Below, one piece after another: positions 1 to 64,000 of a DNA stretch of 64,000 bases. Both the position numbers and the translations under genes were made by a program. Position 1 is the stretch's first letter, and every line of letters starts with the position of its first letter. The DNA is from Oceanobacillus caeni (lineage in GTDB: Bacteria; Bacillota; Bacilli; Bacillales; Amphibacillaceae). The stretch covers positions 1 to 64,000 of the forward strand of contig NZ_JAHHXM010000004.1 in assembly GCF_019037185.1 (NCBI RefSeq). Direction: 5' to 3'. Under the pieces are notes generated by a model. It saw only the letters and a program-made list of their open reading frames with translations, was not told the origin of the DNA and searched no databases.

Positions 1-33
1 TTCATAACTGTATCTTTTTAGTTGTCTTGCCAT
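1..33 (-). CDS. 5' end of an unidentified gene running off the window
   Basis: An ATG on the minus strand at 33 is preceded by an AGGGG-type ribosome binding site (about 39-45) and opens a frame reading MARQLKRYSYE to the window edge. Eleven codons are too few to identify the family. It would be co-directional with lipL, but the hairpin at 141-176 probably ends the lipL transcript first. Confidence 0.4.
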   Translation of the reverse strand, partial: MARQLKRYSYE

Positions 34-140
34 ATTCATCCCCTAATTTCTATCTTTTTCTACTATAAGATTATCAAATGAATAGGACACTTTCTAAAAT
101 TGTCTACTTTACTGATACAATAACAAATAGAACAATAAGA

Positions 141-176
141 AATTGGTCACTCATAAAATTCGATGAGTGACCAATT
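141..176 (-). terminator. Palindromic terminator downstream of lipL
   Basis: A perfect 14-bp inverted repeat (AATTGGTCACTCAT, 8-nt loop, ATGAGTGACCAATT). On the minus strand it is followed by a moderately T-rich stretch. It sits about 60 bp beyond the lipL stop. Its core arms GGTCACTCAT and ATGAGTG are the same as those in the 52-bp repeat array at 42.8-43.25 kb. Confidence 0.6.
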
Positions 177-233
177 TTGATAGAACGGTAAAAGACCGGG
201 AACACAAAAAAATCATTACGGATGCTAAACTTT

Positions 234-1094
234 CTAATACTTCCCCAAAACCTCCCAAATCGGTTTATTCCGTTTCTCCATTTGTGCATATCTTTTTTCA
301 AACACGTCACGTTCAGATTCAGAAAAAGATGTCTCTACTATTTTCTCACTAAAATTACGTAAGGCAGCTTGTACTCTATCCTTCATTTTCTCTACTGTCA
401 GATTTGTTTGAAGTAGTTTAGATAAAGAAGCCATCACATTTGGGTCAACCTCAGGATAGGTGAATTTTGTTTCTTCCTCTTTTTTGCTAATTCGATAAAA
501 ATCTCGAATAAGGTTTGCCCGTTCGTAACTATTTCCTTCTACATCTAAATAAATTTGCACGGCTGCACCATCTCGTACTCTTCGTTGAGAGATTCCAGCG
601 AATTTCTTTCCGTTAATACTTAAGTCATAATCACCAGGGCAATAGGAATGAACAATTTCATATGCTTCAATCTCATTCGTTAAATCTTGAAGCATATATT
701 GGACAAAACTTACCATTGCTTCATAGCAATCATGAATAGAAACCTCATGGATCCCCGGAATAACGAGAGAAAGATTTAAGACCCCGCCATCTAAGGCAAC
801 GGCAAGTCCGCCAGAATTTCGTATCACCACGTTGTATTCTTTATCAGCCAAAAAACGAACCCCTTCGTCAATATACGGAAGTCGAGCATCAGGTATCCCT
901 AAAACAATCGTTTTTGGGTGAACCCATAGCCGCATAACAGATGGAGAATCGCCATTGCTTACGGAAGTTGCTAAAGCATCGTCTATAGCAAAGGAACTTA
1001 AGGCTGTATAAGGTTTTCCGGAAAATGTTTCTATCTCGGAATGATCTATATATCTAAATGTCGTTTGCTGAATTACTTCTTTCCAATTTTTCAT
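234..1094 (-). CDS. lipL: Octanoyl-[GcvH]:protein N-octanoyltransferase LipL
   Basis: About 286 aa of the LplA/LipB/BirA-like lipoyl-transferase fold. LipL moves octanoyl groups from lipoylated/octanoylated GcvH to the E2 subunits of 2-oxo acid dehydrogenases in the cytoplasm. Visible features are the IRNSGGLAVALDGGVLN segment, typical of the substrate pocket, and the motif HSYCPGDYDLSINGKKFAGISQRR. That motif carries the candidate catalytic Cys and the conserved Lys. Length fits the B. subtilis protein (about 280 aa). I chose the ATG at 1094 because AGGTG lies 6 nt upstream; a GTG at 1103 is also open. The neighbour on the other strand is ywfO, as in related Bacillaceae. Confidence 0.9.
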   Translation of the reverse strand: MKNWKEVIQQTTFRYIDHSEIETFSGKPYTALSSFAIDDALATSVSNGDSPSVMRLWVHPKTIVLGIPDARLPYIDEGVRFLADKEYNVVIRNSGGLAVALDGGVLNLSLVIPGIHEVSIHDCYEAMVSFVQYMLQDLTNEIEAYEIVHSYCPGDYDLSINGKKFAGISQRRVRDGAAVQIYLDVEGNSYERANLIRDFYRISKKEEETKFTYPEVDPNVMASLSKLLQTNLTVEKMKDRVQAALRNFSEKIVETSFSESERDVFEKRYAQMEKRNKPIWEVLGKY

Positions 1095-1250
1095 TTTCTG
1101 CACCTAACCCTTTTTATAAGTCCAGACTCAGTGCCCAGCGACTAGCAAGACTTCCCTCATCTCTGTATGTCGTTAAACGGACACTTCCTCTTTTCCACTA
1201 AGTATTATATAATATATATTAAAATTGTCGAAAAGAAACGGATGGAGAAA

Positions 1251-2570
1251 ATGGCATATAAGGATCAGCAACTGTCGGAAGAAAAGGTTTTTAAAGATCC
1301 TGTACATCGGTATGTTCATGTTCGGGATCGAGTTATATGGGATTTAATCGCAACACCAGAATTTCAGAGACTGCGTCGAATAAAGCAACTTGGAACAACG
1401 AATTTGACTTTTCATGGGGCGGAACACAGTCGCTTTAATCATTCTCTTGGTGTATATGAAATTGTTAGAAGGATAATCAATAATTTTGAAAATCAATCAC
1501 ATTGGAATAAGGAAGAGCGGTTGCTTTGCTTATGTGCTGCTTTATTACATGATTTAGGACATGGGCCATTTTCACATTCCTTTGAAAAAGTATTTAAGCT
1601 TGATCATGAATATTTTACCCAACAAATTATAATTGGCGACACAAATATCCATAAAATATTGGAAAGAGTAAGTCCTGGCTTTTCGAAAGAAGTAGCTGAC
1701 GTCATTGCAAAAACATATGAGGACAAGCTTGTCGTAAGTCTTATCTCCAGTCAAATTGATGCGGACCGAATGGATTATCTGCAGCGTGATGCGTATTATA
1801 CAGGGGTAAGCTATGGCCATTTTGATATGGAAAGAATTCTAAGAGTAATGCGGCCGATAGAGGATCAAGTTGTCATTAAGTCAACGGGAATGCATGCGGT
1901 CGAAGATTATATTATGAGTCGATACCAAATGTATTGGCAAGTATATTTCCATCCCGTGACAAGAAGTGCGGAAGTTATCCTTTCTAAAATTTTACATCGC
2001 GCAAAAGAGTTGTATGAATCCAAAGAATTCACATTTAAATTAAAACCTATCCACTTTATTTCTTTTTTTGAGGGTAAGGTAAAGTTAGATGAATACTTAA
2101 AATTAGATGAATCGATTGTTTATTTTTATTTTCAAGCGTGGCAAGAAGAACAGGATGAGATTTTACGAGATTTATGCGAACGATTCATGAATCGAAGGCT
2201 ATTTAAATACGTGGAATTTAATCCAAACTTACAAATGAAACAGTGGATGGAACTATATCAATTATTTCAAAACGCTGGTATAGATCCAGAATATTATCTG
2301 GTTGTCGACTCCTCATCCGATTTGCCATATGATTTTTATCGTCCAGGTGAGGAAGGGGAACGCCTGCCTATTCACTTAGTGATGCCTGATAACTCATTGA
2401 AGGAATTGTCTAGACATTCCGATATTGTAGAAGCGATATCAGGGAAAAAACGTACGGATCACAAATTATATTTTCCAAAAGACCGCTTGGATGCATTAGA
2501 AAATGAAGAACTTAAAAATAAGATTATGGAAATTTTATATGGCCAAGGAGAGGTAAGAGATGTTAGATAA
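1251..2570 (+). CDS. ywfO: HD-domain phosphohydrolase YwfO (dNTPase-like)
   Basis: About 439 aa. The N-terminal HD domain shows FHGAEHSRFNHSLGVYEI and LLHDLGHGPFSHSFEKVF, giving the H...HD...D metal-binding set of dGTPase-like phosphohydrolases. SQIDADRMDYLQRDAYYTG is the second conserved block. The family member in Bacillus/Enterococcus hydrolyses (deoxy)nucleoside triphosphates and is allosterically controlled by nucleotides; activity here is inferred from that. The frame is open further upstream, but MAYKDQQLSEEKVFKDP matches the family N-terminus and a GGAG lies just ahead of this ATG. The ATG at 1242 is an alternative with a poorer ribosome binding site. The stop overlaps ywgA by 11 bp, so the two are translationally coupled. 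Confidence 0.88.
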   Translation: MAYKDQQLSEEKVFKDPVHRYVHVRDRVIWDLIATPEFQRLRRIKQLGTTNLTFHGAEHSRFNHSLGVYEIVRRIINNFENQSHWNKEERLLCLCAALLHDLGHGPFSHSFEKVFKLDHEYFTQQIIIGDTNIHKILERVSPGFSKEVADVIAKTYEDKLVVSLISSQIDADRMDYLQRDAYYTGVSYGHFDMERILRVMRPIEDQVVIKSTGMHAVEDYIMSRYQMYWQVYFHPVTRSAEVILSKILHRAKELYESKEFTFKLKPIHFISFFEGKVKLDEYLKLDESIVYFYFQAWQEEQDEILRDLCERFMNRRLFKYVEFNPNLQMKQWMELYQLFQNAGIDPEYYLVVDSSSDLPYDFYRPGEEGERLPIHLVMPDNSLKELSRHSDIVEAISGKKRTDHKLYFPKDRLDALENEELKNKIMEILYGQGEVRDVR

Positions 2571-3057
2571 TCATGCAAAGTTAATGCAGTTTTTTTCAGT
2601 TGCCGAAAATGTAACGGGACGGAAAAAGTTGCAAAAGATGATTTATATCTTGCAAAAATGTAATATTCCATTTGAAGAAAAATATAATTTTCATTTTTAC
2701 GGTCCTTATTCGGAGGAATTAACTTTACGGGTGGAGGAACTTTGTAATCTAGGTTTTCTCCATGAGATAAAAGAAGATAAAAGCAATTATTATCAATATA
2801 ATTATACAATTACGGATGATGGTAAAGAATTTTTGCAGCAATTTGCATTAGATATGCCTAATTACGAAGAAAAGGTAGAAAAATTAAAAGAAAAAAGCTC
2901 GCGTTTCCTTGAATTAGTAGCCACTATGTTTTACTTTGATTATTTACCAATAGAAGAGATGATAGGAAAAGTTCATAAAGTAAAACCAAAACAAAACTAT
3001 AGTGAAGAAGAAATAAAAGAAGCAATCCAGTTTATGAAAGAAATCACGCTTAACTAA
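2560..3057 (+). CDS. ywgA: YwgA family protein
   Basis: 165 aa, predicted cytosolic and helix-rich. It matches the conserved hypothetical YwgA in sequence style and position directly after ywfO. The N-terminal block (FFSVAENVTGRKKLQKMIYILQ...YNFHFYGPYSEEL) resembles a winged-helix-like fold with the HFYGPYS signature seen in this family; that reading is tentative. There is no known catalytic motif. The start codon overlaps the end of ywfO, so the two probably form one operon, closed by the hairpin at 3056-3104. Function unknown. Confidence 0.8.
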   Translation: MLDNHAKLMQFFSVAENVTGRKKLQKMIYILQKCNIPFEEKYNFHFYGPYSEELTLRVEELCNLGFLHEIKEDKSNYYQYNYTITDDGKEFLQQFALDMPNYEEKVEKLKEKSSRFLELVATMFYFDYLPIEEMIGKVHKVKPKQNYSEEEIKEAIQFMKEITLN

Positions 3058-3104
3058 GACCTATGTAGGATGATGCTGTATCCTGTTCGGTCTTTTCTTT
3101 TTTT
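3056..3104 (+). terminator. Intrinsic terminator of ywfO-ywgA
   Basis: Two-part stem: AAGACC with GGTCTT outside, AGGAT with ATCCT inside. It is followed by TTTTCTTTTTTT. Confidence 0.7.
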
Positions 3105-3258
3105 GAGCCTACGCAAGAAGTCAGAACAGAGTGTATTTGGAATGCGAACGATTTGTATAAATTATAGTTTGCAATAAGTGAAACGAAGTATGAACTCTGG
3201 TAAAATTAGTGAAAATAGGAATAGAATAGACGCGAGTAAAAAGGGAGGATTTCTTTTT

Positions 3259-3768
3259 ATGAGTAATGATAAAGATAAGAAAAATGCTTTTACCATTATT
3301 AAAGATGACTCGACGGATGGTCATGGTGGCTATGGCGGCGGAGTAATAAGTTTAGAAAACATGTCATCTGTTATTGTCGATCCGAATGAAAATGAAGCGT
3401 ATGTCGATATGGATGCGATGCATGCACGTAGTAAAATAGAGCGTCGTGTAAAATGGACTCACGTAAAAGAAGAAGTACCAAATGGAAAGTTATACTGGAT
3501 TGTCTGGGTGAATGTGGAACGTACTGAAAAAGGCAAGTTTTATAGTGGGGTAGCGGCAAGTGAAATTCTAGTTGATCGTGAAAATAAAAGAGCCTATAAA
3601 TTCATGCCAGAGCATATTAAACATATGGAAAGCTCTTTAAAAGGTAAAGTTATGGTAGACCACATGGATGACCATTCCAGAAAACTATTAAAAGATTATC
3701 TAGAGAACTTTGATAAGGAAATGTGGGAACTATCATCTGACGAGTTGAAAGAAGAATTATCAAAGTAA
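3259..3768 (+). CDS. ywhD: YwhD family protein
   Basis: 169 aa, cytosolic, function unknown. It is recognisable as YwhD by SxSTDGHGGYGGGVISLENMS near residues 18-38, VPNGKLYWIVWV mid-protein and the C-terminal MVDHMDDHSRKLLKDYL. These match the B. subtilis protein, which also lies next to pbpG (ywhE). I chose the ATG at 3259 because AGGGAGGA lies about 9 nt upstream; the frame extends 27 codons further without a ribosome binding site. It converges on pbpG with a shared bidirectional terminator. Confidence 0.85.
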   Translation: MSNDKDKKNAFTIIKDDSTDGHGGYGGGVISLENMSSVIVDPNENEAYVDMDAMHARSKIERRVKWTHVKEEVPNGKLYWIVWVNVERTEKGKFYSGVAASEILVDRENKRAYKFMPEHIKHMESSLKGKVMVDHMDDHSRKLLKDYLENFDKEMWELSSDELKEELSK

Positions 3769-3856
3769 GAAAATATGAATATTTTGTGAACGTATTGTAC
3801 TTTGTGATGGAAATTTGTAAAATAGGCTTACACGGACAAACATGTATTACTAGGAC

Positions 3857-3899
3857 AAAAAAGAAACTGACAACGATATCGTTGTCGGTTTCTTTTTTT
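3857..3899. terminator. Bidirectional terminator between ywhD and pbpG
   Basis: Near-perfect palindrome centred on CAACGATATCGTTG, with A-run and T-run flanks (AAAAAAGAAACTGAC ... GTCGGTTTCTTTTTTT). It can end transcription from both convergent genes. Confidence 0.85.
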
Positions 3900-3909
3900 G
3901 CCCACTTTA

Positions 3910-5952
3910 TCAAGTTCCGAATAAGGAATCGAAAATTCTCTTAAAAGGCCCATCGTTACTATCTTCTTCTTTTGGTTTCATATCATGGGGAAAATGATCT
4001 GTACAATACTGTTTAGGTTCAGAGCCTTTTTCAAAATACATGACACGACTAACCTTGCAATACGGTGTGGCAAGATTGCCTGTTTGTGGATCGATTGCAA
4101 CCCCAACAACTCCATTCGGTACTTCAAATGACTTTTCAGGTAAACCTTCATGGGCTTTTTCCATAAAGGAAGCCCAAACCTTTTTCGGATATCCTGATTC
4201 TGCTACTACTTCCATCACGCGATTATCATCATATCCGCCCCAAACACCGGCCACTAGCTGAGGACTAAATCCAATCATCCAACTGTCTGATTTTGTTGAT
4301 CCTGACTTTCCCGCATACACGCGAGATAATTGATTGGCAATGGGAGCACCGGTTACAGAGGCATAGCCATCCAGTTGTCGATCGAACACTCCGGTCATCA
4401 AATCTGCAAGTATAAAGGTTTGCTTAGGATCAAGGACTAAATCTCCTAGATTATTATCTTTTTCGTAAATCGTTTTTCCATCACGGTTTATAATCCTTTC
4501 AATTGTGTAACTATTGATTTCATGGCCACCATTCGCTATCATTCCATATCCTGTAACCATTTCTTCTAAGGAAACGGAAGCAGATCCTAAAGCTAGTGAT
4601 GGGACTTCTGGAAGTTCCCCAGATAAACCGAATCTTCTCGCAGTATTTACGAGCTTTTTAGGGGTTAGATATAAATTGGTTTTTACAGCATAGATATTAT
4701 CTGATAATGCTAGAGCTTGTGCTAATGAAATAGGTTCGTAAGCATAATAGTCATTAAAGTTACTTGGACGATATACTTCTCCGTCCTCTAGCTCGAACGC
4801 AGTCGGTTTACTCATTAGCATGGTACTTGGGGTATATCCATTTTCTAAAGCAGCATAGTATAAAAATGGCTTGAAAGTAGATCCAGCCATTCTTCTTGCA
4901 TTAACTGCACGATTAAATGGACTTTCTGAATAATCACGTCCTCCTACCATTGCTTTAATTGCTCCAGTTTTTGGATCCATAGCCAATGCACCAATTTGCA
5001 TTTCACTTGCTTGATCTATCGTTTTGGAGACAGAATCTTCTAATCCAATTTGCATCTCACTATCGAGAGTAGTATATATTTCAAATCCACCGGAGCGAAT
5101 TTCTTCTGTATCCAGTTCTAATATTTTTGCAGCCTCTTTCAAAACGGCATCTTGGAAATAAGGCCCAATCGAATCGTTGTCTTCCTTCTTCGTCTTAGAG
5201 TAAGCAAGGGTGGTTGTTTTGGCATTCTGATATTCGTCAGGTGAAATCATATTGTTCGTTAACATTAACTGTAATATTTGTTCTTGACGTTGTTCAGCAT
5301 TTTCCTTATCATTTAACGGAGAATAATAGGTCGGTCCCTTTGGTATTCCCGCTAACATGGCCGCTTCGGCAACATCCAGGTCTTTAGAAGATTTATCAAA
5401 GAAATAGTTACTTGCTGCTTCAATTCCATAGGAACCATGTCCGTAATAAATGGAGTTCAAATATCCTTCCAAAATTTCACCCTTGGAGTAATACATTTCC
5501 AAACGAACGGTATAAAAGGCTTCTTTTATCTTTCGGTCCCAAGTTTTTTCATGGGAGAGGTAGAGGTTTCTAGCTAATTGTTGTGTTAATGTACTAGCCC
5601 CTTCTTTTAATGTTCCGGAAGTTACATTTTGAAAAATTGCACCAATAATTCGTTTATAATCAAATCCATTGTGTTCTTTAAAATGCTGATCCTCCACAAT
5701 CAATGTTGCATTAATAATATGAGGAGACATATCGTTTAAATCAACCCAATATCGATCTTCCGCACTACGCTCTTCACCAATCACCTCATTGGAGTTATTG
5801 TAATAAATCGTATTCTCTTCATTCATAAGGGGTGGAGGACCTAATATAAAACTAATCGTATAGATTCCAATGATAGAGAGTAGAACAATGCCTACTAAAG
5901 TAGTGATTAATTTAAAAATAAGTCGGTATTTTCTAAGTCTGCTTTTATTCAT
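3910..5952 (-). CDS. pbpG: Class A penicillin-binding protein PbpG (PBP2d-like)
   Basis: 680 aa bifunctional murein synthase. It has one N-terminal membrane anchor (about residues 12-37). A GT51 transglycosylase follows, with EDQHFKEHNGFD (catalytic Glu about 87) and EGASTLTQQLARNL. The transpeptidase carries SxxK at Ser358/Lys361 (GSTFKPF), SDN at 417-419 and a KSGS at 549-552 in place of KTGT/S. Length and neighbours (ywhD, speE) match B. subtilis PbpG (YwhE), a sporulation-specific PBP made in the forespore for germ-cell-wall synthesis; the forespore role is inferred from that. I prefer the ATG at 5952 to the GTG at 5955 because TGAGG lies about 7 nt upstream. Confidence 0.92.
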   Translation of the reverse strand: MNKSRLRKYRLIFKLITTLVGIVLLSIIGIYTISFILGPPPLMNEENTIYYNNSNEVIGEERSAEDRYWVDLNDMSPHIINATLIVEDQHFKEHNGFDYKRIIGAIFQNVTSGTLKEGASTLTQQLARNLYLSHEKTWDRKIKEAFYTVRLEMYYSKGEILEGYLNSIYYGHGSYGIEAASNYFFDKSSKDLDVAEAAMLAGIPKGPTYYSPLNDKENAEQRQEQILQLMLTNNMISPDEYQNAKTTTLAYSKTKKEDNDSIGPYFQDAVLKEAAKILELDTEEIRSGGFEIYTTLDSEMQIGLEDSVSKTIDQASEMQIGALAMDPKTGAIKAMVGGRDYSESPFNRAVNARRMAGSTFKPFLYYAALENGYTPSTMLMSKPTAFELEDGEVYRPSNFNDYYAYEPISLAQALALSDNIYAVKTNLYLTPKKLVNTARRFGLSGELPEVPSLALGSASVSLEEMVTGYGMIANGGHEINSYTIERIINRDGKTIYEKDNNLGDLVLDPKQTFILADLMTGVFDRQLDGYASVTGAPIANQLSRVYAGKSGSTKSDSWMIGFSPQLVAGVWGGYDDNRVMEVVAESGYPKKVWASFMEKAHEGLPEKSFEVPNGVVGVAIDPQTGNLATPYCKVSRVMYFEKGSEPKQYCTDHFPHDMKPKEEDSNDGPFKRIFDSLFGT

Positions 5953-6110
5953 CACAAAACCTCATCATTCTAGTTTAACGTGTGTATTACTACCATTATG
6001 GGAAAAGATAAATACAAATAAACATTGAAATACGAAGGGAATTAGCTTTAGGTTAGGCAAACGCTGGATGTGACCTTTCTTAAGACCTTCTAATTCATTT
6101 AAAAAAATAC

Positions 6111-6138
6111 TTGTTTTTTTCAAGAATTTCTCTATAAT
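6111..6138 (+). promoter_or_regulatory. Sigma-A-type promoter for speE-speB
   Basis: TTGTTT (6111-6116), 16-bp spacer, then a perfect TATAAT (6133-6138). It lies about 70 bp before the speE start. Confidence 0.55.
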
Positions 6139-6205
6139 TTAAAAACGATTTAAAAAACGGTTTTTTACGGAAAAATAGATTTCTACATTAGGAGATGAAC
6201 GAACG

Positions 6206-7033
6206 TTGAGTATTTGGTTCACAGAAAAGCAAACGGACAATTTTGGGATTACTGCAAAAATAAAGCAAACCTTTGTTTCTGAACGAACAGATTTTCAAGA
6301 ATTACAAATGGTTGAAACAGAAGAGTGGGGAAATATGCTCATTTTAGATGATATGGTAATGACAACGGAGAAGGACGAGTTTGTTTATCACGAAATGGTT
6401 GCACATGTTCCGTTATTCACCCATCCAAATCCGAAAAATGTACTTGTTGTTGGTGGGGGAGATGGCGGTGCAATACGTGAAGTGTTGAAACACCAATCGG
6501 TTGAGAGGGTAACGCTTGTTGACATTGATGGAAAGGTTATTGAGTATTCTAAGAAGTACCTTCCAACTATTGCAAGCGGCTATAATGATAAGCGTGTAGA
6601 AGTAAAAGTAGAAGATGGTTTTATGTATATCGCCGATAGTAAAAAAGCGTTTGATGTCATCATGGTTGACTCTACAGAACCGGTTGGCCCAGCAGTTAAT
6701 CTTTTCACGAAAGGTTTTTATGCAGCAATTCATGAAGCTCTAACAGATGACGGTGTATTTGTGGCACAAACGGATAATCCGTGGTTTAAAGCGGACTTAA
6801 TTAAACAGGCCTTCCACGATGTGCAGGAGATTTTCCCTGTAACGCGTTTGTATACGGCAAACATCCCAACTTATCCGAGCGGTCTATGGACATTTACGAT
6901 GGGAAGTAAAATTCATGATCCGTTAAAAGTGAAAGAAGAACGTTTCTTTGAAATGGAGACAAAATACTTTACTCCAGAAATCCATTTTGCCTCTTTCGTA
7001 TTGCCTAAATTTGTGAAAGATATGACGAAATAA
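6206..7033 (+). CDS. speE: Polyamine aminopropyltransferase (spermidine synthase)
   Basis: 275 aa. It transfers the aminopropyl group of decarboxylated S-adenosylmethionine to putrescine to make spermidine. The Rossmann-like core is clear: [33 protein letters not shown] and the gate/catalytic [11 protein letters not shown] with the conserved Asp. QTDNPWF and [12 protein letters not shown] complete the family set. Initiation is at a TTG (6206) with AGGAGATG spaced about 8 nt upstream; length and N-terminus (SIWFTEKQT) fit this start. It is followed after 14 bp by speB, so putrescine formation and use are co-transcribed. Confidence 0.97.
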
Positions 7034-7047
7034 GGGGAGAAACAGAC

Positions 7048-7920
7048 GTGAGATTTGACGAAGCATATTCAGGTAAAGTTTTTATTATGTCAGGTTCAGA
7101 CTTTGAAAAGGCAAAAGCTGTTATTTATGGAATGCCAATGGACTGGACGGTTAGCTTCCGTCCGGGTTCTCGTTTTGGTCCAGGACGAATAAGGGAAGCA
7201 TCAATCGGTCTTGAAGAATATAGTCCTTATATGGATAAGCATTTAGAAGAAATTGATTTTTTCGATGCGGGGGACATACCTTTACCTTTTGGAAATGCAG
7301 AACGAAGCCTTCATATGATTCGCGATTATATAGACCAGTTATTACAGTTGGAAAAGTTTCCGATAGGGCTTGGTGGGGAGCATCTTGTGACATGGCCCAT
7401 CATTCAATCGATGTATAAAAAGTATCCCGACATGGCATTTATCCATATCGATGCCCATGCTGATTTAAGAGAGGAATATGAAGGAGAGTCTTTGTCCCAC
7501 TCTACTCCAGTAAGAAAGATTTGCGATTTAATTGGACCTGAAAATGTTTATTCATTCGGCATTCGCTCAGGTATGCGTGAGGAGTTTCAATTTGTAAACG
7601 AAAGTGGTATGCACATGTCTAGATTTCAAGTAGCCGAACCACTACGTAAAATTTTACCGACCCTAAGTGGTAGAAACGTATATGTGACGATTGATATAGA
7701 CGTCCTTGACCCGGCATATGCCCCAGGAACTGGAACAGCAGAAGCAGGTGGAATTACCTCCAACGAATTATTGGAAGCCATCCAATTAATTGCTGAATCA
7801 GACATCAGCGTCATCGGTGCCGATCTCGTAGAAGTAGCACCAGTCTACGATCACTCTGAAAAAACAGCTATTGCAGCGAGCAAATTTATTAGAGAAATTT
7901 TACTTGGTTGGGTGAAGTAG
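7048..7920 (+). CDS. speB: Agmatinase
   Basis: 290 aa ureohydrolase that splits agmatine to putrescine and urea. The binuclear manganese ligands are visible in GGEHLVTWP, IDAHADLR and DIDVLDPAYAPGTGT. PMDWTVSFRPGSRFGP is the N-terminal substrate loop. The start is a GTG (7048) with AAGGGGAG about 10 nt upstream; length equals the B. subtilis protein. It supplies SpeE with putrescine. Confidence 0.97.
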   Translation: MRFDEAYSGKVFIMSGSDFEKAKAVIYGMPMDWTVSFRPGSRFGPGRIREASIGLEEYSPYMDKHLEEIDFFDAGDIPLPFGNAERSLHMIRDYIDQLLQLEKFPIGLGGEHLVTWPIIQSMYKKYPDMAFIHIDAHADLREEYEGESLSHSTPVRKICDLIGPENVYSFGIRSGMREEFQFVNESGMHMSRFQVAEPLRKILPTLSGRNVYVTIDIDVLDPAYAPGTGTAEAGGITSNELLEAIQLIAESDISVIGADLVEVAPVYDHSEKTAIAASKFIREILLGWVK

Positions 7921-7950
7921 TTAATCTGGAGCAACATATATTGAAAAAAC

Positions 7951-7976
7951 ATGCCTATTATAGCTATAATAGGCAT
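7951..7976 (+). other. Strong hairpin between speB and ywiB
   Basis: Perfect palindrome (ATGCCTATTATAG ... CTATAATAGGCAT) without a clear T-run. It could be a weak terminator or an mRNA 3'-end stabiliser for speE-speB. Confidence 0.5.
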
Positions 7977-8005
7977 TATATGACTTTAAGTAAAAGGGCG
8001 ATAAT

Positions 8006-8446
8006 ATGAGTTCTGTTCAAAGAAATATAAAAGTTAAACTTCAAACCACTATTGATGACCAAGGTTCTAAGGAACATAATGAAATCAAAAGCACTGGGAA
8101 GTTTTATAGAAAAGGAAAAATGGACGTCCTTATCTTTGACGAGATAATGGAGAAAGAAATGAAAGTAAAAAACTTCATTACGATCCAAGAAGGCTCCGTC
8201 AATATTAAACGCACTGGCCTAGTATCAATGAATCAAAAATTTGATATCAACCGTCGCACTGAAAATGTATATAAACATCCACATGGTGCAATACATATGG
8301 AAACATTCACAAAAAAAATTGCGTATAAATTAAAAGACGAAGCCTGTGGGCAGCTCATTCTATCCTATACGGTAAAATTAAATGGACAGCCTGATGAACG
8401 GAAACACGAATTAATACTTAGTTTTAATGAGGAGGATTCCCAATGA
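8006..8446 (+). CDS. ywiB: YwiB family protein (DUF1934), calycin-like
   Basis: 146 aa, cytosolic, mainly beta strands. It matches the conserved YwiB/DUF1934 family ([11 protein letters not shown]..., [12 protein letters not shown]-like [20 protein letters not shown]). Its stop overlaps the argS start by 4 bp (ATGA), the conserved ywiB-argS arrangement of Bacillaceae. Biochemical role unknown. Confidence 0.85.
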
Positions 8447-10113
8447 ATGTATTGGAACAAACAGAGGATACATTAAGACAGGAAATAGCAAATGCGGTAA
8501 TCAATGCAAATCTAGCAACGAAAGAAGAACTTCCTGATATTGTATTAGAAAAACCAAAAGATAAAGCACATGGTGATTTTGCGGCAAATATCGCTATGCA
8601 ATTAGCTAGAATTGCGAAAAAAGCACCTCGTCAAATTGCAGATGAAATCATTCAACATCTTGACCAATCGAAAGCATCTATTGAAAAAGTGGAAGTCGCT
8701 GGTCCAGGATTTATTAACTTTTTTATGAAAAATGACTTTTTAGGCGACATTATTCCAACGATTCTTGAAGCAGGAGAAACATATGGAAAAACGAATACAG
8801 GTAAAGGAGAAAAAATTCAAGTAGAATTCGTTTCCGTTAACCCTACTGGAGACCTTCACTTAGGACATGCCCGTGGTGCTGCATATGGTGATGTACTTTG
8901 TAATGTTTTAGATGCTGCGGGGTTCGAGGTTCAGCGAGAATACTATATTAATGATGCTGGAAATCAAATTGACAATCTTGCCTATTCTGTCGAAGCCCGT
9001 TATTTACAACAATTAGGAAAAGATGTTGAAATGCCTGAAGATGGTTATCATGGCCAAGCAATTATTGAAATTGCTAAAAAAATTGTTGCACAAGATGGTG
9101 ATAAATGGGTAGACCGTAAGCAAGAAGAACGGATTGCATACTTTAAAGAATTCGGTTTACAGTCCTCTCTAGAAAATATTAAAAATGATTTAAAGGCTTT
9201 TCGTGTAGAGTTTGATAATTGGTTCTCTGAAAGATCACTTTATCAAGATAACAAAATTGCAGATGCATTGAAAAAATTAGATGAAGGTAATTATATTTAT
9301 GAAAAAGACGATGCTACATGGTTTAAGTCAACAGAATTCGGTGACGATAAAGATCGTGTGTTAGTGAAAAAAGATGGAAGTTACACTTATTTAACACCAG
9401 ATATCGCTTATCATAAAGATAAATTAGATAGAGGCTTTAACCAGCTAATTGACGTTTGGGGAGCGGATCATCACGGCTATGTACCAAGAATGCGTGCGGC
9501 GATACAAGCTTTAGGCTACCCATCTGAAAAATTCCATGTAAAAATTATTCAAATGGTTAACCTTTTCGAAGGTGGAGAAAAGGTCCGAATGAGTAAACGA
9601 ACAGGTAGAGCGATAGCATTACGTGATTTAATAGAGGATGTTGGGGTAGATGCAGCACGTTATTTCTTCGTAACTCGTTCCAATGATTCCCAACTAGATT
9701 TTGATATGGATCTTGCACGTTCACAGTCCAATGAAAATCCAATCTATTATGTTCAATATGCACATGCTAGAATTTGTACGATGTTAGAACAAGCAAAAAA
9801 CAAAGGATTCAACATAGAATCTACATATGATGCAGGGCTACTAACAGCTGAAAAAGAAGTAGATTTATTGAAGAAGCTTGGGGAATTCCCTCAAGTTGTT
9901 GCAGAAGCAGCAGAAAAACAATTACCGCATAAAGTGACACAATACGTATTTGATTTAGCTACTTTATTGCATAGCTTTTACAATGCAGAGAAAGTGTTGG
10001 ATCAAGAAAATAAAGAACGGACAAACGCTCGTATTGCTTTAATGAAAGGTGTACGAACTACGTTAGCAAACGGATTAAAACTGATTGGAGTTTCCGCTCC
10101 AGAAAAAATGTAA
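8443..10113 (+). CDS. argS: Arginyl-tRNA synthetase
   Basis: 556 aa class Ia synthetase that charges tRNA-Arg. The order is an N-terminal Arg-specific additional domain (about 1-110), the HIGH-type motif in [17 protein letters not shown], the catalytic core with [15 protein letters not shown], the KMSKS-type loop in [10 protein letters not shown], and the C-terminal anticodon-binding helices. The start overlaps ywiB by 4 bp. GAGGAG lies about 9 nt upstream of the ATG. Confidence 0.98.
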
Positions 10114-10163
10114 GTAGACAAAGCTGTCATATCTGTAGAACTAGAAACATAAAGATATACTAG

Positions 10164-10203
10164 AAAACACTATTTCCTCATAATAAGGGATAGTGTTTTT
10201 TTG
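10164..10203 (+). terminator. Intrinsic terminator of argS
   Basis: Stem AACACTAT ... ATAGTGTT with inner TTCC/GGGA pairing, followed by a T7 run. Confidence 0.8.
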
Positions 10204-10244
10204 TTGTCTAATAGACTAAAAACTTTAAATTTTTTAATTTTGGT

Positions 10245-10272
10245 TTGACTGAGTGCTCATTCATCATATATT
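10245..10272 (+). promoter_or_regulatory. Sigma-A-type promoter of the fadF operon
   Basis: TTGACT (10245-10250), 16-bp spacer, TATATT (10267-10272). The FadR-like operator occupies the -35/spacer interval, so a bound repressor would block polymerase. The transcript would have about 150 nt of untranslated leader. Confidence 0.55.
10246..10263 (+). promoter_or_regulatory. FadR-type operator at the fadF promoter
   Basis: TGACTGAGTGCTCATTCA. Its reverse complement agrees at 14 of 16 informative positions with the Bacillus FadR consensus as I recall it (TGAATGANTANTCATTCA). In B. subtilis the fadF operon is a FadR target whose repression is relieved by long-chain acyl-CoA, so the placement fits. 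Confidence 0.65.
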
Positions 10273-10429
10273 ATAAGTATAACACGATAACTTCAAGATC
10301 TTTCAGATAAATGGAATCGCTAACATTAGCTTGGAATTCACTTACAAGGTTGGCGATTGTCTTAGCTATACTCATGCGGGAAGAAAGTTTTATACTTTCC
10401 TAACTGCTAAACAAAAGGGGGAGAACGAA

Positions 10430-12541
10430 ATGGAAACATTCCTAATCATCAATTGGATAGCTTTTTTAGTAGTTACGATTTATGCACTTTTCCTATTTGC
10501 AAAAGTTGTAGCTACAAGATTAGCTTATATCAAACTTGGTAAGAAATCCAAGTTTGATGGCGAGGTGAAAATGCGTTTAAAACGTGTGGGTACCATTGTC
10601 TTTGGTCAGTCCAAATTACTGAAGGATAAAAAATCGGGAACTATTCATGTCATGATGTTCTACGGATTTATCCTTGTGCAATTTGGAGCGATTGACATGT
10701 TTGTCAAAGGGCTTTCTCCAGGAAACCATTTGCCATTTGGCATGTTCTATCCGGGATTTGTCTTTTTCCAAGAACTTGTAACATTAATGATTCTCGTTGC
10801 AGTTATTTGGGCGTTCTACCGTCGTTACATTGAGAAGATTGTTCGCTTGAAAAGGGGATTTAAAGCTGGACTTGTACTTATTTTTATCGGGACATTAATG
10901 CTTTCCGTTTTATTCGGAAATGGAATGGCGATGATTTGGCATGGAGCGGAAGCGGGTTGGACAGAACCTGTTGCAAGTGTCATTGCAACGATCTTCGGTT
11001 TCTTATCTCCAGAAGCGGCGGCAGTACTTTTTTATGTCGCATGGTGGGTACATACGATTACACTATTATCTTTCTTAGTCTATGTACCACAGTCCAAACA
11101 CGCGCACTTACTTGCAGCACCAATTAATGTCTTCTTAAGTAAGAAAGTACCTGGTAAATTGGAAAAACTTGATTTCGATATGGATGAGGAATCTGAGGAA
11201 AGCGAAGAGGAAATTTCCTTTGGTGTTGGGAAGGTAGAAGACTTTGAGCAGTTCCAAATGTTGGACTTTTATGCCTGTGTAGAATGTGGACGTTGTACAG
11301 ATGTATGTCCAGCAGCCGGTACTGGTAAAATGCTTTCCCCAATGGATATTATGATCAAGCTCAGAGACCATTTAACTGAAAAAGGGGCAGCAGTTACTGG
11401 CAAATCAGCTTGGGTACCAGCATATGCATTTTCTAATACAGCTGGAAATCAAGCAAGTGCTGGTGGAGAAGCAGCTGCAACGATTCAAGAAGTAAGCCTA
11501 ATTGGTGACGTTATTACAGAAGCTGAACTTAATGCATGTACAACTTGCCGAAACTGTGAAGATGCTTGTCCAGTAACAAATGAGCATGTTGGAACAATCA
11601 TGGATATGCGTCGCTACTTAGTGATGACGGAAGGAAAGATGGATTCTGATGTACAACGTGCGGTCATGAATATCGAACGTCAAGGAAACCCATGGGGATT
11701 ATCGAAAAAAGACCGTATTAAATGGCGTGATGAAGATGAATCGATTTATGTACCGACTGTTAAAGAATTGAAAAAGGAAGGAAAAGAATTCGAATATTTA
11801 TTCTGGGTTAGTTCAATGGGGGCGTATGATAGCCGCAGTCAGAAGATTGCTATCGCATTTGCCAAACTAATGAACAAAGCGGGAATTAGCTTTGCCATTC
11901 TTGGTAACCAAGAAGCAAATTCTGGGGATACAGCACGTCGTATCGGTAATGAATTCTTATTCCAAGAAATTGCTGAGAAAAATATTAAGACATTTGAAAA
12001 ACATGGCGTGAAGAAGATTGTTACCATTGATCCACACGCTTATAATATTTTCAAAAATGAGTACCCTGATTTCGGATATGAAGCAGAGGTATATCACCAT
12101 ACGCAATTATTATATGACCTTGTGAAATCTGGAAAATTAGCACCAAAACGTGAAATTAACGAACGTTTAACATACCATGACTCTTGTTATCTAGGAAGAT
12201 ATAACGGCGTATACGACCCGCCAAGAGAAATCTTGCAATCTATTCCTGGGCTTGAATTGGTAGAAATGGATCGTAGTCGTGAAAATGGAATGTGCTGCGG
12301 GGCTGGTGGTGGCCTGATGTGGGCAGAAGATACAACTGGAAACCGTATCAACGTTGCACGTACAGAACAAGCACTAGCCGTTAATCCATCGATGATCTCA
12401 AGTGCATGTCCATTCTGTCTAACCATGTTAAGCGACGGAACCAAAGCCAAAGAAGTGGAAGAAGACATCAGTACCATGGATGTGGCTGAAATCCTAGCCC
12501 TATCTGTTTTAGTAGAAGAGAAGGAAGTAGTAATGGCATAA
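10430..12541 (+). CDS. fadF: FadF: membrane iron-sulfur (heterodisulfide-reductase-like) oxidoreductase
   Basis: 703 aa. The N-terminus (about residues 1-270) has several hydrophobic helices like the NarI/cytochrome b subunit of quinone-linked reductases. Two [4Fe-4S] ferredoxin motifs follow (CVECGRCTDVCP and CTTCRNCEDACP), then HdrD-type CCG domains (YHDSCYLGRYN, MCCGAGGGLMW). It probably passes electrons from acyl-CoA dehydrogenases, via ETF, to the quinone pool; that follows from the family and the adjacent acd genes. The frame is open upstream, but the ATG at 10430 has a perfect AGGGGGAG and yields the usual length (B. subtilis about 705 aa). First gene of the fatty/branched-acid operon. 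Confidence 0.9.
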   Translation: METFLIINWIAFLVVTIYALFLFAKVVATRLAYIKLGKKSKFDGEVKMRLKRVGTIVFGQSKLLKDKKSGTIHVMMFYGFILVQFGAIDMFVKGLSPGNHLPFGMFYPGFVFFQELVTLMILVAVIWAFYRRYIEKIVRLKRGFKAGLVLIFIGTLMLSVLFGNGMAMIWHGAEAGWTEPVASVIATIFGFLSPEAAAVLFYVAWWVHTITLLSFLVYVPQSKHAHLLAAPINVFLSKKVPGKLEKLDFDMDEESEESEEEISFGVGKVEDFEQFQMLDFYACVECGRCTDVCPAAGTGKMLSPMDIMIKLRDHLTEKGAAVTGKSAWVPAYAFSNTAGNQASAGGEAAATIQEVSLIGDVITEAELNACTTCRNCEDACPVTNEHVGTIMDMRRYLVMTEGKMDSDVQRAVMNIERQGNPWGLSKKDRIKWRDEDESIYVPTVKELKKEGKEFEYLFWVSSMGAYDSRSQKIAIAFAKLMNKAGISFAILGNQEANSGDTARRIGNEFLFQEIAEKNIKTFEKHGVKKIVTIDPHAYNIFKNEYPDFGYEAEVYHHTQLLYDLVKSGKLAPKREINERLTYHDSCYLGRYNGVYDPPREILQSIPGLELVEMDRSRENGMCCGAGGGLMWAEDTTGNRINVARTEQALAVNPSMISSACPFCLTMLSDGTKAKEVEEDISTMDVAEILALSVLVEEKEVVMA

Positions 12542-12550
12542 GTTAGTATG

Positions 12551-12575
12551 AAAGGGGGAAACAACATCCCCCTTT
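12551..12575 (+). other. Intra-operon hairpin between fadF and the thiolase gene
   Basis: AAAGGGGG and CCCCCTTT arms around a 9-nt loop. There is no T-run, so a processing site or transcript-stability element is more likely than a terminator. Confidence 0.45.
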
Positions 12576-12591
12576 CTGAAAGTAAGGAAAC

Positions 12592-12609
12592 TGAACGAAT
12601 GCTCAGTCG
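12592..12609 (+). promoter_or_regulatory. Second FadR-like box before the thiolase gene
   Basis: TGAACGAATGCTCAGTCG. It matches 12 of 16 informative positions of the FadR consensus and 13 of 17 positions of the reverse complement of the box at 10246-10263. No convincing promoter was seen beside it. It could act as an auxiliary operator or roadblock. Confidence 0.4.
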
Positions 12610-12641
12610 GTCAAATTTATATATAAAAAGGGGAGTTTTAA

Positions 12642-13829
12642 GTGAAGAAAACCGTAATCGTTTCTGGAGCAAGAACACCTTTTGGAAAATTTGGAGGAGC
12701 CCTAAAAGCTTTAACTGCACCTCAACTAGGCGGAAAAGTGATAGAAGAAGCATTAAATCGAGCGGAATTAGACGGGTCAGAAGTAGATGAAGTCATTATC
12801 GGAACTGTACTACAAGGTGGTCAAGGACAAATCCCGTCTCGCCAAGCAGCAAGGGAAGCAGGAATCCCTTGGGAAGTAAAAACAGAAACGATTAATAAAG
12901 TCTGTGCCTCAGGATTAAGAGCTGTTACATTAGCCGATCAGCTTATTCGCTTAGGAGACGAAGAAGTGATCGTTGCCGGTGGAATGGAAAGTATGTCCAA
13001 TGCACCATATTTCATGCCAGACGCAAGATGGGGGAGTCGAATGGGAGATAGTAAGATAAAAGATTTAATGATTCATGATGGATTATCATGCTCCTTTACA
13101 GGCGTTCACATGGGGACATACGGGAATTCCACAGCAGAAGAATTTAACCTAACAAGAGAAGCTCAAGACGAATGGGCATACCGAAGCCATATGAAAGCAA
13201 TCGAAGCAATAGAATCTGGGAAATTTAAAGAGGAAATCGTTGCTGTTGAAATCCCGCAACGTAAGAGTAATCCAATTCTAGTAGATACAGATGAAGCTCC
13301 AAGAAAAGATACAACAGTTGAAAAACTTGCAACCTTACGCCCAGCTTTTGATAAAGATGGAACAATCACTGCCGGGAACGCACCAGGAATTAACGATGGC
13401 GCAGGTGCATTTGTTTTAATGTCGGATGAGAAAGCTGAAAGATTAGGGAAAACTCCATTAGCTACTATTATAGGTCATGCAGAAGTCGCGGTAGAAGCGA
13501 AGAACTTTCCACAAACGCCGGGGGTTGTTATCAATAGACTATTAGAAAAGACGGGGTATTCCATTGAGGATATAGATTTATTTGAAATTAATGAAGCATT
13601 TGCTGCTGTAGCATTAGCAAGTGGGCTAATAGCTAAGGTGGATCCGGAGAAACTAAATGTAAATGGTGGTGCGGTTGCACTAGGGCATCCAATAGGAGCT
13701 AGTGGTGCACGTATTATCCTAACGTTAATTTACGAATTAAAACGACGGGGTGGAGGACTGGGAATTGCTGCAATTTGTAGTGGTGGCGGTCAAGGAGATG
13801 CCATCTTAATTGAAGTGCCAAAACAATAA
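12642..13829 (+). CDS. Acetyl-CoA C-acetyltransferase (thiolase)
   Basis: 395 aa thiolase. It condenses two acetyl-CoA or, in degradation, cleaves 3-ketoacyl-CoA. Catalytic residues are visible: Cys88 ([11 protein letters not shown]), the His of GHPIGASG near 348, and the Cys of CSGGGQG near 381. NEAFAAV is the fourth signature. The start is a GTG (12642) behind AAAAGGGGAG. It resembles MmgA/ThlA more than FadA; substrate length cannot be told from sequence. It sits 100 bp after fadF and 44 bp before the hydroxyacyl-CoA dehydrogenase, so the two steps of the cycle are adjacent. Confidence 0.92.
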
Positions 13830-13873
13830 TTCAAGTAAAGTATTAATCTATTTAAAAATTTGGAGGCAAAAAA

Positions 13874-14725
13874 ATGAGCATTCAAAAAGTAATGGTAGTT
13901 GGTGCAGGACAAATGGGCTCAGGTATCGCACAAGTATTTGCTCAATCTGGCTATGAAGTTATATTAAATGATCTAAATCAAGAAGCATTGCAAAAGGGGA
14001 TTCGCTTTATTGAGAAGGTTTTAAGTAAAGATGTTGCAAAAGGAAAGATAACGGAAAAAAACAAAGCGGATGCATTAAGTCGATTATCTACTTCTGAAAG
14101 GATAAAAGATGCTGGAGATTGTGACCTTGTCGTTGAGGCGATTGTGGAGAGTATGGAAGCGAAGATGAGTGTTTTTAAGGAATTAGATCAAATTGCTCCG
14201 AAGCATACCATATTAGCATCCAATACGTCTTCGCTTCCGATAACAGAAATTGCAGCGGTAACCAATCGTCCGGAAAAGGTAATCGGGATGCATTTTATGA
14301 ATCCAGTTCCAGTGATGAAGTTAGTGGAAATTATTAGAGGGCTTGCGACGAGTGATGAAACATATAACACTATTGCTTATACTTCGAAACAATTAAATAA
14401 GATATCGGTGGAAGTGAATGATTTCCCTGGTTTCGTATCGAATCGGATTTTATTACCGATGATTAATGAGGCAATTTATACCGTCTATGAGGGGGTTGCC
14501 TCACCAGAAGATGTAGATACAGTAATGAAATTAGGGATGAATCATCCAATGGGACCACTTCAATTAGCCGATTTTATTGGATTAGATACATGCTTATCCA
14601 TTATGGAAGTTCTTCACGAAGGATTGGGGGACAGTAAATACCGCCCATGTCCATTACTTCGAAAATATGTAAAAGCTGGGTGGCTCGGTAAGAAAACGGC
14701 TAGAGGATTTTATGAATATAGTTAA
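13874..14725 (+). CDS. 3-hydroxybutyryl-CoA dehydrogenase
   Basis: 283 aa NAD(P)-dependent short-chain 3-hydroxyacyl-CoA dehydrogenase (MmgB/Hbd type). The N-terminal Rossmann motif is [19 protein letters not shown]. The catalytic region shows [13 protein letters not shown] and [19 protein letters not shown] with the conserved His and Asn. The C-terminal helical domain contains [19 protein letters not shown]. The ATG is preceded by GGAGGC. It oxidises (S)-3-hydroxyacyl-CoA to the 3-keto form used by the preceding thiolase. Confidence 0.95.
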
Positions 14726-14750
14726 TTGCACCTAATAGGGGGCTGTACAG

Positions 14751-15881
14751 ATGGAGCTACGTTTTACAGAAGAACAAGAAATGATATGTAAGATGGTCCG
14801 TGGTTTTACTGAGAAAGAAGTAGCCAAAGAGATTGGTAGGATGGAAACAGAGGATCGATTTCCAAAAGAAATAGTTGAGAAAATGGGGAAACTCGGTTTA
14901 ATGGGGATTTCCATTCCAGAAAAGTATGGTGGGAGTGGGATGGATTTCACTACTTATATCATTGCTATTCATGAATTGTCTAAAGTAAGTCCCGTATTAG
15001 GGGTAATACTATCGGTTCACTCTTCTGTTGGCACCAATCCGATTCTTAATTTTGGCACTGATGAACAGAAAAGGCACTACATTCCAAAACTAGCATCAGG
15101 GGAATATTTAGGGGCTTTTGCATTGACAGAGCCAGGTTCCGGTTCAGATGTGAAAAGCTTAAAAACAACCGCAAAAGATAATGGCGATCATTTCGTGTTA
15201 AATGGATCAAAAGTCTTTATAACCAATGGTGGGGAAGCGGATACGTATATTACTTTTGCTAGAACAGAGAAAGATGAAATTAGTGCCTTTATTGTGGAAA
15301 AAGACGCTAATGGACTGCAGATAGGGAAAAAAGAAAAGAAAATGGGGCTCCACGGTTCTAACACGGTACAGTTAAGCTTTGACAATTGTATCGTTCCAAA
15401 AAAACAGCTTTTAGGTAAATTAGGGGAAGGATTTAAGATTGCCATGTCTAACTTAAATGTAGGGCGAATTGGCATTGGCGCACAATCCCTTGGTATTGCA
15501 GAAGGGGCATTACAACATGCGATTGACTATGCAAAAGAAAGACAACAATTTGGCAAACCGATTGCAGCAAACCAAGGAATATCTTTTAAATTAGCTGATA
15601 TGGCAACGGAAGTAGAGGCAGCGAAACTGTTAGTCTACCATGCGGCATCTCTAGTGGATAGAGGCCAAAATTGCGCTAAAGAGGCATCCATGGCGAAAAT
15701 GTATGCTTCCAATACAGCTATGAGATTAGCAATCGAAGCAGTGCAAATCTTTGGCGGAAACGGATATACAGAAGACTTCCCGATAGAACGATACTTCCGC
15801 GATGCAAAGGTAACGCAAATCTATGAGGGAACAAATGAGATTCAACATATAGTTATAGCAAATCAATTACTAAATAACTGA
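14751..15881 (+). CDS. Acyl-CoA dehydrogenase (first of a tandem pair)
   Basis: 376 aa FAD enzyme of the short/branched-chain acyl-CoA dehydrogenase family. Motifs: the FAD/substrate loop AFALTEPGSGSDVKSLKTTA, the WIT-equivalent VFITNGGEADTYITFA, and the C-terminal catalytic-base segment [10 protein letters not shown] carrying the conserved Glu. AGGGGG lies 8 nt before the ATG. It is clearly paralogous to the next gene; the two may split chain length or branching (for example isobutyryl versus butyryl). Electrons would leave through ETF and probably FadF. Confidence 0.95.
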   Translation: MELRFTEEQEMICKMVRGFTEKEVAKEIGRMETEDRFPKEIVEKMGKLGLMGISIPEKYGGSGMDFTTYIIAIHELSKVSPVLGVILSVHSSVGTNPILNFGTDEQKRHYIPKLASGEYLGAFALTEPGSGSDVKSLKTTAKDNGDHFVLNGSKVFITNGGEADTYITFARTEKDEISAFIVEKDANGLQIGKKEKKMGLHGSNTVQLSFDNCIVPKKQLLGKLGEGFKIAMSNLNVGRIGIGAQSLGIAEGALQHAIDYAKERQQFGKPIAANQGISFKLADMATEVEAAKLLVYHAASLVDRGQNCAKEASMAKMYASNTAMRLAIEAVQIFGGNGYTEDFPIERYFRDAKVTQIYEGTNEIQHIVIANQLLNN

Positions 15882-15906
15882 TTTATAGAAACGAGGGGGA
15901 TAAATA

Positions 15907-17046
15907 GTGAATTTCCAATTAACAGAAGAACAACAAATGTTAAGAAAAATGGTCCGAGATTTTGCAGAAAACGAAGTAGAACCTACAGCAGCAGAACGTG
16001 ATGAAGAAGAACGTTTTGATAGAAGCATATTCGACAAAATGGCTGAGCTCGGTTTAACAGGAATCCCTTGGCCAGAAGAGTACGGTGGGATTGAATCAGA
16101 TTATGTGAGCTATGTCATCGCAGTGGAAGAATTGTCGCGAGTATGTGCCTCAACAGGAGTTACCTTATCTGCACATCTTTCCCTAGCAAGTTGGCCAATT
16201 TTTAAATATGGAAATGAACAGCAAAAGAAAAACTTCCTAACGCGTCTAGCAACTGGTGAAGCATTAGGAGCGTATGCTTTATCTGAGCCGGGAGCTGGAA
16301 GTGACGTTGCTTCAATGAAAACAGTCGCGAAAAGAGATGGCAACGATTACATCTTAAGTGGAAGTAAAGTATGGATTACAAACGGTGGAGTAGCAGATAT
16401 TTATATTGTATTCGCAAAGACCGATTCAGATGCAAAGCATAAAGGGATTAGTGCGTTTATAGTGGAAAAAGGAACAGAGGGATTCTCTTTTGGTAAGAAA
16501 GAAAAGAAACTCGGTATTCGTTCATCCCCGACGACAGAACTTATTTTTGAAAATTGCCGTATACCGAAAGAGAACATGTTAGGTGCAGAAGGTGACGGAT
16601 TTAAAATTGCCATGACTACACTGGACGGTGGAAGAAATGGAATTGCGGCTCAAGCCCTTGGAATTGCACAAGGTGCTCTTGATGCAGCCGTGAACTATGC
16701 AAAAGAACGTGAACAATTTGGTAAACCAATTGCAGCAAACCAAGGAATTTCTTTTAAACTTGCAGACATGGCTACCGAAATAGAAGCTGCAAGACTATTA
16801 ACATATCAAGCAGCCTGGCTAGAATCAGAAGGTCTTCCATATGGAAAAGCATCGGCCATGTCGAAACTCTTTGCTGGAGATACCGCAATGAAAGTAACGG
16901 TGGAAGCAGTTCAAATCTTTGGTGGCTATGGTTATACGAAAGATTATCCTGTTGAGCGCTATATGCGTGATGCAAAAATCACACAAATTTATGAAGGTAC
17001 CAATGAAATCCAACGATTGGTTATCGGAAGAATGGTTACTAAATAA
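15907..17046 (+). CDS. Acyl-CoA dehydrogenase (second of a tandem pair)
   Basis: 379 aa, same family as the preceding gene: [36 protein letters not shown], and [17 protein letters not shown] with the catalytic Glu. It starts at a GTG (15907) 9 nt after GAGGGGG. It resembles B. subtilis AcdA/MmgC, and acdA also follows fadF in B. subtilis. The duplication next to icmF suggests separate roles in fatty-acid and branched-chain acyl-CoA oxidation; this is inference. Confidence 0.95.
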
Positions 17047-17073
17047 TTAATTGGTGATAAAGATAGGCGAATA

Positions 17074-17330
17074 CCGATATTCCTGGAGTGAATGCTGATA
17101 TCCCAGGATAAGTGCCGATATTCCTGGAGTGAATGCTGATATCCCAGGATAAGTGCCGATATTCTGGGGATGAATGCTGATATCCCGAGATTAGTACCGA
17201 TATTCTGGTGGTGAATGCTGATATCTCGGGATAAGTGCCGATATTCCGGTGGTGAATGCTGATATCTCGAGATTAGTGCCGATATACCTGGGGTGAATGC
17301 TGATATCTCGGAATGAATACTGATATTTCA
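17074..17330. repeat. 41-bp tandem array (about 6 copies) made of two ~20-bp half units
   Basis: Repeat starts (CCGATATTC or its variant) fall at 17074, 17115, 17156, 17197, 17238, 17279 and a last partial near 17320: an exact 41-bp period. Each unit contains two related halves, CCGATATTCCTGG...GTGAATG and CTGATATCCCAGGAT...AGTG, offset by 21 and 20 bp. CCAGGA and TCCTGG can pair, so a transcript could form serial hairpins. Copies diverge mainly at the CC(T/G)GG and CC(C/G)AG positions. The period is not a multiple of 3, and no frame is conserved. The array lies inside the fad/icm gene cluster. Confidence 0.9.
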
Positions 17331-17459
17331 GAAAGGTGGCCGCCCGAAGACCTTTTTAGCAGATATAGGCCCTGTACTAGAAGTCTATTTGGGCTTCGGA
17401 TAAAAATACAACAACCTTACCAAATGAACGAATAGATGTAATTTGAAAGGAAGTAAAAA
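17331..17459 (+). other. Rest of the acd-meaB intergenic region
   Basis: It holds a weak long-range stem (CCGAAG near 17344, CTTCGG near 17395) and a TGAACGAAT half-site at 17425 that resembles half of the FadR box. No terminator with a T-run and no convincing promoter is visible, so read-through from the acyl-CoA dehydrogenase genes into meaB is possible. Confidence 0.4.
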
Positions 17460-18401
17460 ATGCATGAAATAGTAGAACGGATAAAAAACAAGGAAGTGCG
17501 TGCATTAGCAAGAGCAATCACAATGGTAGAAAATGACCATTCTGACAAATTAGAACTTCTTAGTGATGTCTTTTCTTTACAAAAGCAAGCAATATATGTA
17601 GGGTTAACAGGCTCTCCGGGTGCTGGGAAAAGTTCCCTTGTGAATCGGTTAATCTCACAGATTCGAAAGGAAGGAAAAACGGTTGCTGTCATAGCGGTTG
17701 ACCCAACAAGCCCATTTAGTGGAGGAGCATTACTAGGGGATCGGGTTCGAATGAATGAACATTTTATCGATGATGGTGTGTACATAAGAAGTATGGCAAC
17801 ACGTGGTAGCTTAGGTGGACTTGCGCGGGCAACTAAAGATGCCGTTCGAATATGTGATGCGTTTGGATTTGATGTTGTCATTGTTGAAACCGTTGGGGTA
17901 GGCCAATCGGAATTAGACATTATGAAAATAGTAGATACAACAGCTGTTGTCTTAACTCCTAATAGTGGAGATGTTCTACAAATTTTTAAAGCAGGAATCA
18001 TGGAAATCGCTGATCTATTTGTTATAAACAAAGCGGATTTAGATGGGGTTAGAAAGCTGAAGCGGTTATTAAGGGAACTTGTCATGATGACTGCAACGGA
18101 AGATCATATGGTAGAGATTGTGAAAACAATAACCACCCAAAACGAAGGTATAGATGAATTATGGGAGAAAATCAAGAAACATCACGATTATTTATATTCG
18201 ACACAAGAAGGAAAACGAAAAAGGAATGCTCAATTCGAATTAGAGGTATACGAGTTAATTCGAGAAGAAATTTGGCGCGAGGTGAAAACCTTTATTGAGC
18301 ATGATCATGACAACCTTCCAGCAATGGAATCAAATAATGATCCGTACAAGCAAGCGAAAGATTTATTAGTGAAGTGGAAGGAGGCCAAAAAGATTGAATA
18401 A
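17460..18401 (+). CDS. meaB: MeaB/ArgK family G-protein chaperone
   Basis: 313 aa SIMIBI-class GTPase that gates cofactor loading and protects B12-dependent acyl-CoA mutases. Walker A is [37 protein letters not shown] is the switch region typical of MeaB. VETVGVGQSELDI and NKADL complete the G motifs. The C-terminal arm is helical. It overlaps the TetR gene by 8 bp. The mutase in this cluster, IcmF, already carries its own fused G-domain, so this free MeaB is either an extra chaperone or serves a methylmalonyl-CoA mutase encoded elsewhere. Confidence 0.93.
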   Translation: MHEIVERIKNKEVRALARAITMVENDHSDKLELLSDVFSLQKQAIYVGLTGSPGAGKSSLVNRLISQIRKEGKTVAVIAVDPTSPFSGGALLGDRVRMNEHFIDDGVYIRSMATRGSLGGLARATKDAVRICDAFGFDVVIVETVGVGQSELDIMKIVDTTAVVLTPNSGDVLQIFKAGIMEIADLFVINKADLDGVRKLKRLLRELVMMTATEDHMVEIVKTITTQNEGIDELWEKIKKHHDYLYSTQEGKRKRNAQFELEVYELIREEIWREVKTFIEHDHDNLPAMESNNDPYKQAKDLLVKWKEAKKIE

Positions 18402-19005
18402 AAATAAAGTGGTATCAAACGTAAAGGACCAGGAACTTATAAAAAAACGACGGGACCAAATGATAAAAGGCGCTATTACGTTATTTAAAGAAAAGGGCTT
18501 TCATCGAACAACAACAAGAGAAATTGCAAAAGCATCTGGTTTTAGTATTGGAACACTTTATGAATACATTCGAACGAAAGAAGATGTCTTATATTTAACT
18601 TGTGATGCGATATATGAACAAGTCCGAGAACGAATAGAGAATGCTTTTGAATTAGAGCAGCCTTCCCGCGAGAGTTTAGTGAAAGTTATTGAATCCTATT
18701 TTTATTTAATGGATGAATTACAAGAGGAAATTTTAATTCTATATCAGGAAGCGAAGTCTTTAAAGCAAGAAACAAGAGGTTATATTTTGCAAAAAGAGCG
18801 GTATATGGTGAATATACTGGAAAAGGTAATTCTAAATTGTATTCCTGAACAAATAACGAAGCAAGAAGCGATTATTTTAGCGAATAATATTTTTGTTCAA
18901 GGTCATATGTGGGGATTTCGCAGATGGATTTTACAAAAGCAATTTTCACTTGAAGAGTATATTCATTTGCAAATCAATGCGATTTTAAAGGCCGCTGAAA
19001 AGTAA
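18394..19005 (+). CDS. TetR-family transcriptional regulator
   Basis: 203 aa. The N-terminal TetR helix-turn-helix is IKGAITLFKEKGFHRTTTREIAKASGFSIGTLYEYIRTKEDVLYL (about 25-70). The C-terminal ligand domain is helical and Gln/Glu-rich. It starts at a TTG (18394) that overlaps the end of meaB; GGAAGGAGG lies upstream and fits this start. Located between meaB and icmF, it is a good candidate local regulator of the acyl-CoA operon, probably sensing an acyl-CoA. Its HTH differs from B. subtilis FadR (YsiA), so it may not be the protein that reads the FadR-like boxes. Confidence 0.88.
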   Translation: MNKNKVVSNVKDQELIKKRRDQMIKGAITLFKEKGFHRTTTREIAKASGFSIGTLYEYIRTKEDVLYLTCDAIYEQVRERIENAFELEQPSRESLVKVIESYFYLMDELQEEILILYQEAKSLKQETRGYILQKERYMVNILEKVILNCIPEQITKQEAIILANNIFVQGHMWGFRRWILQKQFSLEEYIHLQINAILKAAEK

Positions 19006-19023
19006 ATGGAAGGGGGAAATACA

Positions 19024-22000
19024 GTGGAACAAGTAGAAGTATACCGTCCGAAAAATCCTGTTCGTTTTGTAACTGCGTCAAGTTTATTTGATGGGCATGA
19101 TGCATCCATTAATATCATGAGAAGAATTATCCAAGCTAGTGGAGCAGAAGTAGTTCATCTTGGTCATAATCGCTCTGTAGAAGAAGTAGTTCACGCAGCA
19201 ATTCAAGAAGATGTTCAAGGTATTGCGATTTCATCTTATCAAGGTGGGCACGTGGAATATTTTAAATATATGATTGATTTATTAAAGGAATTGGGAGCGA
19301 GCCACATTAAAGTGTTTGGTGGCGGTGGAGGAGTAATTATCCCAAGAGAAATTAAAGAATTGCATGACTATGGGGTTTCTTGGATTTTCTCACCTGAAGA
19401 TGGTCGTAAGTACGGACTGCAAGGTATGATTAACAAAATGCTAGAATTATGTGATTTTATACCGCCAATTGATTTGGAGAAAGACATGGAGAAACTTCTT
19501 CAAGGTGATCGAAATGCAATGGCTAAATTTATTACATTTGTTGAATCGGAAGAAACAGACCTGGAAGAAAAGCAACGTGTAGTAAACAAGCTAAAAGAAA
19601 AAGCGGGACCAAATACACCTGTTCTTGGAATTACCGGTACTGGTGGAGCGGGAAAAAGTTCCTTAACGGACGAATTAATTCGCCGATTTATGAATGAAGT
19701 GTTAGATAAAAAGGTAGCAATTATATCCATTGACCCGACGAAAAGGAAAACGGGTGGGGCCTTACTAGGTGACCGAATCCGTATGAACGCTATTTTTAGC
19801 GACCGTGTTTATATGCGTTCCTTAGCGACAAGAGATTCTAGAACGGAATTATCCAAAGCGATTCAAGATGTCATTGATGTTGTCAAAGCCTCTGGATTTG
19901 ACTTTATCATTGTGGAAACGAGTGGAATTGGGCAAGGAGACGCCGCTATAACCGACATTACAGACCTATCCATGTATGTCATGACGTCTGAATACGGGGC
20001 ACCGACCCAATTAGAGAAAATTGATATGATTGACTATGCAGATTTTATCGTGATTAATAAATTTGAACAAAAGGGTTCTGAAGACGCCTTAAATCAAGTT
20101 CGTAAACAATATGAACGTAGCCGTATGTTATTTCAACAAGAGAAGGAAAAATTCCCTGTCTTTGGTACGATTGCTAGTCAGTTTAATGATGAAGGAACCA
20201 ATGCATTATTTGCTGCTATAATCGACACGCTGAATGAACGTTATGAATGGAATGTGTCTGTTGATTTTGAAAGGAATCGAATTGCCGAAAAACATAATCG
20301 TATTATCACCAATGATCGTCGCCACTATTTACGTGAGATTGCAGATTACGTTCGTAAATATCACGAAGATGCTGAAAAACAAAGTACAATTGCTCGTAAA
20401 TTATATCAATTAGATGGAGCAATAAAGACACTCGAATACGAAGAGGCAACGGAAATATGGAATAAAAATCAGGACAACGTGGAAGAAATGGCAGCGGCTA
20501 CAGAAGTTAAATCCTTTAAACGTGAAGATGTTTTAACTAATTTAAAACAGTTATTGGACCGTTATGAAGAGCAATTAAATCCAACTGCGAAGAAGCTTTT
20601 AGATTCTTGGGATGCTTTAAAGGATAGATATAGTGGAGACAAAATGACTTTCCAAGTACGTAATAAAGAGATTGAAATGGATATTACGACAGAATCTTTG
20701 TCTGGTCTTAAGATTCCTAAAGTTGCTTTTCCGAAATATCAAGATTGGGGAGAGCGATTAATGTGGATGCTAAAGGAAAATGTACCTGGCGCATTCCCAT
20801 TCACTGCTGGGGTGTTCCCGTTCAAACGAGAAGGGGAAGATCCTACCAGACAATTTGCTGGGGAAGGAACACCAGAAAGAACAAACCGAAGATTCCATTA
20901 TTTATCTAAGAATGATGATGCCAAACGGCTATCTACTGCATTTGATTCCGTAACATTGTACGGAGAGGATCCAGCTTACCGCCCAGATATATTTGGGAAA
21001 GTTGGAGAAAGTGGTGTGAATGTTTGTACTTTAGATGATATGAAAAAACTTTATGCTGGTTTTGATTTAACAGATCCACTAACCTCTGTATCGATGACGA
21101 TTAATGGTCCAGCACCAATCATTTTAGCGATGTATTTTAATACAGCGATTGACCAACAGGTGGATAAATTTAAAGAGGAACAAGGTCGTGAGCCTAGTAA
21201 AGAAGAATTAGAAAAAATTAAAGCAGATACATTATCCGTTGTCCGTGGTACGGTTCAAGCAGATATTTTGAAAGAAGACCAAGGACAAAATACATGCATT
21301 TTCTCTACGGAATTTGCGCTTCGAATGATGGGAGATATTCAACAATATTTCATTGATAAGAATGTGCGAAATTATTACTCTGTTTCGATTTCTGGTTATC
21401 ATATTGCAGAAGCGGGCGCAAATCCAATTACTCAGTTAGCATTTACACTAGCAAATGGTTTTACGTATGTAGAATATTATTTAAGCAGAGGAATGGATAT
21501 TAATAAATTTGCACCGAATTTATCCTTCTTCTTCTCAAATGGTCTAGATCCGGAATATACCGTTATTGGAAGAGTGGCAAGAAGAATTTGGGCGATTGTT
21601 ATGCGTGATAAATATGGAGCGAATGAACGTAGTCAAAAGTTGAAATATCACATCCAAACTTCCGGACGTTCCTTACATGCCCAAGAAATTGACTTTAATG
21701 ATATTCGAACAACTTTACAGGCGTTACTTGCAATCCAAGATAATACAAACTCACTGCATACGAATGCCTATGATGAGGCAATTACAACGCCAACGGAAGA
21801 GTCGGTTCGTCGTGCCATGGCAATTCAAATGATTATTAATAAAGAGTTTGGCTATACGAAAAATGAAAATCCACTTCAAGGTTCATTCATTGTAGAGGAG
21901 CTTACAGATTTAGTAGAAGAAGCGGTTTTACAAGAATTTGAACGAATGAATGATCGTGGTGGGGTACTAGGAGCAATGGAACGCCAATACCAACGTGGAA

Positions 22001-22350
22001 AGATTCAAGAAGAGTCCCTTTACTATGAGAGTAAGAAACACTCTGGTGAGCTTCCAATTATTGGTGTAAACACATATTTAAATCCAAACCCAACATCGGA
22101 TGAGGAAATTGATTCCATGGAACTTGCGCGTGCCACTCAAGAAGAAAAACAACATCAGATTGTCGAATTGAAAAAATTTCAAGAAAAACATCAAGCACAA
22201 GCACCAAAAGCATTGGAACGGTTAAAAGAAGTAGCAGCTTCTGGAGGAAATATTTTTGAAGAACTAATGGATACCGTAAAAGTAGCTAGCCTCGGCCAAA
22301 TCACCAAAGCACTATACGAAGTTGGCGGACAGTATAGAAGAAATATGTAA
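19024..22350 (+). CDS. icmF: Fused isobutyryl-CoA mutase IcmF (B12-dependent)
   Basis: 1108 aa fusion protein. The order is an N-terminal B12-binding domain (about 10-145; SLFDGHDAS with the cobalt-ligating His near residue 25, then SSYQGGH and GGGGG), a MeaB-like G-domain (about 200-430; [34 protein letters not shown]), a linker, and the TIM-barrel mutase (about 560-1090). The barrel shows [30 protein letters not shown], a signature of isobutyryl/butyryl mutases rather than methylmalonyl mutases. It interconverts isobutyryl-CoA and n-butyryl-CoA using adenosylcobalamin, feeding valine-derived carbon into beta-oxidation. I chose the GTG at 19024 because GGAAGGGGG precedes it; an ATG at 19006 directly abuts the TetR stop. 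Confidence 0.95.
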
Positions 22351-22420
22351 GGAATATAATGTAATAATGGCAAAAGGTGAAAAGTTTGAAAGAATACAGG
22401 GTACATGATCTCGATTATTA

Positions 22421-22453
22421 AAGTTGAGAAGAGTTATTTTCTCAACTTTTTTA
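22421..22453 (+). terminator. Terminator of the fadF-icmF cluster
   Basis: AAGTTGAGAA stem with TTCTCAACTT, followed by TTTTTTA. Confidence 0.85.
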
Positions 22454-22507
22454 TGTTAAAATAAGGCATAAACCATACAAGTTTGATTATAATGTTAGGT
22501 ATGTCTC

Positions 22508-22536
22508 TTGAAAAGCATATTGCATTGTAGTTAAAT
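22508..22536 (+). promoter_or_regulatory. Weak candidate promoter for rpoE
   Basis: TTGAAA (22508-22513), 17-bp spacer, TTAAAT (22531-22536). The -10 is poor, so this is tentative. Confidence 0.3.
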
Positions 22537-22553
22537 ATAGTCATTACAAGTAC

Positions 22554-22579
22554 ATGTTCAAAAAGGAGGAACTTTTTGA
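22554..22579. repeat. Short copy of the GTTCAAAAAG palindromic element
   Basis: GTTCAAAAAG, 6-nt GAGGAA loop, CTTTTTGAAC: a perfect 10-bp inverted repeat in the rpoE leader. It has the same terminal sequence as the larger elements near murA. It also contains an AAAGGAGG ribosome-binding-like sequence ahead of a 7-codon TTG frame, which may be coincidental. Confidence 0.65.
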
Positions 22580-22649
22580 ACATCGTCTACAATGGTTAAA
22601 TCTAGAAGGCATTTAAGCCATCATTATACAAGTCAAAGGAGTGCTAACC

Positions 22650-23195
22650 GTGAGCTTAAAAGATTATAGCCCGGAACAAATTGAAAATATGTCAATGTTA
22701 GAATTGGCAAGTATTATCTTAAAAGAAGAGAAAAAAGCCCTACACTTCAAGGACGTTTTTGACAAAGTTGCAGAAGTAAAAGGTTTTTCTGAAGCCGAAA
22801 AAGAAGAAAAAATAGCACAATTTTATACAGATTTAAACGTCGATGGACGATTCACAACATTAGGTTCTAATATGTGGGGATTAAAACGTTGGTACCCAAT
22901 CGAGCAAGCAGACGAAGAAGTACATACTCCTAAGAAGAAAAAGAAAAAGGCAACGAAGAAAAAGCGTAAAGAAGAGGAAATTGATGAAGAAGAGGACTTC
23001 GAGGAGGAAGACGATCTTCTTGAAGATGAAGACATCGATGAAGTTTTCGACGACGAAGAGGAGGATCTGGACGAAGATGATGAGGAATTAGATCCAGACT
23101 TAGACGAATTCGATGACTTTGATGAGGATGAAGAAGAGATAGATGAAGAATTTGACGATGAAGAGCTTGATGACGAAGAAGAGGAAGAGAAATAA
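22650..23195 (+). CDS. rpoE: RNA polymerase delta subunit
   Basis: 181 aa. The folded N-terminal HARE-type domain (about 1-90; IAQFYTDLNVDGRFTTLGSNMWGLKRWYP) is followed by a Lys-rich patch (KKKKKKATKKKRK, about 98-112). The rest is a nearly pure Asp/Glu disordered tail. Delta binds core RNA polymerase, displaces nucleic acid and speeds recycling. I take the GTG at 22650 because AAAGGAG overlaps the earlier in-frame GTG at 22641. The Lys block before the acidic tail is the element that contacts DNA in B. subtilis. The position next to pyrG is conserved. Confidence 0.93.
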   Translation: MSLKDYSPEQIENMSMLELASIILKEEKKALHFKDVFDKVAEVKGFSEAEKEEKIAQFYTDLNVDGRFTTLGSNMWGLKRWYPIEQADEEVHTPKKKKKKATKKKRKEEEIDEEEDFEEEDDLLEDEDIDEVFDDEEEDLDEDDEELDPDLDEFDDFDEDEEEIDEEFDDEELDDEEEEEK

Positions 23196-23211
23196 GCGGT
23201 GGGATTTTACT

Positions 23212-23233
23212 ACCAGACTTTTTGAACAACCTC
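23212..23233 (-). repeat. Isolated end of the GTTCAAAAAG element after rpoE
   Basis: ACTTTTTGAACAACCTCT is the exact reverse complement form of the AGAGGTTGTTCAAAAG left end at 32463. Together with 22554-22579 it flanks rpoE. Confidence 0.5.
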
Positions 23234-23245
23234 TAAAAACAATTA

Positions 23246-23287
23246 TTGACTTTTATTGAACTAGTGAGTACAATTTTACTTGGGCTC
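23246..23287 (+). promoter_or_regulatory. pyrG promoter with GGGCTC start site
   Basis: TTGACT (23246-23251), a 17-bp spacer, TACAAT (23269-23274), then GGGCTC at 23282, 7 nt beyond the -10. B. subtilis pyrG transcripts start with GGGC and gain extra G residues by slippage when CTP is low. The same start context is present here. Confidence 0.85.
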
Positions 23288-23303
23288 TATTTGACAGGAA
23301 CAT

Positions 23304-23346
23304 AGCGTCTCCCTACTGGTTTTAAGGGAGGCGCTTTTTATTTTTT
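23304..23346 (+). terminator. pyrG attenuator terminator (CTP-responsive)
   Basis: 11-bp stem AGCGTCTCCCT/AGGGAGGCGCT with one G-U pair, followed by TTTTTATTTTTT. The 5' arm contains CTCCCT, which can pair with a poly-G 5' end produced by reiterative initiation at low CTP and so form the antiterminator known from B. subtilis pyrG. Confidence 0.85.
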
Positions 23347-23514
23347 ACTCAGTAACCTTAGAATCTGTATAGATCATTTTGGCTTTCCGTGTTTTTCTCA
23401 TAATAAATACAGGGAAGGTTTTTTGATTGATTGCAGATTTTTTCCATTAGAACTCATTTTATTGTTTTATTAGTACAAAATAGGTTTAAGTAACAACCTA
23501 AGAAAGAGGGATGA

Positions 23515-25125
<1,611 letters not shown>

Positions 25126-25131
25126 AAATAG

Positions 25132-25165
25132 TCAAAGCCCTGAACAAATTGGTTCGGGGTTTTTG
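25132..25165 (+). terminator. Terminator of pyrG
   Basis: GCCCTGAAC ... GTTCGGGGT stem followed by TTTTGTTT. Confidence 0.8.
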
Positions 25166-25200
25166 TTTAGGTTAAGATGTAAAAAATTAATTCGATACTT

Positions 25201-25265
25201 GTGCTCATGAATTCGTTAATCGAAGAGACTAATCTAGTAATCACGGCATTAACCCATTGATTTCT
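25201..25265. repeat. Degenerate 21-bp repeats (about 3 copies)
   Basis: AATTCGTTAATCG at 25210, AATCTAGTAATCA at 25231 and AACCCATTGATT near 25251 keep a 20-21-bp spacing. They resemble the units of the 48.35-48.5 kb array (AATTCGTTAATCGTG). Confidence 0.5.
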
Positions 25266-25308
25266 TGAATACCAGATTTTAAAGTGATTTTAAAACCAAA
25301 ATTTTCTA

Positions 25309-25337
25309 TTGTAACTAAATTACTAACGTGATAGTAT
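25309..25337 (+). promoter_or_regulatory. Promoter of the MFS transporter gene
   Basis: TTGTAA (25309-25314), 17-bp spacer, TAGTAT (25332-25337), giving a leader of about 270 nt before the ATG. Confidence 0.45.
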
Positions 25338-25361
25338 AAGTACAAATAAAACCTTTAATTG

Positions 25362-25445
25362 GGTCCAGAGAGGCCAAAAGGGTGCACGGAATAGAAGTAT
25401 GCTTTCTTATGCCCTTTTGTCTCTGAGACAAAAGGGCATTTTTAA
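25362..25445 (+). promoter_or_regulatory. Leader attenuator with mutually exclusive structures before the MFS gene
   Basis: A 14-bp terminator hairpin (ATGCCCTTTTGTCT, 3-nt loop, AGACAAAAGGGCAT; 25409-25440) is followed by TTTTTAAT. The upstream segment AGAGAGGCCAAAAGGGTG (25367-25384) can pair with TGCCCTTTTGTCTCT (25410-25424), the 5' arm of that terminator, giving an alternative antiterminator. I do not recognise the aptamer. The short stretch GGGTGCACGG is only loosely T-box-like and no T-box stem I is visible. Confidence 0.55.
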
Positions 25446-25496
25446 TATATTTGATTTAATCTCTTTTAAATCAAAGTTCTGTGAGACTTGAAAAGA

Positions 25497-25525
25497 GAAT
25501 GGAAATGTTAGATAAGTTTCCATTC
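25497..25525 (+). other. Second hairpin in the MFS leader
   Basis: GAATGGAAA and TTTCCATTC arms around an 11-nt loop, without a T-run. It lies about 85 bp before the ATG. Confidence 0.4.
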
Positions 25526-25610
25526 CCTCCCTTGCTTCACAAATGGAGTAGGAAGGTTTTATCCTTTCCTTTCTAAAAAAAACACATGATACGAATATGG
25601 AGGGAAAACG

Positions 25611-26834
25611 ATGGATTATCGTAAAAAAACAGTAGTAGCATCCGTAACTGGTTTGACATTAGAAGGTATGGATATTATGTTCATATCATTTGTAATGTCT
25701 ATGATTGTTGCTGAATTTAATATCGATCTTGCAACTGGTGGTTTTATTTCTTCCATAACAAATATTGGAATGTTGCTTGGTGGAATGATATTTGGGATTT
25801 TAGCGGATAAATTTGGCCGTGTGAAAGTTTTCACGTATACGATTTTCTTATTTGCAATTGGAACAGCATTAACTGCTGTTGCGACAAGTATAGAACAGGT
25901 ATATATTTTTAGGTTTATTGCTGGGCTTGGTGCCGGTGGAGAATATGGAATTGGAATGGCATTAGTGGCAGAAGCGTGGCCGAAAAGCAAACAAGGAAGA
26001 GCCTCTTCTTATGTAAGTGTTGGGGCACAATACGGAGTGATTTTGGCAGCATTCCTAAGCGCCATGATCCTACCAACTCTTGGATGGAGGGCATTATTCT
26101 TAGTTGGTGTGATTCCAGTTATTTTTGCCTTTATCGTACGTAGAAACTTGGACGAATCTCCGGAATGGTTGAAAGCACAAAAAGATAATAAAGTGGAACA
26201 AAAGAAAGAAAAAGGTAAATTGATTCAATTGTTCTCTACACCAAGAATTGCGATTACAACCATTTCCTTAGCGATTATGGCAACTGTTCAGATTGCTGGA
26301 TACAATGGCTTAATGATTTGGCTTCCTTCTATGCTCCAAGAATCGCAGGGGCTATCTGTATCAAGCTCTGCACTTTGGACGATTAGTACTGCGGTCGGTA
26401 TGATTATTGGAATGTTGACCTTTGGAATGATTATGGACAAATTTGGTGCAAAGCGTGCCTATGGATTGTTTCTACTTGCCTCTGCTAGTGCAGTATTTCT
26501 TTACTCATTCGCAACAGGTAGTGCGGGTGTATTAATTGGTGGTGCGATCGTAGGTTTCTTCTCGAACGGAATGTTTGCTGGCTATGGAGCGTTAATAAGT
26601 AGTTTTTATCCTGCGAAAATTCGCAGTACTGCAACGAATACAATTTTCAACTTTGGACGTGCAGTTGGTGGGTTATCTCCAATTTTAGTTGGATTTATTT
26701 TACAACATTATAATATGACAATGGCAATGATTTACTTAGCGATTCTTTATATCATCTCCTTCCTCATCATGCTGAGCCTAAATAAAGAGAAAGCTAGCAG
26801 AAAAGGAAACGTGGTAGAAACTGTACAAAGTTAA
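25611..26834 (+). CDS. MFS transporter, aromatic-acid:H+ symporter-like
   Basis: 407 aa, 12 predicted membrane helices with a central cytoplasmic loop around 190-210. Motif A is GILADKFGRVKVF (about 64-76). FRFIAGLGAGGEYGIGMALVAE (about 103-124) is the sugar-porter/AAHS-type motif, and a second half-motif is MIMDKFGAKRAYG. This pattern fits the AAHS/sialate/benzoate-like branch of MFS, importing a carboxylate with protons; the substrate cannot be given. AATGGAGGGAAA precedes the ATG. It is a single-gene transcription unit with its own leader attenuator and terminator. Confidence 0.85.
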   Translation: MDYRKKTVVASVTGLTLEGMDIMFISFVMSMIVAEFNIDLATGGFISSITNIGMLLGGMIFGILADKFGRVKVFTYTIFLFAIGTALTAVATSIEQVYIFRFIAGLGAGGEYGIGMALVAEAWPKSKQGRASSYVSVGAQYGVILAAFLSAMILPTLGWRALFLVGVIPVIFAFIVRRNLDESPEWLKAQKDNKVEQKKEKGKLIQLFSTPRIAITTISLAIMATVQIAGYNGLMIWLPSMLQESQGLSVSSSALWTISTAVGMIIGMLTFGMIMDKFGAKRAYGLFLLASASAVFLYSFATGSAGVLIGGAIVGFFSNGMFAGYGALISSFYPAKIRSTATNTIFNFGRAVGGLSPILVGFILQHYNMTMAMIYLAILYIISFLIMLSLNKEKASRKGNVVETVQS

Positions 26835-26908
26835 ATCATACTCAGGATTATGAAGGTATTACCGTGGAACGGACCCGTTATGACGAATCCAATTGGGTTA
26901 ATATACAA

Positions 26909-26950
26909 AAGACACACAGTAAGCAAACTCGCTTACTGTGTGTCTTTTTT
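26909..26950 (+). terminator. Terminator of the MFS gene
   Basis: Perfect 16-bp stem (AAGACACACAGTAAGC / GCTTACTGTGTGTCTT), with a T6 run. Confidence 0.9.
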
Positions 26951-27026
26951 ATTGTTTAGGAAACTATTGGAAACTATAAAATTTCTTGGTTGTGGATAAG
27001 TTTATGTTAAAATTTAACTATTACTG

Positions 27027-28275
27027 ATGGAGAGAACAAAGATGATGAAAAAAGGTACAGGTGTTATAAAAGAAATACTAAAAGATCATTTTGCAGGATT
27101 TTGGGATTTGCACGATAGAAGGTTTCCCGAATCTTATCGTAATGATATAAAAGAAACTGTTGAGAAGACCATCAAGTGTGGTACCCGTGATATGGGCTTT
27201 GCACGTTATGAATGCTTAGGTTGTGAAGGTAATTCCTTACCTAAATTTGTATGTTTCACTTGTAAAAGTAGACTCTGTCATCGTTGTGGGAAAAAATATA
27301 CGGATGATTGGTCGGATAAACAACAGGAAATGATTTTTAATGTACCTCATCGTCATATGGTATTTACTATTCCTCAAGAATTAAGGAATGTGTTCTTTGA
27401 AGATCGTAAAAAGCTTAATGAATTAAGTAAACAGGTGGCGGAAGTTTTTCAATAATTATCACAGAAGTAAAAAAAGAGGATTACGCTCGGGTATTATTAC
27501 AGTAATACATACTTTTGGACGTGATTTAAAATTCAACCCCCATATACATGCATTGGTAACAGAAGGGGCATTAGATAATAAGAAAGAGTGGGTATCAAGT
27601 GGATATATTCCATATGAGTACTTAAGGAAATCATGGCAAAAAGTAGTGTTAGATTTAGTGAAAAAATGGTTTCCTGGGAATCAAAAAGTGAATGAATTGG
27701 TGAATGATTTATACCAAAGATACCCTAAGGGATTTTATGTAAATGCAGAAAAGAAAATAACAAACGCCAAAGGAGTAGCACGGTACATTGGGCGATATTT
27801 AGCACGACCAGCAATTGCGGAATACCGTATCGTAGAATATGACGGAGATACGGTCCATTATTGGTATGAAGATCATCGTACTGGTAAAAGAGTAGATAAA
27901 AAGATCCCCGTTTACAGGTTTATATTTGAAATACTACAACACGTCCCTCCTAAGCATTTTCGTATGGTTGGTAGATATGGATTGTATAGTAGAAGATCCC
28001 ATCGAAAAGCACAACAAATATTAAGTTTATATGCGTTCATGAGGACAAAACAAATTTCATTATTACTGGAGACGAAAAGAAAAAAGAAAACATACCGTCA
28101 ACGAATGATGGAGTCATTTGAAAACGACCCATTTCAATGTCCACATTGTGGAAGACAAATGGACCTTGTAGGAATATGGCATAGTGATTACGGATGGATT
28201 TATTACTACATGGAGGAAGTAGAAAAGGAGAGATGTAAAAAATATGGTATTGTCCAACAAAAAAGGACGGGATAA
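27027..28275 (+). pseudogene. IS91-family transposase, broken by a frameshift
   Basis: Two frames together make one Y2-type transposase. The first (27027-27455) has the N-terminal zinc-binding domain (CLGCEGNSLPKFVCFTCKSRLCHRCGKKY) and HRHMVFTIP. The second, readable from about 27448 to 28275, has TVIHTFGRDLKFNPHIHALVTEG with the HxH rolling-circle motif, then YIGRYLARPAIAEYRI and the C-terminal FQCPHCGRQMDLV zinc finger. The break lies at the T5 run 27445-27449, where the reading frame shifts by one base and the first frame meets TAA at 27453. The catalytic part lacks a start of its own. Probably inactive, unless the T-run supports slippage. Confidence 0.85.
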
Positions 28276-28501
28276 TTCGGCAGAAAACTTAGGGTGGTTA
28301 AATGAAGACGATCCCTTTGGTTTGAATGAAGAAATAAAGATGGTGATTTTTAAATGTATTGATTGTAATAAAACCGATGAAGTTCCTGAATATATTATCG
28401 GTGAATTTAGTGTGGATAAAAAAGAGGGAGAAGAAGTAGAATTACATTGCCCCTACTGTAATGGCACCATGTTAGAAGCGAGAAATATCCCAAGTGATTA
28501 A
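28244..28501 (+). CDS. Small zinc-ribbon protein linked to the IS91 element
   Basis: 85 aa. The C-terminal half (from about residue 33) has paired cysteines: FKCIDCNKTDEVPEYIIGEF ... HCPYCNGTM, a CxxC...CxxC zinc ribbon. It overlaps the transposase end by 32 bp and has AAGGAGAG about 12 nt ahead of the ATG. An internal ATG at 28340 would give the ribbon alone. Such small CxxC proteins sit behind IS91-like transposases in other Bacillaceae as far as I recall, so it may be a passenger or accessory gene. Role unknown. Confidence 0.6.
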   Translation: MVLSNKKGRDNSAENLGWLNEDDPFGLNEEIKMVIFKCIDCNKTDEVPEYIIGEFSVDKKEGEEVELHCPYCNGTMLEARNIPSD

Positions 28502-28521
28502 TTCTCACTTGGGACGTGATA

Positions 28522-28545
28522 AGGCGCGTTAGCGCTTTTGTTCTT
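28522..28545 (+). mobile_element. Possible 3' (origin) end of the IS91-like element
   Basis: A compact hairpin (AAGGCGC GTTA GCGCTT) lies just before TTGTTCTTG. IS91 elements end near a hairpin and abut GTTC/CTTG-type tetranucleotides, so this is a candidate end. The match is short and unverified. Confidence 0.3.
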
Positions 28546-28590
28546 GGAATTGATAAAATTTTTAATTTACTAGGGTAATTTGTAAATTTG

Positions 28591-28620
28591 GCAGGAAAAT
28601 CCCACATAAATATAGAAATG
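28591..28620 (+). promoter_or_regulatory. Sigma-H-like promoter of spo0F
   Basis: GCAGGAAAA (28591-28599), 12-bp spacer, ATAGAAATG (28612-28620), compared with the sigma-H pattern RNAGGAWWW-N12-14-RNNGAATWW. B. subtilis spo0F is sigma-H dependent. The start codon lies about 65 bp downstream. Confidence 0.5.
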
Positions 28621-28685
28621 GATGTACTGGGAGAAAAAATGTGGGTTTATGAAAGTTTTTGTTGATTTTGATATGAGGGGGGATT

Positions 28686-29069
28686 TTGTTGAGCCAGTCT
28701 AAAATTCTAATAGTAGATGATCAAATGGGGATTAGATTACTACTTAAAGAAATTTTGAAAAATGAAGGATACGAGATAGAGGAAGCGACCACTGGTAAGG
28801 AAGCGATAGACCAAATTAGTGTTAATAGTTTCGATCTAATGATTTTAGATTATAAATTACCAATCATGGATGGGACGGAAGTATTAGAAAAACTAGAGAA
28901 AGATAATGTGGAAATTCCTGCCATCGTGATGAGTGGCCTCGTGGAAAATATCGCATCAGAGGCGATGAAATCTAAGCTTGTTAAATCAGTTATTGCAAAG
29001 CCTTTCAATATAAATGAGTTTGTAGAAAAGGTTCATGACATTGTTAGGAATCAAGGAAAAATGAAGTGA
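28686..29069 (+). CDS. spo0F: Sporulation response regulator Spo0F (phosphorelay)
   Basis: 127 aa single receiver domain with no output domain. It has the acidic pair Asp11-Asp12 (LIVDDQMGIRLLL), phospho-acceptor Asp55 (LMILDYKLPIMDG), Ser83 for the conserved Thr/Ser, and Lys105 (IAKPF). Spo0F receives phosphate from sporulation kinases and passes it to Spo0B. The location directly before fbaA is the conserved spo0F locus. The beta4-alpha4 loop reads SGLVEN, where B. subtilis has TAYGEL, a surface used for kinase and Spo0B contacts. It initiates at tandem TTG codons (28686/28689) behind GAGGGGGG. A generic CheY-like regulator cannot be ruled out from sequence alone. Confidence 0.8.
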   Translation: MLSQSKILIVDDQMGIRLLLKEILKNEGYEIEEATTGKEAIDQISVNSFDLMILDYKLPIMDGTEVLEKLEKDNVEIPAIVMSGLVENIASEAMKSKLVKSVIAKPFNINEFVEKVHDIVRNQGKMK

Positions 29070-29087
29070 ACAGTAGTTTCTAAAAGC

Positions 29088-29116
29088 TTGCACCTAATGG
29101 GACAAGTTGGTATTCT
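29088..29116 (+). promoter_or_regulatory. Promoter of fbaA
   Basis: TTGCAC (29088-29093), 17-bp spacer, TATTCT (29111-29116), about 60 bp before the fbaA start. Confidence 0.5.
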
Positions 29117-29174
29117 ATTTATGTAGTAAAAAAGTACAACTTATGTGAACGAATTCACTAGAGGAGGATATCAT

Positions 29175-30029
29175 ATGCCATTAGTATCTATGAAAGAAAT
29201 GCTTGAAAAAGGAAAAGAAAATGGTTATGCGGTAGGTCAATTTAATATCAATAATCTAGAATACATTCAAGCAATCTTACAAGCGGCAGAAGAAGAAAAA
29301 TCACCTGTCATCTTAGGAGTTTCTGAAGGTGCAGGGAAATATATGGGTGGATTTAATGTTGTTGTAGCAATGGTTAAATCTTTAATGGAATCTTACGGTA
29401 CAACTGTTCCTGTAGCAATCCATCTTGACCATGGTTCAAGTTTTGAAAAATGTGCGGCGGCTATTCATGCAGGATTTACTTCTGTAATGATTGATGCTTC
29501 TCATGACCCAATTGATGAAAACATTGCTACTACTAAAAAGGTAACAGAACTTGCACATCTTCACGGCGTATCAGTTGAAGCTGAAGTAGGTACTGTAGGT
29601 GGAGAAGAAGACGGTGTTATCGGTGGAATTATGTACGCTGATGTAAACGAATGTAAACGTCTTGTAACAGAAGCAGGAATCGATTGTTTAGCACCTGCAC
29701 TTGGATCTGTTCATGGCCCATACCAAGGTGAACCTAACCTAGGATTTAAAGAAATGGAAGAAATCTTAAACGCTGTACAAATTCCATTAGTACTACATGG
29801 TGGTACAGGTATCCCAACTAAAGATATTCAAAAAGCAATTTCATTAGGAACTGCTAAAATTAATGTAAATACAGAAAACCAAATGGCACAAACTGCTGCC
29901 GTTCGTAAAACATTAGAAGAAAAACCTGATTTATATGACCCACGTAAATATCTAGGACCTGGTACAGAAGCTATCAAAGAAACTGTTATAGGTAAAATGC
30001 GTGAATTCGGTTCATCTGGTAAAGCATAA
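29175..30029 (+). CDS. fbaA: Fructose-bisphosphate aldolase, class II
   Basis: 284 aa zinc-dependent aldolase of glycolysis and gluconeogenesis. The zinc ligands and catalytic residues are seen in [63 protein letters not shown] and KINVNTENQ. The frame is open 10 codons upstream, but GAGGAGG sits 8 nt ahead of the ATG at 29175 and the resulting [10 protein letters not shown] start is the family N-terminus. Codon usage is that of a highly expressed gene. It has its own promoter and terminator. Confidence 0.98.
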
Positions 30030-30041
30030 AACAACATATTG

Positions 30042-30084
30042 CGACGAATGGATTGGGAATACCCCCTATCCACTCGTCGTTTTA
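30042..30084 (+). terminator. Terminator of fbaA
   Basis: GACGAATGGAT / ATCCACTCGTC stem with one mismatch and inner GGG/CCC pairing, followed by TTTTAT. Confidence 0.6.
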
Positions 30085-30137
30085 TCGTATATAATGTTAA
30101 ATGATGTATAAACTTTTCTGAATAGGAGTGAAATTAC

Positions 30138-30779
30138 ATGCAATTTTTTATTGATACAGCTAATATTGATGAAATTCGTGAAGCAAATGCACTTGGTGTT
30201 TTAGGTGGAGTAACAACAAATCCTAGTCTTGTTGCAAAAGAAAAAGGTGTTGATTTCCACGATCGTCTAAAAGAGATCACTGCAGAGATTACAGAAGGTT
30301 CTGTTAGTGCAGAAGTTATTTCTTTGGATTCTGAAGGAATGATTGCAGAAGGTAAAGAACTAGCAGCAATTGCACCAAACATTACTGTAAAACTTCCTAT
30401 GACTTTAGAAGGGCTTAAAGCAACAAAAGCTTTAACAGATCTTGGAATTACAACAAATGTTACATTAATTTTTAACGCAAACCAAGCATTACTTGCTGCA
30501 CGTGCCGGTGCCACATATGTTTCACCATTCCTAGGACGTCTAGATGATATCGGTCAAAACGGTATGACTTTAATTCGTAACATCGCTGAAATTTTTGATA
30601 TTCACGGAATTGATTCAAAAATTATCGCTGCATCTATTCGTCATCCAATGCATGTTACGGAAGCAGCCCTAAATGGTGCAGATATTGCAACGGTACCATT
30701 TAATGTATTAGCTCAACTTGTCAAACATCCATTAACAGATCAAGGAATTGAGAAGTTTTTAGCTGACTGGAATAAATAA
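30138..30779 (+). CDS. ywjH: Transaldolase / fructose-6-phosphate aldolase family (YwjH)
   Basis: 213 aa TIM-barrel of the small transaldolase (TalC/FSA-like) subfamily. Features are [35 protein letters not shown] and the Schiff-base Lys in [47 protein letters not shown] and [10 protein letters not shown] follow. Transaldolase activity in the pentose phosphate pathway is more likely than FSA activity in Bacillaceae; the sequence alone does not settle it. The place between fbaA and murAB is conserved. AGGAGTG precedes the ATG. Confidence 0.92.
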
Positions 30780-30825
30780 TTTGTGGAAAATTGAATGAAA
30801 TAAAGGCTTATCGTAAATGATATAA

Positions 30826-30860
30826 TTAGAGCGAATAGATTATTCGCTCTAACTCTTTCT
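30826..30860 (+). terminator. Terminator after ywjH
   Basis: Perfect 12-bp stem TTAGAGCGAATA / TATTCGCTCTAA with a 3-nt loop, then CTCTTTCTTATC. Confidence 0.7.
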
Positions 30861-30907
30861 TATCTCCTTTGTCATACATATGAAAATGGAGGAAAATGAC
30901 CTCTAAA

Positions 30908-31155
30908 AGAAGTTGTTCAAAAAGTCCGGTGAAAATGACACTTCGACGTTTCTAGTTGGCAAGACTCACCGTTCCTCACGTATTAACTGAATACGTTCCG
31001 GTAACGGGAGCTGCGCCTCCTTGAACTGCGACGCACAGGACGTGCTAGTGTCGGCGTTGCAACAAATCTTTACGGTGGGGCGAGTAATCGGAGCCCCAGG
31101 ACGTTGCGATTTAGCCGACCTCGGTCCTTTTCATCCTCCTTTTTGAACACGCATA
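30908..31155. repeat. MITE-like element, copy 1 (about 250 bp) upstream of murAB
   Basis: Left end GAAGTTGTTCAAAAAGTCCG followed by GTGAAAATGAC. Right end CTCGGTCCTTTTCATCC followed by TCCTTTTTGAACACGCA. The ends are imperfect inverted repeats (GTTCAAAAAG / CTTTTTGAAC with TGAAAA / TTTTCA inside). The interior is GC-richer than its surroundings and carries no frame with a ribosome binding site. The element fills most of the ywjH-murAB gap. Confidence 0.75.
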
Positions 31156-31170
31156 AAGCGAGGGTTACAC

Positions 31171-32457
31171 ATGCAAAAAATATTAATTGAAGGTGGCCAT
31201 AAGCTAAATGGCCAAGTAAGAATTAGCGGTGCGAAAAATAGTGCAGTAGCTCTTCTACCAGCTTCGATTTTAGCGAATTCCCCTGTAACAATTGAAGGAT
31301 TACCAAATATCTCAGATGTCCAACTATTAAGTGACCTTTTAGAAGAAATTGGTGGGGACGTAAGTTGGGATGGACAAACGATTATGATTAATCCGGAAAA
31401 GATGGTGGACATGCCTTTACCAAATGGAAAGGTAAAGAAATTAAGGGCTTCATATTATTTTATGGGCGCCATGTTAGGAAAGTTTAATAAGGCGGTAATT
31501 GGACTCCCGGGTGGTTGTTTTTTAGGGCCACGACCGATAGACCAACATATCAAAGGTTTTGAAGCACTTGGCGCAGAGGTAACTAATGAACAAGGTGCGA
31601 TTTATTTACGTGCAAAAGAACTAAGAGGAGCAAGAATCTATCTTGATGTCGTTAGTGTTGGCGCAACGATTAATATTATGCTCGCAGCGGTTCGAGCAAA
31701 AGGGAAGACGGTTATTGAGAATGCGGCAAAAGAGCCTGAAATTATTGACGTCGCAACATTATTAACGAATATGGGTGCAAAGATTAAAGGTGTCGGTACC
31801 GATGTGATACGGATTGAGGGAGTACCGGAACTTCACGGTTGTAGACATACGATTATTCCAGACCGAATTGAGGCAGGGACATACGCAATAGCTGCTGCAG
31901 CACAAGGTAAAGAAGTGATTATTGATAATGTCATCACCAACCATTTAGAAGCTTTACTTGCAAAGCTTAGAGAAATGGGGGTACGTGTGGAGGAAAGCGA
32001 TGAACAATTATTGATTGCTCCAAGAAACACACTAAAAAGTGTTGACATTAAAACTTTGGTTTACCCAGGCTTTCCAACGGATTTACAACAACCTTTTACG
32101 GCGCTATTAACAAAAGCTGAAAATACTGGTGTTGTAACGGATACTATCTATTCTGCTCGACTTAAACATATTGATGAGTTAAGACGTATGAATGCTGCTA
32201 TAAAAGTAGAGGGTGGTTCCGCCATTGTAAGTGGTCCTACAAAACTTCAAGGGGCTAAAGTGAAGGCTTCAGACCTTCGTGCGGGAGCCGCTTTGATTGT
32301 CGCAGGTTTAATGGCCGACGGAATAACGGAAATAACTGGTGTAGATCATATTGATAGGGGATATCAACGTATAACTGAAAAACTAGGCGACCTTGGTGCG
32401 AATATTTGGCGGGAAGAAATGGATGAAGTAGAAATTACCCAATTTCAAAATTTATAA
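31171..32457 (+). CDS. murAB: UDP-N-acetylglucosamine 1-carboxyvinyltransferase (MurA2/MurZ type)
   Basis: 428 aa EPSP-synthase-fold enzyme that adds enolpyruvate from PEP to UDP-GlcNAc, the first committed step of peptidoglycan synthesis. The N-terminal loop has [15 protein letters not shown]. The active-site loop is [19 protein letters not shown] with the PEP-binding, fosfomycin-target Cys116. [15 protein letters not shown] lies in the second half. Position (ywjH-murAB-rho) matches the second MurA paralogue of Bacilli; the main murAA normally lies in the atp region. GAGGG precedes the ATG. The gene is flanked on both sides by the dispersed GTTCAAAAAG element. Confidence 0.96.
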
Positions 32458-32461
32458 TGAA

Positions 32462-32771
32462 AGAGGTTGTTCAAAAGTACGGTGAAAATGACTCTTTGGT
32501 ACTAAGGGTCTTCGACTAAGTTCCGTCACGTCGTCTTTGAAAAAGAAAAGCATTTTTTCTACATGTGACGTGCAATCGAAGAAGCCTTTTCTAATACTCA
32601 AAGCTACGACGCATCGAACTGTGATGCGGAGGAAACGAATTAAAAGAAGGCCAACTAAAAACAGCCTTTGCGGCTAACGTGGGCATACCCCTGTGTAGAG
32701 GCAGCGTTTATAGGACATTGCGCCGTTAGCAGACCACGATCCTTTTCACCCTCCTTTTTGAAAACGCACTT
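32462..32771. repeat. MITE-like element, copy 2 (about 310 bp) downstream of murAB
   Basis: Left end AGAGGTTGTTCAAAAGTACG followed by GTGAAAATGAC. Right end GACCACGATCCTTTTCACC followed by CTCCTTTTTGAAAACGCA. Over the last 40 bp the right end differs from copy 1 at about five positions. The interior differs in length and sequence from copy 1. The short frames inside have no ribosome binding sites and are not called. Confidence 0.75.
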
Positions 32772-33005
32772 AAAAAGAAGCAAAGGCGTAAGCCCCCTTA
32801 AAGGCCAGGAAAGAGACGTCTGTCGTAATGACTGTACTAGCATGACCTGTGCATCATAGTAACGTATGACTGATCCACGTCAGGTGGTCCGATGATGTTG
32901 CGCATAGCGGCGGTTTTAATCGGACATTTTCTTACCGTAGAGATAAAGGAAGTATCGCCTGTCGCTGGATCCGGACGTGGCTATTTGCATGATAAAGCCT
33001 TGATT
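32772..33005. other. GC-richer, structured non-coding stretch
   Basis: It begins AAAGGCGTAAGCCCCCTTA, similar to AAAGGCGCAAGCGCCCGGTA at 62101, and continues with several short self-complementary pieces (for example CTGATCCACGTCAG). Base composition contrasts with the A+T-rich DNA that follows. No frame has a ribosome binding site. It may be a further repeat or a non-coding RNA; not recognised. Confidence 0.35.
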
Positions 33006-33897
33006 TTTATACTTTCATTTCTATTGAAAAAGAAGATAATAAAGGGTTCATTTTATATTTTTTTACAAAATTAGAAGGATTTTAAAGAATTTTATCGAAT
33101 TAATTAAGTAGCTAGTAAATGTATAGTAATCTTATTTAATGGAGAGAATTGAGTCAAACAGTAGTAAATATGTAAAGGGCAGTACATGACGGGAAAAGAC
33201 TTCTGAAGAAGCCAAAATTAGTCTTCTAATAAAGGATAGTAAGGGGGAGCTAGACCTTCTCTAGCTTCCTTTCCAATTATATGAAAACTATGAAACTGAT
33301 ATTTTTCCACAAAATTAATGAATACCCCAACGAAAAAGTATTGAATTAGAGTAAATTTAAGGGTAAGATTGTATTGTTTAACTTTAAACAACGAAAAAGG
33401 AAATAAACACCGATTAGGTTTCTTCATTTTTACTTCCATATTATTTTCTTCGCAAAGGGCTTAACCTTCTCAAAAAGAAGTAGAATAAATCATTTTTAGC
33501 GATTAGAGAGTATAAAACTTTCTTCATGTATAAGTACAACGAGGTATTCGCCAAAGTCTATGCAAATACTAAGTCTTCTTTCGTATTAGTAAAGAATAAA
33601 ATTAAGCGCTAGCTAGGAAGTATTTTGTCATAAAGAATTAATGATCAAGTAATGAAAAGCTACTATGCTCGTCGTGTTACAAGGTTATTCAGAGAATCAG
33701 TAATCCTCTAAAGGAGCTAGAGGAAGGTATGTTCATGAGTAAATCCAAGGGGACCTCTAAACAAAGCAAATGCGAGTTTCTCTAAATGTCTTTTAATAAT
33801 ATAAATGTAAGCCGTCTTTTTTAATGATAGTTTGACTTTTCAAAATAATAATTCATCTTAAGCAGAAGATGGTAAAGGAATGGACGAGGGTGAAAAT
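33006..33897 (+). other. A+T-rich murAB-rho intergenic region
   Basis: About 0.9 kb without a supportable gene. It has a 10-bp hairpin at 33245-33268 (GGGAGCTAGA / TCTAGCTTCC) and a small one near 33706-33725. In B. subtilis glpX lies here, and no trace of it was recognised. Part of this may be a long rho leader. Confidence 0.45.
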
Positions 33898-35178
33898 ATG
33901 TCAGCATTAACAATCTCTCAATTAGAGACGTTAACTTTAAAAGAATTATATGCACTGGCAAAGGAATATCGAATTTCTTATTATGCTAAATTAACAAAGA
34001 AAGAACTCATTTTTGCTATTTTAAAAGCGCAAGCTGAAAAAGATGGGTACTTATTTATGGATGGTATATTGGAAATCATTCCTTCAGAAGGCTTTGGTTT
34101 TTTAAGGCCAATCAACTATTCTCCAAGTGCGGAGGATATTTATATTTCGGCATCACAAATCCGTCGTTTTGATTTGAGAAATGGGGATAAAGTTTCTGGG
34201 AAGGTAAGACCCCCGAAAGAAAATGAACGTTATTATGGGTTATTACATGTAGATGCGGTTAACAGCGAGGACCCTGAGACAGCCAAGGAACGGGTTCATT
34301 TTCCAGCATTAACTGCTTTATATCCAGATCGCTTTATGCAATTGGAAACAGACAATAGACAATTGTCTACACGCATTATGGATTTAATGACTCCTGTTGG
34401 TTTTGGACAACGTGGATTAATCGTTGCCCCACCTAAAGCTGGTAAAACGGTGCTACTTAAACAAATTGCAAATAGCATTACTAAAAATCACCCACAAGCA
34501 AAGTTAATTATCTTGTTAGTGGATGAGCGTCCAGAGGAAGTTACGGATATTGAACGTTCTGTAAGTCCTGACGTTGATGTAGTAAGTTCGACGTTTGATG
34601 AGATACCAGAAAGTCATATCAAAGTATCAGAGCTTGTACTGGAAAGAGCGATGCGTCTCGTAGAACATAAACGTGATGTCATTGTTTTAATGGATAGTAT
34701 TACACGTTTAGCTCGTGCATACAACTTAGTTATTCCTCCAAGTGGTAGAACATTGTCGGGAGGAATTGACCCTGCCGCGTTCCACCGTCCAAAGCGTTTC
34801 TTCGGTGCGGCAAGAAATATCGAAGAAGGTGGAAGCTTTACGATATTAGCTACAGCCTTAGTTGATACTGGATCAAGGATGGATGATGTAATCTATGAGG
34901 AATTTAAAGGTACAGGTAATATGGAACTTCACCTAGACCGCCACCTTGCAGAAAGAAGAATCTTCCCAGCAATTGACATTCTGAAATCCGGTACACGTAA
35001 AGAAGAATTACTTATTCCGAAAGAAGATCTGGATAAAGTATGGATGCTGCGTAAAACAATGCAAGATAACCATGACTTCCTAGACCGTTTCTTGAGAAAA
35101 CTAAAATCAACTAAGTCTAATGAGGAATTCTATCAAGTCATGGATGAGGAAATGAAGAGAAAAGGAATGAGACGTTAG
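33898..35178 (+). CDS. rho: Transcription termination factor Rho
   Basis: 426 aa hexameric RNA-dependent ATPase. The order is an N-terminal helical segment (about 1-47), the cold-shock-like RNA-binding domain with GFGFLRPINYSPSAEDIYIS (about 70-110), Walker A in APPKAGKTVLL, Walker B in DVIVLMDSITRLARAYN, and the Q/R loops GGIDPAAFHRPKRFFGAARNIEEGGS. The ATG at 33898 has GAGGGTG 5 nt upstream; the ATG at 33880 has none. Length equals B. subtilis Rho. It closes the conserved murAB-rho-rpmE string. Confidence 0.97.
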   Translation: MSALTISQLETLTLKELYALAKEYRISYYAKLTKKELIFAILKAQAEKDGYLFMDGILEIIPSEGFGFLRPINYSPSAEDIYISASQIRRFDLRNGDKVSGKVRPPKENERYYGLLHVDAVNSEDPETAKERVHFPALTALYPDRFMQLETDNRQLSTRIMDLMTPVGFGQRGLIVAPPKAGKTVLLKQIANSITKNHPQAKLIILLVDERPEEVTDIERSVSPDVDVVSSTFDEIPESHIKVSELVLERAMRLVEHKRDVIVLMDSITRLARAYNLVIPPSGRTLSGGIDPAAFHRPKRFFGAARNIEEGGSFTILATALVDTGSRMDDVIYEEFKGTGNMELHLDRHLAERRIFPAIDILKSGTRKEELLIPKEDLDKVWMLRKTMQDNHDFLDRFLRKLKSTKSNEEFYQVMDEEMKRKGMRR

Positions 35179-35241
35179 TTCCATTTGCGATAAGTACAAT
35201 GAATGGGGTAGTTCCTAATTAAAGAAATTTTACGGATCCCC

Positions 35242-35270
35242 TTGCAAACAGGAAACGACACTGGTATAAT
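35242..35270 (+). promoter_or_regulatory. Strong sigma-A promoter of rpmE2
   Basis: TTGCAA (35242-35247), 17-bp spacer, TATAAT (35265-35270). It produces a leader of about 120 nt. Confidence 0.75.
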
Positions 35271-35276
35271 TCATAG

Positions 35277-35398
35277 ATGTGAGTTTAGATATTCGAGTCT
35301 TAAATAGGTATTTTTAAAAAGGAACTTTAGTACTTTTTTAAAACCCTTTTAAAATAACTCTGTTTCCAAGGGATTCAGGGCATAAGGAGTGGAAAAGC
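35277..35398 (+). promoter_or_regulatory. Leader of rpmE2, possible autogenous L31 leader
   Basis: About 120 nt between the promoter and the start codon, with A/T-rich pairing segments (AAAAAGGAACTTTAGTACTTTTTTA) and a CCAAGGGATTCAGGG block. Ribosomal leader RNAs for L31 are described in Firmicutes. I cannot confirm a match to that motif from the sequence alone. Confidence 0.3.
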
Positions 35399-35644
35399 AT
35401 GAAAGAAGGAATTCATCCTGAGTACAGAAAAGTAGTATTTCTAGATACTAGCTCAGACTTCAAATTCTTGACTGGTTCAACAAGATCTTCTAATGAAACA
35501 ATTGAATGGGAAGATGGTAACACTTATCCTTTAATCAAAGTTGAAATCAGTTCTGATTCACACCCATTCTACACTGGTAAACAAAAAGCTGATAAAGTCG
35601 GCGGACGTGTGGATCGATTCAAGAAGAAATATAATATGAAATAA
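35399..35644 (+). CDS. rpmE2: Ribosomal protein L31, type B (zinc-independent)
   Basis: 81 aa. It has the type-B pattern [28 protein letters not shown], the insertion [31 protein letters not shown], and no cysteine at all, so it cannot form the CxxC zinc site of type-A L31. B. subtilis carries the zinc-binding RpmE at this locus and the type-B YtiA elsewhere under Zur control. Here the zinc-free form occupies the housekeeping position after rho. GGAG lies 9 nt before the ATG. Confidence 0.95.
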
Positions 35645-35710
35645 GAGGGAAGCTCTATCTTAATGAGTGGAACTAGCTTGATAAAACCGGAATAGTTCAT
35701 TCCAACTATC

Positions 35711-35754
35711 AAAAACAGGCAAAATACCATTATTTTGCCTGTTTTCGCTTTTTT
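35711..35754 (+). terminator. Terminator of rpmE2
   Basis: AAAAACAGGCAAAATA / TATTTTGCCTGTTTT stem followed by CGCTTTTTT. Confidence 0.88.
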
Positions 35755-35845
35755 GTAGAAAAATTTCCATAAAGATTCTTTAAATTAACCTAATTCGTGG
35801 TAAACTAATAAAGGTTTGTAATAATAAAAAGTGAGGTTCTCTACC

Positions 35846-36466
35846 ATGTATGTAATGAAACAAAGTGGCTGGATTGAAGTAATATGTGGCAGTATGTTTT
35901 CTGGGAAATCGGAAGAACTCATTCGCCGAGTTCGTCGTGCTACTTATGCTCATTTAACGGTGCAAGTGTTTAAACCTGCTATAGATGATCGTTATAATAA
36001 AAAGGATATCGTTTCGCATAATGGAATGTCTACCGTAGCCCAACCAATTAACCAGGTAGAAGAAATTTTTGACCACATCAATCCGAATGTCGATATTATT
36101 GCTATCGATGAAGCACAATTTTTTGATAATTCTATCGTTGAAGTTGCGGAACAGCTAGCAAATAAGGGTGTTCGTGTGATAGCAGCCGGATTAGATACAG
36201 ATTTTCGTGGGGAACCATTTGATCCGATGCCTGAATTAATGGCTGTTAGTGAATCGATTACAAAATTAAATGCCATTTGCCCAATATGTGGATCACCAGC
36301 GAGTCGCACGCAACGCCTGATTAATGGCAAACCAGCTTCTTTCGATGATCCCATTATTCTTGTTGGGGCATCTGAATCCTATGAACCAAGATGTCGTCAT
36401 CATCATGAAGTCCCAAAAAAGCCGATAAATAAAATATGGAAAAGCATGTTAGAGGTAACGGAATAA
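35846..36466 (+). CDS. tdk: Thymidine kinase
   Basis: 206 aa. It phosphorylates thymidine to dTMP for salvage. P-loop is [18 protein letters not shown]; Walker B/lid is [11 protein letters not shown]. The lasso region has [16 protein letters not shown] with CxxC and [10 protein letters not shown] with Cys-His, forming the structural zinc site. [19 protein letters not shown] is the usual N-terminus, and the ATG at 35846 has AGTGAGGTT about 9 nt upstream; the GTG at 35831 falls in that site. It converges with the cdaR-like gene. Confidence 0.96.
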
Positions 36467-36473
36467 AGCATTT

Positions 36474-36528
36474 AAAAAGAACCCTATAGCGTAGACGTTA
36501 AAAATGTCTGGGCTATAGGGTTCTTTTT
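36474..36528. terminator. Bidirectional terminator between tdk and the cdaR-like gene
   Basis: AAAAAGAACCCTATAGC / GCTATAGGGTTCTTTTT with inner AGAC/GTCT pairing. A-run and T-run on the two sides serve both strands. Confidence 0.9.
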
Positions 36529-36552
36529 AAAGGGCTCTCAAATTTAATATAA

Positions 36553-37638
36553 TTAAAGTTGCTCGTAAATCCATATTGCGACTTGTAATGACAAAGCATC
36601 TTCAAATTTCCTGGGATCTAAACCTGTTTGTTCACTAATCTTGTTAAGTCGATAGATTAATGTATTTCGATGGATAAATAATTCTTCGGCTGTTTTTTGA
36701 ATATGAAGGTTATGATTGAAAAATGCCTTCAAGGTTTTTATGTTTTCTTCGTTTACTTTTTCCAAAATACGCTTGGCAAACCTCTTGGATAATTGCTGAT
36801 TCATTCGGTAAATTAATACCTTTGTTTCTAATTGAGCATAGGATACAATTTCCTTATTACGATCGCTAACTTTCAAGGCCAAATCACAATCTAAATAGGA
36901 CTCCCTGAAATCTTTTAATTTATCAAAGGGTAAGCTATAGGACAAACGAAATTGAATATGTAAACCTTTTAATACCTGATAAACAGTAAGAATTTTTTTA
37001 TCGATCTCTGCTTCACTTATGTTTGTAAATGCAATACATAACTTATTGACATGAATAACTCCAATGAATCCCCTTTTAGGATGGCATGCATTTTCTAAAC
37101 TTTCTATAAGGGTTTTATTGGATACAATAGAGGAACGCTCTTCTATTTGAATGATGACTGTTACGAATGTAGGAATGAATTCAAAATCTAGTTTACCAAT
37201 TAAACGATCTATATCATGATAAGATAGTTCTTTCTTTAATAATTGCTCTAGAAGCATATCTTTTGTTGTTTGTTTCCATTCTGACTGTGATGCGATGTAC
37301 TTTTGATTAATCATTAATTCGGTCATCATTTTAACGAGTTCACCAATTTCACTAATTTTCTTTGGATCCCCAGTTATTCCGATAACCCCGATTATCTTCT
37401 CTTGAAAAACAATAGGCAGATTTATCCCAGGTTTAGCCCCTGATAATTTATCTTCTGGGTAAATAATTATTGTTCTACCATCTTTTATAACTTCTAATGC
37501 GCCTGCATGTATTTGATTTAGCCTCGATGGGTCACAGCTGGCGATAATCTTTCCGTTTCTGTTCATGATATTGACATTTCGATCTACTCTTAGGGAAGCC
37601 TCTTGAACAATGGTTTCTGCCATTTCTCTTGTTAACAT
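36553..37638 (-). CDS. CdaR-like sugar-diacid/glycerate-pathway regulator
   Basis: 361 aa. The N-terminal putative sugar diacid recognition domain (about 1-130: MLTREMAETIVQEASLRVDRNVNIMNRNGKIIASCDPSRLNQIH..., LPIVFQEKIIGVIGITGDP) is followed by a GGDEF-like/CdaR middle. The C-terminal PucR-type HTH is QKTAEELFIHRNTLIYRLNKISEQTGLDPR. CdaR activates D-glucarate, galactarate and glycerate genes in E. coli. Divergent orientation to the glycerate kinase operon supports local activation here, probably with glycerate or a related acid as effector. Confidence 0.87.
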   Translation of the reverse strand: MLTREMAETIVQEASLRVDRNVNIMNRNGKIIASCDPSRLNQIHAGALEVIKDGRTIIIYPEDKLSGAKPGINLPIVFQEKIIGVIGITGDPKKISEIGELVKMMTELMINQKYIASQSEWKQTTKDMLLEQLLKKELSYHDIDRLIGKLDFEFIPTFVTVIIQIEERSSIVSNKTLIESLENACHPKRGFIGVIHVNKLCIAFTNISEAEIDKKILTVYQVLKGLHIQFRLSYSLPFDKLKDFRESYLDCDLALKVSDRNKEIVSYAQLETKVLIYRMNQQLSKRFAKRILEKVNEENIKTLKAFFNHNLHIQKTAEELFIHRNTLIYRLNKISEQTGLDPRKFEDALSLQVAIWIYEQL

Positions 37639-37715
37639 ATCGACGCATCCTTTACAATTGGCAAAATAAACAAAATCTATTACAACTATTCTTACTATTT
37701 CGTATGTTATAACGA

Positions 37716-37744
37716 TGGATTATTTTCGTCAAGATTTTTATAAT
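37716..37744 (+). promoter_or_regulatory. Candidate activator-dependent promoter of glycerate kinase
   Basis: TGGATT, 17-bp spacer, perfect TATAAT (37739-37744). The weak -35 would suit dependence on the divergently encoded regulator. Confidence 0.35.
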
Positions 37745-37782
37745 GAATATATTGAAGGCGTTTACTTTGCGGGGTGAGGTTA

Positions 37783-38943
37783 ATGAAGGTTGTTATTGCA
37801 CCAGATTCTTTTAAAGGAAGCCTAAATGCTATCGATGTGGCGAGTTCTATTAATCAAGGGGTGAAGAAGGCTTACCCGAATGCGGAGACGACATTAGTTC
37901 CTGTTGCGGATGGTGGCGAGGGGACGATGAGTACTTTAATAGCAGCAACAAATGGTATAACAAAAAAGACAACCGTAATTGGTCCTTTGGGTGAGAACTT
38001 GGAAGCAGAATATGGAGTACTTGGGGATCATAAGACCTGTGTGATTGAGATGGCAACTGCATCAGGGCTAGATTTAGTACCTAAAGAAAAACTATCTCCT
38101 TTGCGGGCGACAACATATGGAACAGGGCAACTCATTAAGGACGCATTAGATAATGGGTATAGATCTTTTATTCTTGCTGTTGGAGGATCTGCGACAAATG
38201 ATGGTGGAATGGGTATGCTTCAAGCACTTGGATTGAAGGTTTTAGATCGAGATGGGAATGAGATCGGATTTGGTGGAGGTGAGCTGGGAAAGGTTCACTC
38301 TATCGATTTACAGACATTGGATAGGCGAATCCCAGATTGCTCCTTTTTAATCGCATCCGATGTACAAAATCCTTTCATAGGACCAAATGGAGCCTCCCAT
38401 GTCTTTGGGCCACAGAAAGGTGCCAAACCGAATGAAGTGAAGATCCTAGACGATAACCTTAGCCATTGGGCGGATGAAATTGAAAAGGCAACGGGAATTC
38501 ACCTTCATAACCTGCCCGGTGCAGGTGCTGCTGGGGGGATAGGAGGAGCATTTCTAGCCTTCTTTCCGGCAAAGATGAGGCCAGGTATTGAAGTAGTTTT
38601 GGAATATTGCCAGCTAGATAAAGCTTTAGAAAATGCTGATGTAGTGATTACTGGAGAGGGAAAGGTAGACTTTCAAACCGCTTCGGGAAAAACCCCATTA
38701 GGAGTTGCAAAGGCAGCCATGAAGAAAAACGTTCCAACCATTATTGTAGCAGGTTCGGTGGGGGAAGGAATCGATGTTCTTTATGATTATGGAATTGTTA
38801 GTATCAATAGTATTGCTAAAGAACCAATGACTTTAGAGGAATCCATGAATCATGCTGCGGAGTTACTTGCTTACAGTTCCGAACAAGTTATTCGTTCCTA
38901 TTTCTATCTAGCAACGAAGGGGAGGTCATTTCTATGCAAATAA
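37783..38943 (+). CDS. Glycerate 2-kinase (GarK/GlxK family)
   Basis: 386 aa type-1 glycerate kinase. MKVVIAPDSFKGSLNAIDVASSI, VADGGEGTMSTL, GTGQLIKDALDNG and ILAVGGSATNDGGMGML are the family signatures, with LPGAGAAGGIGGAF and VITGEGKVDFQTASGK in the C-terminal half. It phosphorylates D-glycerate, in this family to 2-phosphoglycerate, which enters lower glycolysis. The ATG at 37783 follows GGGGTGAGG closely; a GTG at 37774 is possible. It overlaps the permease gene by 10 bp, giving a tight operon. Confidence 0.93.
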   Translation: MKVVIAPDSFKGSLNAIDVASSINQGVKKAYPNAETTLVPVADGGEGTMSTLIAATNGITKKTTVIGPLGENLEAEYGVLGDHKTCVIEMATASGLDLVPKEKLSPLRATTYGTGQLIKDALDNGYRSFILAVGGSATNDGGMGMLQALGLKVLDRDGNEIGFGGGELGKVHSIDLQTLDRRIPDCSFLIASDVQNPFIGPNGASHVFGPQKGAKPNEVKILDDNLSHWADEIEKATGIHLHNLPGAGAAGGIGGAFLAFFPAKMRPGIEVVLEYCQLDKALENADVVITGEGKVDFQTASGKTPLGVAKAAMKKNVPTIIVAGSVGEGIDVLYDYGIVSINSIAKEPMTLEESMNHAAELLAYSSEQVIRSYFYLATKGRSFLCK

Positions 38944-40043
38944 AAGCTGCGATTGAAAAAGTTCCGGGTGGATTAATGGTCGTGCCACTTTTATTGGGTG
39001 TAACATTAAACACGATTGACCAAATGCATTTATCTGCAGTGATGAATGTTCTAAAATGGCTCGGGGCACCACAGACTGAAGAAGGATATTATGAGTTTTT
39101 ACGAATTGGTGGGTTTTCCCAAGAACTTTTTAAAGATAGTGCTTTAGTTCTTATCGCACTTTTTCTATTTTGTGTTGGAAGTCAAATGAACCTAAAAATG
39201 GGACAAAGGGCTTTGAAAAAGGGTGCAATCGTAACAACAACAAAATATTTATCTGGTTTAGCAATCGGAATGGTATTCGGATATTTCTCTGATCCCATGA
39301 ATGGAATATTTGGGCTATCAACACTTGCACTCATTGCGGGGATGACAAATAGTAATAGTGGAATGTATGCGGCACTTACCGGCCAATACGGTAATCGTTC
39401 GGATGTAGGAGGGTTATCCCTACTTGCGATAAATGATGGACCTTTCTTAACGTTAGTTGGTTTAGGAATTTTAGGGACATCTTTCCCAATGGTAGCATTT
39501 CTTTCTGTGTTATTACCAATTGGTATTGGAATGCTGTTAGGTAACCTTGATCCAAAGATTCGTGAATTCCTGGCGCCAGGTGAAAACCTTCTTATCCCAT
39601 TTTTTGCATTTTCCCTGGGTGCTGGAATGAATCTGGCTAATTTCTTTAATCCCGAAGTACTTGTTGGGGGATTAGTTCTATCAGCACTTACCTTTTTTGT
39701 AACTGGTGGAATGGGAATTCTTGCGTTTAGATTATTTGGTGAAAGAAGTTATATAGCGCCTATTGCGGAAGCGTCAACGGCAGGAAATGCTGCAGCAACA
39801 CCAGCAGCAGTAGCAGCTTCTGCATCAGTTGCAGTCAGTACAGGTGCAATGACCGCTGCAGAGTTTGAGGCAATTCAAGCGATTGTACCAATTGCCACAG
39901 CACAGATCTCTATTTCAACCATTACTACAGCACTCCTTTGTCCGCTGGCTGTCATTATTATGGATAGATATCATAAAAAGAAAGGGTTGGATCCAACTAG
40001 AGAGGACCTTGGATTAAAACAAAAGAATAAGGAAACAGCATAA
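38934..40043 (+). CDS. 2-keto-3-deoxygluconate permease family transporter (KdgT-like)
   Basis: 369 aa, about 10 hydrophobic helices. The start MQIKAAIEKVPGGLMVVPLLLGVTLNT is diagnostic of KdgT. TLALIAGMTNSNSGMYAALTGQYG and SLLAINDGPFLTLVGLG fit the same family, as does the Ala-rich EASTAGNAAATPAAVAA segment. KdgT imports 2-keto-3-deoxygluconate by proton symport. In this operon with glycerate kinase and a LarA homologue the real substrate may be another short hydroxy acid. GGGGAGGT lies about 8 nt before the ATG. Confidence 0.88.
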   Translation: MQIKAAIEKVPGGLMVVPLLLGVTLNTIDQMHLSAVMNVLKWLGAPQTEEGYYEFLRIGGFSQELFKDSALVLIALFLFCVGSQMNLKMGQRALKKGAIVTTTKYLSGLAIGMVFGYFSDPMNGIFGLSTLALIAGMTNSNSGMYAALTGQYGNRSDVGGLSLLAINDGPFLTLVGLGILGTSFPMVAFLSVLLPIGIGMLLGNLDPKIREFLAPGENLLIPFFAFSLGAGMNLANFFNPEVLVGGLVLSALTFFVTGGMGILAFRLFGERSYIAPIAEASTAGNAAATPAAVAASASVAVSTGAMTAAEFEAIQAIVPIATAQISISTITTALLCPLAVIIMDRYHKKKGLDPTREDLGLKQKNKETA

Positions 40044-40048
40044 TTATC

Positions 40049-40078
40049 TTACAATCTAATTTGTAAGCGCTGTAGTAT
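40049..40078 (+). promoter_or_regulatory. Candidate promoter of larA overlapping a cre site
   Basis: TTACAA (40049-40054), 18-bp spacer, TAGTAT (40073-40078). TGTAAGCGCTGTAG (40062-40075) agrees at the first ten bases with the CcpA operator TGTAAGCGCTTACA and covers the spacer and part of the -10. This position would suit carbon catabolite repression. Confidence 0.45.
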
Positions 40079-40113
40079 ACTAGATATAGAATGACAACAA
40101 GGTAGGGATATAA

Positions 40114-41376
40114 ATGAAAAAAGAATTATTATATGGAAGAGAAGGGCTTATACTAGATTTACCTGATCAATCTTTAGAAATTGAACCGAAAAATCTAAAG
40201 AAATTAGATAATGAAAAAGAAGCGATACGCAAGGCATTAAGAAATCCGATAGGGACAGCAGCTTTAAAGGAATCGGTACAATCAACAGATACGGTGTCGA
40301 TAGTTATTAGTGACATTACAAGACCTACTCCAAATCATATATTAGTACCCTTATTAATAGAGGAATTAGATCATGTACCGTTGGAGAACTTCGTCATCAT
40401 CAATGGAACTGGGACACATCGAGAACAAACACGAGAAGAATTTATCCAAATGCTTGGGGAATGGATCGTTGACAATATTCGAATCGTAAATAATAACTGC
40501 CATGATAAGGATACACTTGTCAAAGTTGGAGAAAGTAGATTCGGTTGTGATGTTTATTTAAATAAAGATTATGTGGAATCAGATTTTAAAATTGTAACAG
40601 GATTCATTGAACCACACTTCTTTGCTGGTTTTTCCGGTGGGCCTAAAGGAATCATGCCAGGAATCGCGGGATTAGAAACAATCATGACATTCCATAATGC
40701 TAGAATGATAGGAGATCCCTTAGCAACTTGGGGAAATATGGAGAATAATCCAGTTCAGGATATGACACGTGAAATTAATGGTATGTGTAAGCCGGACTTT
40801 ATGTTAAATGTTACGCTTAACCGGGAAAAGGAAATTACAAATGTCTTTGCTGGTGAGCTTTATGAGGCACATAATGTTGGTTGTGAATTCGCAAAAGAAC
40901 ACGCTATGTATCGATGTGAGGAGAGATTTGATGTCGTTATTACGTCAAATTCTGGTTACCCACTTGATCAAAACCTGTATCAAGCGGTAAAAGGGATGAG
41001 TGCAGCGCATAAGATTGTGAAAAAAGGCGGCTCGATTATTGTTGCTTCGGAATGTTCAGATGGACTCCCGGATCATGGTAATTTCTCTAAGATTTTCGGA
41101 ATGGCCAATAGCCCGCATGAATTATTAGAAATGATTAACGATCCAAAATTTAAGATGATGGATCAATGGCAAGTTCAGAAGCAAGCAGTTATTCAAACAT
41201 GGGCTGATGTTTATGTTTATTCCAAATTAACGGATGAACAGGTTAAAGGTGCCATGCTTAAGCCAACACATAATATTGAAAAAACATTGGAACTGTTAAA
41301 AGAAACGTATGGAGAAGATATGACAGTTGCCGTCCTTCCGCTTGGTCCATTAACGATTCCTTATGTGGAAGAGTAG
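40114..41376 (+). CDS. LarA-family nickel-pincer hydroxyacid racemase
   Basis: 420 aa. It keeps the residues that in Lactobacillus plantarum LarA bind or work with the nickel-pincer nucleotide: His102 (GTGTHREQT), His168 and Lys178 (EPHFFAGFSGGPKGIMPG), His194 (TFHNARMIG). Each is offset by exactly 6 from L. plantarum His108/His174/Lys184/His200. The family racemises or epimerises 2-hydroxy acids. Cofactor genes larB, larC and larE are not in this window. The context of glycerate kinase and a sugar-acid permease points to a glycerate- or aldonate-type substrate rather than lactate; that is inference. It has its own candidate promoter. Confidence 0.85.
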   Translation: MKKELLYGREGLILDLPDQSLEIEPKNLKKLDNEKEAIRKALRNPIGTAALKESVQSTDTVSIVISDITRPTPNHILVPLLIEELDHVPLENFVIINGTGTHREQTREEFIQMLGEWIVDNIRIVNNNCHDKDTLVKVGESRFGCDVYLNKDYVESDFKIVTGFIEPHFFAGFSGGPKGIMPGIAGLETIMTFHNARMIGDPLATWGNMENNPVQDMTREINGMCKPDFMLNVTLNREKEITNVFAGELYEAHNVGCEFAKEHAMYRCEERFDVVITSNSGYPLDQNLYQAVKGMSAAHKIVKKGGSIIVASECSDGLPDHGNFSKIFGMANSPHELLEMINDPKFKMMDQWQVQKQAVIQTWADVYVYSKLTDEQVKGAMLKPTHNIEKTLELLKETYGEDMTVAVLPLGPLTIPYVEE

Positions 41377-41443
41377 ACAATATATCAAACGGGTAGTATG
41401 AAAAAGGACTGGATGAATCGAATATGGTAGTTTAAGCTTAAGG

Positions 41444-41473
41444 AAAAGAGGGCGGATAATAGCCCTCTTTTTT
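41444..41473 (+). terminator. Terminator of the glycerate/larA operon
   Basis: AAAAGAGGGC / GCCCTCTTTTTT with an 8-nt loop. Confidence 0.88.
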
Positions 41474-41628
41474 GGTTTGTGTAGGGAGATAGAGCTCCTT
41501 GTTTCAAAGCGTGGCAGAAAAATTTTGTAACGAATTAACACATTTTGGGATATATAGCTGATTAGACTTTTTTAGAAGCTTGTTGGTAATCAACTGATAA
41601 TTATCCTACATACGAAAGGAGGTAACTT

Positions 41629-42126
41629 GTGGATAAAGACAATATATATCAGGATTATGCGGACTTTATTTTTAGATATTTATTAACCCTGACAAATGAT
41701 GAACATGCTGCCGAGGAATTAACGCAAGAGACGTTTTATCAAGCAATTAAGTCCATTGATAACTTTCATGATAATGGAAAGGCGAAATTTTCCACGTGGT
41801 TATGTGCCATCGCAAAAAATGTTTGGCTGCAAGAAGTTAATCGTACAAAGAAAAAGCACCAGCTTGTGAACTCACTGAGCGATGAAAGTACTTTATTTTA
41901 TAATCTTGAAGAAGAATATTTTAGAAATGAAGACAAAATTAACTTTTTTAAAAAGGCACACCAGCTTAGTGAAACAAAACGTGAAATACTTTATCTCAGG
42001 TTATTAGGTGATTTATCTTTTAAGGAAATTGGCTCCATTTTCGGAGAAACAGAAAACTGGGCACGAGTAACATTTTATCGTGCCAAACAACAAATACGAA
42101 AGGGTGATACGAGTTATGAACCATGA
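41629..42126 (+). CDS. ECF-type RNA polymerase sigma factor
   Basis: 165 aa with only regions 2 and 4. Region 2 is YADFIFRYLLTLTNDEHAAEELTQETFYQAIKSIDNF plus FSTWLCAIAKNVWLQEVNR. Region 4 is LSETKREILYLRLLGDLSFKEIGSIFGETENWARVTFYRAKQQIRK. The start is a GTG (41629) with a strong AAAGGAGGT. The stop overlaps the next gene, a membrane anti-sigma, by 11 bp. The pair probably answers a cell-envelope stress. ECF subgroup and target promoters are unknown. Confidence 0.92.
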   Translation: MDKDNIYQDYADFIFRYLLTLTNDEHAAEELTQETFYQAIKSIDNFHDNGKAKFSTWLCAIAKNVWLQEVNRTKKKHQLVNSLSDESTLFYNLEEEYFRNEDKINFFKKAHQLSETKREILYLRLLGDLSFKEIGSIFGETENWARVTFYRAKQQIRKGDTSYEP

Positions 42127-42799
42127 AGTTTTTAAGGATTTAGTACCGAGCTATATGGAAAACTTAACGAGTGAAGAGACCAATAGACAAATGGAAAAAC
42201 ATATGGAGCAATGTGTGGATTGTCAAGAGTATGTAAAGGAAATGCAGGAAGACTTTCTGATAGAACGTACCAATGAACAAAAAGATCAGAAGAGGAATAT
42301 CGATTATTTTAAAAAGATACGATCCAAAAATAGGAAAAAGATCTTCACCGTTGCAGGATCACTACTAGCGCTTTTTCTTATGATATCCATTGGTTATTAT
42401 TTTCTATTTGTCCACATGTGGATAGCGGATGAAAATAACGTGCAAACAACTGTTCAAAAACAAAATAATATAGCTACGCTGAACTTTAAGTCAAAAAAGG
42501 ACAACCGTTATCTTTTAGCTATGGAACAACAAGAGAATCAGGATTATACCGACTTGATTATTATTTATGAAAACTGGAATATCTTTGCGGATAAAAACTG
42601 GAATATCCACTCTGAGTTGGCCATTGCCCAACAAGGCGGAACTGACATTACGTATACTTTCTTAGATGAAAACACATTATTACTGCCAAATGGTAAGGAA
42701 AAGAAACTAACAGACGAAGACAAAATAACCATTCAATATAAAGACAGTACGGAAGAAATACGATTAAAGGATTTGTACCGTGCAGGGAGTAATCATTAA
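42116..42799 (+). CDS. Membrane anti-sigma factor with zinc-finger (ZAS) domain
   Basis: 227 aa. N-terminal anti-sigma domain: MNHEVFKDLVPSYMENLTSEETNRQMEKHMEQCVDCQEYVKEM with the H-x3-C-x2-C zinc motif. One membrane helix lies near 77-100 (VAGSLLALFLMISIGYYFLFVHMW), and the rest is a polar extracytoplasmic domain rich in acidic residues. The start lies inside the sigma gene's end; AAAGGGTG is spaced about 9 nt. It would hold the preceding ECF sigma at the membrane until stress-induced proteolysis. Confidence 0.88.
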   Translation: MNHEVFKDLVPSYMENLTSEETNRQMEKHMEQCVDCQEYVKEMQEDFLIERTNEQKDQKRNIDYFKKIRSKNRKKIFTVAGSLLALFLMISIGYYFLFVHMWIADENNVQTTVQKQNNIATLNFKSKKDNRYLLAMEQQENQDYTDLIIIYENWNIFADKNWNIHSELAIAQQGGTDITYTFLDENTLLLPNGKEKKLTDEDKITIQYKDSTEEIRLKDLYRAGSNH

Positions 42800-42831
42800 A
42801 TAATGAAGGTTAGGCTATCGTGAAAGACTCA

Positions 42832-43250
42832 TTCGGCCACTCATCCCATCGATGAGTGCCCTTTTTCTTTGGTTATTTCCGACTTCGGTCACTCATCCCA
42901 TCCATGAGTGCCCATTACCTTTGGCTTTTTCCGACTTCGGTCACTCATCCCACCTATGAGTGCCCATTACCTTTGGTTATTTCCGACTTCGGTCACTCAT
43001 CCCGTCGATGAGTGCCCATTACCTTTGGTTATTTCTGACTTCGGTCACTCATCCCATCGATGAGTGCCCATTACCTTTGGTTATTTCCGACTTCGGTCAC
43101 TCATCCCATCGATGAGTGCCCTTTACCTTTGGTTATTTCTGACTTCGGTCACTCATCCCATCGATGAGTGCCCTTTTTCTTTGGTTATTTCCGACTTCGG
43201 TCACTCATCCCATCGATGAGTGCCCATTTCCTTTGGTTTTTCCCGGATCA
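42832..43250. repeat. 52-bp tandem array, 8 copies, each with a hairpin
   Basis: CACTCATCC recurs at 42838, 42890, 42942, 42994, 43046, 43098, 43150 and 43202: an exact 52-bp period. Each unit holds CACTCAT, a 7-nt centre and ATGAGTG. In most copies the centre is CCCATCG, which extends the stem to CACTCATC / GATGAGTG. The centres vary (CCCATCC, CCCACCT, CCCGTCG) while the arms do not. The linker is near-constant (CCCATTACCTTTGG, TTATTTCCGACTTCGG). No open frame is conserved. The arms equal those of the lipL terminator at 141-176. Confidence 0.93.
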
Positions 43251-43451
43251 TTCACTTACCCCTCCCAATTGTACATTCTTATATAGTCGAAAGTGTACAT
43301 GCTTATCTTGACTTCAGGAAAAACGAAGGAACGCAATCGTGGGACAGGCTATCACAGCTGAACCAAACGCTCAATCACTTTCCAAAATACTTTGACCCCA
43401 ACCCACTGTGTATAATATAATATTACTGGTAATCAGAAAGAGGTGTACGTG
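43251..43451 (+). other. Region between the 52-bp array and prfA
   Basis: About 200 bp without a gene call. A TATAATATAATATTACT stretch near 43413-43430 may hold the -10 of a prfA promoter. Confidence 0.3.
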
Positions 43452-44522
43452 ATGATTGATCGTTTACAGACATTAGAAGATCGTTATAATAAGTTAAATG
43501 AACTTCTTAGCGATCCAGAAATCGTGAATGATACAAAGAAGCTTCGTGAATATTCGAAGGAACAGTCGGATTTGTCGGATGTTGTTCAAGCATACCGTGA
43601 GTATAAAGATATCGATAAACAATTAAAAGATGCAAAAGAAATGCTAGAAGAAGACTTGGATGATGAGATGTATGAAATGACAAAAGAAGAAATCCAGGAG
43701 CTTTCTACTGCAAAAGAAGAGTTAGAAGAAAAAATGAAAATCTTACTTCTTCCTAAAGACCCGAATGACGACAAGAACGTATTCATAGAAATTCGTGGTG
43801 CTGCAGGTGGGGATGAAGCTGCATTATTTGCTGGTGATCTTTATCGTATGTATTCTCGCTATGCGGAGAATCAAGGTTGGAAGATAGAGGTAATGGAGGC
43901 GCACACAACAGGTGTTGGTGGATATAAAGAAATTATCTTTATGGTTAACGGGAATGGTGCATATTCCAAATTGAAATTCGAAAACGGTGCACACCGTGTT
44001 CAGCGTGTTCCTGAAACGGAATCCGGTGGTAGAATTCATACTTCAACAGCAACAGTTGCGGTGTTACCGGAGGCTGAAGAGGTAGAGGTGGAAGTGCATG
44101 ATAAAGATATTCGTGTGGATACATTTGCATCTAGTGGTCCCGGTGGGCAAAGTGTTAACACCACAATGTCAGCCGTTCGTTTAACACATATTCCAACAGG
44201 TATTGTTGTTTCGATTCAGGATGAAAAATCCCAAATCAAGAACAAAGAAAAAGCAATGAAGGTGTTACGTGCGAGAATCTATGATAAGTTCCAGCAAGAA
44301 GCCCAAGCTGAATATGATGAAACGAGAAAATCAGCAGTTGGTACGGGGGACCGTTCAGAACGCATTCGTACGTATAATTTCCCGCAAAACCGTGTAACCG
44401 ATCACCGAATCGGATTAACGATTCAAAAATTGGACCAAATTTTAGAAGGAAAATTAGACGAATTTGTGGATGCCTTGCAAGTAGAAGAACAGGCGAAAAA
44501 GTTAGAGCAAATTGGTGAATAA
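43452..44522 (+). CDS. prfA: Peptide chain release factor 1
   Basis: 356 aa class I release factor for UAA and UAG. An N-terminal coiled domain (1-100) precedes the PCRF core with [22 protein letters not shown]. The codon-reading region contains [27 protein letters not shown], and [22 protein letters not shown] carries the catalytic GGQ. AAAGAGGTG lies about 8 nt before the ATG at 43452. It is followed after one base by prmC, whose product methylates the Gln of GGQ. Confidence 0.97.
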
Positions 44523-44523
44523 G

Positions 44524-45366
44524 ATGAGTGAAAAATTATACGAAGTCCAAAATTGGGCTTCTCTTTTTTTAGAAAACCATAATCGAGAACCAAGGGTTGC
44601 GGAAATATTAATTCAACATCATTTAAATATATCAAGAAGTCAATATTTCATGATGATGCAGGATGAAATTCCAGAAGAAAAAATAAAACGAATAAAAGTG
44701 GATATCCAAAGGCATGCAGAAACTGGAATTCCGGTCCAACATATAATCGGGTATGAGTGGTTTTATGGACGGAAATTTGCAGTGAATGAACATGTGCTGA
44801 TCCCAAGACCGGAAACCGAAGAGCTTGTCGAGCATGTAATTAATAAAGTGAAAAACGAACCTTTAACAATTGCTGATATTGGAACGGGAAGTGGAATTAT
44901 AGCAACCACTTTAAAATTAGAATTGCCGCAAACAACTATTTATGCATCGGATATTTCCGAGCAAGCTTTGGAAGTAGCGAGAAGAAATGCAGAAACATTA
45001 TATGCGGAAGTAAACTTTTTAAAAGGAGATTTTCTACAGCCATTTGTGGAAGGGAACATCCATATTGACGTACTTGTATCCAATCCACCTTATATAGCGA
45101 AGTCGGAAGAAAAACTATTAGCGGATACGGTGAAAAACTTTGACCCGTCCCTAGCATTATTTGCCGAAGAAGAAGGACTTGCAGCTTATCGAACCATCAT
45201 TGAACAAGCTAGACAAATTCCTAATCTGAAAAGGATGGTTTTTGAGATAGGACATGCACAGAGTACTGCTGTACATCAATTAATTCAAACAAACTTTTCT
45301 GAAAGTAAGATACAAATCATACAAGACATCAACGGAAAAGATCGAATCGTATCTGCATGCCTATAA
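44524..45366 (+). CDS. prmC: Release factor glutamine methyltransferase
   Basis: 280 aa S-adenosylmethionine enzyme. The N-terminal helical domain (about 1-85) ends in YEWFYGRKFAVNEHVLIPRPETEELV. The Rossmann core shows IADIGTGSGIIATTLKLELP, and the catalytic VSNPPYIAKSEE holds the NPPY motif that binds the target glutamine. It methylates PrfA and PrfB at GGQ. The start lies one base after the prfA stop, so the genes are coupled. Confidence 0.95.
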   Translation: MSEKLYEVQNWASLFLENHNREPRVAEILIQHHLNISRSQYFMMMQDEIPEEKIKRIKVDIQRHAETGIPVQHIIGYEWFYGRKFAVNEHVLIPRPETEELVEHVINKVKNEPLTIADIGTGSGIIATTLKLELPQTTIYASDISEQALEVARRNAETLYAEVNFLKGDFLQPFVEGNIHIDVLVSNPPYIAKSEEKLLADTVKNFDPSLALFAEEEGLAAYRTIIEQARQIPNLKRMVFEIGHAQSTAVHQLIQTNFSESKIQIIQDINGKDRIVSACL

Positions 45367-45373
45367 AATGAAA

Positions 45374-45412
45374 AGAGGGGTGGCAAACCAAGTTAGGTTT
45401 GCCACCCTCTAC
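45374..45412 (-). terminator. Terminator of the thi operon
   Basis: AGAGGGTGGCAAACC / GGTTTGCCACCCCTCT stem with one bulged base, followed on the minus strand by TTTTCATTTT. On the plus strand the T-run is missing, so it mainly serves thiE. Confidence 0.75.
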
Positions 45413-45413
45413 A

Positions 45414-46037
45414 TTATAATAATTTAACTGCCCGTTCTATATTTTCTGCTCTTGTAATCGCGGTAATAATGGACACACCGTCAGCCCCTGCCTCCATGAC
45501 AGAAGCGGCGTTTTCTGTAGTAATTCCACCAATTCCGACGATTGGAAGACTTGGAAACTCTCTTCTTAATGTGGAAATCCACTTCAACCCAACAGCGGCT
45601 TTAGCGTCTGTTTTGGTTGATGTGTGAAAAATAGGCCCCGCGCCTATGTAGTCTACATAAGCAAGCGGACTGTTTTCAAGTTCATTTGCGTTAGAGACAG
45701 AAAGGCCAATCCATTTATTAGGAAAAACCCTTCTTAAATCCTGAGCAGATTGATCATCTTGTCCAACATGAATCCCATCCGCATCCAACAAGTCTACAAG
45801 CTCTACATCGTCATTGACGATAAACGGAATGCCTGCTTTATGGCAAACAGCTCGTAACTGTTTACCTAACTCAATTTTAGCTTCGCCTTTTAGAGAACCT
45901 TCTCCTTTCTCACGAAATTGAAAGGCGGTAATCCCAGCTTCAACTGCAGCTTCTAGTATTTCAACCGGATTTCTCGTGCAATTCTGACTGCCCATGATAA
46001 AATATTTCCGTAAACTTTTCTTGATGGAATCTGGCAT
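45414..46037 (-). CDS. thiE: Thiamin-phosphate synthase
   Basis: 207 aa TIM barrel joining HMP-pyrophosphate and HET-phosphate to thiamin phosphate. Motifs: AFQFREKGEGS (substrate Arg/Lys), FIVNDDVELVDLLDADGIHVGQDD, GLSVSNANE, YIGAGPIFHTSTKTDA and VGIGGITTENAASVMEAGADGVSIITAI. The frame runs upstream into thiM territory, but AGGAGAG about 10 nt before the ATG at 46037 and the family length fix the start. Last gene of the TPP-controlled operon. Confidence 0.95.
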   Translation of the reverse strand: MPDSIKKSLRKYFIMGSQNCTRNPVEILEAAVEAGITAFQFREKGEGSLKGEAKIELGKQLRAVCHKAGIPFIVNDDVELVDLLDADGIHVGQDDQSAQDLRRVFPNKWIGLSVSNANELENSPLAYVDYIGAGPIFHTSTKTDAKAAVGLKWISTLRREFPSLPIVGIGGITTENAASVMEAGADGVSIITAITRAENIERAVKLL

Positions 46038-46042
46038 TTTAT

Positions 46043-46816
46043 TTATGCTCTCCTTTCTAGGTCTTCCGGTTCTAATGAAAGAGCATCGATAAAATTTGGT
46101 AAGAAGGTTCCAGGACCATGAACATCCGGACGAGAAGCAGCGTATTCCGCTGCTAATCCATAAAATTGTACGGCTGTTAATGCTTGTTCTAGAGTCGGAT
46201 GATTTGTTGTTAGACAAGCTGTGATGATGGAACCGAGTAAACAACCAGCACCTGTTACTTTCGTTAAAAATGCATGCCCTGTTTCATTTTGAATGATTTG
46301 ATTCCCATTACAGATGGTATCAATCTTTCCTGTAACAATAGCGGCTGTGCGATACATCTCAGCAACCTTTTGCGCAATCTCCTCCGTATTTCCATCATCG
46401 ATTGATTCAACCCCTTTTGATTGCCAAGGAATGTGAGCAAGATTGGCAAGTTCTCCCGCATTTCCTTTAATCACCGTTGGCTGTACTTCGGCTAAGATTT
46501 GCTTCACAATGTCTGTTCGAAAGGCTGTTGCGGCAACACCAACTGGATCAAGCACGACTGGGATTCCTTTTTCATTCGCAGCTTTACCAGCGAGGATCAT
46601 TGCTTTTACTTCCGCTTCTGTAATCGTTCCAATATTGATGAGAACCCCATCTGAAGCTTGAGCCATGTCATATGCTTCTACTTCGGATTTTGCCATGATA
46701 GGTGCTCCGCCAAATGCTAATAGGCCATTCGCAGTAAAATTCATGACAACTTGATTTGTCAAATGATGAATGAGTGGTGTTTTTTCTCGAATGTTTTGAA
46801 TGATAACTGGATTCAT
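46043..46816 (-). CDS. thiM: Hydroxyethylthiazole kinase
   Basis: 257 aa ribokinase-like enzyme that phosphorylates the thiazole moiety (HET). Conserved features: HHLTNQVVMNFTANGLLAFGGAPIM, VLDPVGVAATAFR, VIKGNAGELANLA, KVTGAGCLLGSIITACL with the active-site Cys in the anion hole, and AAEYAASRPDVHGPGTF. Its ATG overlaps the thiD stop by 4 bp. AGGAGAAAG lies upstream. Confidence 0.96.
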   Translation of the reverse strand: MNPVIIQNIREKTPLIHHLTNQVVMNFTANGLLAFGGAPIMAKSEVEAYDMAQASDGVLINIGTITEAEVKAMILAGKAANEKGIPVVLDPVGVAATAFRTDIVKQILAEVQPTVIKGNAGELANLAHIPWQSKGVESIDDGNTEEIAQKVAEMYRTAAIVTGKIDTICNGNQIIQNETGHAFLTKVTGAGCLLGSIITACLTTNHPTLEQALTAVQFYGLAAEYAASRPDVHGPGTFLPNFIDALSLEPEDLERRA

Positions 46817-47619
46817 TGCTTCACTTTCTCCTTCCTAATTGCCCAGTGATTCGTCGGTCCATGACCAGAACCTAAGGTAAAGGAGTCGGCAATTGCTGCT
46901 GTGACAAAATGTTTTCCAGCCTTTACCGCTTCATATAAATTTAATCCCTGACTTAAATAGGCAGTAATCGCAGCTGAATACGTACAACCCGTTCCGTGCG
47001 TATTCTTCGTGTCAATTCTCTCCGATGAAAATGTGTGAAGGCTTGAACCATCATAAAGAAAATCTGTTGCTTCTCCCTCCATATGCCCACCTTTGACTAA
47101 AGCGGCCCCGGCACCAAACCTCTCCACTAATACTACTGCAGCTTGCTTCATATCATCCGTTGAATCAATCTTTTCCCCTGTCAAAAATTCCGCTTCTGGA
47201 ATATTCGGTGTCACAAGTGATGTGAAAGGTAAAAGGCGCTCACGTAAAAAGTCACGAGCCTTCGCTTCAATTAAAGCATCTCCACTTGTTGCAACCATAA
47301 CGGGATCCATTACATATGGGGCACGGATTTGTGGGATCTTTTCCGCAATTACTTTCATCATATCTATGTTTGCAATCATTCCTGTCTTAAATGCAAGGAT
47401 TGGTATATCCGAAATAACAGCATCTAGTTGTTGTTCAATCATTTCTAATGGTACGTGGTGAATTGCTTGTACTCCTGTTGTATTTTGGGCTATGACAGAT
47501 GTGATGACAGACATGCCGTAGCTTTGTACTTCTTGGAATGTTTTTAAATCTGCCTGGATTCCAGCTCCACCACTAGGGTCTGTTCCAGCGATTGTGAGCG
47601 CTGTTGCAACTTTTTCCAT
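46813..47619 (-). CDS. thiD: Hydroxymethylpyrimidine/phosphomethylpyrimidine kinase
   Basis: 268 aa ribokinase-family enzyme phosphorylating HMP and HMP-P. Seen are ALTIAGTDPSGGAGIQADLKTFQEVQSYGMSVITSVIAQN, FKTGMIANIDMM, YVMDPVMVATSGDALIE, TPNIPEAEFLTG, and THGTGCTYSAAITAYLSQG with the catalytic Asp/Gly loop. It overlaps tenA by one base (TAATG) and thiM by 4 bp. B. subtilis has a PdxK paralogue of this family, but the operon context settles ThiD. Confidence 0.95.
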   Translation of the reverse strand: MEKVATALTIAGTDPSGGAGIQADLKTFQEVQSYGMSVITSVIAQNTTGVQAIHHVPLEMIEQQLDAVISDIPILAFKTGMIANIDMMKVIAEKIPQIRAPYVMDPVMVATSGDALIEAKARDFLRERLLPFTSLVTPNIPEAEFLTGEKIDSTDDMKQAAVVLVERFGAGAALVKGGHMEGEATDFLYDGSSLHTFSSERIDTKNTHGTGCTYSAAITAYLSQGLNLYEAVKAGKHFVTAAIADSFTLGSGHGPTNHWAIRKEKVKQ

Positions 47620-48299
47620 TACTGTGTCACCGCCTTGTTACTAGGCCATTCCTCACATGTATAAGACATTTCCCAAAATGCTAATTCAAGTTGACAGCTT
47701 TTACGAAAGGCATCCTTCATCCGTAACTTCTCTTCCGTGGAAGCATTAGCTGCAAAAGCGTCTAATCGTTTCCGCATTTGCTCTGTCTCGTGACCGGATT
47801 CTGCGTAAAAGTGAATCCATTTATAGAAAGGATGGTCCTTCGTTGGCTGATATTTTTTTATTAATTCCTGTCCAATTTCCAAATACGTCCAAGGACAAGG
47901 CAATAATGCACTTAAGGTTTCACCTAAACTCCCCATATTAGCATGGTAGAGCATATGCTTAATATAATGATCTCCTGATGGTGGGAGTGGGTGACCTTGG
48001 AGATCTTCAAAACGAACTCCTATATAATCTGAGAAGTTTAGATGTGGCTGGACTTCATCATACAGTGTAAACTGAATTTGCTCATGAAAATATGCCATAT
48101 CCTCTCGGTTTGTAGATTTGGAGAGTGCGATACTATACACCTGTACAAATGCATTTAAAAATTCAAAATCAGCTTTAATATAATGTTCAACCGCTTGTTT
48201 AGGAAGTTCCCCTTTTCCTATCCCTTGAACAAAAGGGTGATTAAAAATAAGTTGATAAATATCGTCGTTTTCTTTTCTTAATTCGTCTGTGAAAGTCAT
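47619..48299 (-). CDS. tenA: Thiaminase II / aminopyrimidine aminohydrolase TenA
   Basis: 226 aa all-helical enzyme that hydrolyses aminopyrimidine thiamin breakdown products for salvage. Catalytic Cys is in LLPCPWTYLEIGQEL. HPFVQGIGKGELP, YIKADFEFLNAFVQVYSIAL and the C-terminal ELAFWEMSYTCEEW with a conserved Glu are family marks. AAGGAGGC lies about 7 nt before the ATG. It is separated from thiW by about 250 bp that contain the 21-bp repeat array. Confidence 0.94.
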   Translation of the reverse strand: MTFTDELRKENDDIYQLIFNHPFVQGIGKGELPKQAVEHYIKADFEFLNAFVQVYSIALSKSTNREDMAYFHEQIQFTLYDEVQPHLNFSDYIGVRFEDLQGHPLPPSGDHYIKHMLYHANMGSLGETLSALLPCPWTYLEIGQELIKKYQPTKDHPFYKWIHFYAESGHETEQMRKRLDAFAANASTEEKLRMKDAFRKSCQLELAFWEMSYTCEEWPSNKAVTQ

Positions 48300-48350
48300 T
48301 GAAAAAGCCTCCTTGTTTTTGTTATGCAGAAAAAAATTTTAGCTCGTGTC

Positions 48351-48515
48351 CGTTTGTGGATCGTGTGCATTAATTCGTTAATCGTGCGAGTGAATTCGTT
48401 AGTCGCTCACTTAAATTCAGTAATCGTGTCAGTTAATCCGTTAATTGAGCACGTTAATTCGTTAATCATGAGCGTGAATCCATTAAATGAGCTCAATTAT
48501 CCGTTAGTTTGTGTA
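48351..48515. repeat. 21-bp tandem array (7-8 copies) inside the thi operon
   Basis: The AATTCGTTAATC core or variants start at 48372, 48393, 48414, 48435, 48456, 48477 and 48498 (AATTCG, AATTCG, AATTCA, AATCCG, AATTCG, AATCCA, TATCCG), an exact 21-bp period. A degenerate unit precedes them. A plus-strand frame through the array reads a 7-residue repeat (NSLIVRV, NSLVAHL, NSVIVSV), but it lacks a ribosome binding site and runs antisense into thiW. I regard it as non-coding. The array lies between thiW and tenA, so it is transcribed if that operon is continuous. Confidence 0.88.
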
Positions 48516-48550
48516 CCAAATATCAGCATTCGTACCTTAGTAGTTCATAG

Positions 48551-49036
48551 TCAAATCCGTATGATATTTTTAATCTTCATTCGTGATACGATAAACATAC
48601 CGATGATCGCTCCGGTTGTACTGCTTACAATAAATGGCGGTACAAACGCTAGAGCACCAACCGAATTTCCCATAAAGATATAGGCAAATGGCACAGCGAA
48701 GAGTGCGCCGATAAATCCGCTACCAATACTTTCTCCAAGAGCTGCTAATGCATGTTTTCCTGACATTCTGTAAAAGTAAGCTGCCAAAAATGCACCAATC
48801 ATGCTTCCGGGAAAAGCTAATAATGTTCCAAGGCCAAGTAGATTACGAAGCAGACTAATCATAAAAGCAATAATCACTGCTGGTCCCGGTCCAAGTGTCA
48901 CAGCTGCGACAATATTAATGGCGTGCTGGACAGGATATGCTCTCGCAATGCCTGCCGGAAACCAGACAAGTTGAGATGTAAGTGTCCCCATTGCAATAAG
49001 CACAGCCATCGTAGTTAATAAACGTGTTCGATTCAT
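48551..49036 (-). CDS. thiW: ThiW, substrate-binding (S) component of a thiazole ECF transporter
   Basis: 161 aa membrane protein with about five helices. MAVLIAMGTLTSQLVWFPAGIARAYPVQHAINIVAAVTLGPGPA and RNLLGLGTLLAFPGSMIGAFLAAYFYR are typical of ThiW. It would capture hydroxyethylthiazole (or a related thiamin precursor) for the shared energy-coupling module encoded elsewhere. ThiM in the same operon phosphorylates that substrate. First gene after the TPP riboswitch. Confidence 0.92.
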   Translation of the reverse strand: MNRTRLLTTMAVLIAMGTLTSQLVWFPAGIARAYPVQHAINIVAAVTLGPGPAVIIAFMISLLRNLLGLGTLLAFPGSMIGAFLAAYFYRMSGKHALAALGESIGSGFIGALFAVPFAYIFMGNSVGALAFVPPFIVSSTTGAIIGMFIVSRMKIKNIIRI

Positions 49037-49092
49037 CCCATTCCTCCCTAGATTACTAGAGGTAGTAAAAGCGTATATCCATTTTTACCCAC

Positions 49093-49124
49093 CAAAAAAG
49101 CCAGATTCTTATTGAACCTGGCTT
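49093..49124 (-). terminator. Expression-platform terminator of the TPP riboswitch
   Basis: On the minus strand: AAGCCAGGTTC ... GAATCTGGCTTTTTT. It lies between the aptamer and thiW, so TPP binding would cause premature termination. Confidence 0.85.
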
Positions 49125-49161
49125 GATAAGCTGAAATAGGTGGACAAATGAAAATGGAAAC

Positions 49162-49262
49162 GTCCGACTACTTCCCTCCGCTGGTATTATCCAGATCAGG
49201 TCCATAAGAGTCGGGAAGTGCTTGCTTCCCTCTCAGCCCACACCTTTTGGGCTCCCCTAGTA
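49162..49262 (-). promoter_or_regulatory. TPP riboswitch (THI box)
   Basis: On the minus strand the aptamer reads GGGGAGCCC ... GGGCTGAGAGGGAAG ... CTTCCCGACTC ... GGACCTGATCTGGATAATAC ... CCAGCGGAGGGAAG. The CTGAGAGG and ACCTGATCTGGATAATACCA boxes that bind the pyrimidine and pyrophosphate are intact. It controls thiW-tenA-thiD-thiM-thiE. Confidence 0.97.
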
Positions 49263-49432
49263 GTAAATTTTATATAAAATGAAGCACTTACAAACTAACC
49301 TTAACAAAAAAAGTTATTGTTGTCACTAGATTTAATCTAGAAGATTACCAATTTCCCCTGTTTGGAATGTATACCAGTAGAATTTATTGACAAAACTTTT
49401 AGTATAGCAAACTATTAATCGGAGGACTTTAT

Positions 49433-50752
49433 ATGAAAAAAAACATTTTAATAGGCATTGGTTTTCTTGTTTGTCTATTTATTTTTATACCAACAGTTCA
49501 CGCGGATAGTGGACAGTTATACAAAGTTAATTCAGAAATAGTAGAGTTACGGAATGCACCAGACCAAAATGGAACTGTTCTAGCTGAACTAAAAAACGGT
49601 ACAGAAGTTACTATTTTTCAGGAATCATATGGTTGGGGGAGTACATTTTATAATGGAGAACAAGCATGGGTCGCATTACATCAACTTGAAGCGGTGAATG
49701 AGACACAGGTAGAAGAGAAAGATGTTGAACAGCCGGAAGCAAAAGAATCGCAAAACCAAACGGCTGCACCTTTGGAAAAAGATACGGCGTCCAGTGATTC
49801 TGTAGAGAGTGGAAAATTGTACGAAGTGAAAGTACCTGCCTTAAGATTACGCACCTCCCCTGATAAAAATTCAACGATTATTATTGAATTAAACATGGGA
49901 ACAGAAGTTACTATTTTTCAAGAATCATCTGGTTGGGGAAGAACATTTTATAATGGAAAAGAAGCATGGATGGCATTAGAATTCCTAGATGAAAAAAACA
50001 AATCTACAGAGTTCACGATGTCAGAGGTAAGTGAAGAAGCTGATCTGCAACAAACAACAGAAGTTACCGAAAGAGAAGAGTTAGAAGGAGAACTAGTCCC
50101 ACCATATGAGGATGAAGAATTGGATGAAGAACGTGATGAAAAAGAAGAATCTGTTGTTGAAACGAGGGAACAGGAGGAAAACCAAGAAGCTCAAAGGAAG
50201 CAAAGTGACGGCAAGACTTTGTCTGGTTATCATTTTGTTATTGACCCAGGTCACGGTGGGAAAGATACCGGTGCGGTTCGAACAGAGGTATATGAAAAAA
50301 CATTAACACTTTATACGGCGAAAAAAGTTGAAGAACAATTACATAATAAAGGAGCTTCCGTTACATTAACCAGGTCGGATGATACATTTATTCCATTGGA
50401 GGAACGGGTACAAATTAGTAACTCCACTAATACGGATGTATTTGTTAGTCTTCACTATAATGCATTTGAAGACCAATCTGTACGTGGAATCCATACCTTT
50501 TATTATGGTGGGGGTGAGAATCAGAAGCTTGCCGATACCGTTCATAAAGCACTGATCAATGATGTAAAGCTCCATGATCGTGGAACGAAACACGCTGATT
50601 TTAAAGTGTTAAAAGATAACAACCAATTGGCTATATTGCTTGAACTTGGTTTTATCAGTAACTCTGAAGAACGGAAGCTTGTCCAAACAGGTAAGTACCA
50701 AGAAAAAGCTGCCAAGGGGATTGTCGCTGGATTGGAAGACTATTTTAATTAG
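49433..50752 (+). CDS. Secreted N-acetylmuramoyl-L-alanine amidase with two SH3b repeats
   Basis: 439 aa. Signal peptide about 1-24 (ILIGIGFLVCLFIFIPTVHADS). Bacterial SH3 domain 1 spans about 28-86 and SH3 domain 2 about 130-190. A Glu-rich linker (about 195-260) leads to an Amidase_3 domain (265-437) with VIDPGHGGKDTGAV, the Glu of YEKTLTLY, SLHYNA and LLELGFISN, the zinc and catalytic residues. It cleaves the stem peptide from muramic acid, in remodelling or daughter-cell separation. The two SH3 domains share GTEVTIFQES.GWG.TFYNG almost base for base, a recent internal duplication. Confidence 0.92.
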   Translation: MKKNILIGIGFLVCLFIFIPTVHADSGQLYKVNSEIVELRNAPDQNGTVLAELKNGTEVTIFQESYGWGSTFYNGEQAWVALHQLEAVNETQVEEKDVEQPEAKESQNQTAAPLEKDTASSDSVESGKLYEVKVPALRLRTSPDKNSTIIIELNMGTEVTIFQESSGWGRTFYNGKEAWMALEFLDEKNKSTEFTMSEVSEEADLQQTTEVTEREELEGELVPPYEDEELDEERDEKEESVVETREQEENQEAQRKQSDGKTLSGYHFVIDPGHGGKDTGAVRTEVYEKTLTLYTAKKVEEQLHNKGASVTLTRSDDTFIPLEERVQISNSTNTDVFVSLHYNAFEDQSVRGIHTFYYGGGENQKLADTVHKALINDVKLHDRGTKHADFKVLKDNNQLAILLELGFISNSEERKLVQTGKYQEKAAKGIVAGLEDYFN

Positions 50753-50808
50753 GTTTTGTAATTGGCAACAGATTATAAAAAAATTCTAATTAAATTAGTA
50801 GATTACTA

Positions 50809-50838
50809 GTTTAAAATACTTCCCTCCTGTCCATAATA
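50809..50838 (+). promoter_or_regulatory. Sigma-F-like promoter of spoIIR
   Basis: GTTTA (50809-50813), 15-bp spacer, GTCCATAATA (50829-50838), compared with the sigma-F pattern GYWTA-N15-GGNRANAMTW. spoIIR is a sigma-F gene in B. subtilis. Confidence 0.55.
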
Positions 50839-50868
50839 GAATTAAGAGAACAGGGGAGGAAAATAAAG

Positions 50869-51483
50869 ATGAAAAAATTATTATTTACCGCATTTATATT
50901 TATTATATTATTTTTTACTTTTCCAAACACAGGTACTAGTCAAGGGAAAGGAATAGATCAGGAGTATCAAGTGATTCCAGATGAAGCGATTCGTCTTCGT
51001 ATTTTAGCAAATAGTGATGACGATAAGGATCAAGAATTAAAACGTAAAGTTAGGGATGAAGTAAACAAAGAAGTATCTAGCTGGGTTGAATATATGACAG
51101 ATATTGAAGAAGCACGTCAATTAATTCAAAATAGATTGCCGGAAGTGGAAGAAATTGTAGCCAACGTAATAGAAGAAGAAGGATTTGAAAATGAATTCAC
51201 GGTTGAATATGGCAAAAATGTAGAATTCCCAACAAAACTCTATGATTCTTACTTATATCCTGCGGGAAAATATGAAGCAATTTTAATTACCATTGGAGAA
51301 GGGAAAGGGGATAACTGGTGGTGCGTATTATTTCCACCGCTATGCTTCCTAGACTTCTCATTTGGAACGAGTGTGTCTGCAGCGGATGCAGAAGAGGCAG
51401 AAGAATTGGAATTAGAAGAAGAGCAGGAAGAAGAAGAAAAGGAAGTAAAATTTTTCTTATTTGAATGGTTAGGATGGTCATAG
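50869..51483 (+). CDS. spoIIR: Stage II sporulation protein R
   Basis: 204 aa secreted signal. The N-terminal hydrophobic segment (about 1-25) directs export. The core has IPDEAIRLRILANSDDDKDQELKRKVRDEVNKEVSSWV and the C-terminal GKYEAILITIGEGKGDNWWCVLFPPLCFLDF, the family hallmark with WWC...PPLC. SpoIIR is made in the forespore and activates the SpoIIGA protease to process pro-sigma-E in the mother cell. A long Glu run (about 175-195) precedes the final hydrophobic piece. GGGGAGGA lies before the ATG. Confidence 0.96.
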   Translation: MKKLLFTAFIFIILFFTFPNTGTSQGKGIDQEYQVIPDEAIRLRILANSDDDKDQELKRKVRDEVNKEVSSWVEYMTDIEEARQLIQNRLPEVEEIVANVIEEEGFENEFTVEYGKNVEFPTKLYDSYLYPAGKYEAILITIGEGKGDNWWCVLFPPLCFLDFSFGTSVSAADAEEAEELELEEEQEEEEKEVKFFLFEWLGWS

Positions 51484-51558
51484 TTCCTCTATTTCGTGCA
51501 TAGGATGATAGAAACAGAAAGAATCAATCTATTACATTTAATAGAAGGGGTGACGAAC

Positions 51559-51963
51559 ATGCATATTATACCGGCAAATGAAGTTTCAGATGTGATGTTA
51601 GAGGACTTTTTTAAGCGGAATGAAAATCTAGATAGGAATAGTTTAGTGGAAAAGGGATTCGTGGTAAAAATTAATTCCAAAATTGAAGGTTGTTTTATTT
51701 TAGATGAAATGGATGAAAAAGATGCTTATTGGTTAAAACAATTATATATTACAAGAACCGAAGCAAATAAATTACCAGTATTACTGGAATCTATTTTAAC
51801 AATCGCAAAGTCTTTGAAAGCAAAAAGTGTTTATGTACACAGTCATCAACCAGTTGTGGATATATTATTGGAAGCGCTGCAATTCCATCCACAAAAAGAT
51901 GCGAGTTTTGTGGACAAATATCCACTTAAAAAAGGAAGTTGGTGGACATATAACGTTTCTTAA
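51559..51963 (+). CDS. Small putative GNAT-like N-acetyltransferase
   Basis: About 134 aa. IEGCFILDEMDEKDAYWLKQLYITRTEANKLPVLLESILTIAKSLKAKSVYVHSHQPVVDILLEALQFHP has the strand-helix order of a degraded GNAT fold, without a clear acetyl-CoA P-loop. The ATG at 51559 has AGAAGGGGTG upstream; the open frame starts 21 codons earlier without one. It lies where ywlA/ywlB are found in B. subtilis. The 3' end overlaps DnaA-box-like sequences. Substrate unknown. Confidence 0.55.
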   Translation: MHIIPANEVSDVMLEDFFKRNENLDRNSLVEKGFVVKINSKIEGCFILDEMDEKDAYWLKQLYITRTEANKLPVLLESILTIAKSLKAKSVYVHSHQPVVDILLEALQFHPQKDASFVDKYPLKKGSWWTYNVS

Positions 51964-52603
51964 TAATGAAGATGGGGTTGTCCACTGATGGAAGTCAACT
52001 TTATAGGAAGAACGGACCGAATTGTATGGAAAATTTTAAAAACATATGCACACAATCCACAAGCTCTTGTGCATAACTTGTTAGAAAACTGTTGGCAATT
52101 CGACATATATGTGTATAAAACGACAAATGTAAGTGAAAAGAGTTTAAATGATGGGAAAGCCCTTGTGGATAATTTCTTCGTGCTTTATTATTTTCCCTCA
52201 TTCCTCTAAAATATAGAAATAGAGAAAAGAGGGAACTAGTGATATGGAAACAAAACGATGGAATGTAACGATAAACGAGTCAATGGATAAGGATGCAATA
52301 GAGGAGGCTGCGGCGCTACTAAGATCGGGTGAAACAGTGGCTTTCCCTACTGAAACCGTATATGGTCTTGGTGCGGATGCGACGAACGAAAATGCGGTAG
52401 CAAAGATTTTTACAGCGAAAGGCCGTCCACAGGATAATCCACTAATTGCACATGTTGCGACAAAGGAACAATTAAAAAGACTTGTGGATAATATTCCACC
52501 ATATGCTGAAAAGTTAATGGATCTTTTTTCACCAGGTCCAATAACATATATTTTACCAACAAATGGGACATGTGCGGAAAATGTCACGGCAGGATTATCC
52601 ACA
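51855..52603. promoter_or_regulatory. Cluster of DnaA boxes around the ywlC upstream region
   Basis: Perfect TTATNCACA boxes: 52068-52076 (minus), 52164-52172 (minus), 52483-52491 (minus), 52595-52603 (plus). One-mismatch boxes: 51855-51863, 51909-51917, 52044-52052. Further two-mismatch sites lie at 51978 and 52053. The gap 51964-52243 has no convincing gene. Four perfect boxes within about 540 bp is far above chance. Confidence 0.75.
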
Positions 52604-53275
52604 GTAGGAGTTCGAATTCCGGATCACCCTGTTGCTAGGGAGTTATTGAAAACATGTGATATCCCAATTGCAGCACCTAGTGCCAATGTTTCGGGAAAAC
52701 CTAGTCCGACATTAGCGGATCACGTATGGGAAGATTTGCAAGGTAAAATATCCGGATTATTAGATGGCGGTGCGACTGGTGTAGGGGTAGAATCTACTGT
52801 CCTCGACTGTACACAAGTTATCCCCATTATCCTTAGACCAGGTGGAGTGACGAAAGAGCAATTAGAAGAAGTAGTCGGAACGGTAATAGTGGACCCATCC
52901 CTTGCGAATAAAAACGAAAAGCCAAAAGCACCGGGAATGAAGTATCGCCACTATTCCCCAGAAGTACCTATGTGGTTAGTCAAAGGATCTGTGGAAAAAA
53001 TTCAACAGTTAATTAATGATGAGCGTGAAAAAGGGAAAAAAATAGGAGTGCTCGCTAGTTCACAAACATCTGCAAAACTTGAAGTTGAAGATAGCTATCC
53101 ACTTGGGGATAACATCCATGAAATTGCTACTCATCTATATGATGGATTACGTAAATATAAACAGGGTGATGTTGACCTTATCATTTGTGAAGCTTTTTCC
53201 GATTCAGGGGTTGGTCAGGCGGTCATGAATCGATTACAAAAGGCAGCAACAGAATATATAGTAGAAGGAATTTGA
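52244..53275 (+). CDS. ywlC: L-threonylcarbamoyladenylate synthase (Sua5/TsaC2)
   Basis: 343 aa. The N-terminal YrdC/TsaC domain (about 10-200) has GETVAFPTETVYGLGADATNENAVAKIFTAKGRPQDNPLIAHV, PGPITYILP and IAAPSANVSGKPSPT. The C-terminal Sua5 domain (about 240-340) follows the linker PKAPGMKYRHYSP. It makes threonylcarbamoyl-AMP from Thr, bicarbonate and ATP for t6A37 in tRNA. GAGGGAAC precedes the ATG. Two perfect DnaA boxes lie inside its first 360 bp. Confidence 0.96.
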   Translation: METKRWNVTINESMDKDAIEEAAALLRSGETVAFPTETVYGLGADATNENAVAKIFTAKGRPQDNPLIAHVATKEQLKRLVDNIPPYAEKLMDLFSPGPITYILPTNGTCAENVTAGLSTVGVRIPDHPVARELLKTCDIPIAAPSANVSGKPSPTLADHVWEDLQGKISGLLDGGATGVGVESTVLDCTQVIPIILRPGGVTKEQLEEVVGTVIVDPSLANKNEKPKAPGMKYRHYSPEVPMWLVKGSVEKIQQLINDEREKGKKIGVLASSQTSAKLEVEDSYPLGDNIHEIATHLYDGLRKYKQGDVDLIICEAFSDSGVGQAVMNRLQKAATEYIVEGI

Positions 53276-53312
53276 TAAGAGAATATAACTTCATATACCA
53301 TCCACTCATATT

Positions 53313-53355
53313 CCCCCTAGGACATGCATATAGTTTACAAGCATGCTCTAGGGGG
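53313..53355 (+). promoter_or_regulatory. Hairpin that buries the mntP ribosome binding site
   Basis: CCCCCTAG (53313-53320) pairs with CTAGGGGG (53348-53355), extended inside by CATGC / GCATG. The 3' arm AGGGGG is the Shine-Dalgarno sequence 7 nt before the mntP ATG at 53363. No T-run follows, so translational control fits better than termination. Confidence 0.6.
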
Positions 53356-53362
53356 TTAATTT

Positions 53363-53917
53363 ATGACTGGATCCTACATAGAAGAAATAATTTCCTTTCT
53401 TTTTATGGCATTTGCTTTAGGAATGGATGCTTTCTCGGTAAGTCTTGGATTGGGAATGCAAAAGTTGCGACTAAAACGAATTGCTTTAGTCGGACTAGCA
53501 ATTGGAGTATTCCACATCATGATGCCATTAATCGGAATTATTTTAGGAAAATTTATATCTGGTGCGATTGGAAACTTTGCAGTACTAGCTGGGGGTGTGT
53601 TGTTACTAGGAATTGGGATTCAGATGATCATTAATGCCTTTATTCATGACTCTAAGCAAATGTTAGACCCTAAAGGATTTGGGTTATTAGCAATTGCTTT
53701 TACCGTGAGCTTGGATAGTTTTTCAGTTGGTTTAGGTTTAGGAATGTACGGTGCCAAAACTGCGATTGTTATCATCACTTTTGGTGTTATAAGTATGTTA
53801 CTTACCTGGATTGGGCTCCTTTTAGGACGAAAAGTGCACGGATTTTTGGGAATATATAGTGAAATACTTGGTGGAAGTATTTTATGTGGGTTTGGTTTGA
53901 ATTTATTAATAGGTTAA
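53363..53917 (+). CDS. mntP: Manganese efflux pump MntP-like (YwlD)
   Basis: 184 aa, six predicted helices. Two internal repeats each carry the family motif: FALGMDAFSVSLGLGMQ (about 16-32) and FTVSLDSFSVGLGLGMYG (about 117-134), whose Asp residues line the manganese path. It exports Mn(II). Position after ywlC matches ywlD of B. subtilis. Many mntP genes are under manganese riboswitches; I see none here, but the start site is enclosed in a strong hairpin. Confidence 0.9.
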   Translation: MTGSYIEEIISFLFMAFALGMDAFSVSLGLGMQKLRLKRIALVGLAIGVFHIMMPLIGIILGKFISGAIGNFAVLAGGVLLLGIGIQMIINAFIHDSKQMLDPKGFGLLAIAFTVSLDSFSVGLGLGMYGAKTAIVIITFGVISMLLTWIGLLLGRKVHGFLGIYSEILGGSILCGFGLNLLIG

Positions 53918-53950
53918 GGATTCTTGTTAAGGCAAGGGTCCTTTTCTCTT
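53916..53950 (+). terminator. Terminator of mntP
   Basis: AAGGATTCTTG / CAAGGGTCCTT with G-U pairs, then TTTCTCTTT. Confidence 0.65.
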
Positions 53951-53951
53951 T

Positions 53952-54077
53952 AGAGGGTGTTCAAAAGGTCTCGTAAAAATGACATTCGATGTTTTTTCAA
54001 TAGGAAATAATGGAAAATCTATTACTATCGCCCGTGTCCGAGCTCGGTTCTTTTTATCCTTTTTTTGAAAGCGCCTT
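53952..54077. repeat. MITE-like element, copy 3 (short, about 125 bp)
   Basis: Left end AGAGGGTGTTCAAAAGGTCT then CGTAAAAATGACA. Right end GAGCTCGGTTCTTTTTATCC then TTTTTTTGAAAGCGCC. Both ends match copies 1 and 2 with substitutions; the interior is mostly lost. Confidence 0.65.
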
Positions 54078-54176
54078 TAGTTAGGTTTTTGACAAAAATT
54101 TGAACAATGTTGGATTAGAATGTGATATATTTGAATTATGAGATTGTGAAAAGGAGAACAAAATGGAGGTACCATT

Positions 54177-54779
54177 ATGAAAATTTTATTTGTATGTACG
54201 GGAAATACATGTCGTAGTCCGATGGCAGAAGCCCTATTAAAAAATAAACTGCCAGAAGTCGAGGTGCAATCAGCAGGCATCTTTGCGGGTTATAATCAGC
54301 GAGCAAATGATAAGACAGTTCAAGTATTAAAAGAACATAATATTGATATAGATCATAAGTCTCAACCAGTGACAATACCATTGTTAACATGGGCGGATGT
54401 TGTGTTAACAATGACCTCACAGCATAAACAATCTTTGATTATGGATTTTCCAAATCAACAAGAAAAGTATTATACGCTAAAGGAATTTGTACTTGATTCC
54501 GATAAAAGAGTATGGGATGAATTGAAAAAGGCGTATGCGGTCTTAGAAGAGAAACGTTTGCAAATCAAACAGCAAAATAGCAAACTACCAGAGTATGAAT
54601 TAGAAATTTTAACGGATCAACTATTACAAGAAGATATTGCAACGATTCGCAGCTTGGAAGCTAGCTTAATTAATTACGATATATCGGATCCGTTCGGTGG
54701 AAGTTTGACCATTTACCAAAATACTTTAAAGGAACTAGATCAATATATTGACCTACTAATTCAGAAGATAAAACAATAA
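54177..54779 (+). CDS. ywlE: Protein-arginine phosphatase YwlE with an inserted helical segment
   Basis: 200 aa low-molecular-weight phosphatase. Catalytic loop VCTGNTCRSPMAEAL has Cys7, Arg13 and the Thr11 that makes YwlE arginine-specific. The general acid is Asp171 in DISDPFGGSLTIY. It reverses McsB arginine phosphorylation, which marks proteins for ClpCP. B. subtilis YwlE is about 150 aa. Here about 50 residues rich in Lys, Glu, Leu and Gln (about 112-165) are inserted just before the acid loop, probably a helical hairpin. GGAGG lies about 8 nt before the ATG. Confidence 0.9.
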   Translation: MKILFVCTGNTCRSPMAEALLKNKLPEVEVQSAGIFAGYNQRANDKTVQVLKEHNIDIDHKSQPVTIPLLTWADVVLTMTSQHKQSLIMDFPNQQEKYYTLKEFVLDSDKRVWDELKKAYAVLEEKRLQIKQQNSKLPEYELEILTDQLLQEDIATIRSLEASLINYDISDPFGGSLTIYQNTLKELDQYIDLLIQKIKQ

Positions 54780-54794
54780 TCGGGGGAGCAACTT

Positions 54795-56096
54795 ATGAGG
54801 AGAAAGTATCGCTTTAGTTTACGCTTGAAATTGGTTTTATTCATTACGATATTAGCTATGATTACGTATGGAACAAGTGCCTTTTTCATTTATATTTTAT
54901 ATGACTATGTACGAATGTATATACAGATACCGTTGCATTGGTATACCATTCTCACCTTATTTGGTGGAGTATTTTGGTCTGGTCTTTTAGCCTTTTTTGC
55001 AGCCTTTCTTATTACAAAACCATTGGAAAAGTTGTCAGAAATCGCCTCAGAGGCAGCGAACGGAAATTTAAATCAGGAAGTTCCCATTCCAAGCTCAGAT
55101 GATGAAATCAGGGATCTAAGTGTTTCTGTGAATACGATGCTTAAAAATCTAAACCAAATCGTTCTTGATATTAATAAAAACTTTCAATATACAAACGAAG
55201 CGGTATTACTAATGAAAGAGACCTCCAATCAATCCACTGAGCATTCTCAAGCAATTAGTACGGCTATAGATGAGATTTCTAGTGGAGCGGAGCAATCAGC
55301 TGGGGCGATTCAAAGTACGGCAGAGTCTGTGGAAATGGCTACGGATTTGGCTGCGAAGGTTCAAGATAAGGCTAAACAATCTAAAGAAAAATCAATTACA
55401 ATGCTACAAACATTAAAGGAAAGTAAACTTGTTTTTCACCAATTAGTAGATGGGATTAATCTACTGGCAACTGAACAAGTTGCTTCATTAAAAGATGTTG
55501 AACATTTGCAGCGAAATGCAAAACAAGTAGAATCTATTGTTTCTATGGTTGGAGAAATCGCTGGGCAGACAAATCTGCTTGCACTAAATGCATCGATTGA
55601 AGCGGCTAGGGCTGGCGAGCATGGTCGGGGCTTTTCAGTTGTTGCAGAGGAAATTCGCAAGTTAGCAGACGAAAGTGCGAAGGCGGTAGAAAACATTTCT
55701 AGCTTAATTTCTTCTATTCAACGTGATGTTCAACTTGTTGTAAATAAGATCAATGGGAATGTTGAAGTTGCGAAGAAAGAATCAAATAATGGGAAAAAGA
55801 CCAATGAAGCGATTAGTCAAATGGAAGAATCCGTTAATGACGTTGCGGAGGAAATTGGTAACATATCGGGATTAGTAGATAATCAATTACAGCTAATCCA
55901 AAATACAGTTAGACAATCACAAGAAGTTGCGGCGATTGCCGAAGAAACTTCGGCAGGAGCAGAAGAAGTTAATGCTGCCGTACAAGAACAATCTGCTATA
56001 ATAGATAAAGTAGAACAATTGTCTTATAATATAGAAGTGCATGCGCAACAATTAAATCAACAAATACATCAATTTCAAGTGAAAGAGGATGTTTAA
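54795..56096 (+). CDS. Methyl-accepting chemotaxis protein without an extracellular sensor domain
   Basis: 433 aa. Two membrane helices (about 11-35 and 46-72) are separated by only some 10 residues. A HAMP domain ([42 protein letters not shown], about 74-125) and the long coiled-coil signalling domain follow. Its tip is [47 protein letters not shown]. It should couple to CheA/CheW. With no periplasmic module it may sense membrane state or an intracellular cue. It lies 15 bp after ywlE, replacing rpiB of the B. subtilis order. Confidence 0.93.
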
Positions 56097-56120
56097 AAAG
56101 TCCGGTAAAAATGAGGCTGT
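56088..56120 (+). repeat. Left end of the GTTCAAAAAG element after mcp
   Basis: GAGGATGTTTAAAAAGTCCG followed by GTAAAAATGA matches the left ends at 30908 and 32462. It overlaps the mcp stop and runs into the terminator; no right end is present. Confidence 0.5.
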
Positions 56121-56152
56121 TTCAAGGCTAGACCTTGGGACAGCCTCATTAT
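56107..56152 (+). terminator. Terminator of ywlE-mcp
   Basis: AATGAGGCTGT ... ACAGCCTCATT with inner CAAGG/CCTTG pairing. A weak TATAAAAT follows rather than a T-run. Confidence 0.6.
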
Positions 56153-56187
56153 AAAATGAATTTTAAAATAGTGGAGAGGTGAACGAT

Positions 56188-56751
56188 GTGGGGAATGACA
56201 TTCAAAACATTCAACAAAATATAAGTGAAATTGTTCAGGAATGGGTAGAGAGTGGACATCTTCATGATGGAGATATCTTTGTCATTGGTTGTTCAACGAG
56301 TGAAGTTGCTGGGAAACATATAGGAACTTCTGGTAGTGAGGAAATAGCAAGTGCTATTTTTACAGGAATGAAGGAGTTGAAGGAAAAAACCGGAGTTTCG
56401 TTGGCCTTTCAATGTTGTGAGCATTTAAATCGTGCCCTTGTGGTAGAACGGAAAACATTACAAGCCTCTAATTTGGAAGAAGTTGCTGTTGTCCCAGTAC
56501 CAAAAGCAGGTGGCTCTATGGCTGCATTTGCCTTTAAACATATGGATGATCCTGTCGTTGTCGAACAAATTACAGCAAATACGGGAATCGATATTGGGGA
56601 AACGATGATTGGAATGCATCTGAAACATGTTGCGGTTCCATTACGTTTAAAACAACGCTTTATTGGTGAAGCGAGGGTTACGGCAGCATATTCAAGACCA
56701 AAATTAATTGGTGGAATCCGGGCAAATTATGAGAATACAAGAGTAAAATAA
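56188..56751 (+). CDS. ywlG: YwlG family protein (UPF0340/TIGR01440)
   Basis: 187 aa conserved protein of unknown function. GDIFVIGCSTSEVAGKHIGTSGSEEIASAIF, FQCCEHLNRALVVERKTL and VPVPKAGGSMAAFAFKHMDDPVVVE define the family. The cysteine-rich FQCCEH motif looks like a potential active or metal site; nothing more can be said. AGAGGTG lies 6 nt before the GTG at 56188; another GTG at 56179 falls inside that site. Position just before glyA is conserved. Confidence 0.88.
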   Translation: MGNDIQNIQQNISEIVQEWVESGHLHDGDIFVIGCSTSEVAGKHIGTSGSEEIASAIFTGMKELKEKTGVSLAFQCCEHLNRALVVERKTLQASNLEEVAVVPVPKAGGSMAAFAFKHMDDPVVVEQITANTGIDIGETMIGMHLKHVAVPLRLKQRFIGEARVTAAYSRPKLIGGIRANYENTRVK

Positions 56752-56923
56752 AAAGGAAATACTGTTTTTTCGTGGTTAATGTGCGGATTTTTATGAAATG
56801 GATGAATCGTCATTGTCTATATTATAAAATTACTATTTAAAAATCGAACAATACACGTTACAATAGAAACATAATTTTTAAAAAAGTGAATGATGGAAAA
56901 AATCTCACTAGGAGGCTAAAGAA

Positions 56924-58162
56924 ATGGACCAGGTAATCAAGCACGATCCGGAATTATATCAAGCGATTAAAGATGAAGGGCAACGTCAAAAAGATAAAAT
57001 TGAACTAATTGCATCAGAAAACTTTGTATCGGAAGCTGTAATGGAAGCGATGGGTACAGTTTTAACGAATAAATACGCGGAAGGTTACCCAGGAAAAAGA
57101 TATTATGGTGGTTGTGAATTCGTAGACGTTGCAGAAGACATCGCACGTGACAGAGCCAAAAAATTATTCGGTGCTGAACATGCTAACGTGCAACCACATT
57201 CAGGTTCGCAAGCAAATATGGGTGTATACTTCGCTGTTTTGGAACCAGGTGATACAGTTCTAGGTATGAATTTAAACCATGGTGGTCACTTAACACATGG
57301 AAGCCCTGTTAATTTTAGTGGAAAACTTTACAATTTTGAGGAATACGGTGTAGACAAAGAAACAGAACAAATTGATTACGATGCGCTTTTAGAAAAAGCA
57401 AAAGAAGTGAAACCGAAATTAATCATTGCTGGTGCAAGTGCATATTCTCGTATCATTGATTTTAAAAAGTTCCGCGAAATTGCAGATGAAGTTGGAGCAT
57501 ATTTAATGGTGGATATGGCACACATTGCTGGATTAGTTGCAGCAGATCTTCATCCCAACCCAGTACCATATGCTGATTTCGTAACGACAACAACTCATAA
57601 AACATTACGCGGACCACGTGGTGGTATGATTTTATGTAAAGAAAAATATGCAAAAATGATTGATAAATCCATTTTCCCTGGTATTCAAGGTGGACCATTA
57701 ATGCATATCATTGCGGCGAAAGCGGTATGCTTTAAAGAGGCTTTATCAGATGAATTCAAGGAATATGCTGGACAAATCATTAAAAATGCTAAAGCGTTCA
57801 GTGATGCATTTATCGAAGAAGGATTACGTATTGTTTCAGGTGGAACCGACAACCATTTATTATTAGTTGATGTGACTCCACTTGGGCTTACAGGAAAAGA
57901 AGCGGAACACATTCTTGATGAAATTGGAATTACAACAAATAAAAACACGATCCCATTTGACACAAACAGTCCGTTCGTAACTAGTGGTGTTCGTATGGGT
58001 ACTGCTGCAGTTACTTCTCGTGGATTCGGCGAAGAAGAAATGAAAGAAGTAGCAGCTATTATTGCGAAAACATTGAAAAATCATGAAGATGAAGCTGTAT
58101 TAAATGAAGCGAGAGAACGTGTGAATGCTATAACAGCTAATTTTCCATTGTACGAAAAATAA
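56924..58162 (+). CDS. glyA: Serine hydroxymethyltransferase
   Basis: 412 aa PLP enzyme interconverting serine and glycine with tetrahydrofolate, the main source of one-carbon units. [71 protein letters not shown] and the PLP lysine in [17 protein letters not shown] are intact. It ends [13 protein letters not shown]...[17 protein letters not shown] lies about 8 nt before the ATG. Monocistronic, with its own terminator. Confidence 0.98.
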
Positions 58163-58170
58163 TTGATTTG

Positions 58171-58208
58171 AAAGATGTTCCTTAACATGTTGGGGAGCAT
58201 CTTTTTTT
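58171..58208 (+). terminator. Terminator of glyA
   Basis: AAAGATGTTCC / GGAGCATCTTT with a T8 run. Confidence 0.85.
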
Positions 58209-58235
58209 GGTTATATACTTATGGGATGCCGGTGT

Positions 58236-58320
58236 GTAGTGAAATTACTGATATCGAGTGCGGGAACCGCTGATAAGAGTAGTGTGATTGCTGATATTTG
58301 AAGTGTGAATACCAATTCAA
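58236..58320. repeat. Degenerate ~21-bp repeats related to the 41-bp array
   Basis: CTGATATC at 58248, CTGATAAG at 58270 and CTGATATT at 58291, spaced 22 and 21 bp, with AGTG-type linkers like those at 17.07-17.33 kb. A fourth, worn unit follows near 58313. Confidence 0.55.
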
Positions 58321-58454
58321 GCTAGCGAACCTAATTAACCTTAGAAAAAATACTGAAAAAATACTCTTTTCGACATTATTCCGCAAAGCTTGAATCCCTA
58401 TCATTTTTTAAGTACAATTTGATAGAATGAAAATTGAAGGAGTGAACGGAAAGT

Positions 58455-59084
58455 ATGGGCAATGTATTCGTTTTGGATCATCCATTAATTCAACATAAAT
58501 TAACGTATATTCGAAATAAAAACACTGGTACAAAGGAATTTAGAGAGCTTGTTGATGAAGTTGCAATGTTAATGGCTTTTGAAATTACAAGAGACCTACC
58601 ATTAGAAGAAGTAGATGTAGACACACCAGTTATGAATGCAAAAGCGAAGATACTAGCTGGGAAAAAGATTGGACTTGTCCCCATTTTACGTGCAGGATTA
58701 GGAATGGTTGATGGAATGCGTAAACTAATCCCAGCGGCAAAAGTAGGACATGTTGGACTGTATCGCGACCCAGAAACATTGCAACCTGTAGAGTATTACA
58801 TTAAATTGCCTTCTGATATTGAAGAACGTGAACTAATTGTAATTGATCCAATGCTTGCCACAGGTGGTTCAGCAAACGATGCTATCCACTCATTGAAAAA
58901 ACGCGGAGCAAAAAATATTCGTCTTATGTGCATAGTAGCAGCCCCTGAAGGTGTAGAAGTGATTAAGAAAGAGCATCCGGATGTAGATATTTACTTAGCA
59001 GCATTAGATGAAGGACTTGATGATCACGGTTATATCGTGCCAGGACTTGGTGACGCAGGAGATAGGTTGTTCGGAACAAAATAA
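58455..59084 (+). CDS. upp: Uracil phosphoribosyltransferase
   Basis: 209 aa. It converts uracil and PRPP to UMP in salvage. [31 protein letters not shown] (PRPP-binding loop) and the C-terminal uracil-recognition [22 protein letters not shown]-like end are intact. GGAGTGAAC precedes the ATG. Position between glyA and atpI is conserved. Confidence 0.98.
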
Positions 59085-59093
59085 AAAACATGA

Positions 59094-59126
59094 AAAAAGC
59101 TGTTATGTAAGTAGCAGCTTTTTCTG
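59094..59126 (+). terminator. Terminator of upp
   Basis: AAAAAGCTG / CAGCTTTTT around TTATGTAAGTAG. Confidence 0.8.
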
Positions 59127-59144
59127 TAGCCGATATATTCAGAC

Positions 59145-59157
59145 TGTTTAGTAAACA
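59145..59157. promoter_or_regulatory. Palindrome before the toxin-antitoxin promoter
   Basis: TGTTTAGTAAACA, a perfect 6+1+6 palindrome directly upstream of the -35 box. It is a candidate site for autoregulation by the antitoxin; inference only. Confidence 0.4.
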
Positions 59158-59186
59158 TTGCAATATAGTGTATAGGGTTATATAAT
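59158..59186 (+). promoter_or_regulatory. Promoter of the toxin-antitoxin pair
   Basis: TTGCAA (59158-59163), 17-bp spacer, TATAAT (59181-59186). Confidence 0.7.
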
Positions 59187-59224
59187 TAAAACAATACTAA
59201 ACCAAAAAAGTTGGGGGTAATAAA

Positions 59225-59500
59225 ATGCATATTAGATCTTCAGCTAATCTTAAAGAAAATTACAAACAAATTTCAGAATTAGCTCATCAAAAGGCTGAAC
59301 CAATATACATTACAGACAATGGAGAAGAAGACCTTGTGTTAATGAGTGTAGACGCGTTTGAGAAAAGAAAAGCCATAATTGAATTAAAGGAAAAATTATT
59401 AATTGCGGAGGAACAACGTTTATCTGGAGAACCATCCATACCACTTCACATTGCCAAAAATAGAATAAAGGAAAAGATAGATGAAAAGTTACAAAGTTGA
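59225..59500 (+). CDS. Antitoxin of the Phd/YefM family
   Basis: 91 aa. The N-terminal Phd/YefM fold MHIRSSANLKENYKQISELAHQKAEPIYITDNGEEDLVLMSVDAFEKRK would bind DNA. The C-terminal helices (about 50-91) should wrap the toxin. GGGGGTAA precedes the ATG, and the 3' end overlaps the toxin gene by 20 bp. It neutralises the co-encoded RelE/ParE-type protein and probably represses the operon. Confidence 0.88.
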   Translation: MHIRSSANLKENYKQISELAHQKAEPIYITDNGEEDLVLMSVDAFEKRKAIIELKEKLLIAEEQRLSGEPSIPLHIAKNRIKEKIDEKLQS

Positions 59501-59792
59501 GCTATCGCTTGAGGCGAATAGAGATTTAGATGCTATATTTGATTATATTTTGCTTCATAACTCTCAGGCTGCGTATGAGATGTTAAATAAGATTTTTAGT
59601 TCGTTGGAGCAACTTTCTCACTTCCCTGAATTGGGTGCAGAGGTAAGGGGGCTTGAACTAAGTACTTACCAATTTAGAATGTTAGTTATAAAACCATATT
59701 TGGCATTCTATAGGATTTTTGATAATAAGGTATATGTATATCGTGTATTACATGCATCTCAAGATTATATTAGTATCTTCACCTCAAACTAA
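59481..59792 (+). CDS. RelE/ParE-superfamily toxin
   Basis: 103 aa. YKVELSLEANRDLDAIFDYILLHNSQAAYEMLNKIFSSLEQLSHFPELGAEVRG and YRIFDNKVYVYRVLHASQDYISIF are the ParE/RelE helix-hairpin-sheet pattern. Whether it cuts mRNA on the ribosome or inhibits gyrase cannot be told from sequence. It overlaps the antitoxin gene, as usual for type II modules. Confidence 0.88.
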   Translation: MKSYKVELSLEANRDLDAIFDYILLHNSQAAYEMLNKIFSSLEQLSHFPELGAEVRGLELSTYQFRMLVIKPYLAFYRIFDNKVYVYRVLHASQDYISIFTSN

Positions 59793-59882
59793 ACAAACAA
59801 AATCCACTATAAACATCCACATTCACTGCATAATTCCCTATTACTTTACAGAAACTACCTGTAAAAAGGGGAACTCCATTTT

Positions 59883-62096
59883 ATGTATCGTTTGATCTTC
59901 TTACTTTTACTTATAAGCTTATTTAATATTTTCCAACCCCAAGTATCACTGGCGGAAGAAGAAAAAAAGGTAGATTCAATTATTATAGAGGTTGAGGGAG
60001 ACCCTGAAGAGCGGAAAGAATATATTGAGAAAAATTACCCCTTTATTGATGTCGTAGCAACATATGAATTGCTTTTTAATGGGGTGGCGTTACAAGGAAA
60101 ACCACGAAACTTAGAGAAATTGGAATCACTCGAATTTATTAGGGCGATTCATACGGTTCAAACTTATGAGGCTTTACCTTATTTCAAAGCAAATCAAACT
60201 CTTAGGCAATCGTATGAGGGATTAAAAGAGAAAAAATCTGATGTCATTCCTTCTGACTTAAATGATACGGAATACACAGGAAAAGGAATTAAAGTTGGTG
60301 TTGTGGATACCGGTATTGATTACAACCACCCGGATCTTTCTAATAATTACAAAGCCGGATATGACTTAGTAGACCTTGATGAAGATCCAATGGAAACATT
60401 GAAAGAAGAGGGTATCCCGACTATTCATGGCTCTCATGTTGCAGGTATTATCGCAGCGGATGGTGATTTGAAAGGTGTTGCACCGGATGCGGAAATCTAT
60501 TCATACCGTGCCCTAGGACCAGGGGGGGCTGGAACATCTGTACAAGTACTGGCTGCAATGGAGCAGGCTGTAAAAGATGATGTGGATGTATTGAATCTAT
60601 CTTTGGGTAATTCGGTAAATGGGCCTGATTATCCAACGAGTGTAGCGGTGAACCGTGCCGTTGAACTTGGTGTACCTGTCGTTATTGCAAATGGAAATAG
60701 TGGGCCAAATCATTGGACCGTTGGAGCTCCTGCAACCGCATCAAAAGCATTCTCAGTTGGTGCTTCTACCAATCCGCAAAAAATACCTTATCTTGTGGAA
60801 CCGAAGTCGAATCGGCCTTTTCTTATTCAAGTAATGATGGGGTCTGTTCCTTGGGACTTTGAAAGGTCCCACCAAATTGTAAAAGATACAGAAAAGGAAA
60901 ATATGTACGGTAAAATTGCTTTATTACAACGAAGCGATATTCCTTTTTATGATTTGGCAAAGGAAGCGGAAGAAAAAGGAGCAGAGGCTGTTTTAATTGC
61001 AAATAATGAAGATGACATGATTAGTGGATCCATTGATACGGGGGAAGAACCAATCAAAATTCCTGTTGCGATGATTTCCAAAGAAGATGGGGAATGGCTA
61101 AATAAACTAGTAGCCAAGGATTCTGTTTACCTTGAAACAGCTTATCAACAGGTGGATACAACAATTGCTCCTTTCAGCTCTAGGGGGCCAGTAACAGTGA
61201 ATTGGGATATTAAGCCAGATATATTAGCACCGGGGACGAACATATTAAGTACTGTTCCAGGGGGATATCAATCTTTACAAGGGACAAGTATGGCTGCGCC
61301 TCATGTTGCTGGAGTTATCGCATTAATAAAAGAAGCACATCCAAATTGGACTACCGAACAAATTTATGGAGCAATCGAAACGACTGCTATACCATTGAAG
61401 GATGAGGAAGGAAATCTTTTTGATCCAATCGTTCAAGGGATGGGCGAAATTCAACCGAGTGATGCAATTGAAACAGATGCCATTATTCATGGGGCGAAGC
61501 TATCCTTTGGCAAAATAGAAAAATATAATGAAACAAAAATGGTTCAAGTCAAAATAGAAAATAAAACTAATCAAGATCAAACCTATTATTTTGATATACC
61601 AAAGAAACAAAAAGGAATCACTTGGGAATTACCGCAAACATTTACAGTAAAGAAACAAGAAACGAAGACATTCCCCATAAAATTAACGATAACAAGTCCT
61701 CAAGTTGAGGAAGGTTTACAACAAGGATGGTTGCAATTAAATAGGAAGGATAGTGAACAGTCCTATCAATTACCGTATTTATTTATTAATCAAACTACGG
61801 ATAATCCAAAGGCAATGGGATTTCAATTTGCTTTAAAACCTTTTTCGGAGGATTCTTATACGTATCAATTATACGTCACGGAACCTGCTAAAAAAGTGAA
61901 AGTAGATTTGTATGATCCACAGACACTACTCTTTGACCGAACGTTATTAACAACGGAAGAATTACAAACGGGGATGAATGAAGGGGAAATGAAGAAAAAA
62001 GAAATCGGAAATCCAGGAAATTACCTGGCAATTATAACGGTCTATTTAGAAGATGGAACGTATGAAAGTTATGAAACAATAATAATGATTGAATAA
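59883..62096 (+). CDS. Secreted subtilisin-like serine protease (Vpr-like)
   Basis: 737 aa S8 protease. Signal peptide about 1-24. Inhibitor_I9 propeptide spans about 32-95. The catalytic triad is Asp142 (VGVVDTGIDYNHPDL), His182 (HGSHVAGIIA) and Ser469 (GTSMAAPHVAG). A protease-associated (PA) domain is inserted at about 310-430, and a beta-rich C-terminal part (540-737) follows. This is the minor extracellular protease Vpr plan, slightly shorter than B. subtilis Vpr (about 806 aa). The AAAGGGG site lies 12 nt before the ATG. It may help degrade extracellular protein or process bacteriocins; role inferred from the family. Confidence 0.92.
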   Translation: MYRLIFLLLLISLFNIFQPQVSLAEEEKKVDSIIIEVEGDPEERKEYIEKNYPFIDVVATYELLFNGVALQGKPRNLEKLESLEFIRAIHTVQTYEALPYFKANQTLRQSYEGLKEKKSDVIPSDLNDTEYTGKGIKVGVVDTGIDYNHPDLSNNYKAGYDLVDLDEDPMETLKEEGIPTIHGSHVAGIIAADGDLKGVAPDAEIYSYRALGPGGAGTSVQVLAAMEQAVKDDVDVLNLSLGNSVNGPDYPTSVAVNRAVELGVPVVIANGNSGPNHWTVGAPATASKAFSVGASTNPQKIPYLVEPKSNRPFLIQVMMGSVPWDFERSHQIVKDTEKENMYGKIALLQRSDIPFYDLAKEAEEKGAEAVLIANNEDDMISGSIDTGEEPIKIPVAMISKEDGEWLNKLVAKDSVYLETAYQQVDTTIAPFSSRGPVTVNWDIKPDILAPGTNILSTVPGGYQSLQGTSMAAPHVAGVIALIKEAHPNWTTEQIYGAIETTAIPLKDEEGNLFDPIVQGMGEIQPSDAIETDAIIHGAKLSFGKIEKYNETKMVQVKIENKTNQDQTYYFDIPKKQKGITWELPQTFTVKKQETKTFPIKLTITSPQVEEGLQQGWLQLNRKDSEQSYQLPYLFINQTTDNPKAMGFQFALKPFSEDSYTYQLYVTEPAKKVKVDLYDPQTLLFDRTLLTTEELQTGMNEGEMKKKEIGNPGNYLAIITVYLEDGTYESYETIIMIE

Positions 62097-62100
62097 AAAC

Positions 62101-62125
62101 AAAGGCGCAAGCGCCCGGTAAGGGA
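62101..62125. repeat. Short GGCGCAAGCGCC hairpin element
   Basis: AAAGGCGCAAGCGCCCGGTA begins at 62101, just after the protease stop. A similar AAAGGCGTAAGCCCCCTTA occurs at about 32783. Likely a small dispersed Bacillaceae repeat. Confidence 0.4.
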
Positions 62126-62151
62126 CGTACGTTTCTTTCCTCCCTATTAAA

Positions 62152-62199
62152 AAGGACCAATCAAGAGGGTTAAAACACTCTTTTGATTGGTCTTTTTTT
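62152..62199 (+). terminator. Terminator of the protease gene
   Basis: AAGGACCAATCAAgAG ... CTCTTTTGATTGGTCTT with a T7 run. Confidence 0.9.
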
Positions 62200-62375
62200 G
62201 TTGAGTTCTTTCGTTCACAAATTTGTCAATAATAGTTCAAAAAAGACTTGGATTTAGCGACATCTTGATGCGGATGTTGTGGTACTATGATTGTAAAGAA
62301 AAGATGGGGGAAACACCTTGCAAAATAGAGCTTTTTTCTGTTGTTAAATTAATGCAAATTAACTTACAAAAGCGA

Positions 62376-62405
62376 TTGACAATGGTAGTCCTGCTAATGT
62401 AAACT
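62376..62405 (+). promoter_or_regulatory. Candidate atp operon promoter
   Basis: TTGACA (62376-62381), 18-bp spacer, TAAACT (62400-62405), about 235 bp before atpI. Confidence 0.4.
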
Positions 62406-62551
62406 AACTTAGTGTGGGATGGTAAGGTTTTCATTAAACAACATATAGATAGTGAAAACTCAAGTACATAGTATTCGCTTATCCTTACTGTCGTAAACAT
62501 GAAAAAAATGCTGAATAACAACGAATAATGGCAAATGATTCCCTAAAGATG

Positions 62552-62580
62552 TGTTCAAAAGAACTTTTTGAACAACTTCA
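62552..62580. repeat. Short GTTCAAAAG palindrome before atpI
   Basis: GTTCAAAAGAACTTTTTGAAC followed by AACTTC: nearly the same minimal palindrome as at 22554-22579, with the extended AACAACTTC edge of the murAB element. Confidence 0.55.
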
Positions 62581-62639
62581 CAAAAGGTTAGAGCAATCTG
62601 GGGCTTTAGACTAAGCATAAAGGAAATAGGAGAGAGAAA

Positions 62640-63029
62640 ATGTCAGAATATGAAAGTATGGTTCGACGACAACGTAAATGGATGCTCTATTTTCTGTCGA
62701 TATTAGTGCTAGGGGCTGGTTTTACACCATATACCCATGTTTTTAACGGTCTAATCTTAGGGTCAGCCATAAGCTTTTATAATTTATGGTTATTACAGCG
62801 AAAAACCGAAGCATTTGGTAAATCCGTTGTAGATACTGGCGCAGCTCGGAGTGGACTAGGAGTTTTTTCAAGACTGGCTGCAGTGGCGATTGGGATTTTA
62901 CTGGCACTACGTTATCAAGAGGTCTTCCATATTATGGGTGTAGCTATAGGGGTTTTATCTTCTTATCTTATTATTCTATTTGACATGATTCTAGAAATTA
63001 TCAAACAGAAGAAAGTGAAGGAATCGTAA
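62640..63029 (+). CDS. atpI: ATP synthase subunit I
   Basis: 129 aa with four predicted membrane helices. MSEYESMVRRQRKWMLYFLSILVLGAGFTPYTHVFNGLILGSAISFYNLWLLQRKTEAFGKS fits AtpI of Bacillaceae. It helps assemble the c-ring and may carry magnesium. AGGAGAGAG lies just before the ATG. First gene of the atp operon. Confidence 0.9.
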   Translation: MSEYESMVRRQRKWMLYFLSILVLGAGFTPYTHVFNGLILGSAISFYNLWLLQRKTEAFGKSVVDTGAARSGLGVFSRLAAVAIGILLALRYQEVFHIMGVAIGVLSSYLIILFDMILEIIKQKKVKES

Positions 63030-63138
63030 AGGTTACTCATATGATGGCAGACCTTTTTGCAGATTGGAGAAATGTTTCCTGCTGCAGTATAGATTGTCTA
63101 TCGGCAATCAAAGAGGTTTCTAGATACTATAAATCTGA

Positions 63139-63876
<738 letters not shown>

Positions 63877-63887
63877 TTAAGTGACTC

Positions 63888-63917
63888 AGCCAGTTTTAAT
63901 TTATCATTAAAATTGGA
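63888..63917 (+). other. Hairpin between atpB and atpE
   Basis: CCAGTTTTAAT / ATTAAAATTGG around TTATC, without a T-run. Intercistronic hairpins before atpE commonly raise relative expression of subunit c; role inferred. Confidence 0.45.
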
Positions 63918-63962
63918 AATAATAAAAAAATTAATATAAATTATCAAGGAGGAAATTATATT

Positions 63963-64000
63963 ATGGGAGCTTTAGCAGCAGCAATTGCAGTAGGTTTAGG
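63963..64000 (+). CDS. atpE: 5' end of ATP synthase F0 subunit c
   Basis: ATG at 63963 behind a strong AAGGAGGAAA. The visible MGALAAAIAVGLG is the start of the first helix of subunit c. It is truncated by the window edge and in the expected place after atpB. Confidence 0.9.
   Translation, partial: MGALAAAIAVGL

Follow-up and report, generated by a model that had tools for sequence, protein, structure and literature searches.

The window analysed here, a 64,000-nucleotide stretch of Oceanobacillus caeni (contig NZ_JAHHXM010000004.1, positions 1 to 64,000), carries three tandem repeat arrays and two worn sites that may be related to them (Table 1).

Table 1. Intergenic arrays, candidate remnants and nearby pattern matches in the window
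Feature	Position	Strand	Description	Neighbours
Array A	17074..17327	+	12 half-units of 20/21 bp, as 41-bp pairs; core [CT]GATAT on the + strand	Starts 28 bp past acyl-CoA dehydrogenase stop; meaB downstream
Terminator-like hairpin	25134..25163	+	Pattern match	Past pyrG, before weak class C remnant
Possible class C remnant (weak)	25191..25235	+	Two cores, 21 bp between	Past pyrG terminator-like hairpin
Array B	42832..43243	.	7.9 units of 52 bp; half-sites CGGTCACTCAT / ATGAGTGCCC, 7-bp centre between	33 bp past ORF of unclear function; prfA 200 bp further on
Promoter-like site	43392..43421	+	Pattern match; scan gives no more sites than in shuffles	Before prfA, downstream of array B
Array C	48360..48515	+	Loose 21/42-bp repeat, core TTCGTTAATC; TRF end 48492, final unit to 48515 added by eye	thiW and tenA on either side, both - strand
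Terminator-like hairpin	58170..58205	+	Pattern match	Past glyA, before worn class A-like remnant
Apparent class A remnant (worn)	58248..58311	+	Three CTGATA cores, steps 22 and 21 bp	glyA terminator-like hairpin before, upp after

TRF recovers 41-, 52- and 21/42-bp repeats at the places named in the original prediction. Array A (17074-17311) has a period of 41 bp with 5.8 copies, 88% matches, 3% indels and a score of 339, and its half-unit steps, six of 21 bp and five of 20 bp, bear out the proposed division of each period into halves offset by 21 and 20 bp. Array B (42832-43243) has a period of 52 bp with 7.9 copies, 93% matches, no indels and a score of 698, all seven core-to-core steps being 52 bp. 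For array C (48360-48492), TRF gives 65% matches and a score of 71 at period 21, and 72% and 127 at period 42. The periods, originally called exact, are so for the 52-bp array, roughly so for the 41-bp array and only loosely so for the third. Two worn relatives had also been proposed. The core pattern at 58.24 kb was matched by 0 of 2000 base shuffles, and this site looks like a remnant of class A, as defined below. The site at 25.20 kb is a weak candidate, since its core pair was equalled by 24 of 2000 shuffles and its match to the 48.3-kb array amounts to 81% identity over 37 bp (E = 0.006). All of these sites lie in gaps between genes or long ORFs, in agreement with the non-coding character ascribed to them, and the ORFs that overlie the arrays are mechanical. 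The range first given, 17074-43250, takes in arrays A and B as well as the 25.20-kb remnant; the 48.3- and 58.2-kb sites fall outside it.

The window arrays belong to families dispersed through their own genome (G000) and some relatives; related arrays occur in other species and are not unique to the strain. Class A comprises direct repeats, mostly 19-21 bp apart (366 of 376 steps, taking only steps of 17-24 bp), and in one relative, G024, the step is almost always 20 bp. Class B comprises inverted half-sites, TTCGGKCACTCAT-N7-ATGAGTGMCCGAA, with a unit every 52 bp. Other half-sites also occur at this pitch, such as AGTCAACCGWGA in G016 and CGGGCACAGAGA in G045. Over 864 kb of the window's genome, the intergenic TRF rows cluster at periods of 20-21 bp (six, of which four are weak AT-rich repeats outside the array families), 41-42 bp (five) and 52 bp (five), with three others, a distribution that leaves the original reading standing; periods 21 and 42 are also frequent in TRF rows called coding.

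Convergent gaps are preferred and divergent gaps avoided. Class B arrays occupy convergent gaps in 14 of 23 cases, against a background of 94 of 647 (p = 8.5e-7), and classes A and B together fall in divergent gaps in 3 of 59 cases, versus 126 of 647 (p = 0.004). Arrays may simply be tolerated in convergent gaps rather than favoured there. Among 28 congeners, 9 carry an array in the prfA gap, of about 20 or 52 bp and with differing cores, and 19 have none; most array-bearing gaps of G000 or G016 are also without an array in the other genome. The absence of arrays from most counterpart gaps, including those 19, counts against a protein-site reading. Among conserved gaps, a list that excludes the prfA gap because its upstream ORF has no match, G000 and G016 share arrays in 3 of 45 (p = 0.014), and the corresponding values are p = 0.49 for G000 and G024 (31 gaps) and p = 0.15 for G016 and G024 (41 gaps). 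Of the three gaps shared by G000 and G016, only the 76-kb gap has class arrays in both genomes; the repeats in the other two are coding-like or AT-rich. With class arrays only, assigned by eye, there are two in G000, five in G016 and one shared, which is not significant (p about 0.2, by hand).

Such turnover and convergent-gap placement, together with the higher-order repeats seen in arrays, are features that neutral minisatellites would share, that is, slippage products tolerated in promoter-free gaps with period classes inherited by descent. We consider this explanation decidedly unlikely, as it is largely contradicted for class B by the constraint on its sequence. Between loci in the class B comparison set (20 loci from six genomes), identity is 97% in the inner arms, 29% in the centre and 30-34% in the spacer, and the period is 52 bp at all 20 loci even though centre and spacer are near random. 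The same holds within arrays, where the arm-versus-spacer divergence test covers class B: inner arms diverge by 2.2% versus 9.6% for the spacer, and units picked by spacer only give 2.9% versus 10.1% (p = 8e-17), so that spacer divergence is 3.5-4.4 times that of the arms. The constraint acts on single units.

The dyad invites an RNA-level explanation, in which serial hairpins, terminators or mRNA stabilisers are the functional product. Either strand of class B does give stable folds (mean z of -5.2 and -5.6 over 23 arrays), and two B units of the window are followed by a T run. The outer stem pairs also tend to pairing (2/28 in 17 of 20 loci, p = 0.008; 1/29, p = 0.07; 3/27, p = 0.05), with 2/28 co-varying, and this tendency counts against a protein-site reading. 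Nevertheless, column pair 4/26, which varies freely, is paired at 5 of 20 class B loci versus 7.8 expected from composition, and single stem changes giving G-U are neutral as to strand, 18 on one and 19 on the other. A stem that is not kept paired where it varies, in conjunction with strand-neutral wobble, favours class B acting as double-stranded DNA rather than as an RNA hairpin, and serial hairpins, the alternative offered in the original prediction, are disfavoured for this class. A T4 run comes after the + strand stem in 14 of 140 class B units, and after the stem of the other strand in 4 of 140. Hairpins were rejected as the main class B reading. In addition, class A folds little (mean z of -1.3 and -0.9 over 36 arrays), both worn remnants of the window already sit past terminator-like hairpins, and no Rfam match at gathering score was found over the arrays. 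An RNA-level role for the arrays as a whole is thus very unlikely.

Among known systems, the closest in placement are the REP/BIME elements, which two sources describe as dispersed, mainly intergenic palindromic units, often clustered, lying chiefly between convergent or co-directional genes and varying in family by species (PMC3733652, PMC2817692). The word "Firmicutes" is absent from the text of PMC3733652. The window arrays are likewise dispersed and intergenic, and 56 of the 59 gap-assigned arrays lie in convergent or co-directional gaps. Unlike REP units, class B shows no conserved GTAG or CGTC tag beside the arms (20-locus profile, by eye) and no G-T wobble pattern, and its pitch is strictly 52 bp with units in one register. 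Membership in the REP/RAYT system was rejected, no such tag having been found, nor any exact array core around the one intact Y1 transposase gene. REP/BIME elements are further characterised by binding of gyrase, IHF or Pol I. The best reading is that the arrays are placed like REP/BIME elements but are not REP members. Comparison with other repeat types also brings out differences. The MIRU/VNTR loci of mycobacteria are dispersed intergenic tandem-repeat families, many with units of about 50 bp and with copy numbers that differ among strains of one species, but the arrays described here have a conserved core with a free spacer, inverted half-sites and a second class at 20-21 bp. In plasmid iterons and partition sites, a single protein occupies adjacent direct repeats spaced about two turns apart; the present arrays, in contrast, occupy many chromosomal loci, and those in the window are not flanked by rep or par genes. 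CRISPR arrays have a comparable unit, repeat and spacer together measuring about 50-60 bp, but their spacers are distinct, whereas those of any one class B array are about 90% identical to one another. The titles and abstract openings searched contain no description of such arrays in these bacteria; intergenic tandem repeats are mentioned for Planctomycetota in one article (PMC9426551).

Selfish or enzyme-made arrays, in which a recombinase or transposase acting on the half-sites would generate or propagate units of constant length with no gain needed by the host, are a tentative and somewhat unlikely alternative. The arrays are gained and lost among close relatives, the number of core pairs per genome runs from hundreds down to zero within one genus, spacers are locus-specific and copied inside each array, and higher-order repeats point to local amplification. 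The 11-7-11 dyad also resembles the core site of tyrosine recombinases, which has inverted arms of 11-13 bp about a 6-8-bp centre. The geometry fits, but the centres of recombining partners match, whereas the 7-bp centre of class B is no less variable inside an array than the spacer (12.7% versus 9.6%), which argues against recombination through matching centres. The search for transposase and recombinase genes covered the Y1 family: the window's genome has one intact Y1_Tnp copy and two fragments, and the intact 2,254-bp locus, cut by a contig end, is without an exact CACTCAT or CTGATAT core on either strand. By BLAST, which masks simple repeats, array B matched nothing in the phage or plasmid collections, nor did array A in the plasmid collection, and a plasmid or phage origin was rejected on these grounds.

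A nearly constant pitch, combined with sequence that varies widely by place and species, suggests docking sites for proteins rather than random repeats. We propose, with about an even chance of being right, that the arrays are tandem predicted sites of sequence-specific DNA-binding proteins, set at fixed pitch in gaps after gene ends. A class B unit would be a dyad site for a dimer, with half-sites of 11-13 bp about a centre of about 7 bp and one dimer per 52 bp, or about five turns; a class A unit would be a direct-repeat site for a monomer or single protomer every 20-21 bp, or about two turns. Proteins bound to the arrays may touch one another along the DNA, and by analogy with what has been proposed for the BIMEs of E. 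coli, the purpose may be chromosome organisation or topology. The original suggestion of protein sites is supported for class B, where both half-sites are constrained and the pair that varies freely shows no compensation of the RNA type; no protein was found. Its appeal to whole helical turns suits 52 and 21 bp but not the strict 20-bp arrays of G024, and one common rule is unsupported; the fit with two length classes is suggestive. At 10.5 bp per turn, a 20-bp step makes 1.9 turns, and the off-turn pitch of G024 class A counts against the protein-site reading. Intrinsic DNA shape, with phased flexible AT/TA steps bending the DNA in place of a specific protein, could draw on several class A cores (GATAT, GATAAA, TATAAAAA) that pair a GC-rich with an AT-rich block every 20 bp; it is extremely doubtful as an explanation, because about 7 columns of the class B half-sites have almost fixed bases, which is stricter than shape should need. 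If pitch rather than sequence is selected, the arrays would give direct access to a protein lattice that organises the chromosome in Bacillaceae, and each array-rich genome would come with its own bait, dozens of sites in number. At the prfA gap, species differ in which array they carry, or in whether they carry one at all, and this natural series makes both function and turnover testable.

A broader version of the protein-site proposal would be a bacterial satellite system of fixed pitch and exchangeable sequence, in which lineage-specific DNA-binding proteins or recombinases keep 20-21- or 52-bp arrays in gene-end gaps, with an origin-proximal preference, on the leading strand in at least one species, and with sequence families replacing each other as species diverge, as in eukaryotic satellite DNA and its binding proteins. 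This we judge unlikely, and rate it lower because gap sharing is not significant with class arrays only. Class A favours neither replication strand in G000 (10 leading, 12 lagging) or in G016 (5 and 4), which counts against the protein-site reading. Position relative to the origin, raised in the original prediction, was mapped in G024 alone; its GATAAA 20-bp arrays are origin-proximal and on the leading strand, a placement that counts in favour of the protein-site reading.

The arrays of the window are members of dispersed families. TRF on the window recovered the places and periods of all three arrays that the original prediction had described, and the 52-bp array upstream of prfA (array B) is as exact as claimed, with seven of seven steps at 52 bp. 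For the others exactness is less: it holds roughly for the 41-bp pairs of array A, whose 12 half-units step 20 or 21 bp, and the 48.3-kb array has its predicted period but is loose; read by eye, it has the core GTTAAT in a class A-like layout. The two proposed worn relatives differ in strength: the 58.24-kb site is convincing, its arrangement being matched in 0 of 2000 shuffles, and the 25.20-kb site is weak (24 of 2000 do as well).

Arrays and other features, by position
Feature	Sequence	Position	Strand	Remark
Array A	window	17074-17327		41-bp pairs
Array B	window	42832-43243		class B
PyrR binding site	window	25348-25445	+	Rfam match; ahead of MFS transporter gene
Bacillaceae-1 RNA	window	31032-31133	-	Rfam score barely above gathering score
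TPP riboswitch	window	49156-49268	-	Rfam match; ahead of thiW
Class A array	G000:C44	97904-98861		16 core-to-core steps of 10 bp, half usual pitch
52-bp array	G000:C25	16094-16726		one 87-bp step (52 + 35); spacers unlike C7
52-bp array	G000:C7	65041-65549		one 87-bp step (52 + 35); spacers unlike C25
21-bp array	L230 (G058:C2), another family	2547-3102		~26 units, core AACGGCCCAAGCC; ~7 kb from CTGATAT array
Duplication (L298)	G024:C4	~3834090-3839790		perfect, back-to-back, ~2.85 kb; begins within an array
Duplication (L303)	G024:C4	~3897279-3903205		perfect, back-to-back, ~2.96 kb

Within 1.2 Mb of the same genome (G000), TRF found 25 class A arrays (direct repeats), including the window's, whose leading period is 20-21, 40-42 or 82; class B (inverted half-sites) adds 11 arrays of period 52. 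The contigs sampled were long ones already named by earlier matches, so family density is biased. In 864 kb of whole contig stretches, the 19 intergenic rows with a TRF score of at least 50 have periods of 20-21 (six, four of them weak, AT-rich and not family members), 41-42 (five), 52 (five), and 13, 15 and 16 (one each). Intergenic periods in these stretches are not spread evenly, in line with the prediction, and family matches also occur in relatives. A further 43 rows were initially called coding, with period 21 in 12 and 42 in eight, partly because class A arrays of those periods keep a frame open and partly because some are genuine coding repeats.

The class B consensus, from 20 locus consensus units in six genomes, is TTCGGKCACTCAT-N7-ATGAGTGMCCGAA plus a spacer. 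Between loci, identity is 97% in the inner arms, 29% in the 7-bp centre and 30-34% in the spacer; centre and spacer are near random between loci, with the period still 52 at each. Off-pitch single steps are 51 (four), 59 and 87 (two), and two-unit sums of 103, 105 and 108 are also seen; a 4-plus-48 split was spurious, from an overlapping match. Divergence within arrays was 2.2% in the inner arms, 9.6% in the spacer and 12.7% in the centre. Since these units had been chosen by core similarity, the test was repeated with units in phase and a spacer-only filter, giving 2.9%, 10.1% and 12.0%, respectively (p 8e-17). Single class B units are therefore constrained on their arms.

Serial RNA hairpins had been offered as an alternative to protein sites. 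In a selected hairpin the most variable stem pair, columns 4/26, should remain paired; it is paired in five of 20 class B loci, with 7.8 expected from column composition, and either half-site may carry G or T there. Single stem changes giving G-U number 18 on one strand and 19 on the other, and two of four double changes in the stems are compensatory. The outer pairs lean towards pairing: of the 20 loci, 17 have columns 2/28 paired (p 0.008), and 1/29 and 3/27 are close behind (near p 0.05-0.07). The C-G cases at 2/28 come from the congener G016, where the half-site is altered on both sides, a change that would also be expected of a dimer site. Folding is strong on either strand of class B arrays, as expected of palindromes, and on average slight in class A arrays. 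Taken together, pairing, wobble and folding favour class B as a putative double-stranded dyad site.

Class A steps, counted over 17-24 bp (multiples such as 42 and the set of 10-bp steps fall outside), are 19 bp in 17 cases, 20 in 109, 21 in 240 and other lengths in 10 together. In the congener G024 (core GATAAA), 54 of 55 steps are 20 bp. The predicted rule of helical phasing survives in part: 52 (10.4 per turn) and 21 fit well, but strict 20-bp arrays do not, rotating ~34 degrees per unit on relaxed DNA, which makes a pitch set by protein likelier than a simple face rule. Arrays of putative protein sites, with dyads every 52 bp and direct sites every 20-21 bp, agree with the evidence.

Other half-sites occur at the 52-bp pitch: AGTCAACCGWGA in G016, CGGGCACAGAGA-like in G045 (another compared genome) and a CGTGA-type dyad in one G000 array. 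Among 34 period-52 TRF rows, in which two pairs are parts of single arrays, 27 have a dyad that no more than 3% of 60 base shuffles equal; seven do not, including G016 102330, which lost one arm.

The exact B dyad occurs 42 times in G000, 64 in G016, 9, 4, 3 and 2 in further congeners and 16 in another genus; a reversed-pattern control gave none in these genomes. At least one match is present in 38 of 98 genomes, mostly one outside the genomes just listed. Order-wide it is found in 17 of 397 genomes, more than once in G000 alone, in a sample holding three congeners and neither G016 nor G045. The class A pair pattern numbers 252 in G000, 272 in G016 and 11-30 in nine others, two of which (G058 and G076) belong to other families; the other 87 of the 98 genomes have 0-6 each. 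Neither class has an array in twenty 20-kb stretches taken from five congeners, one of them G024. The arrays are therefore lineage-restricted and uneven within genomes.

The gap upstream of prfA, picked because G000 has an array there, carries arrays in nine of 28 congeners: 52-bp arrays with unrelated half-sites in G000 and G016, and ~20-bp arrays with differing cores in G024, G017, G010, G003, G005, G013 and G026. Class A-type cores in this gap of other congeners include GCGCATA, CCTATAAAAA, GCGGAA and others; in G010, TRF periods are 39, 100 and 200, with cores ~20 apart by eye. Array-bearing gaps of at least 150 bp number 34 of 453 in G000, 20 of 129 in G016 and five of 65 in G024; compared informally with such per-gap rates, prfA-gap arrays in eight of 27 other species are more than we would expect. 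In the gap of array A, G016 has instead about one class B-like unit (by eye), and a gap at 76 kb has class B in both G000 and G016, with diverged spacers. No genome-wide sharing of array gaps emerged: of 45 conserved gaps, one carries arrays in both G000 and G016 (class arrays only, recounted by eye).

With genes taken from crude ORF calls (at least 110 aa), background gaps of at least 150 bp are co-directional in 427 cases, convergent in 94 and divergent in 126, compared with 23, 11 and 2 for class A and 8, 14 and 1 for class B. Convergent gaps are enriched (class B, p 8.5e-7; class A, p 0.016) and divergent gaps depleted of arrays (p 0.004); array gaps are ones that seldom hold two promoters. 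Placement mostly in co-directional and convergent gaps is common to these arrays and to REPs, which are reported to lie mainly between such ORFs (PMC3733652).

The G024 contig that carries dnaA is 4.276 Mb long, with the gene at 3.531 Mb. On it, a pattern of adjacent GCCGATAAA and GCTGATAAA units, covering arrays of these cores, gave 72 matches in all (21 loci by eye, merging pairs ~3 kb apart): 68 on the + strand, at 3.768-4.005, 0-0.026, 0.202-0.205 and 0.279 Mb, and four on the - strand, at 2.941-2.945 Mb, with none of the 72 in 0.279-2.941 Mb. A broader pattern (303 + and 20 -) agrees in placement among the matches listed. If the contig is circular, these arrays lie within ~1.02 Mb of dnaA on the leading strand; the sign of the skew is as expected over 3.79-3.93 Mb and at four points sampled. 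Along the contig, arrays repeatedly come in pairs ~3 kb apart. Its two duplications have the look of assembly joins spanning long arrays, and G024 array counts are therefore probably inflated.

A possible role in topology or chromosome layout is suggested by origin proximity in this single species and by the convergent gaps; the main rival holds that the arrays are selfish and enzyme-made. Orientation is mixed in G000, where contig C44 holds eight of the 16 arrays of the 864 kb (p 0.005, for a stretch chosen after looking), four of them in its first ~96 kb, which shares synteny with G024's array-rich part. The following ~97-164 kb of C44 has few matches to the stretches compared from G016 (150 kb) and G024 (140 kb), and its GC skew is weak in the first part, yet class A arrays are many.
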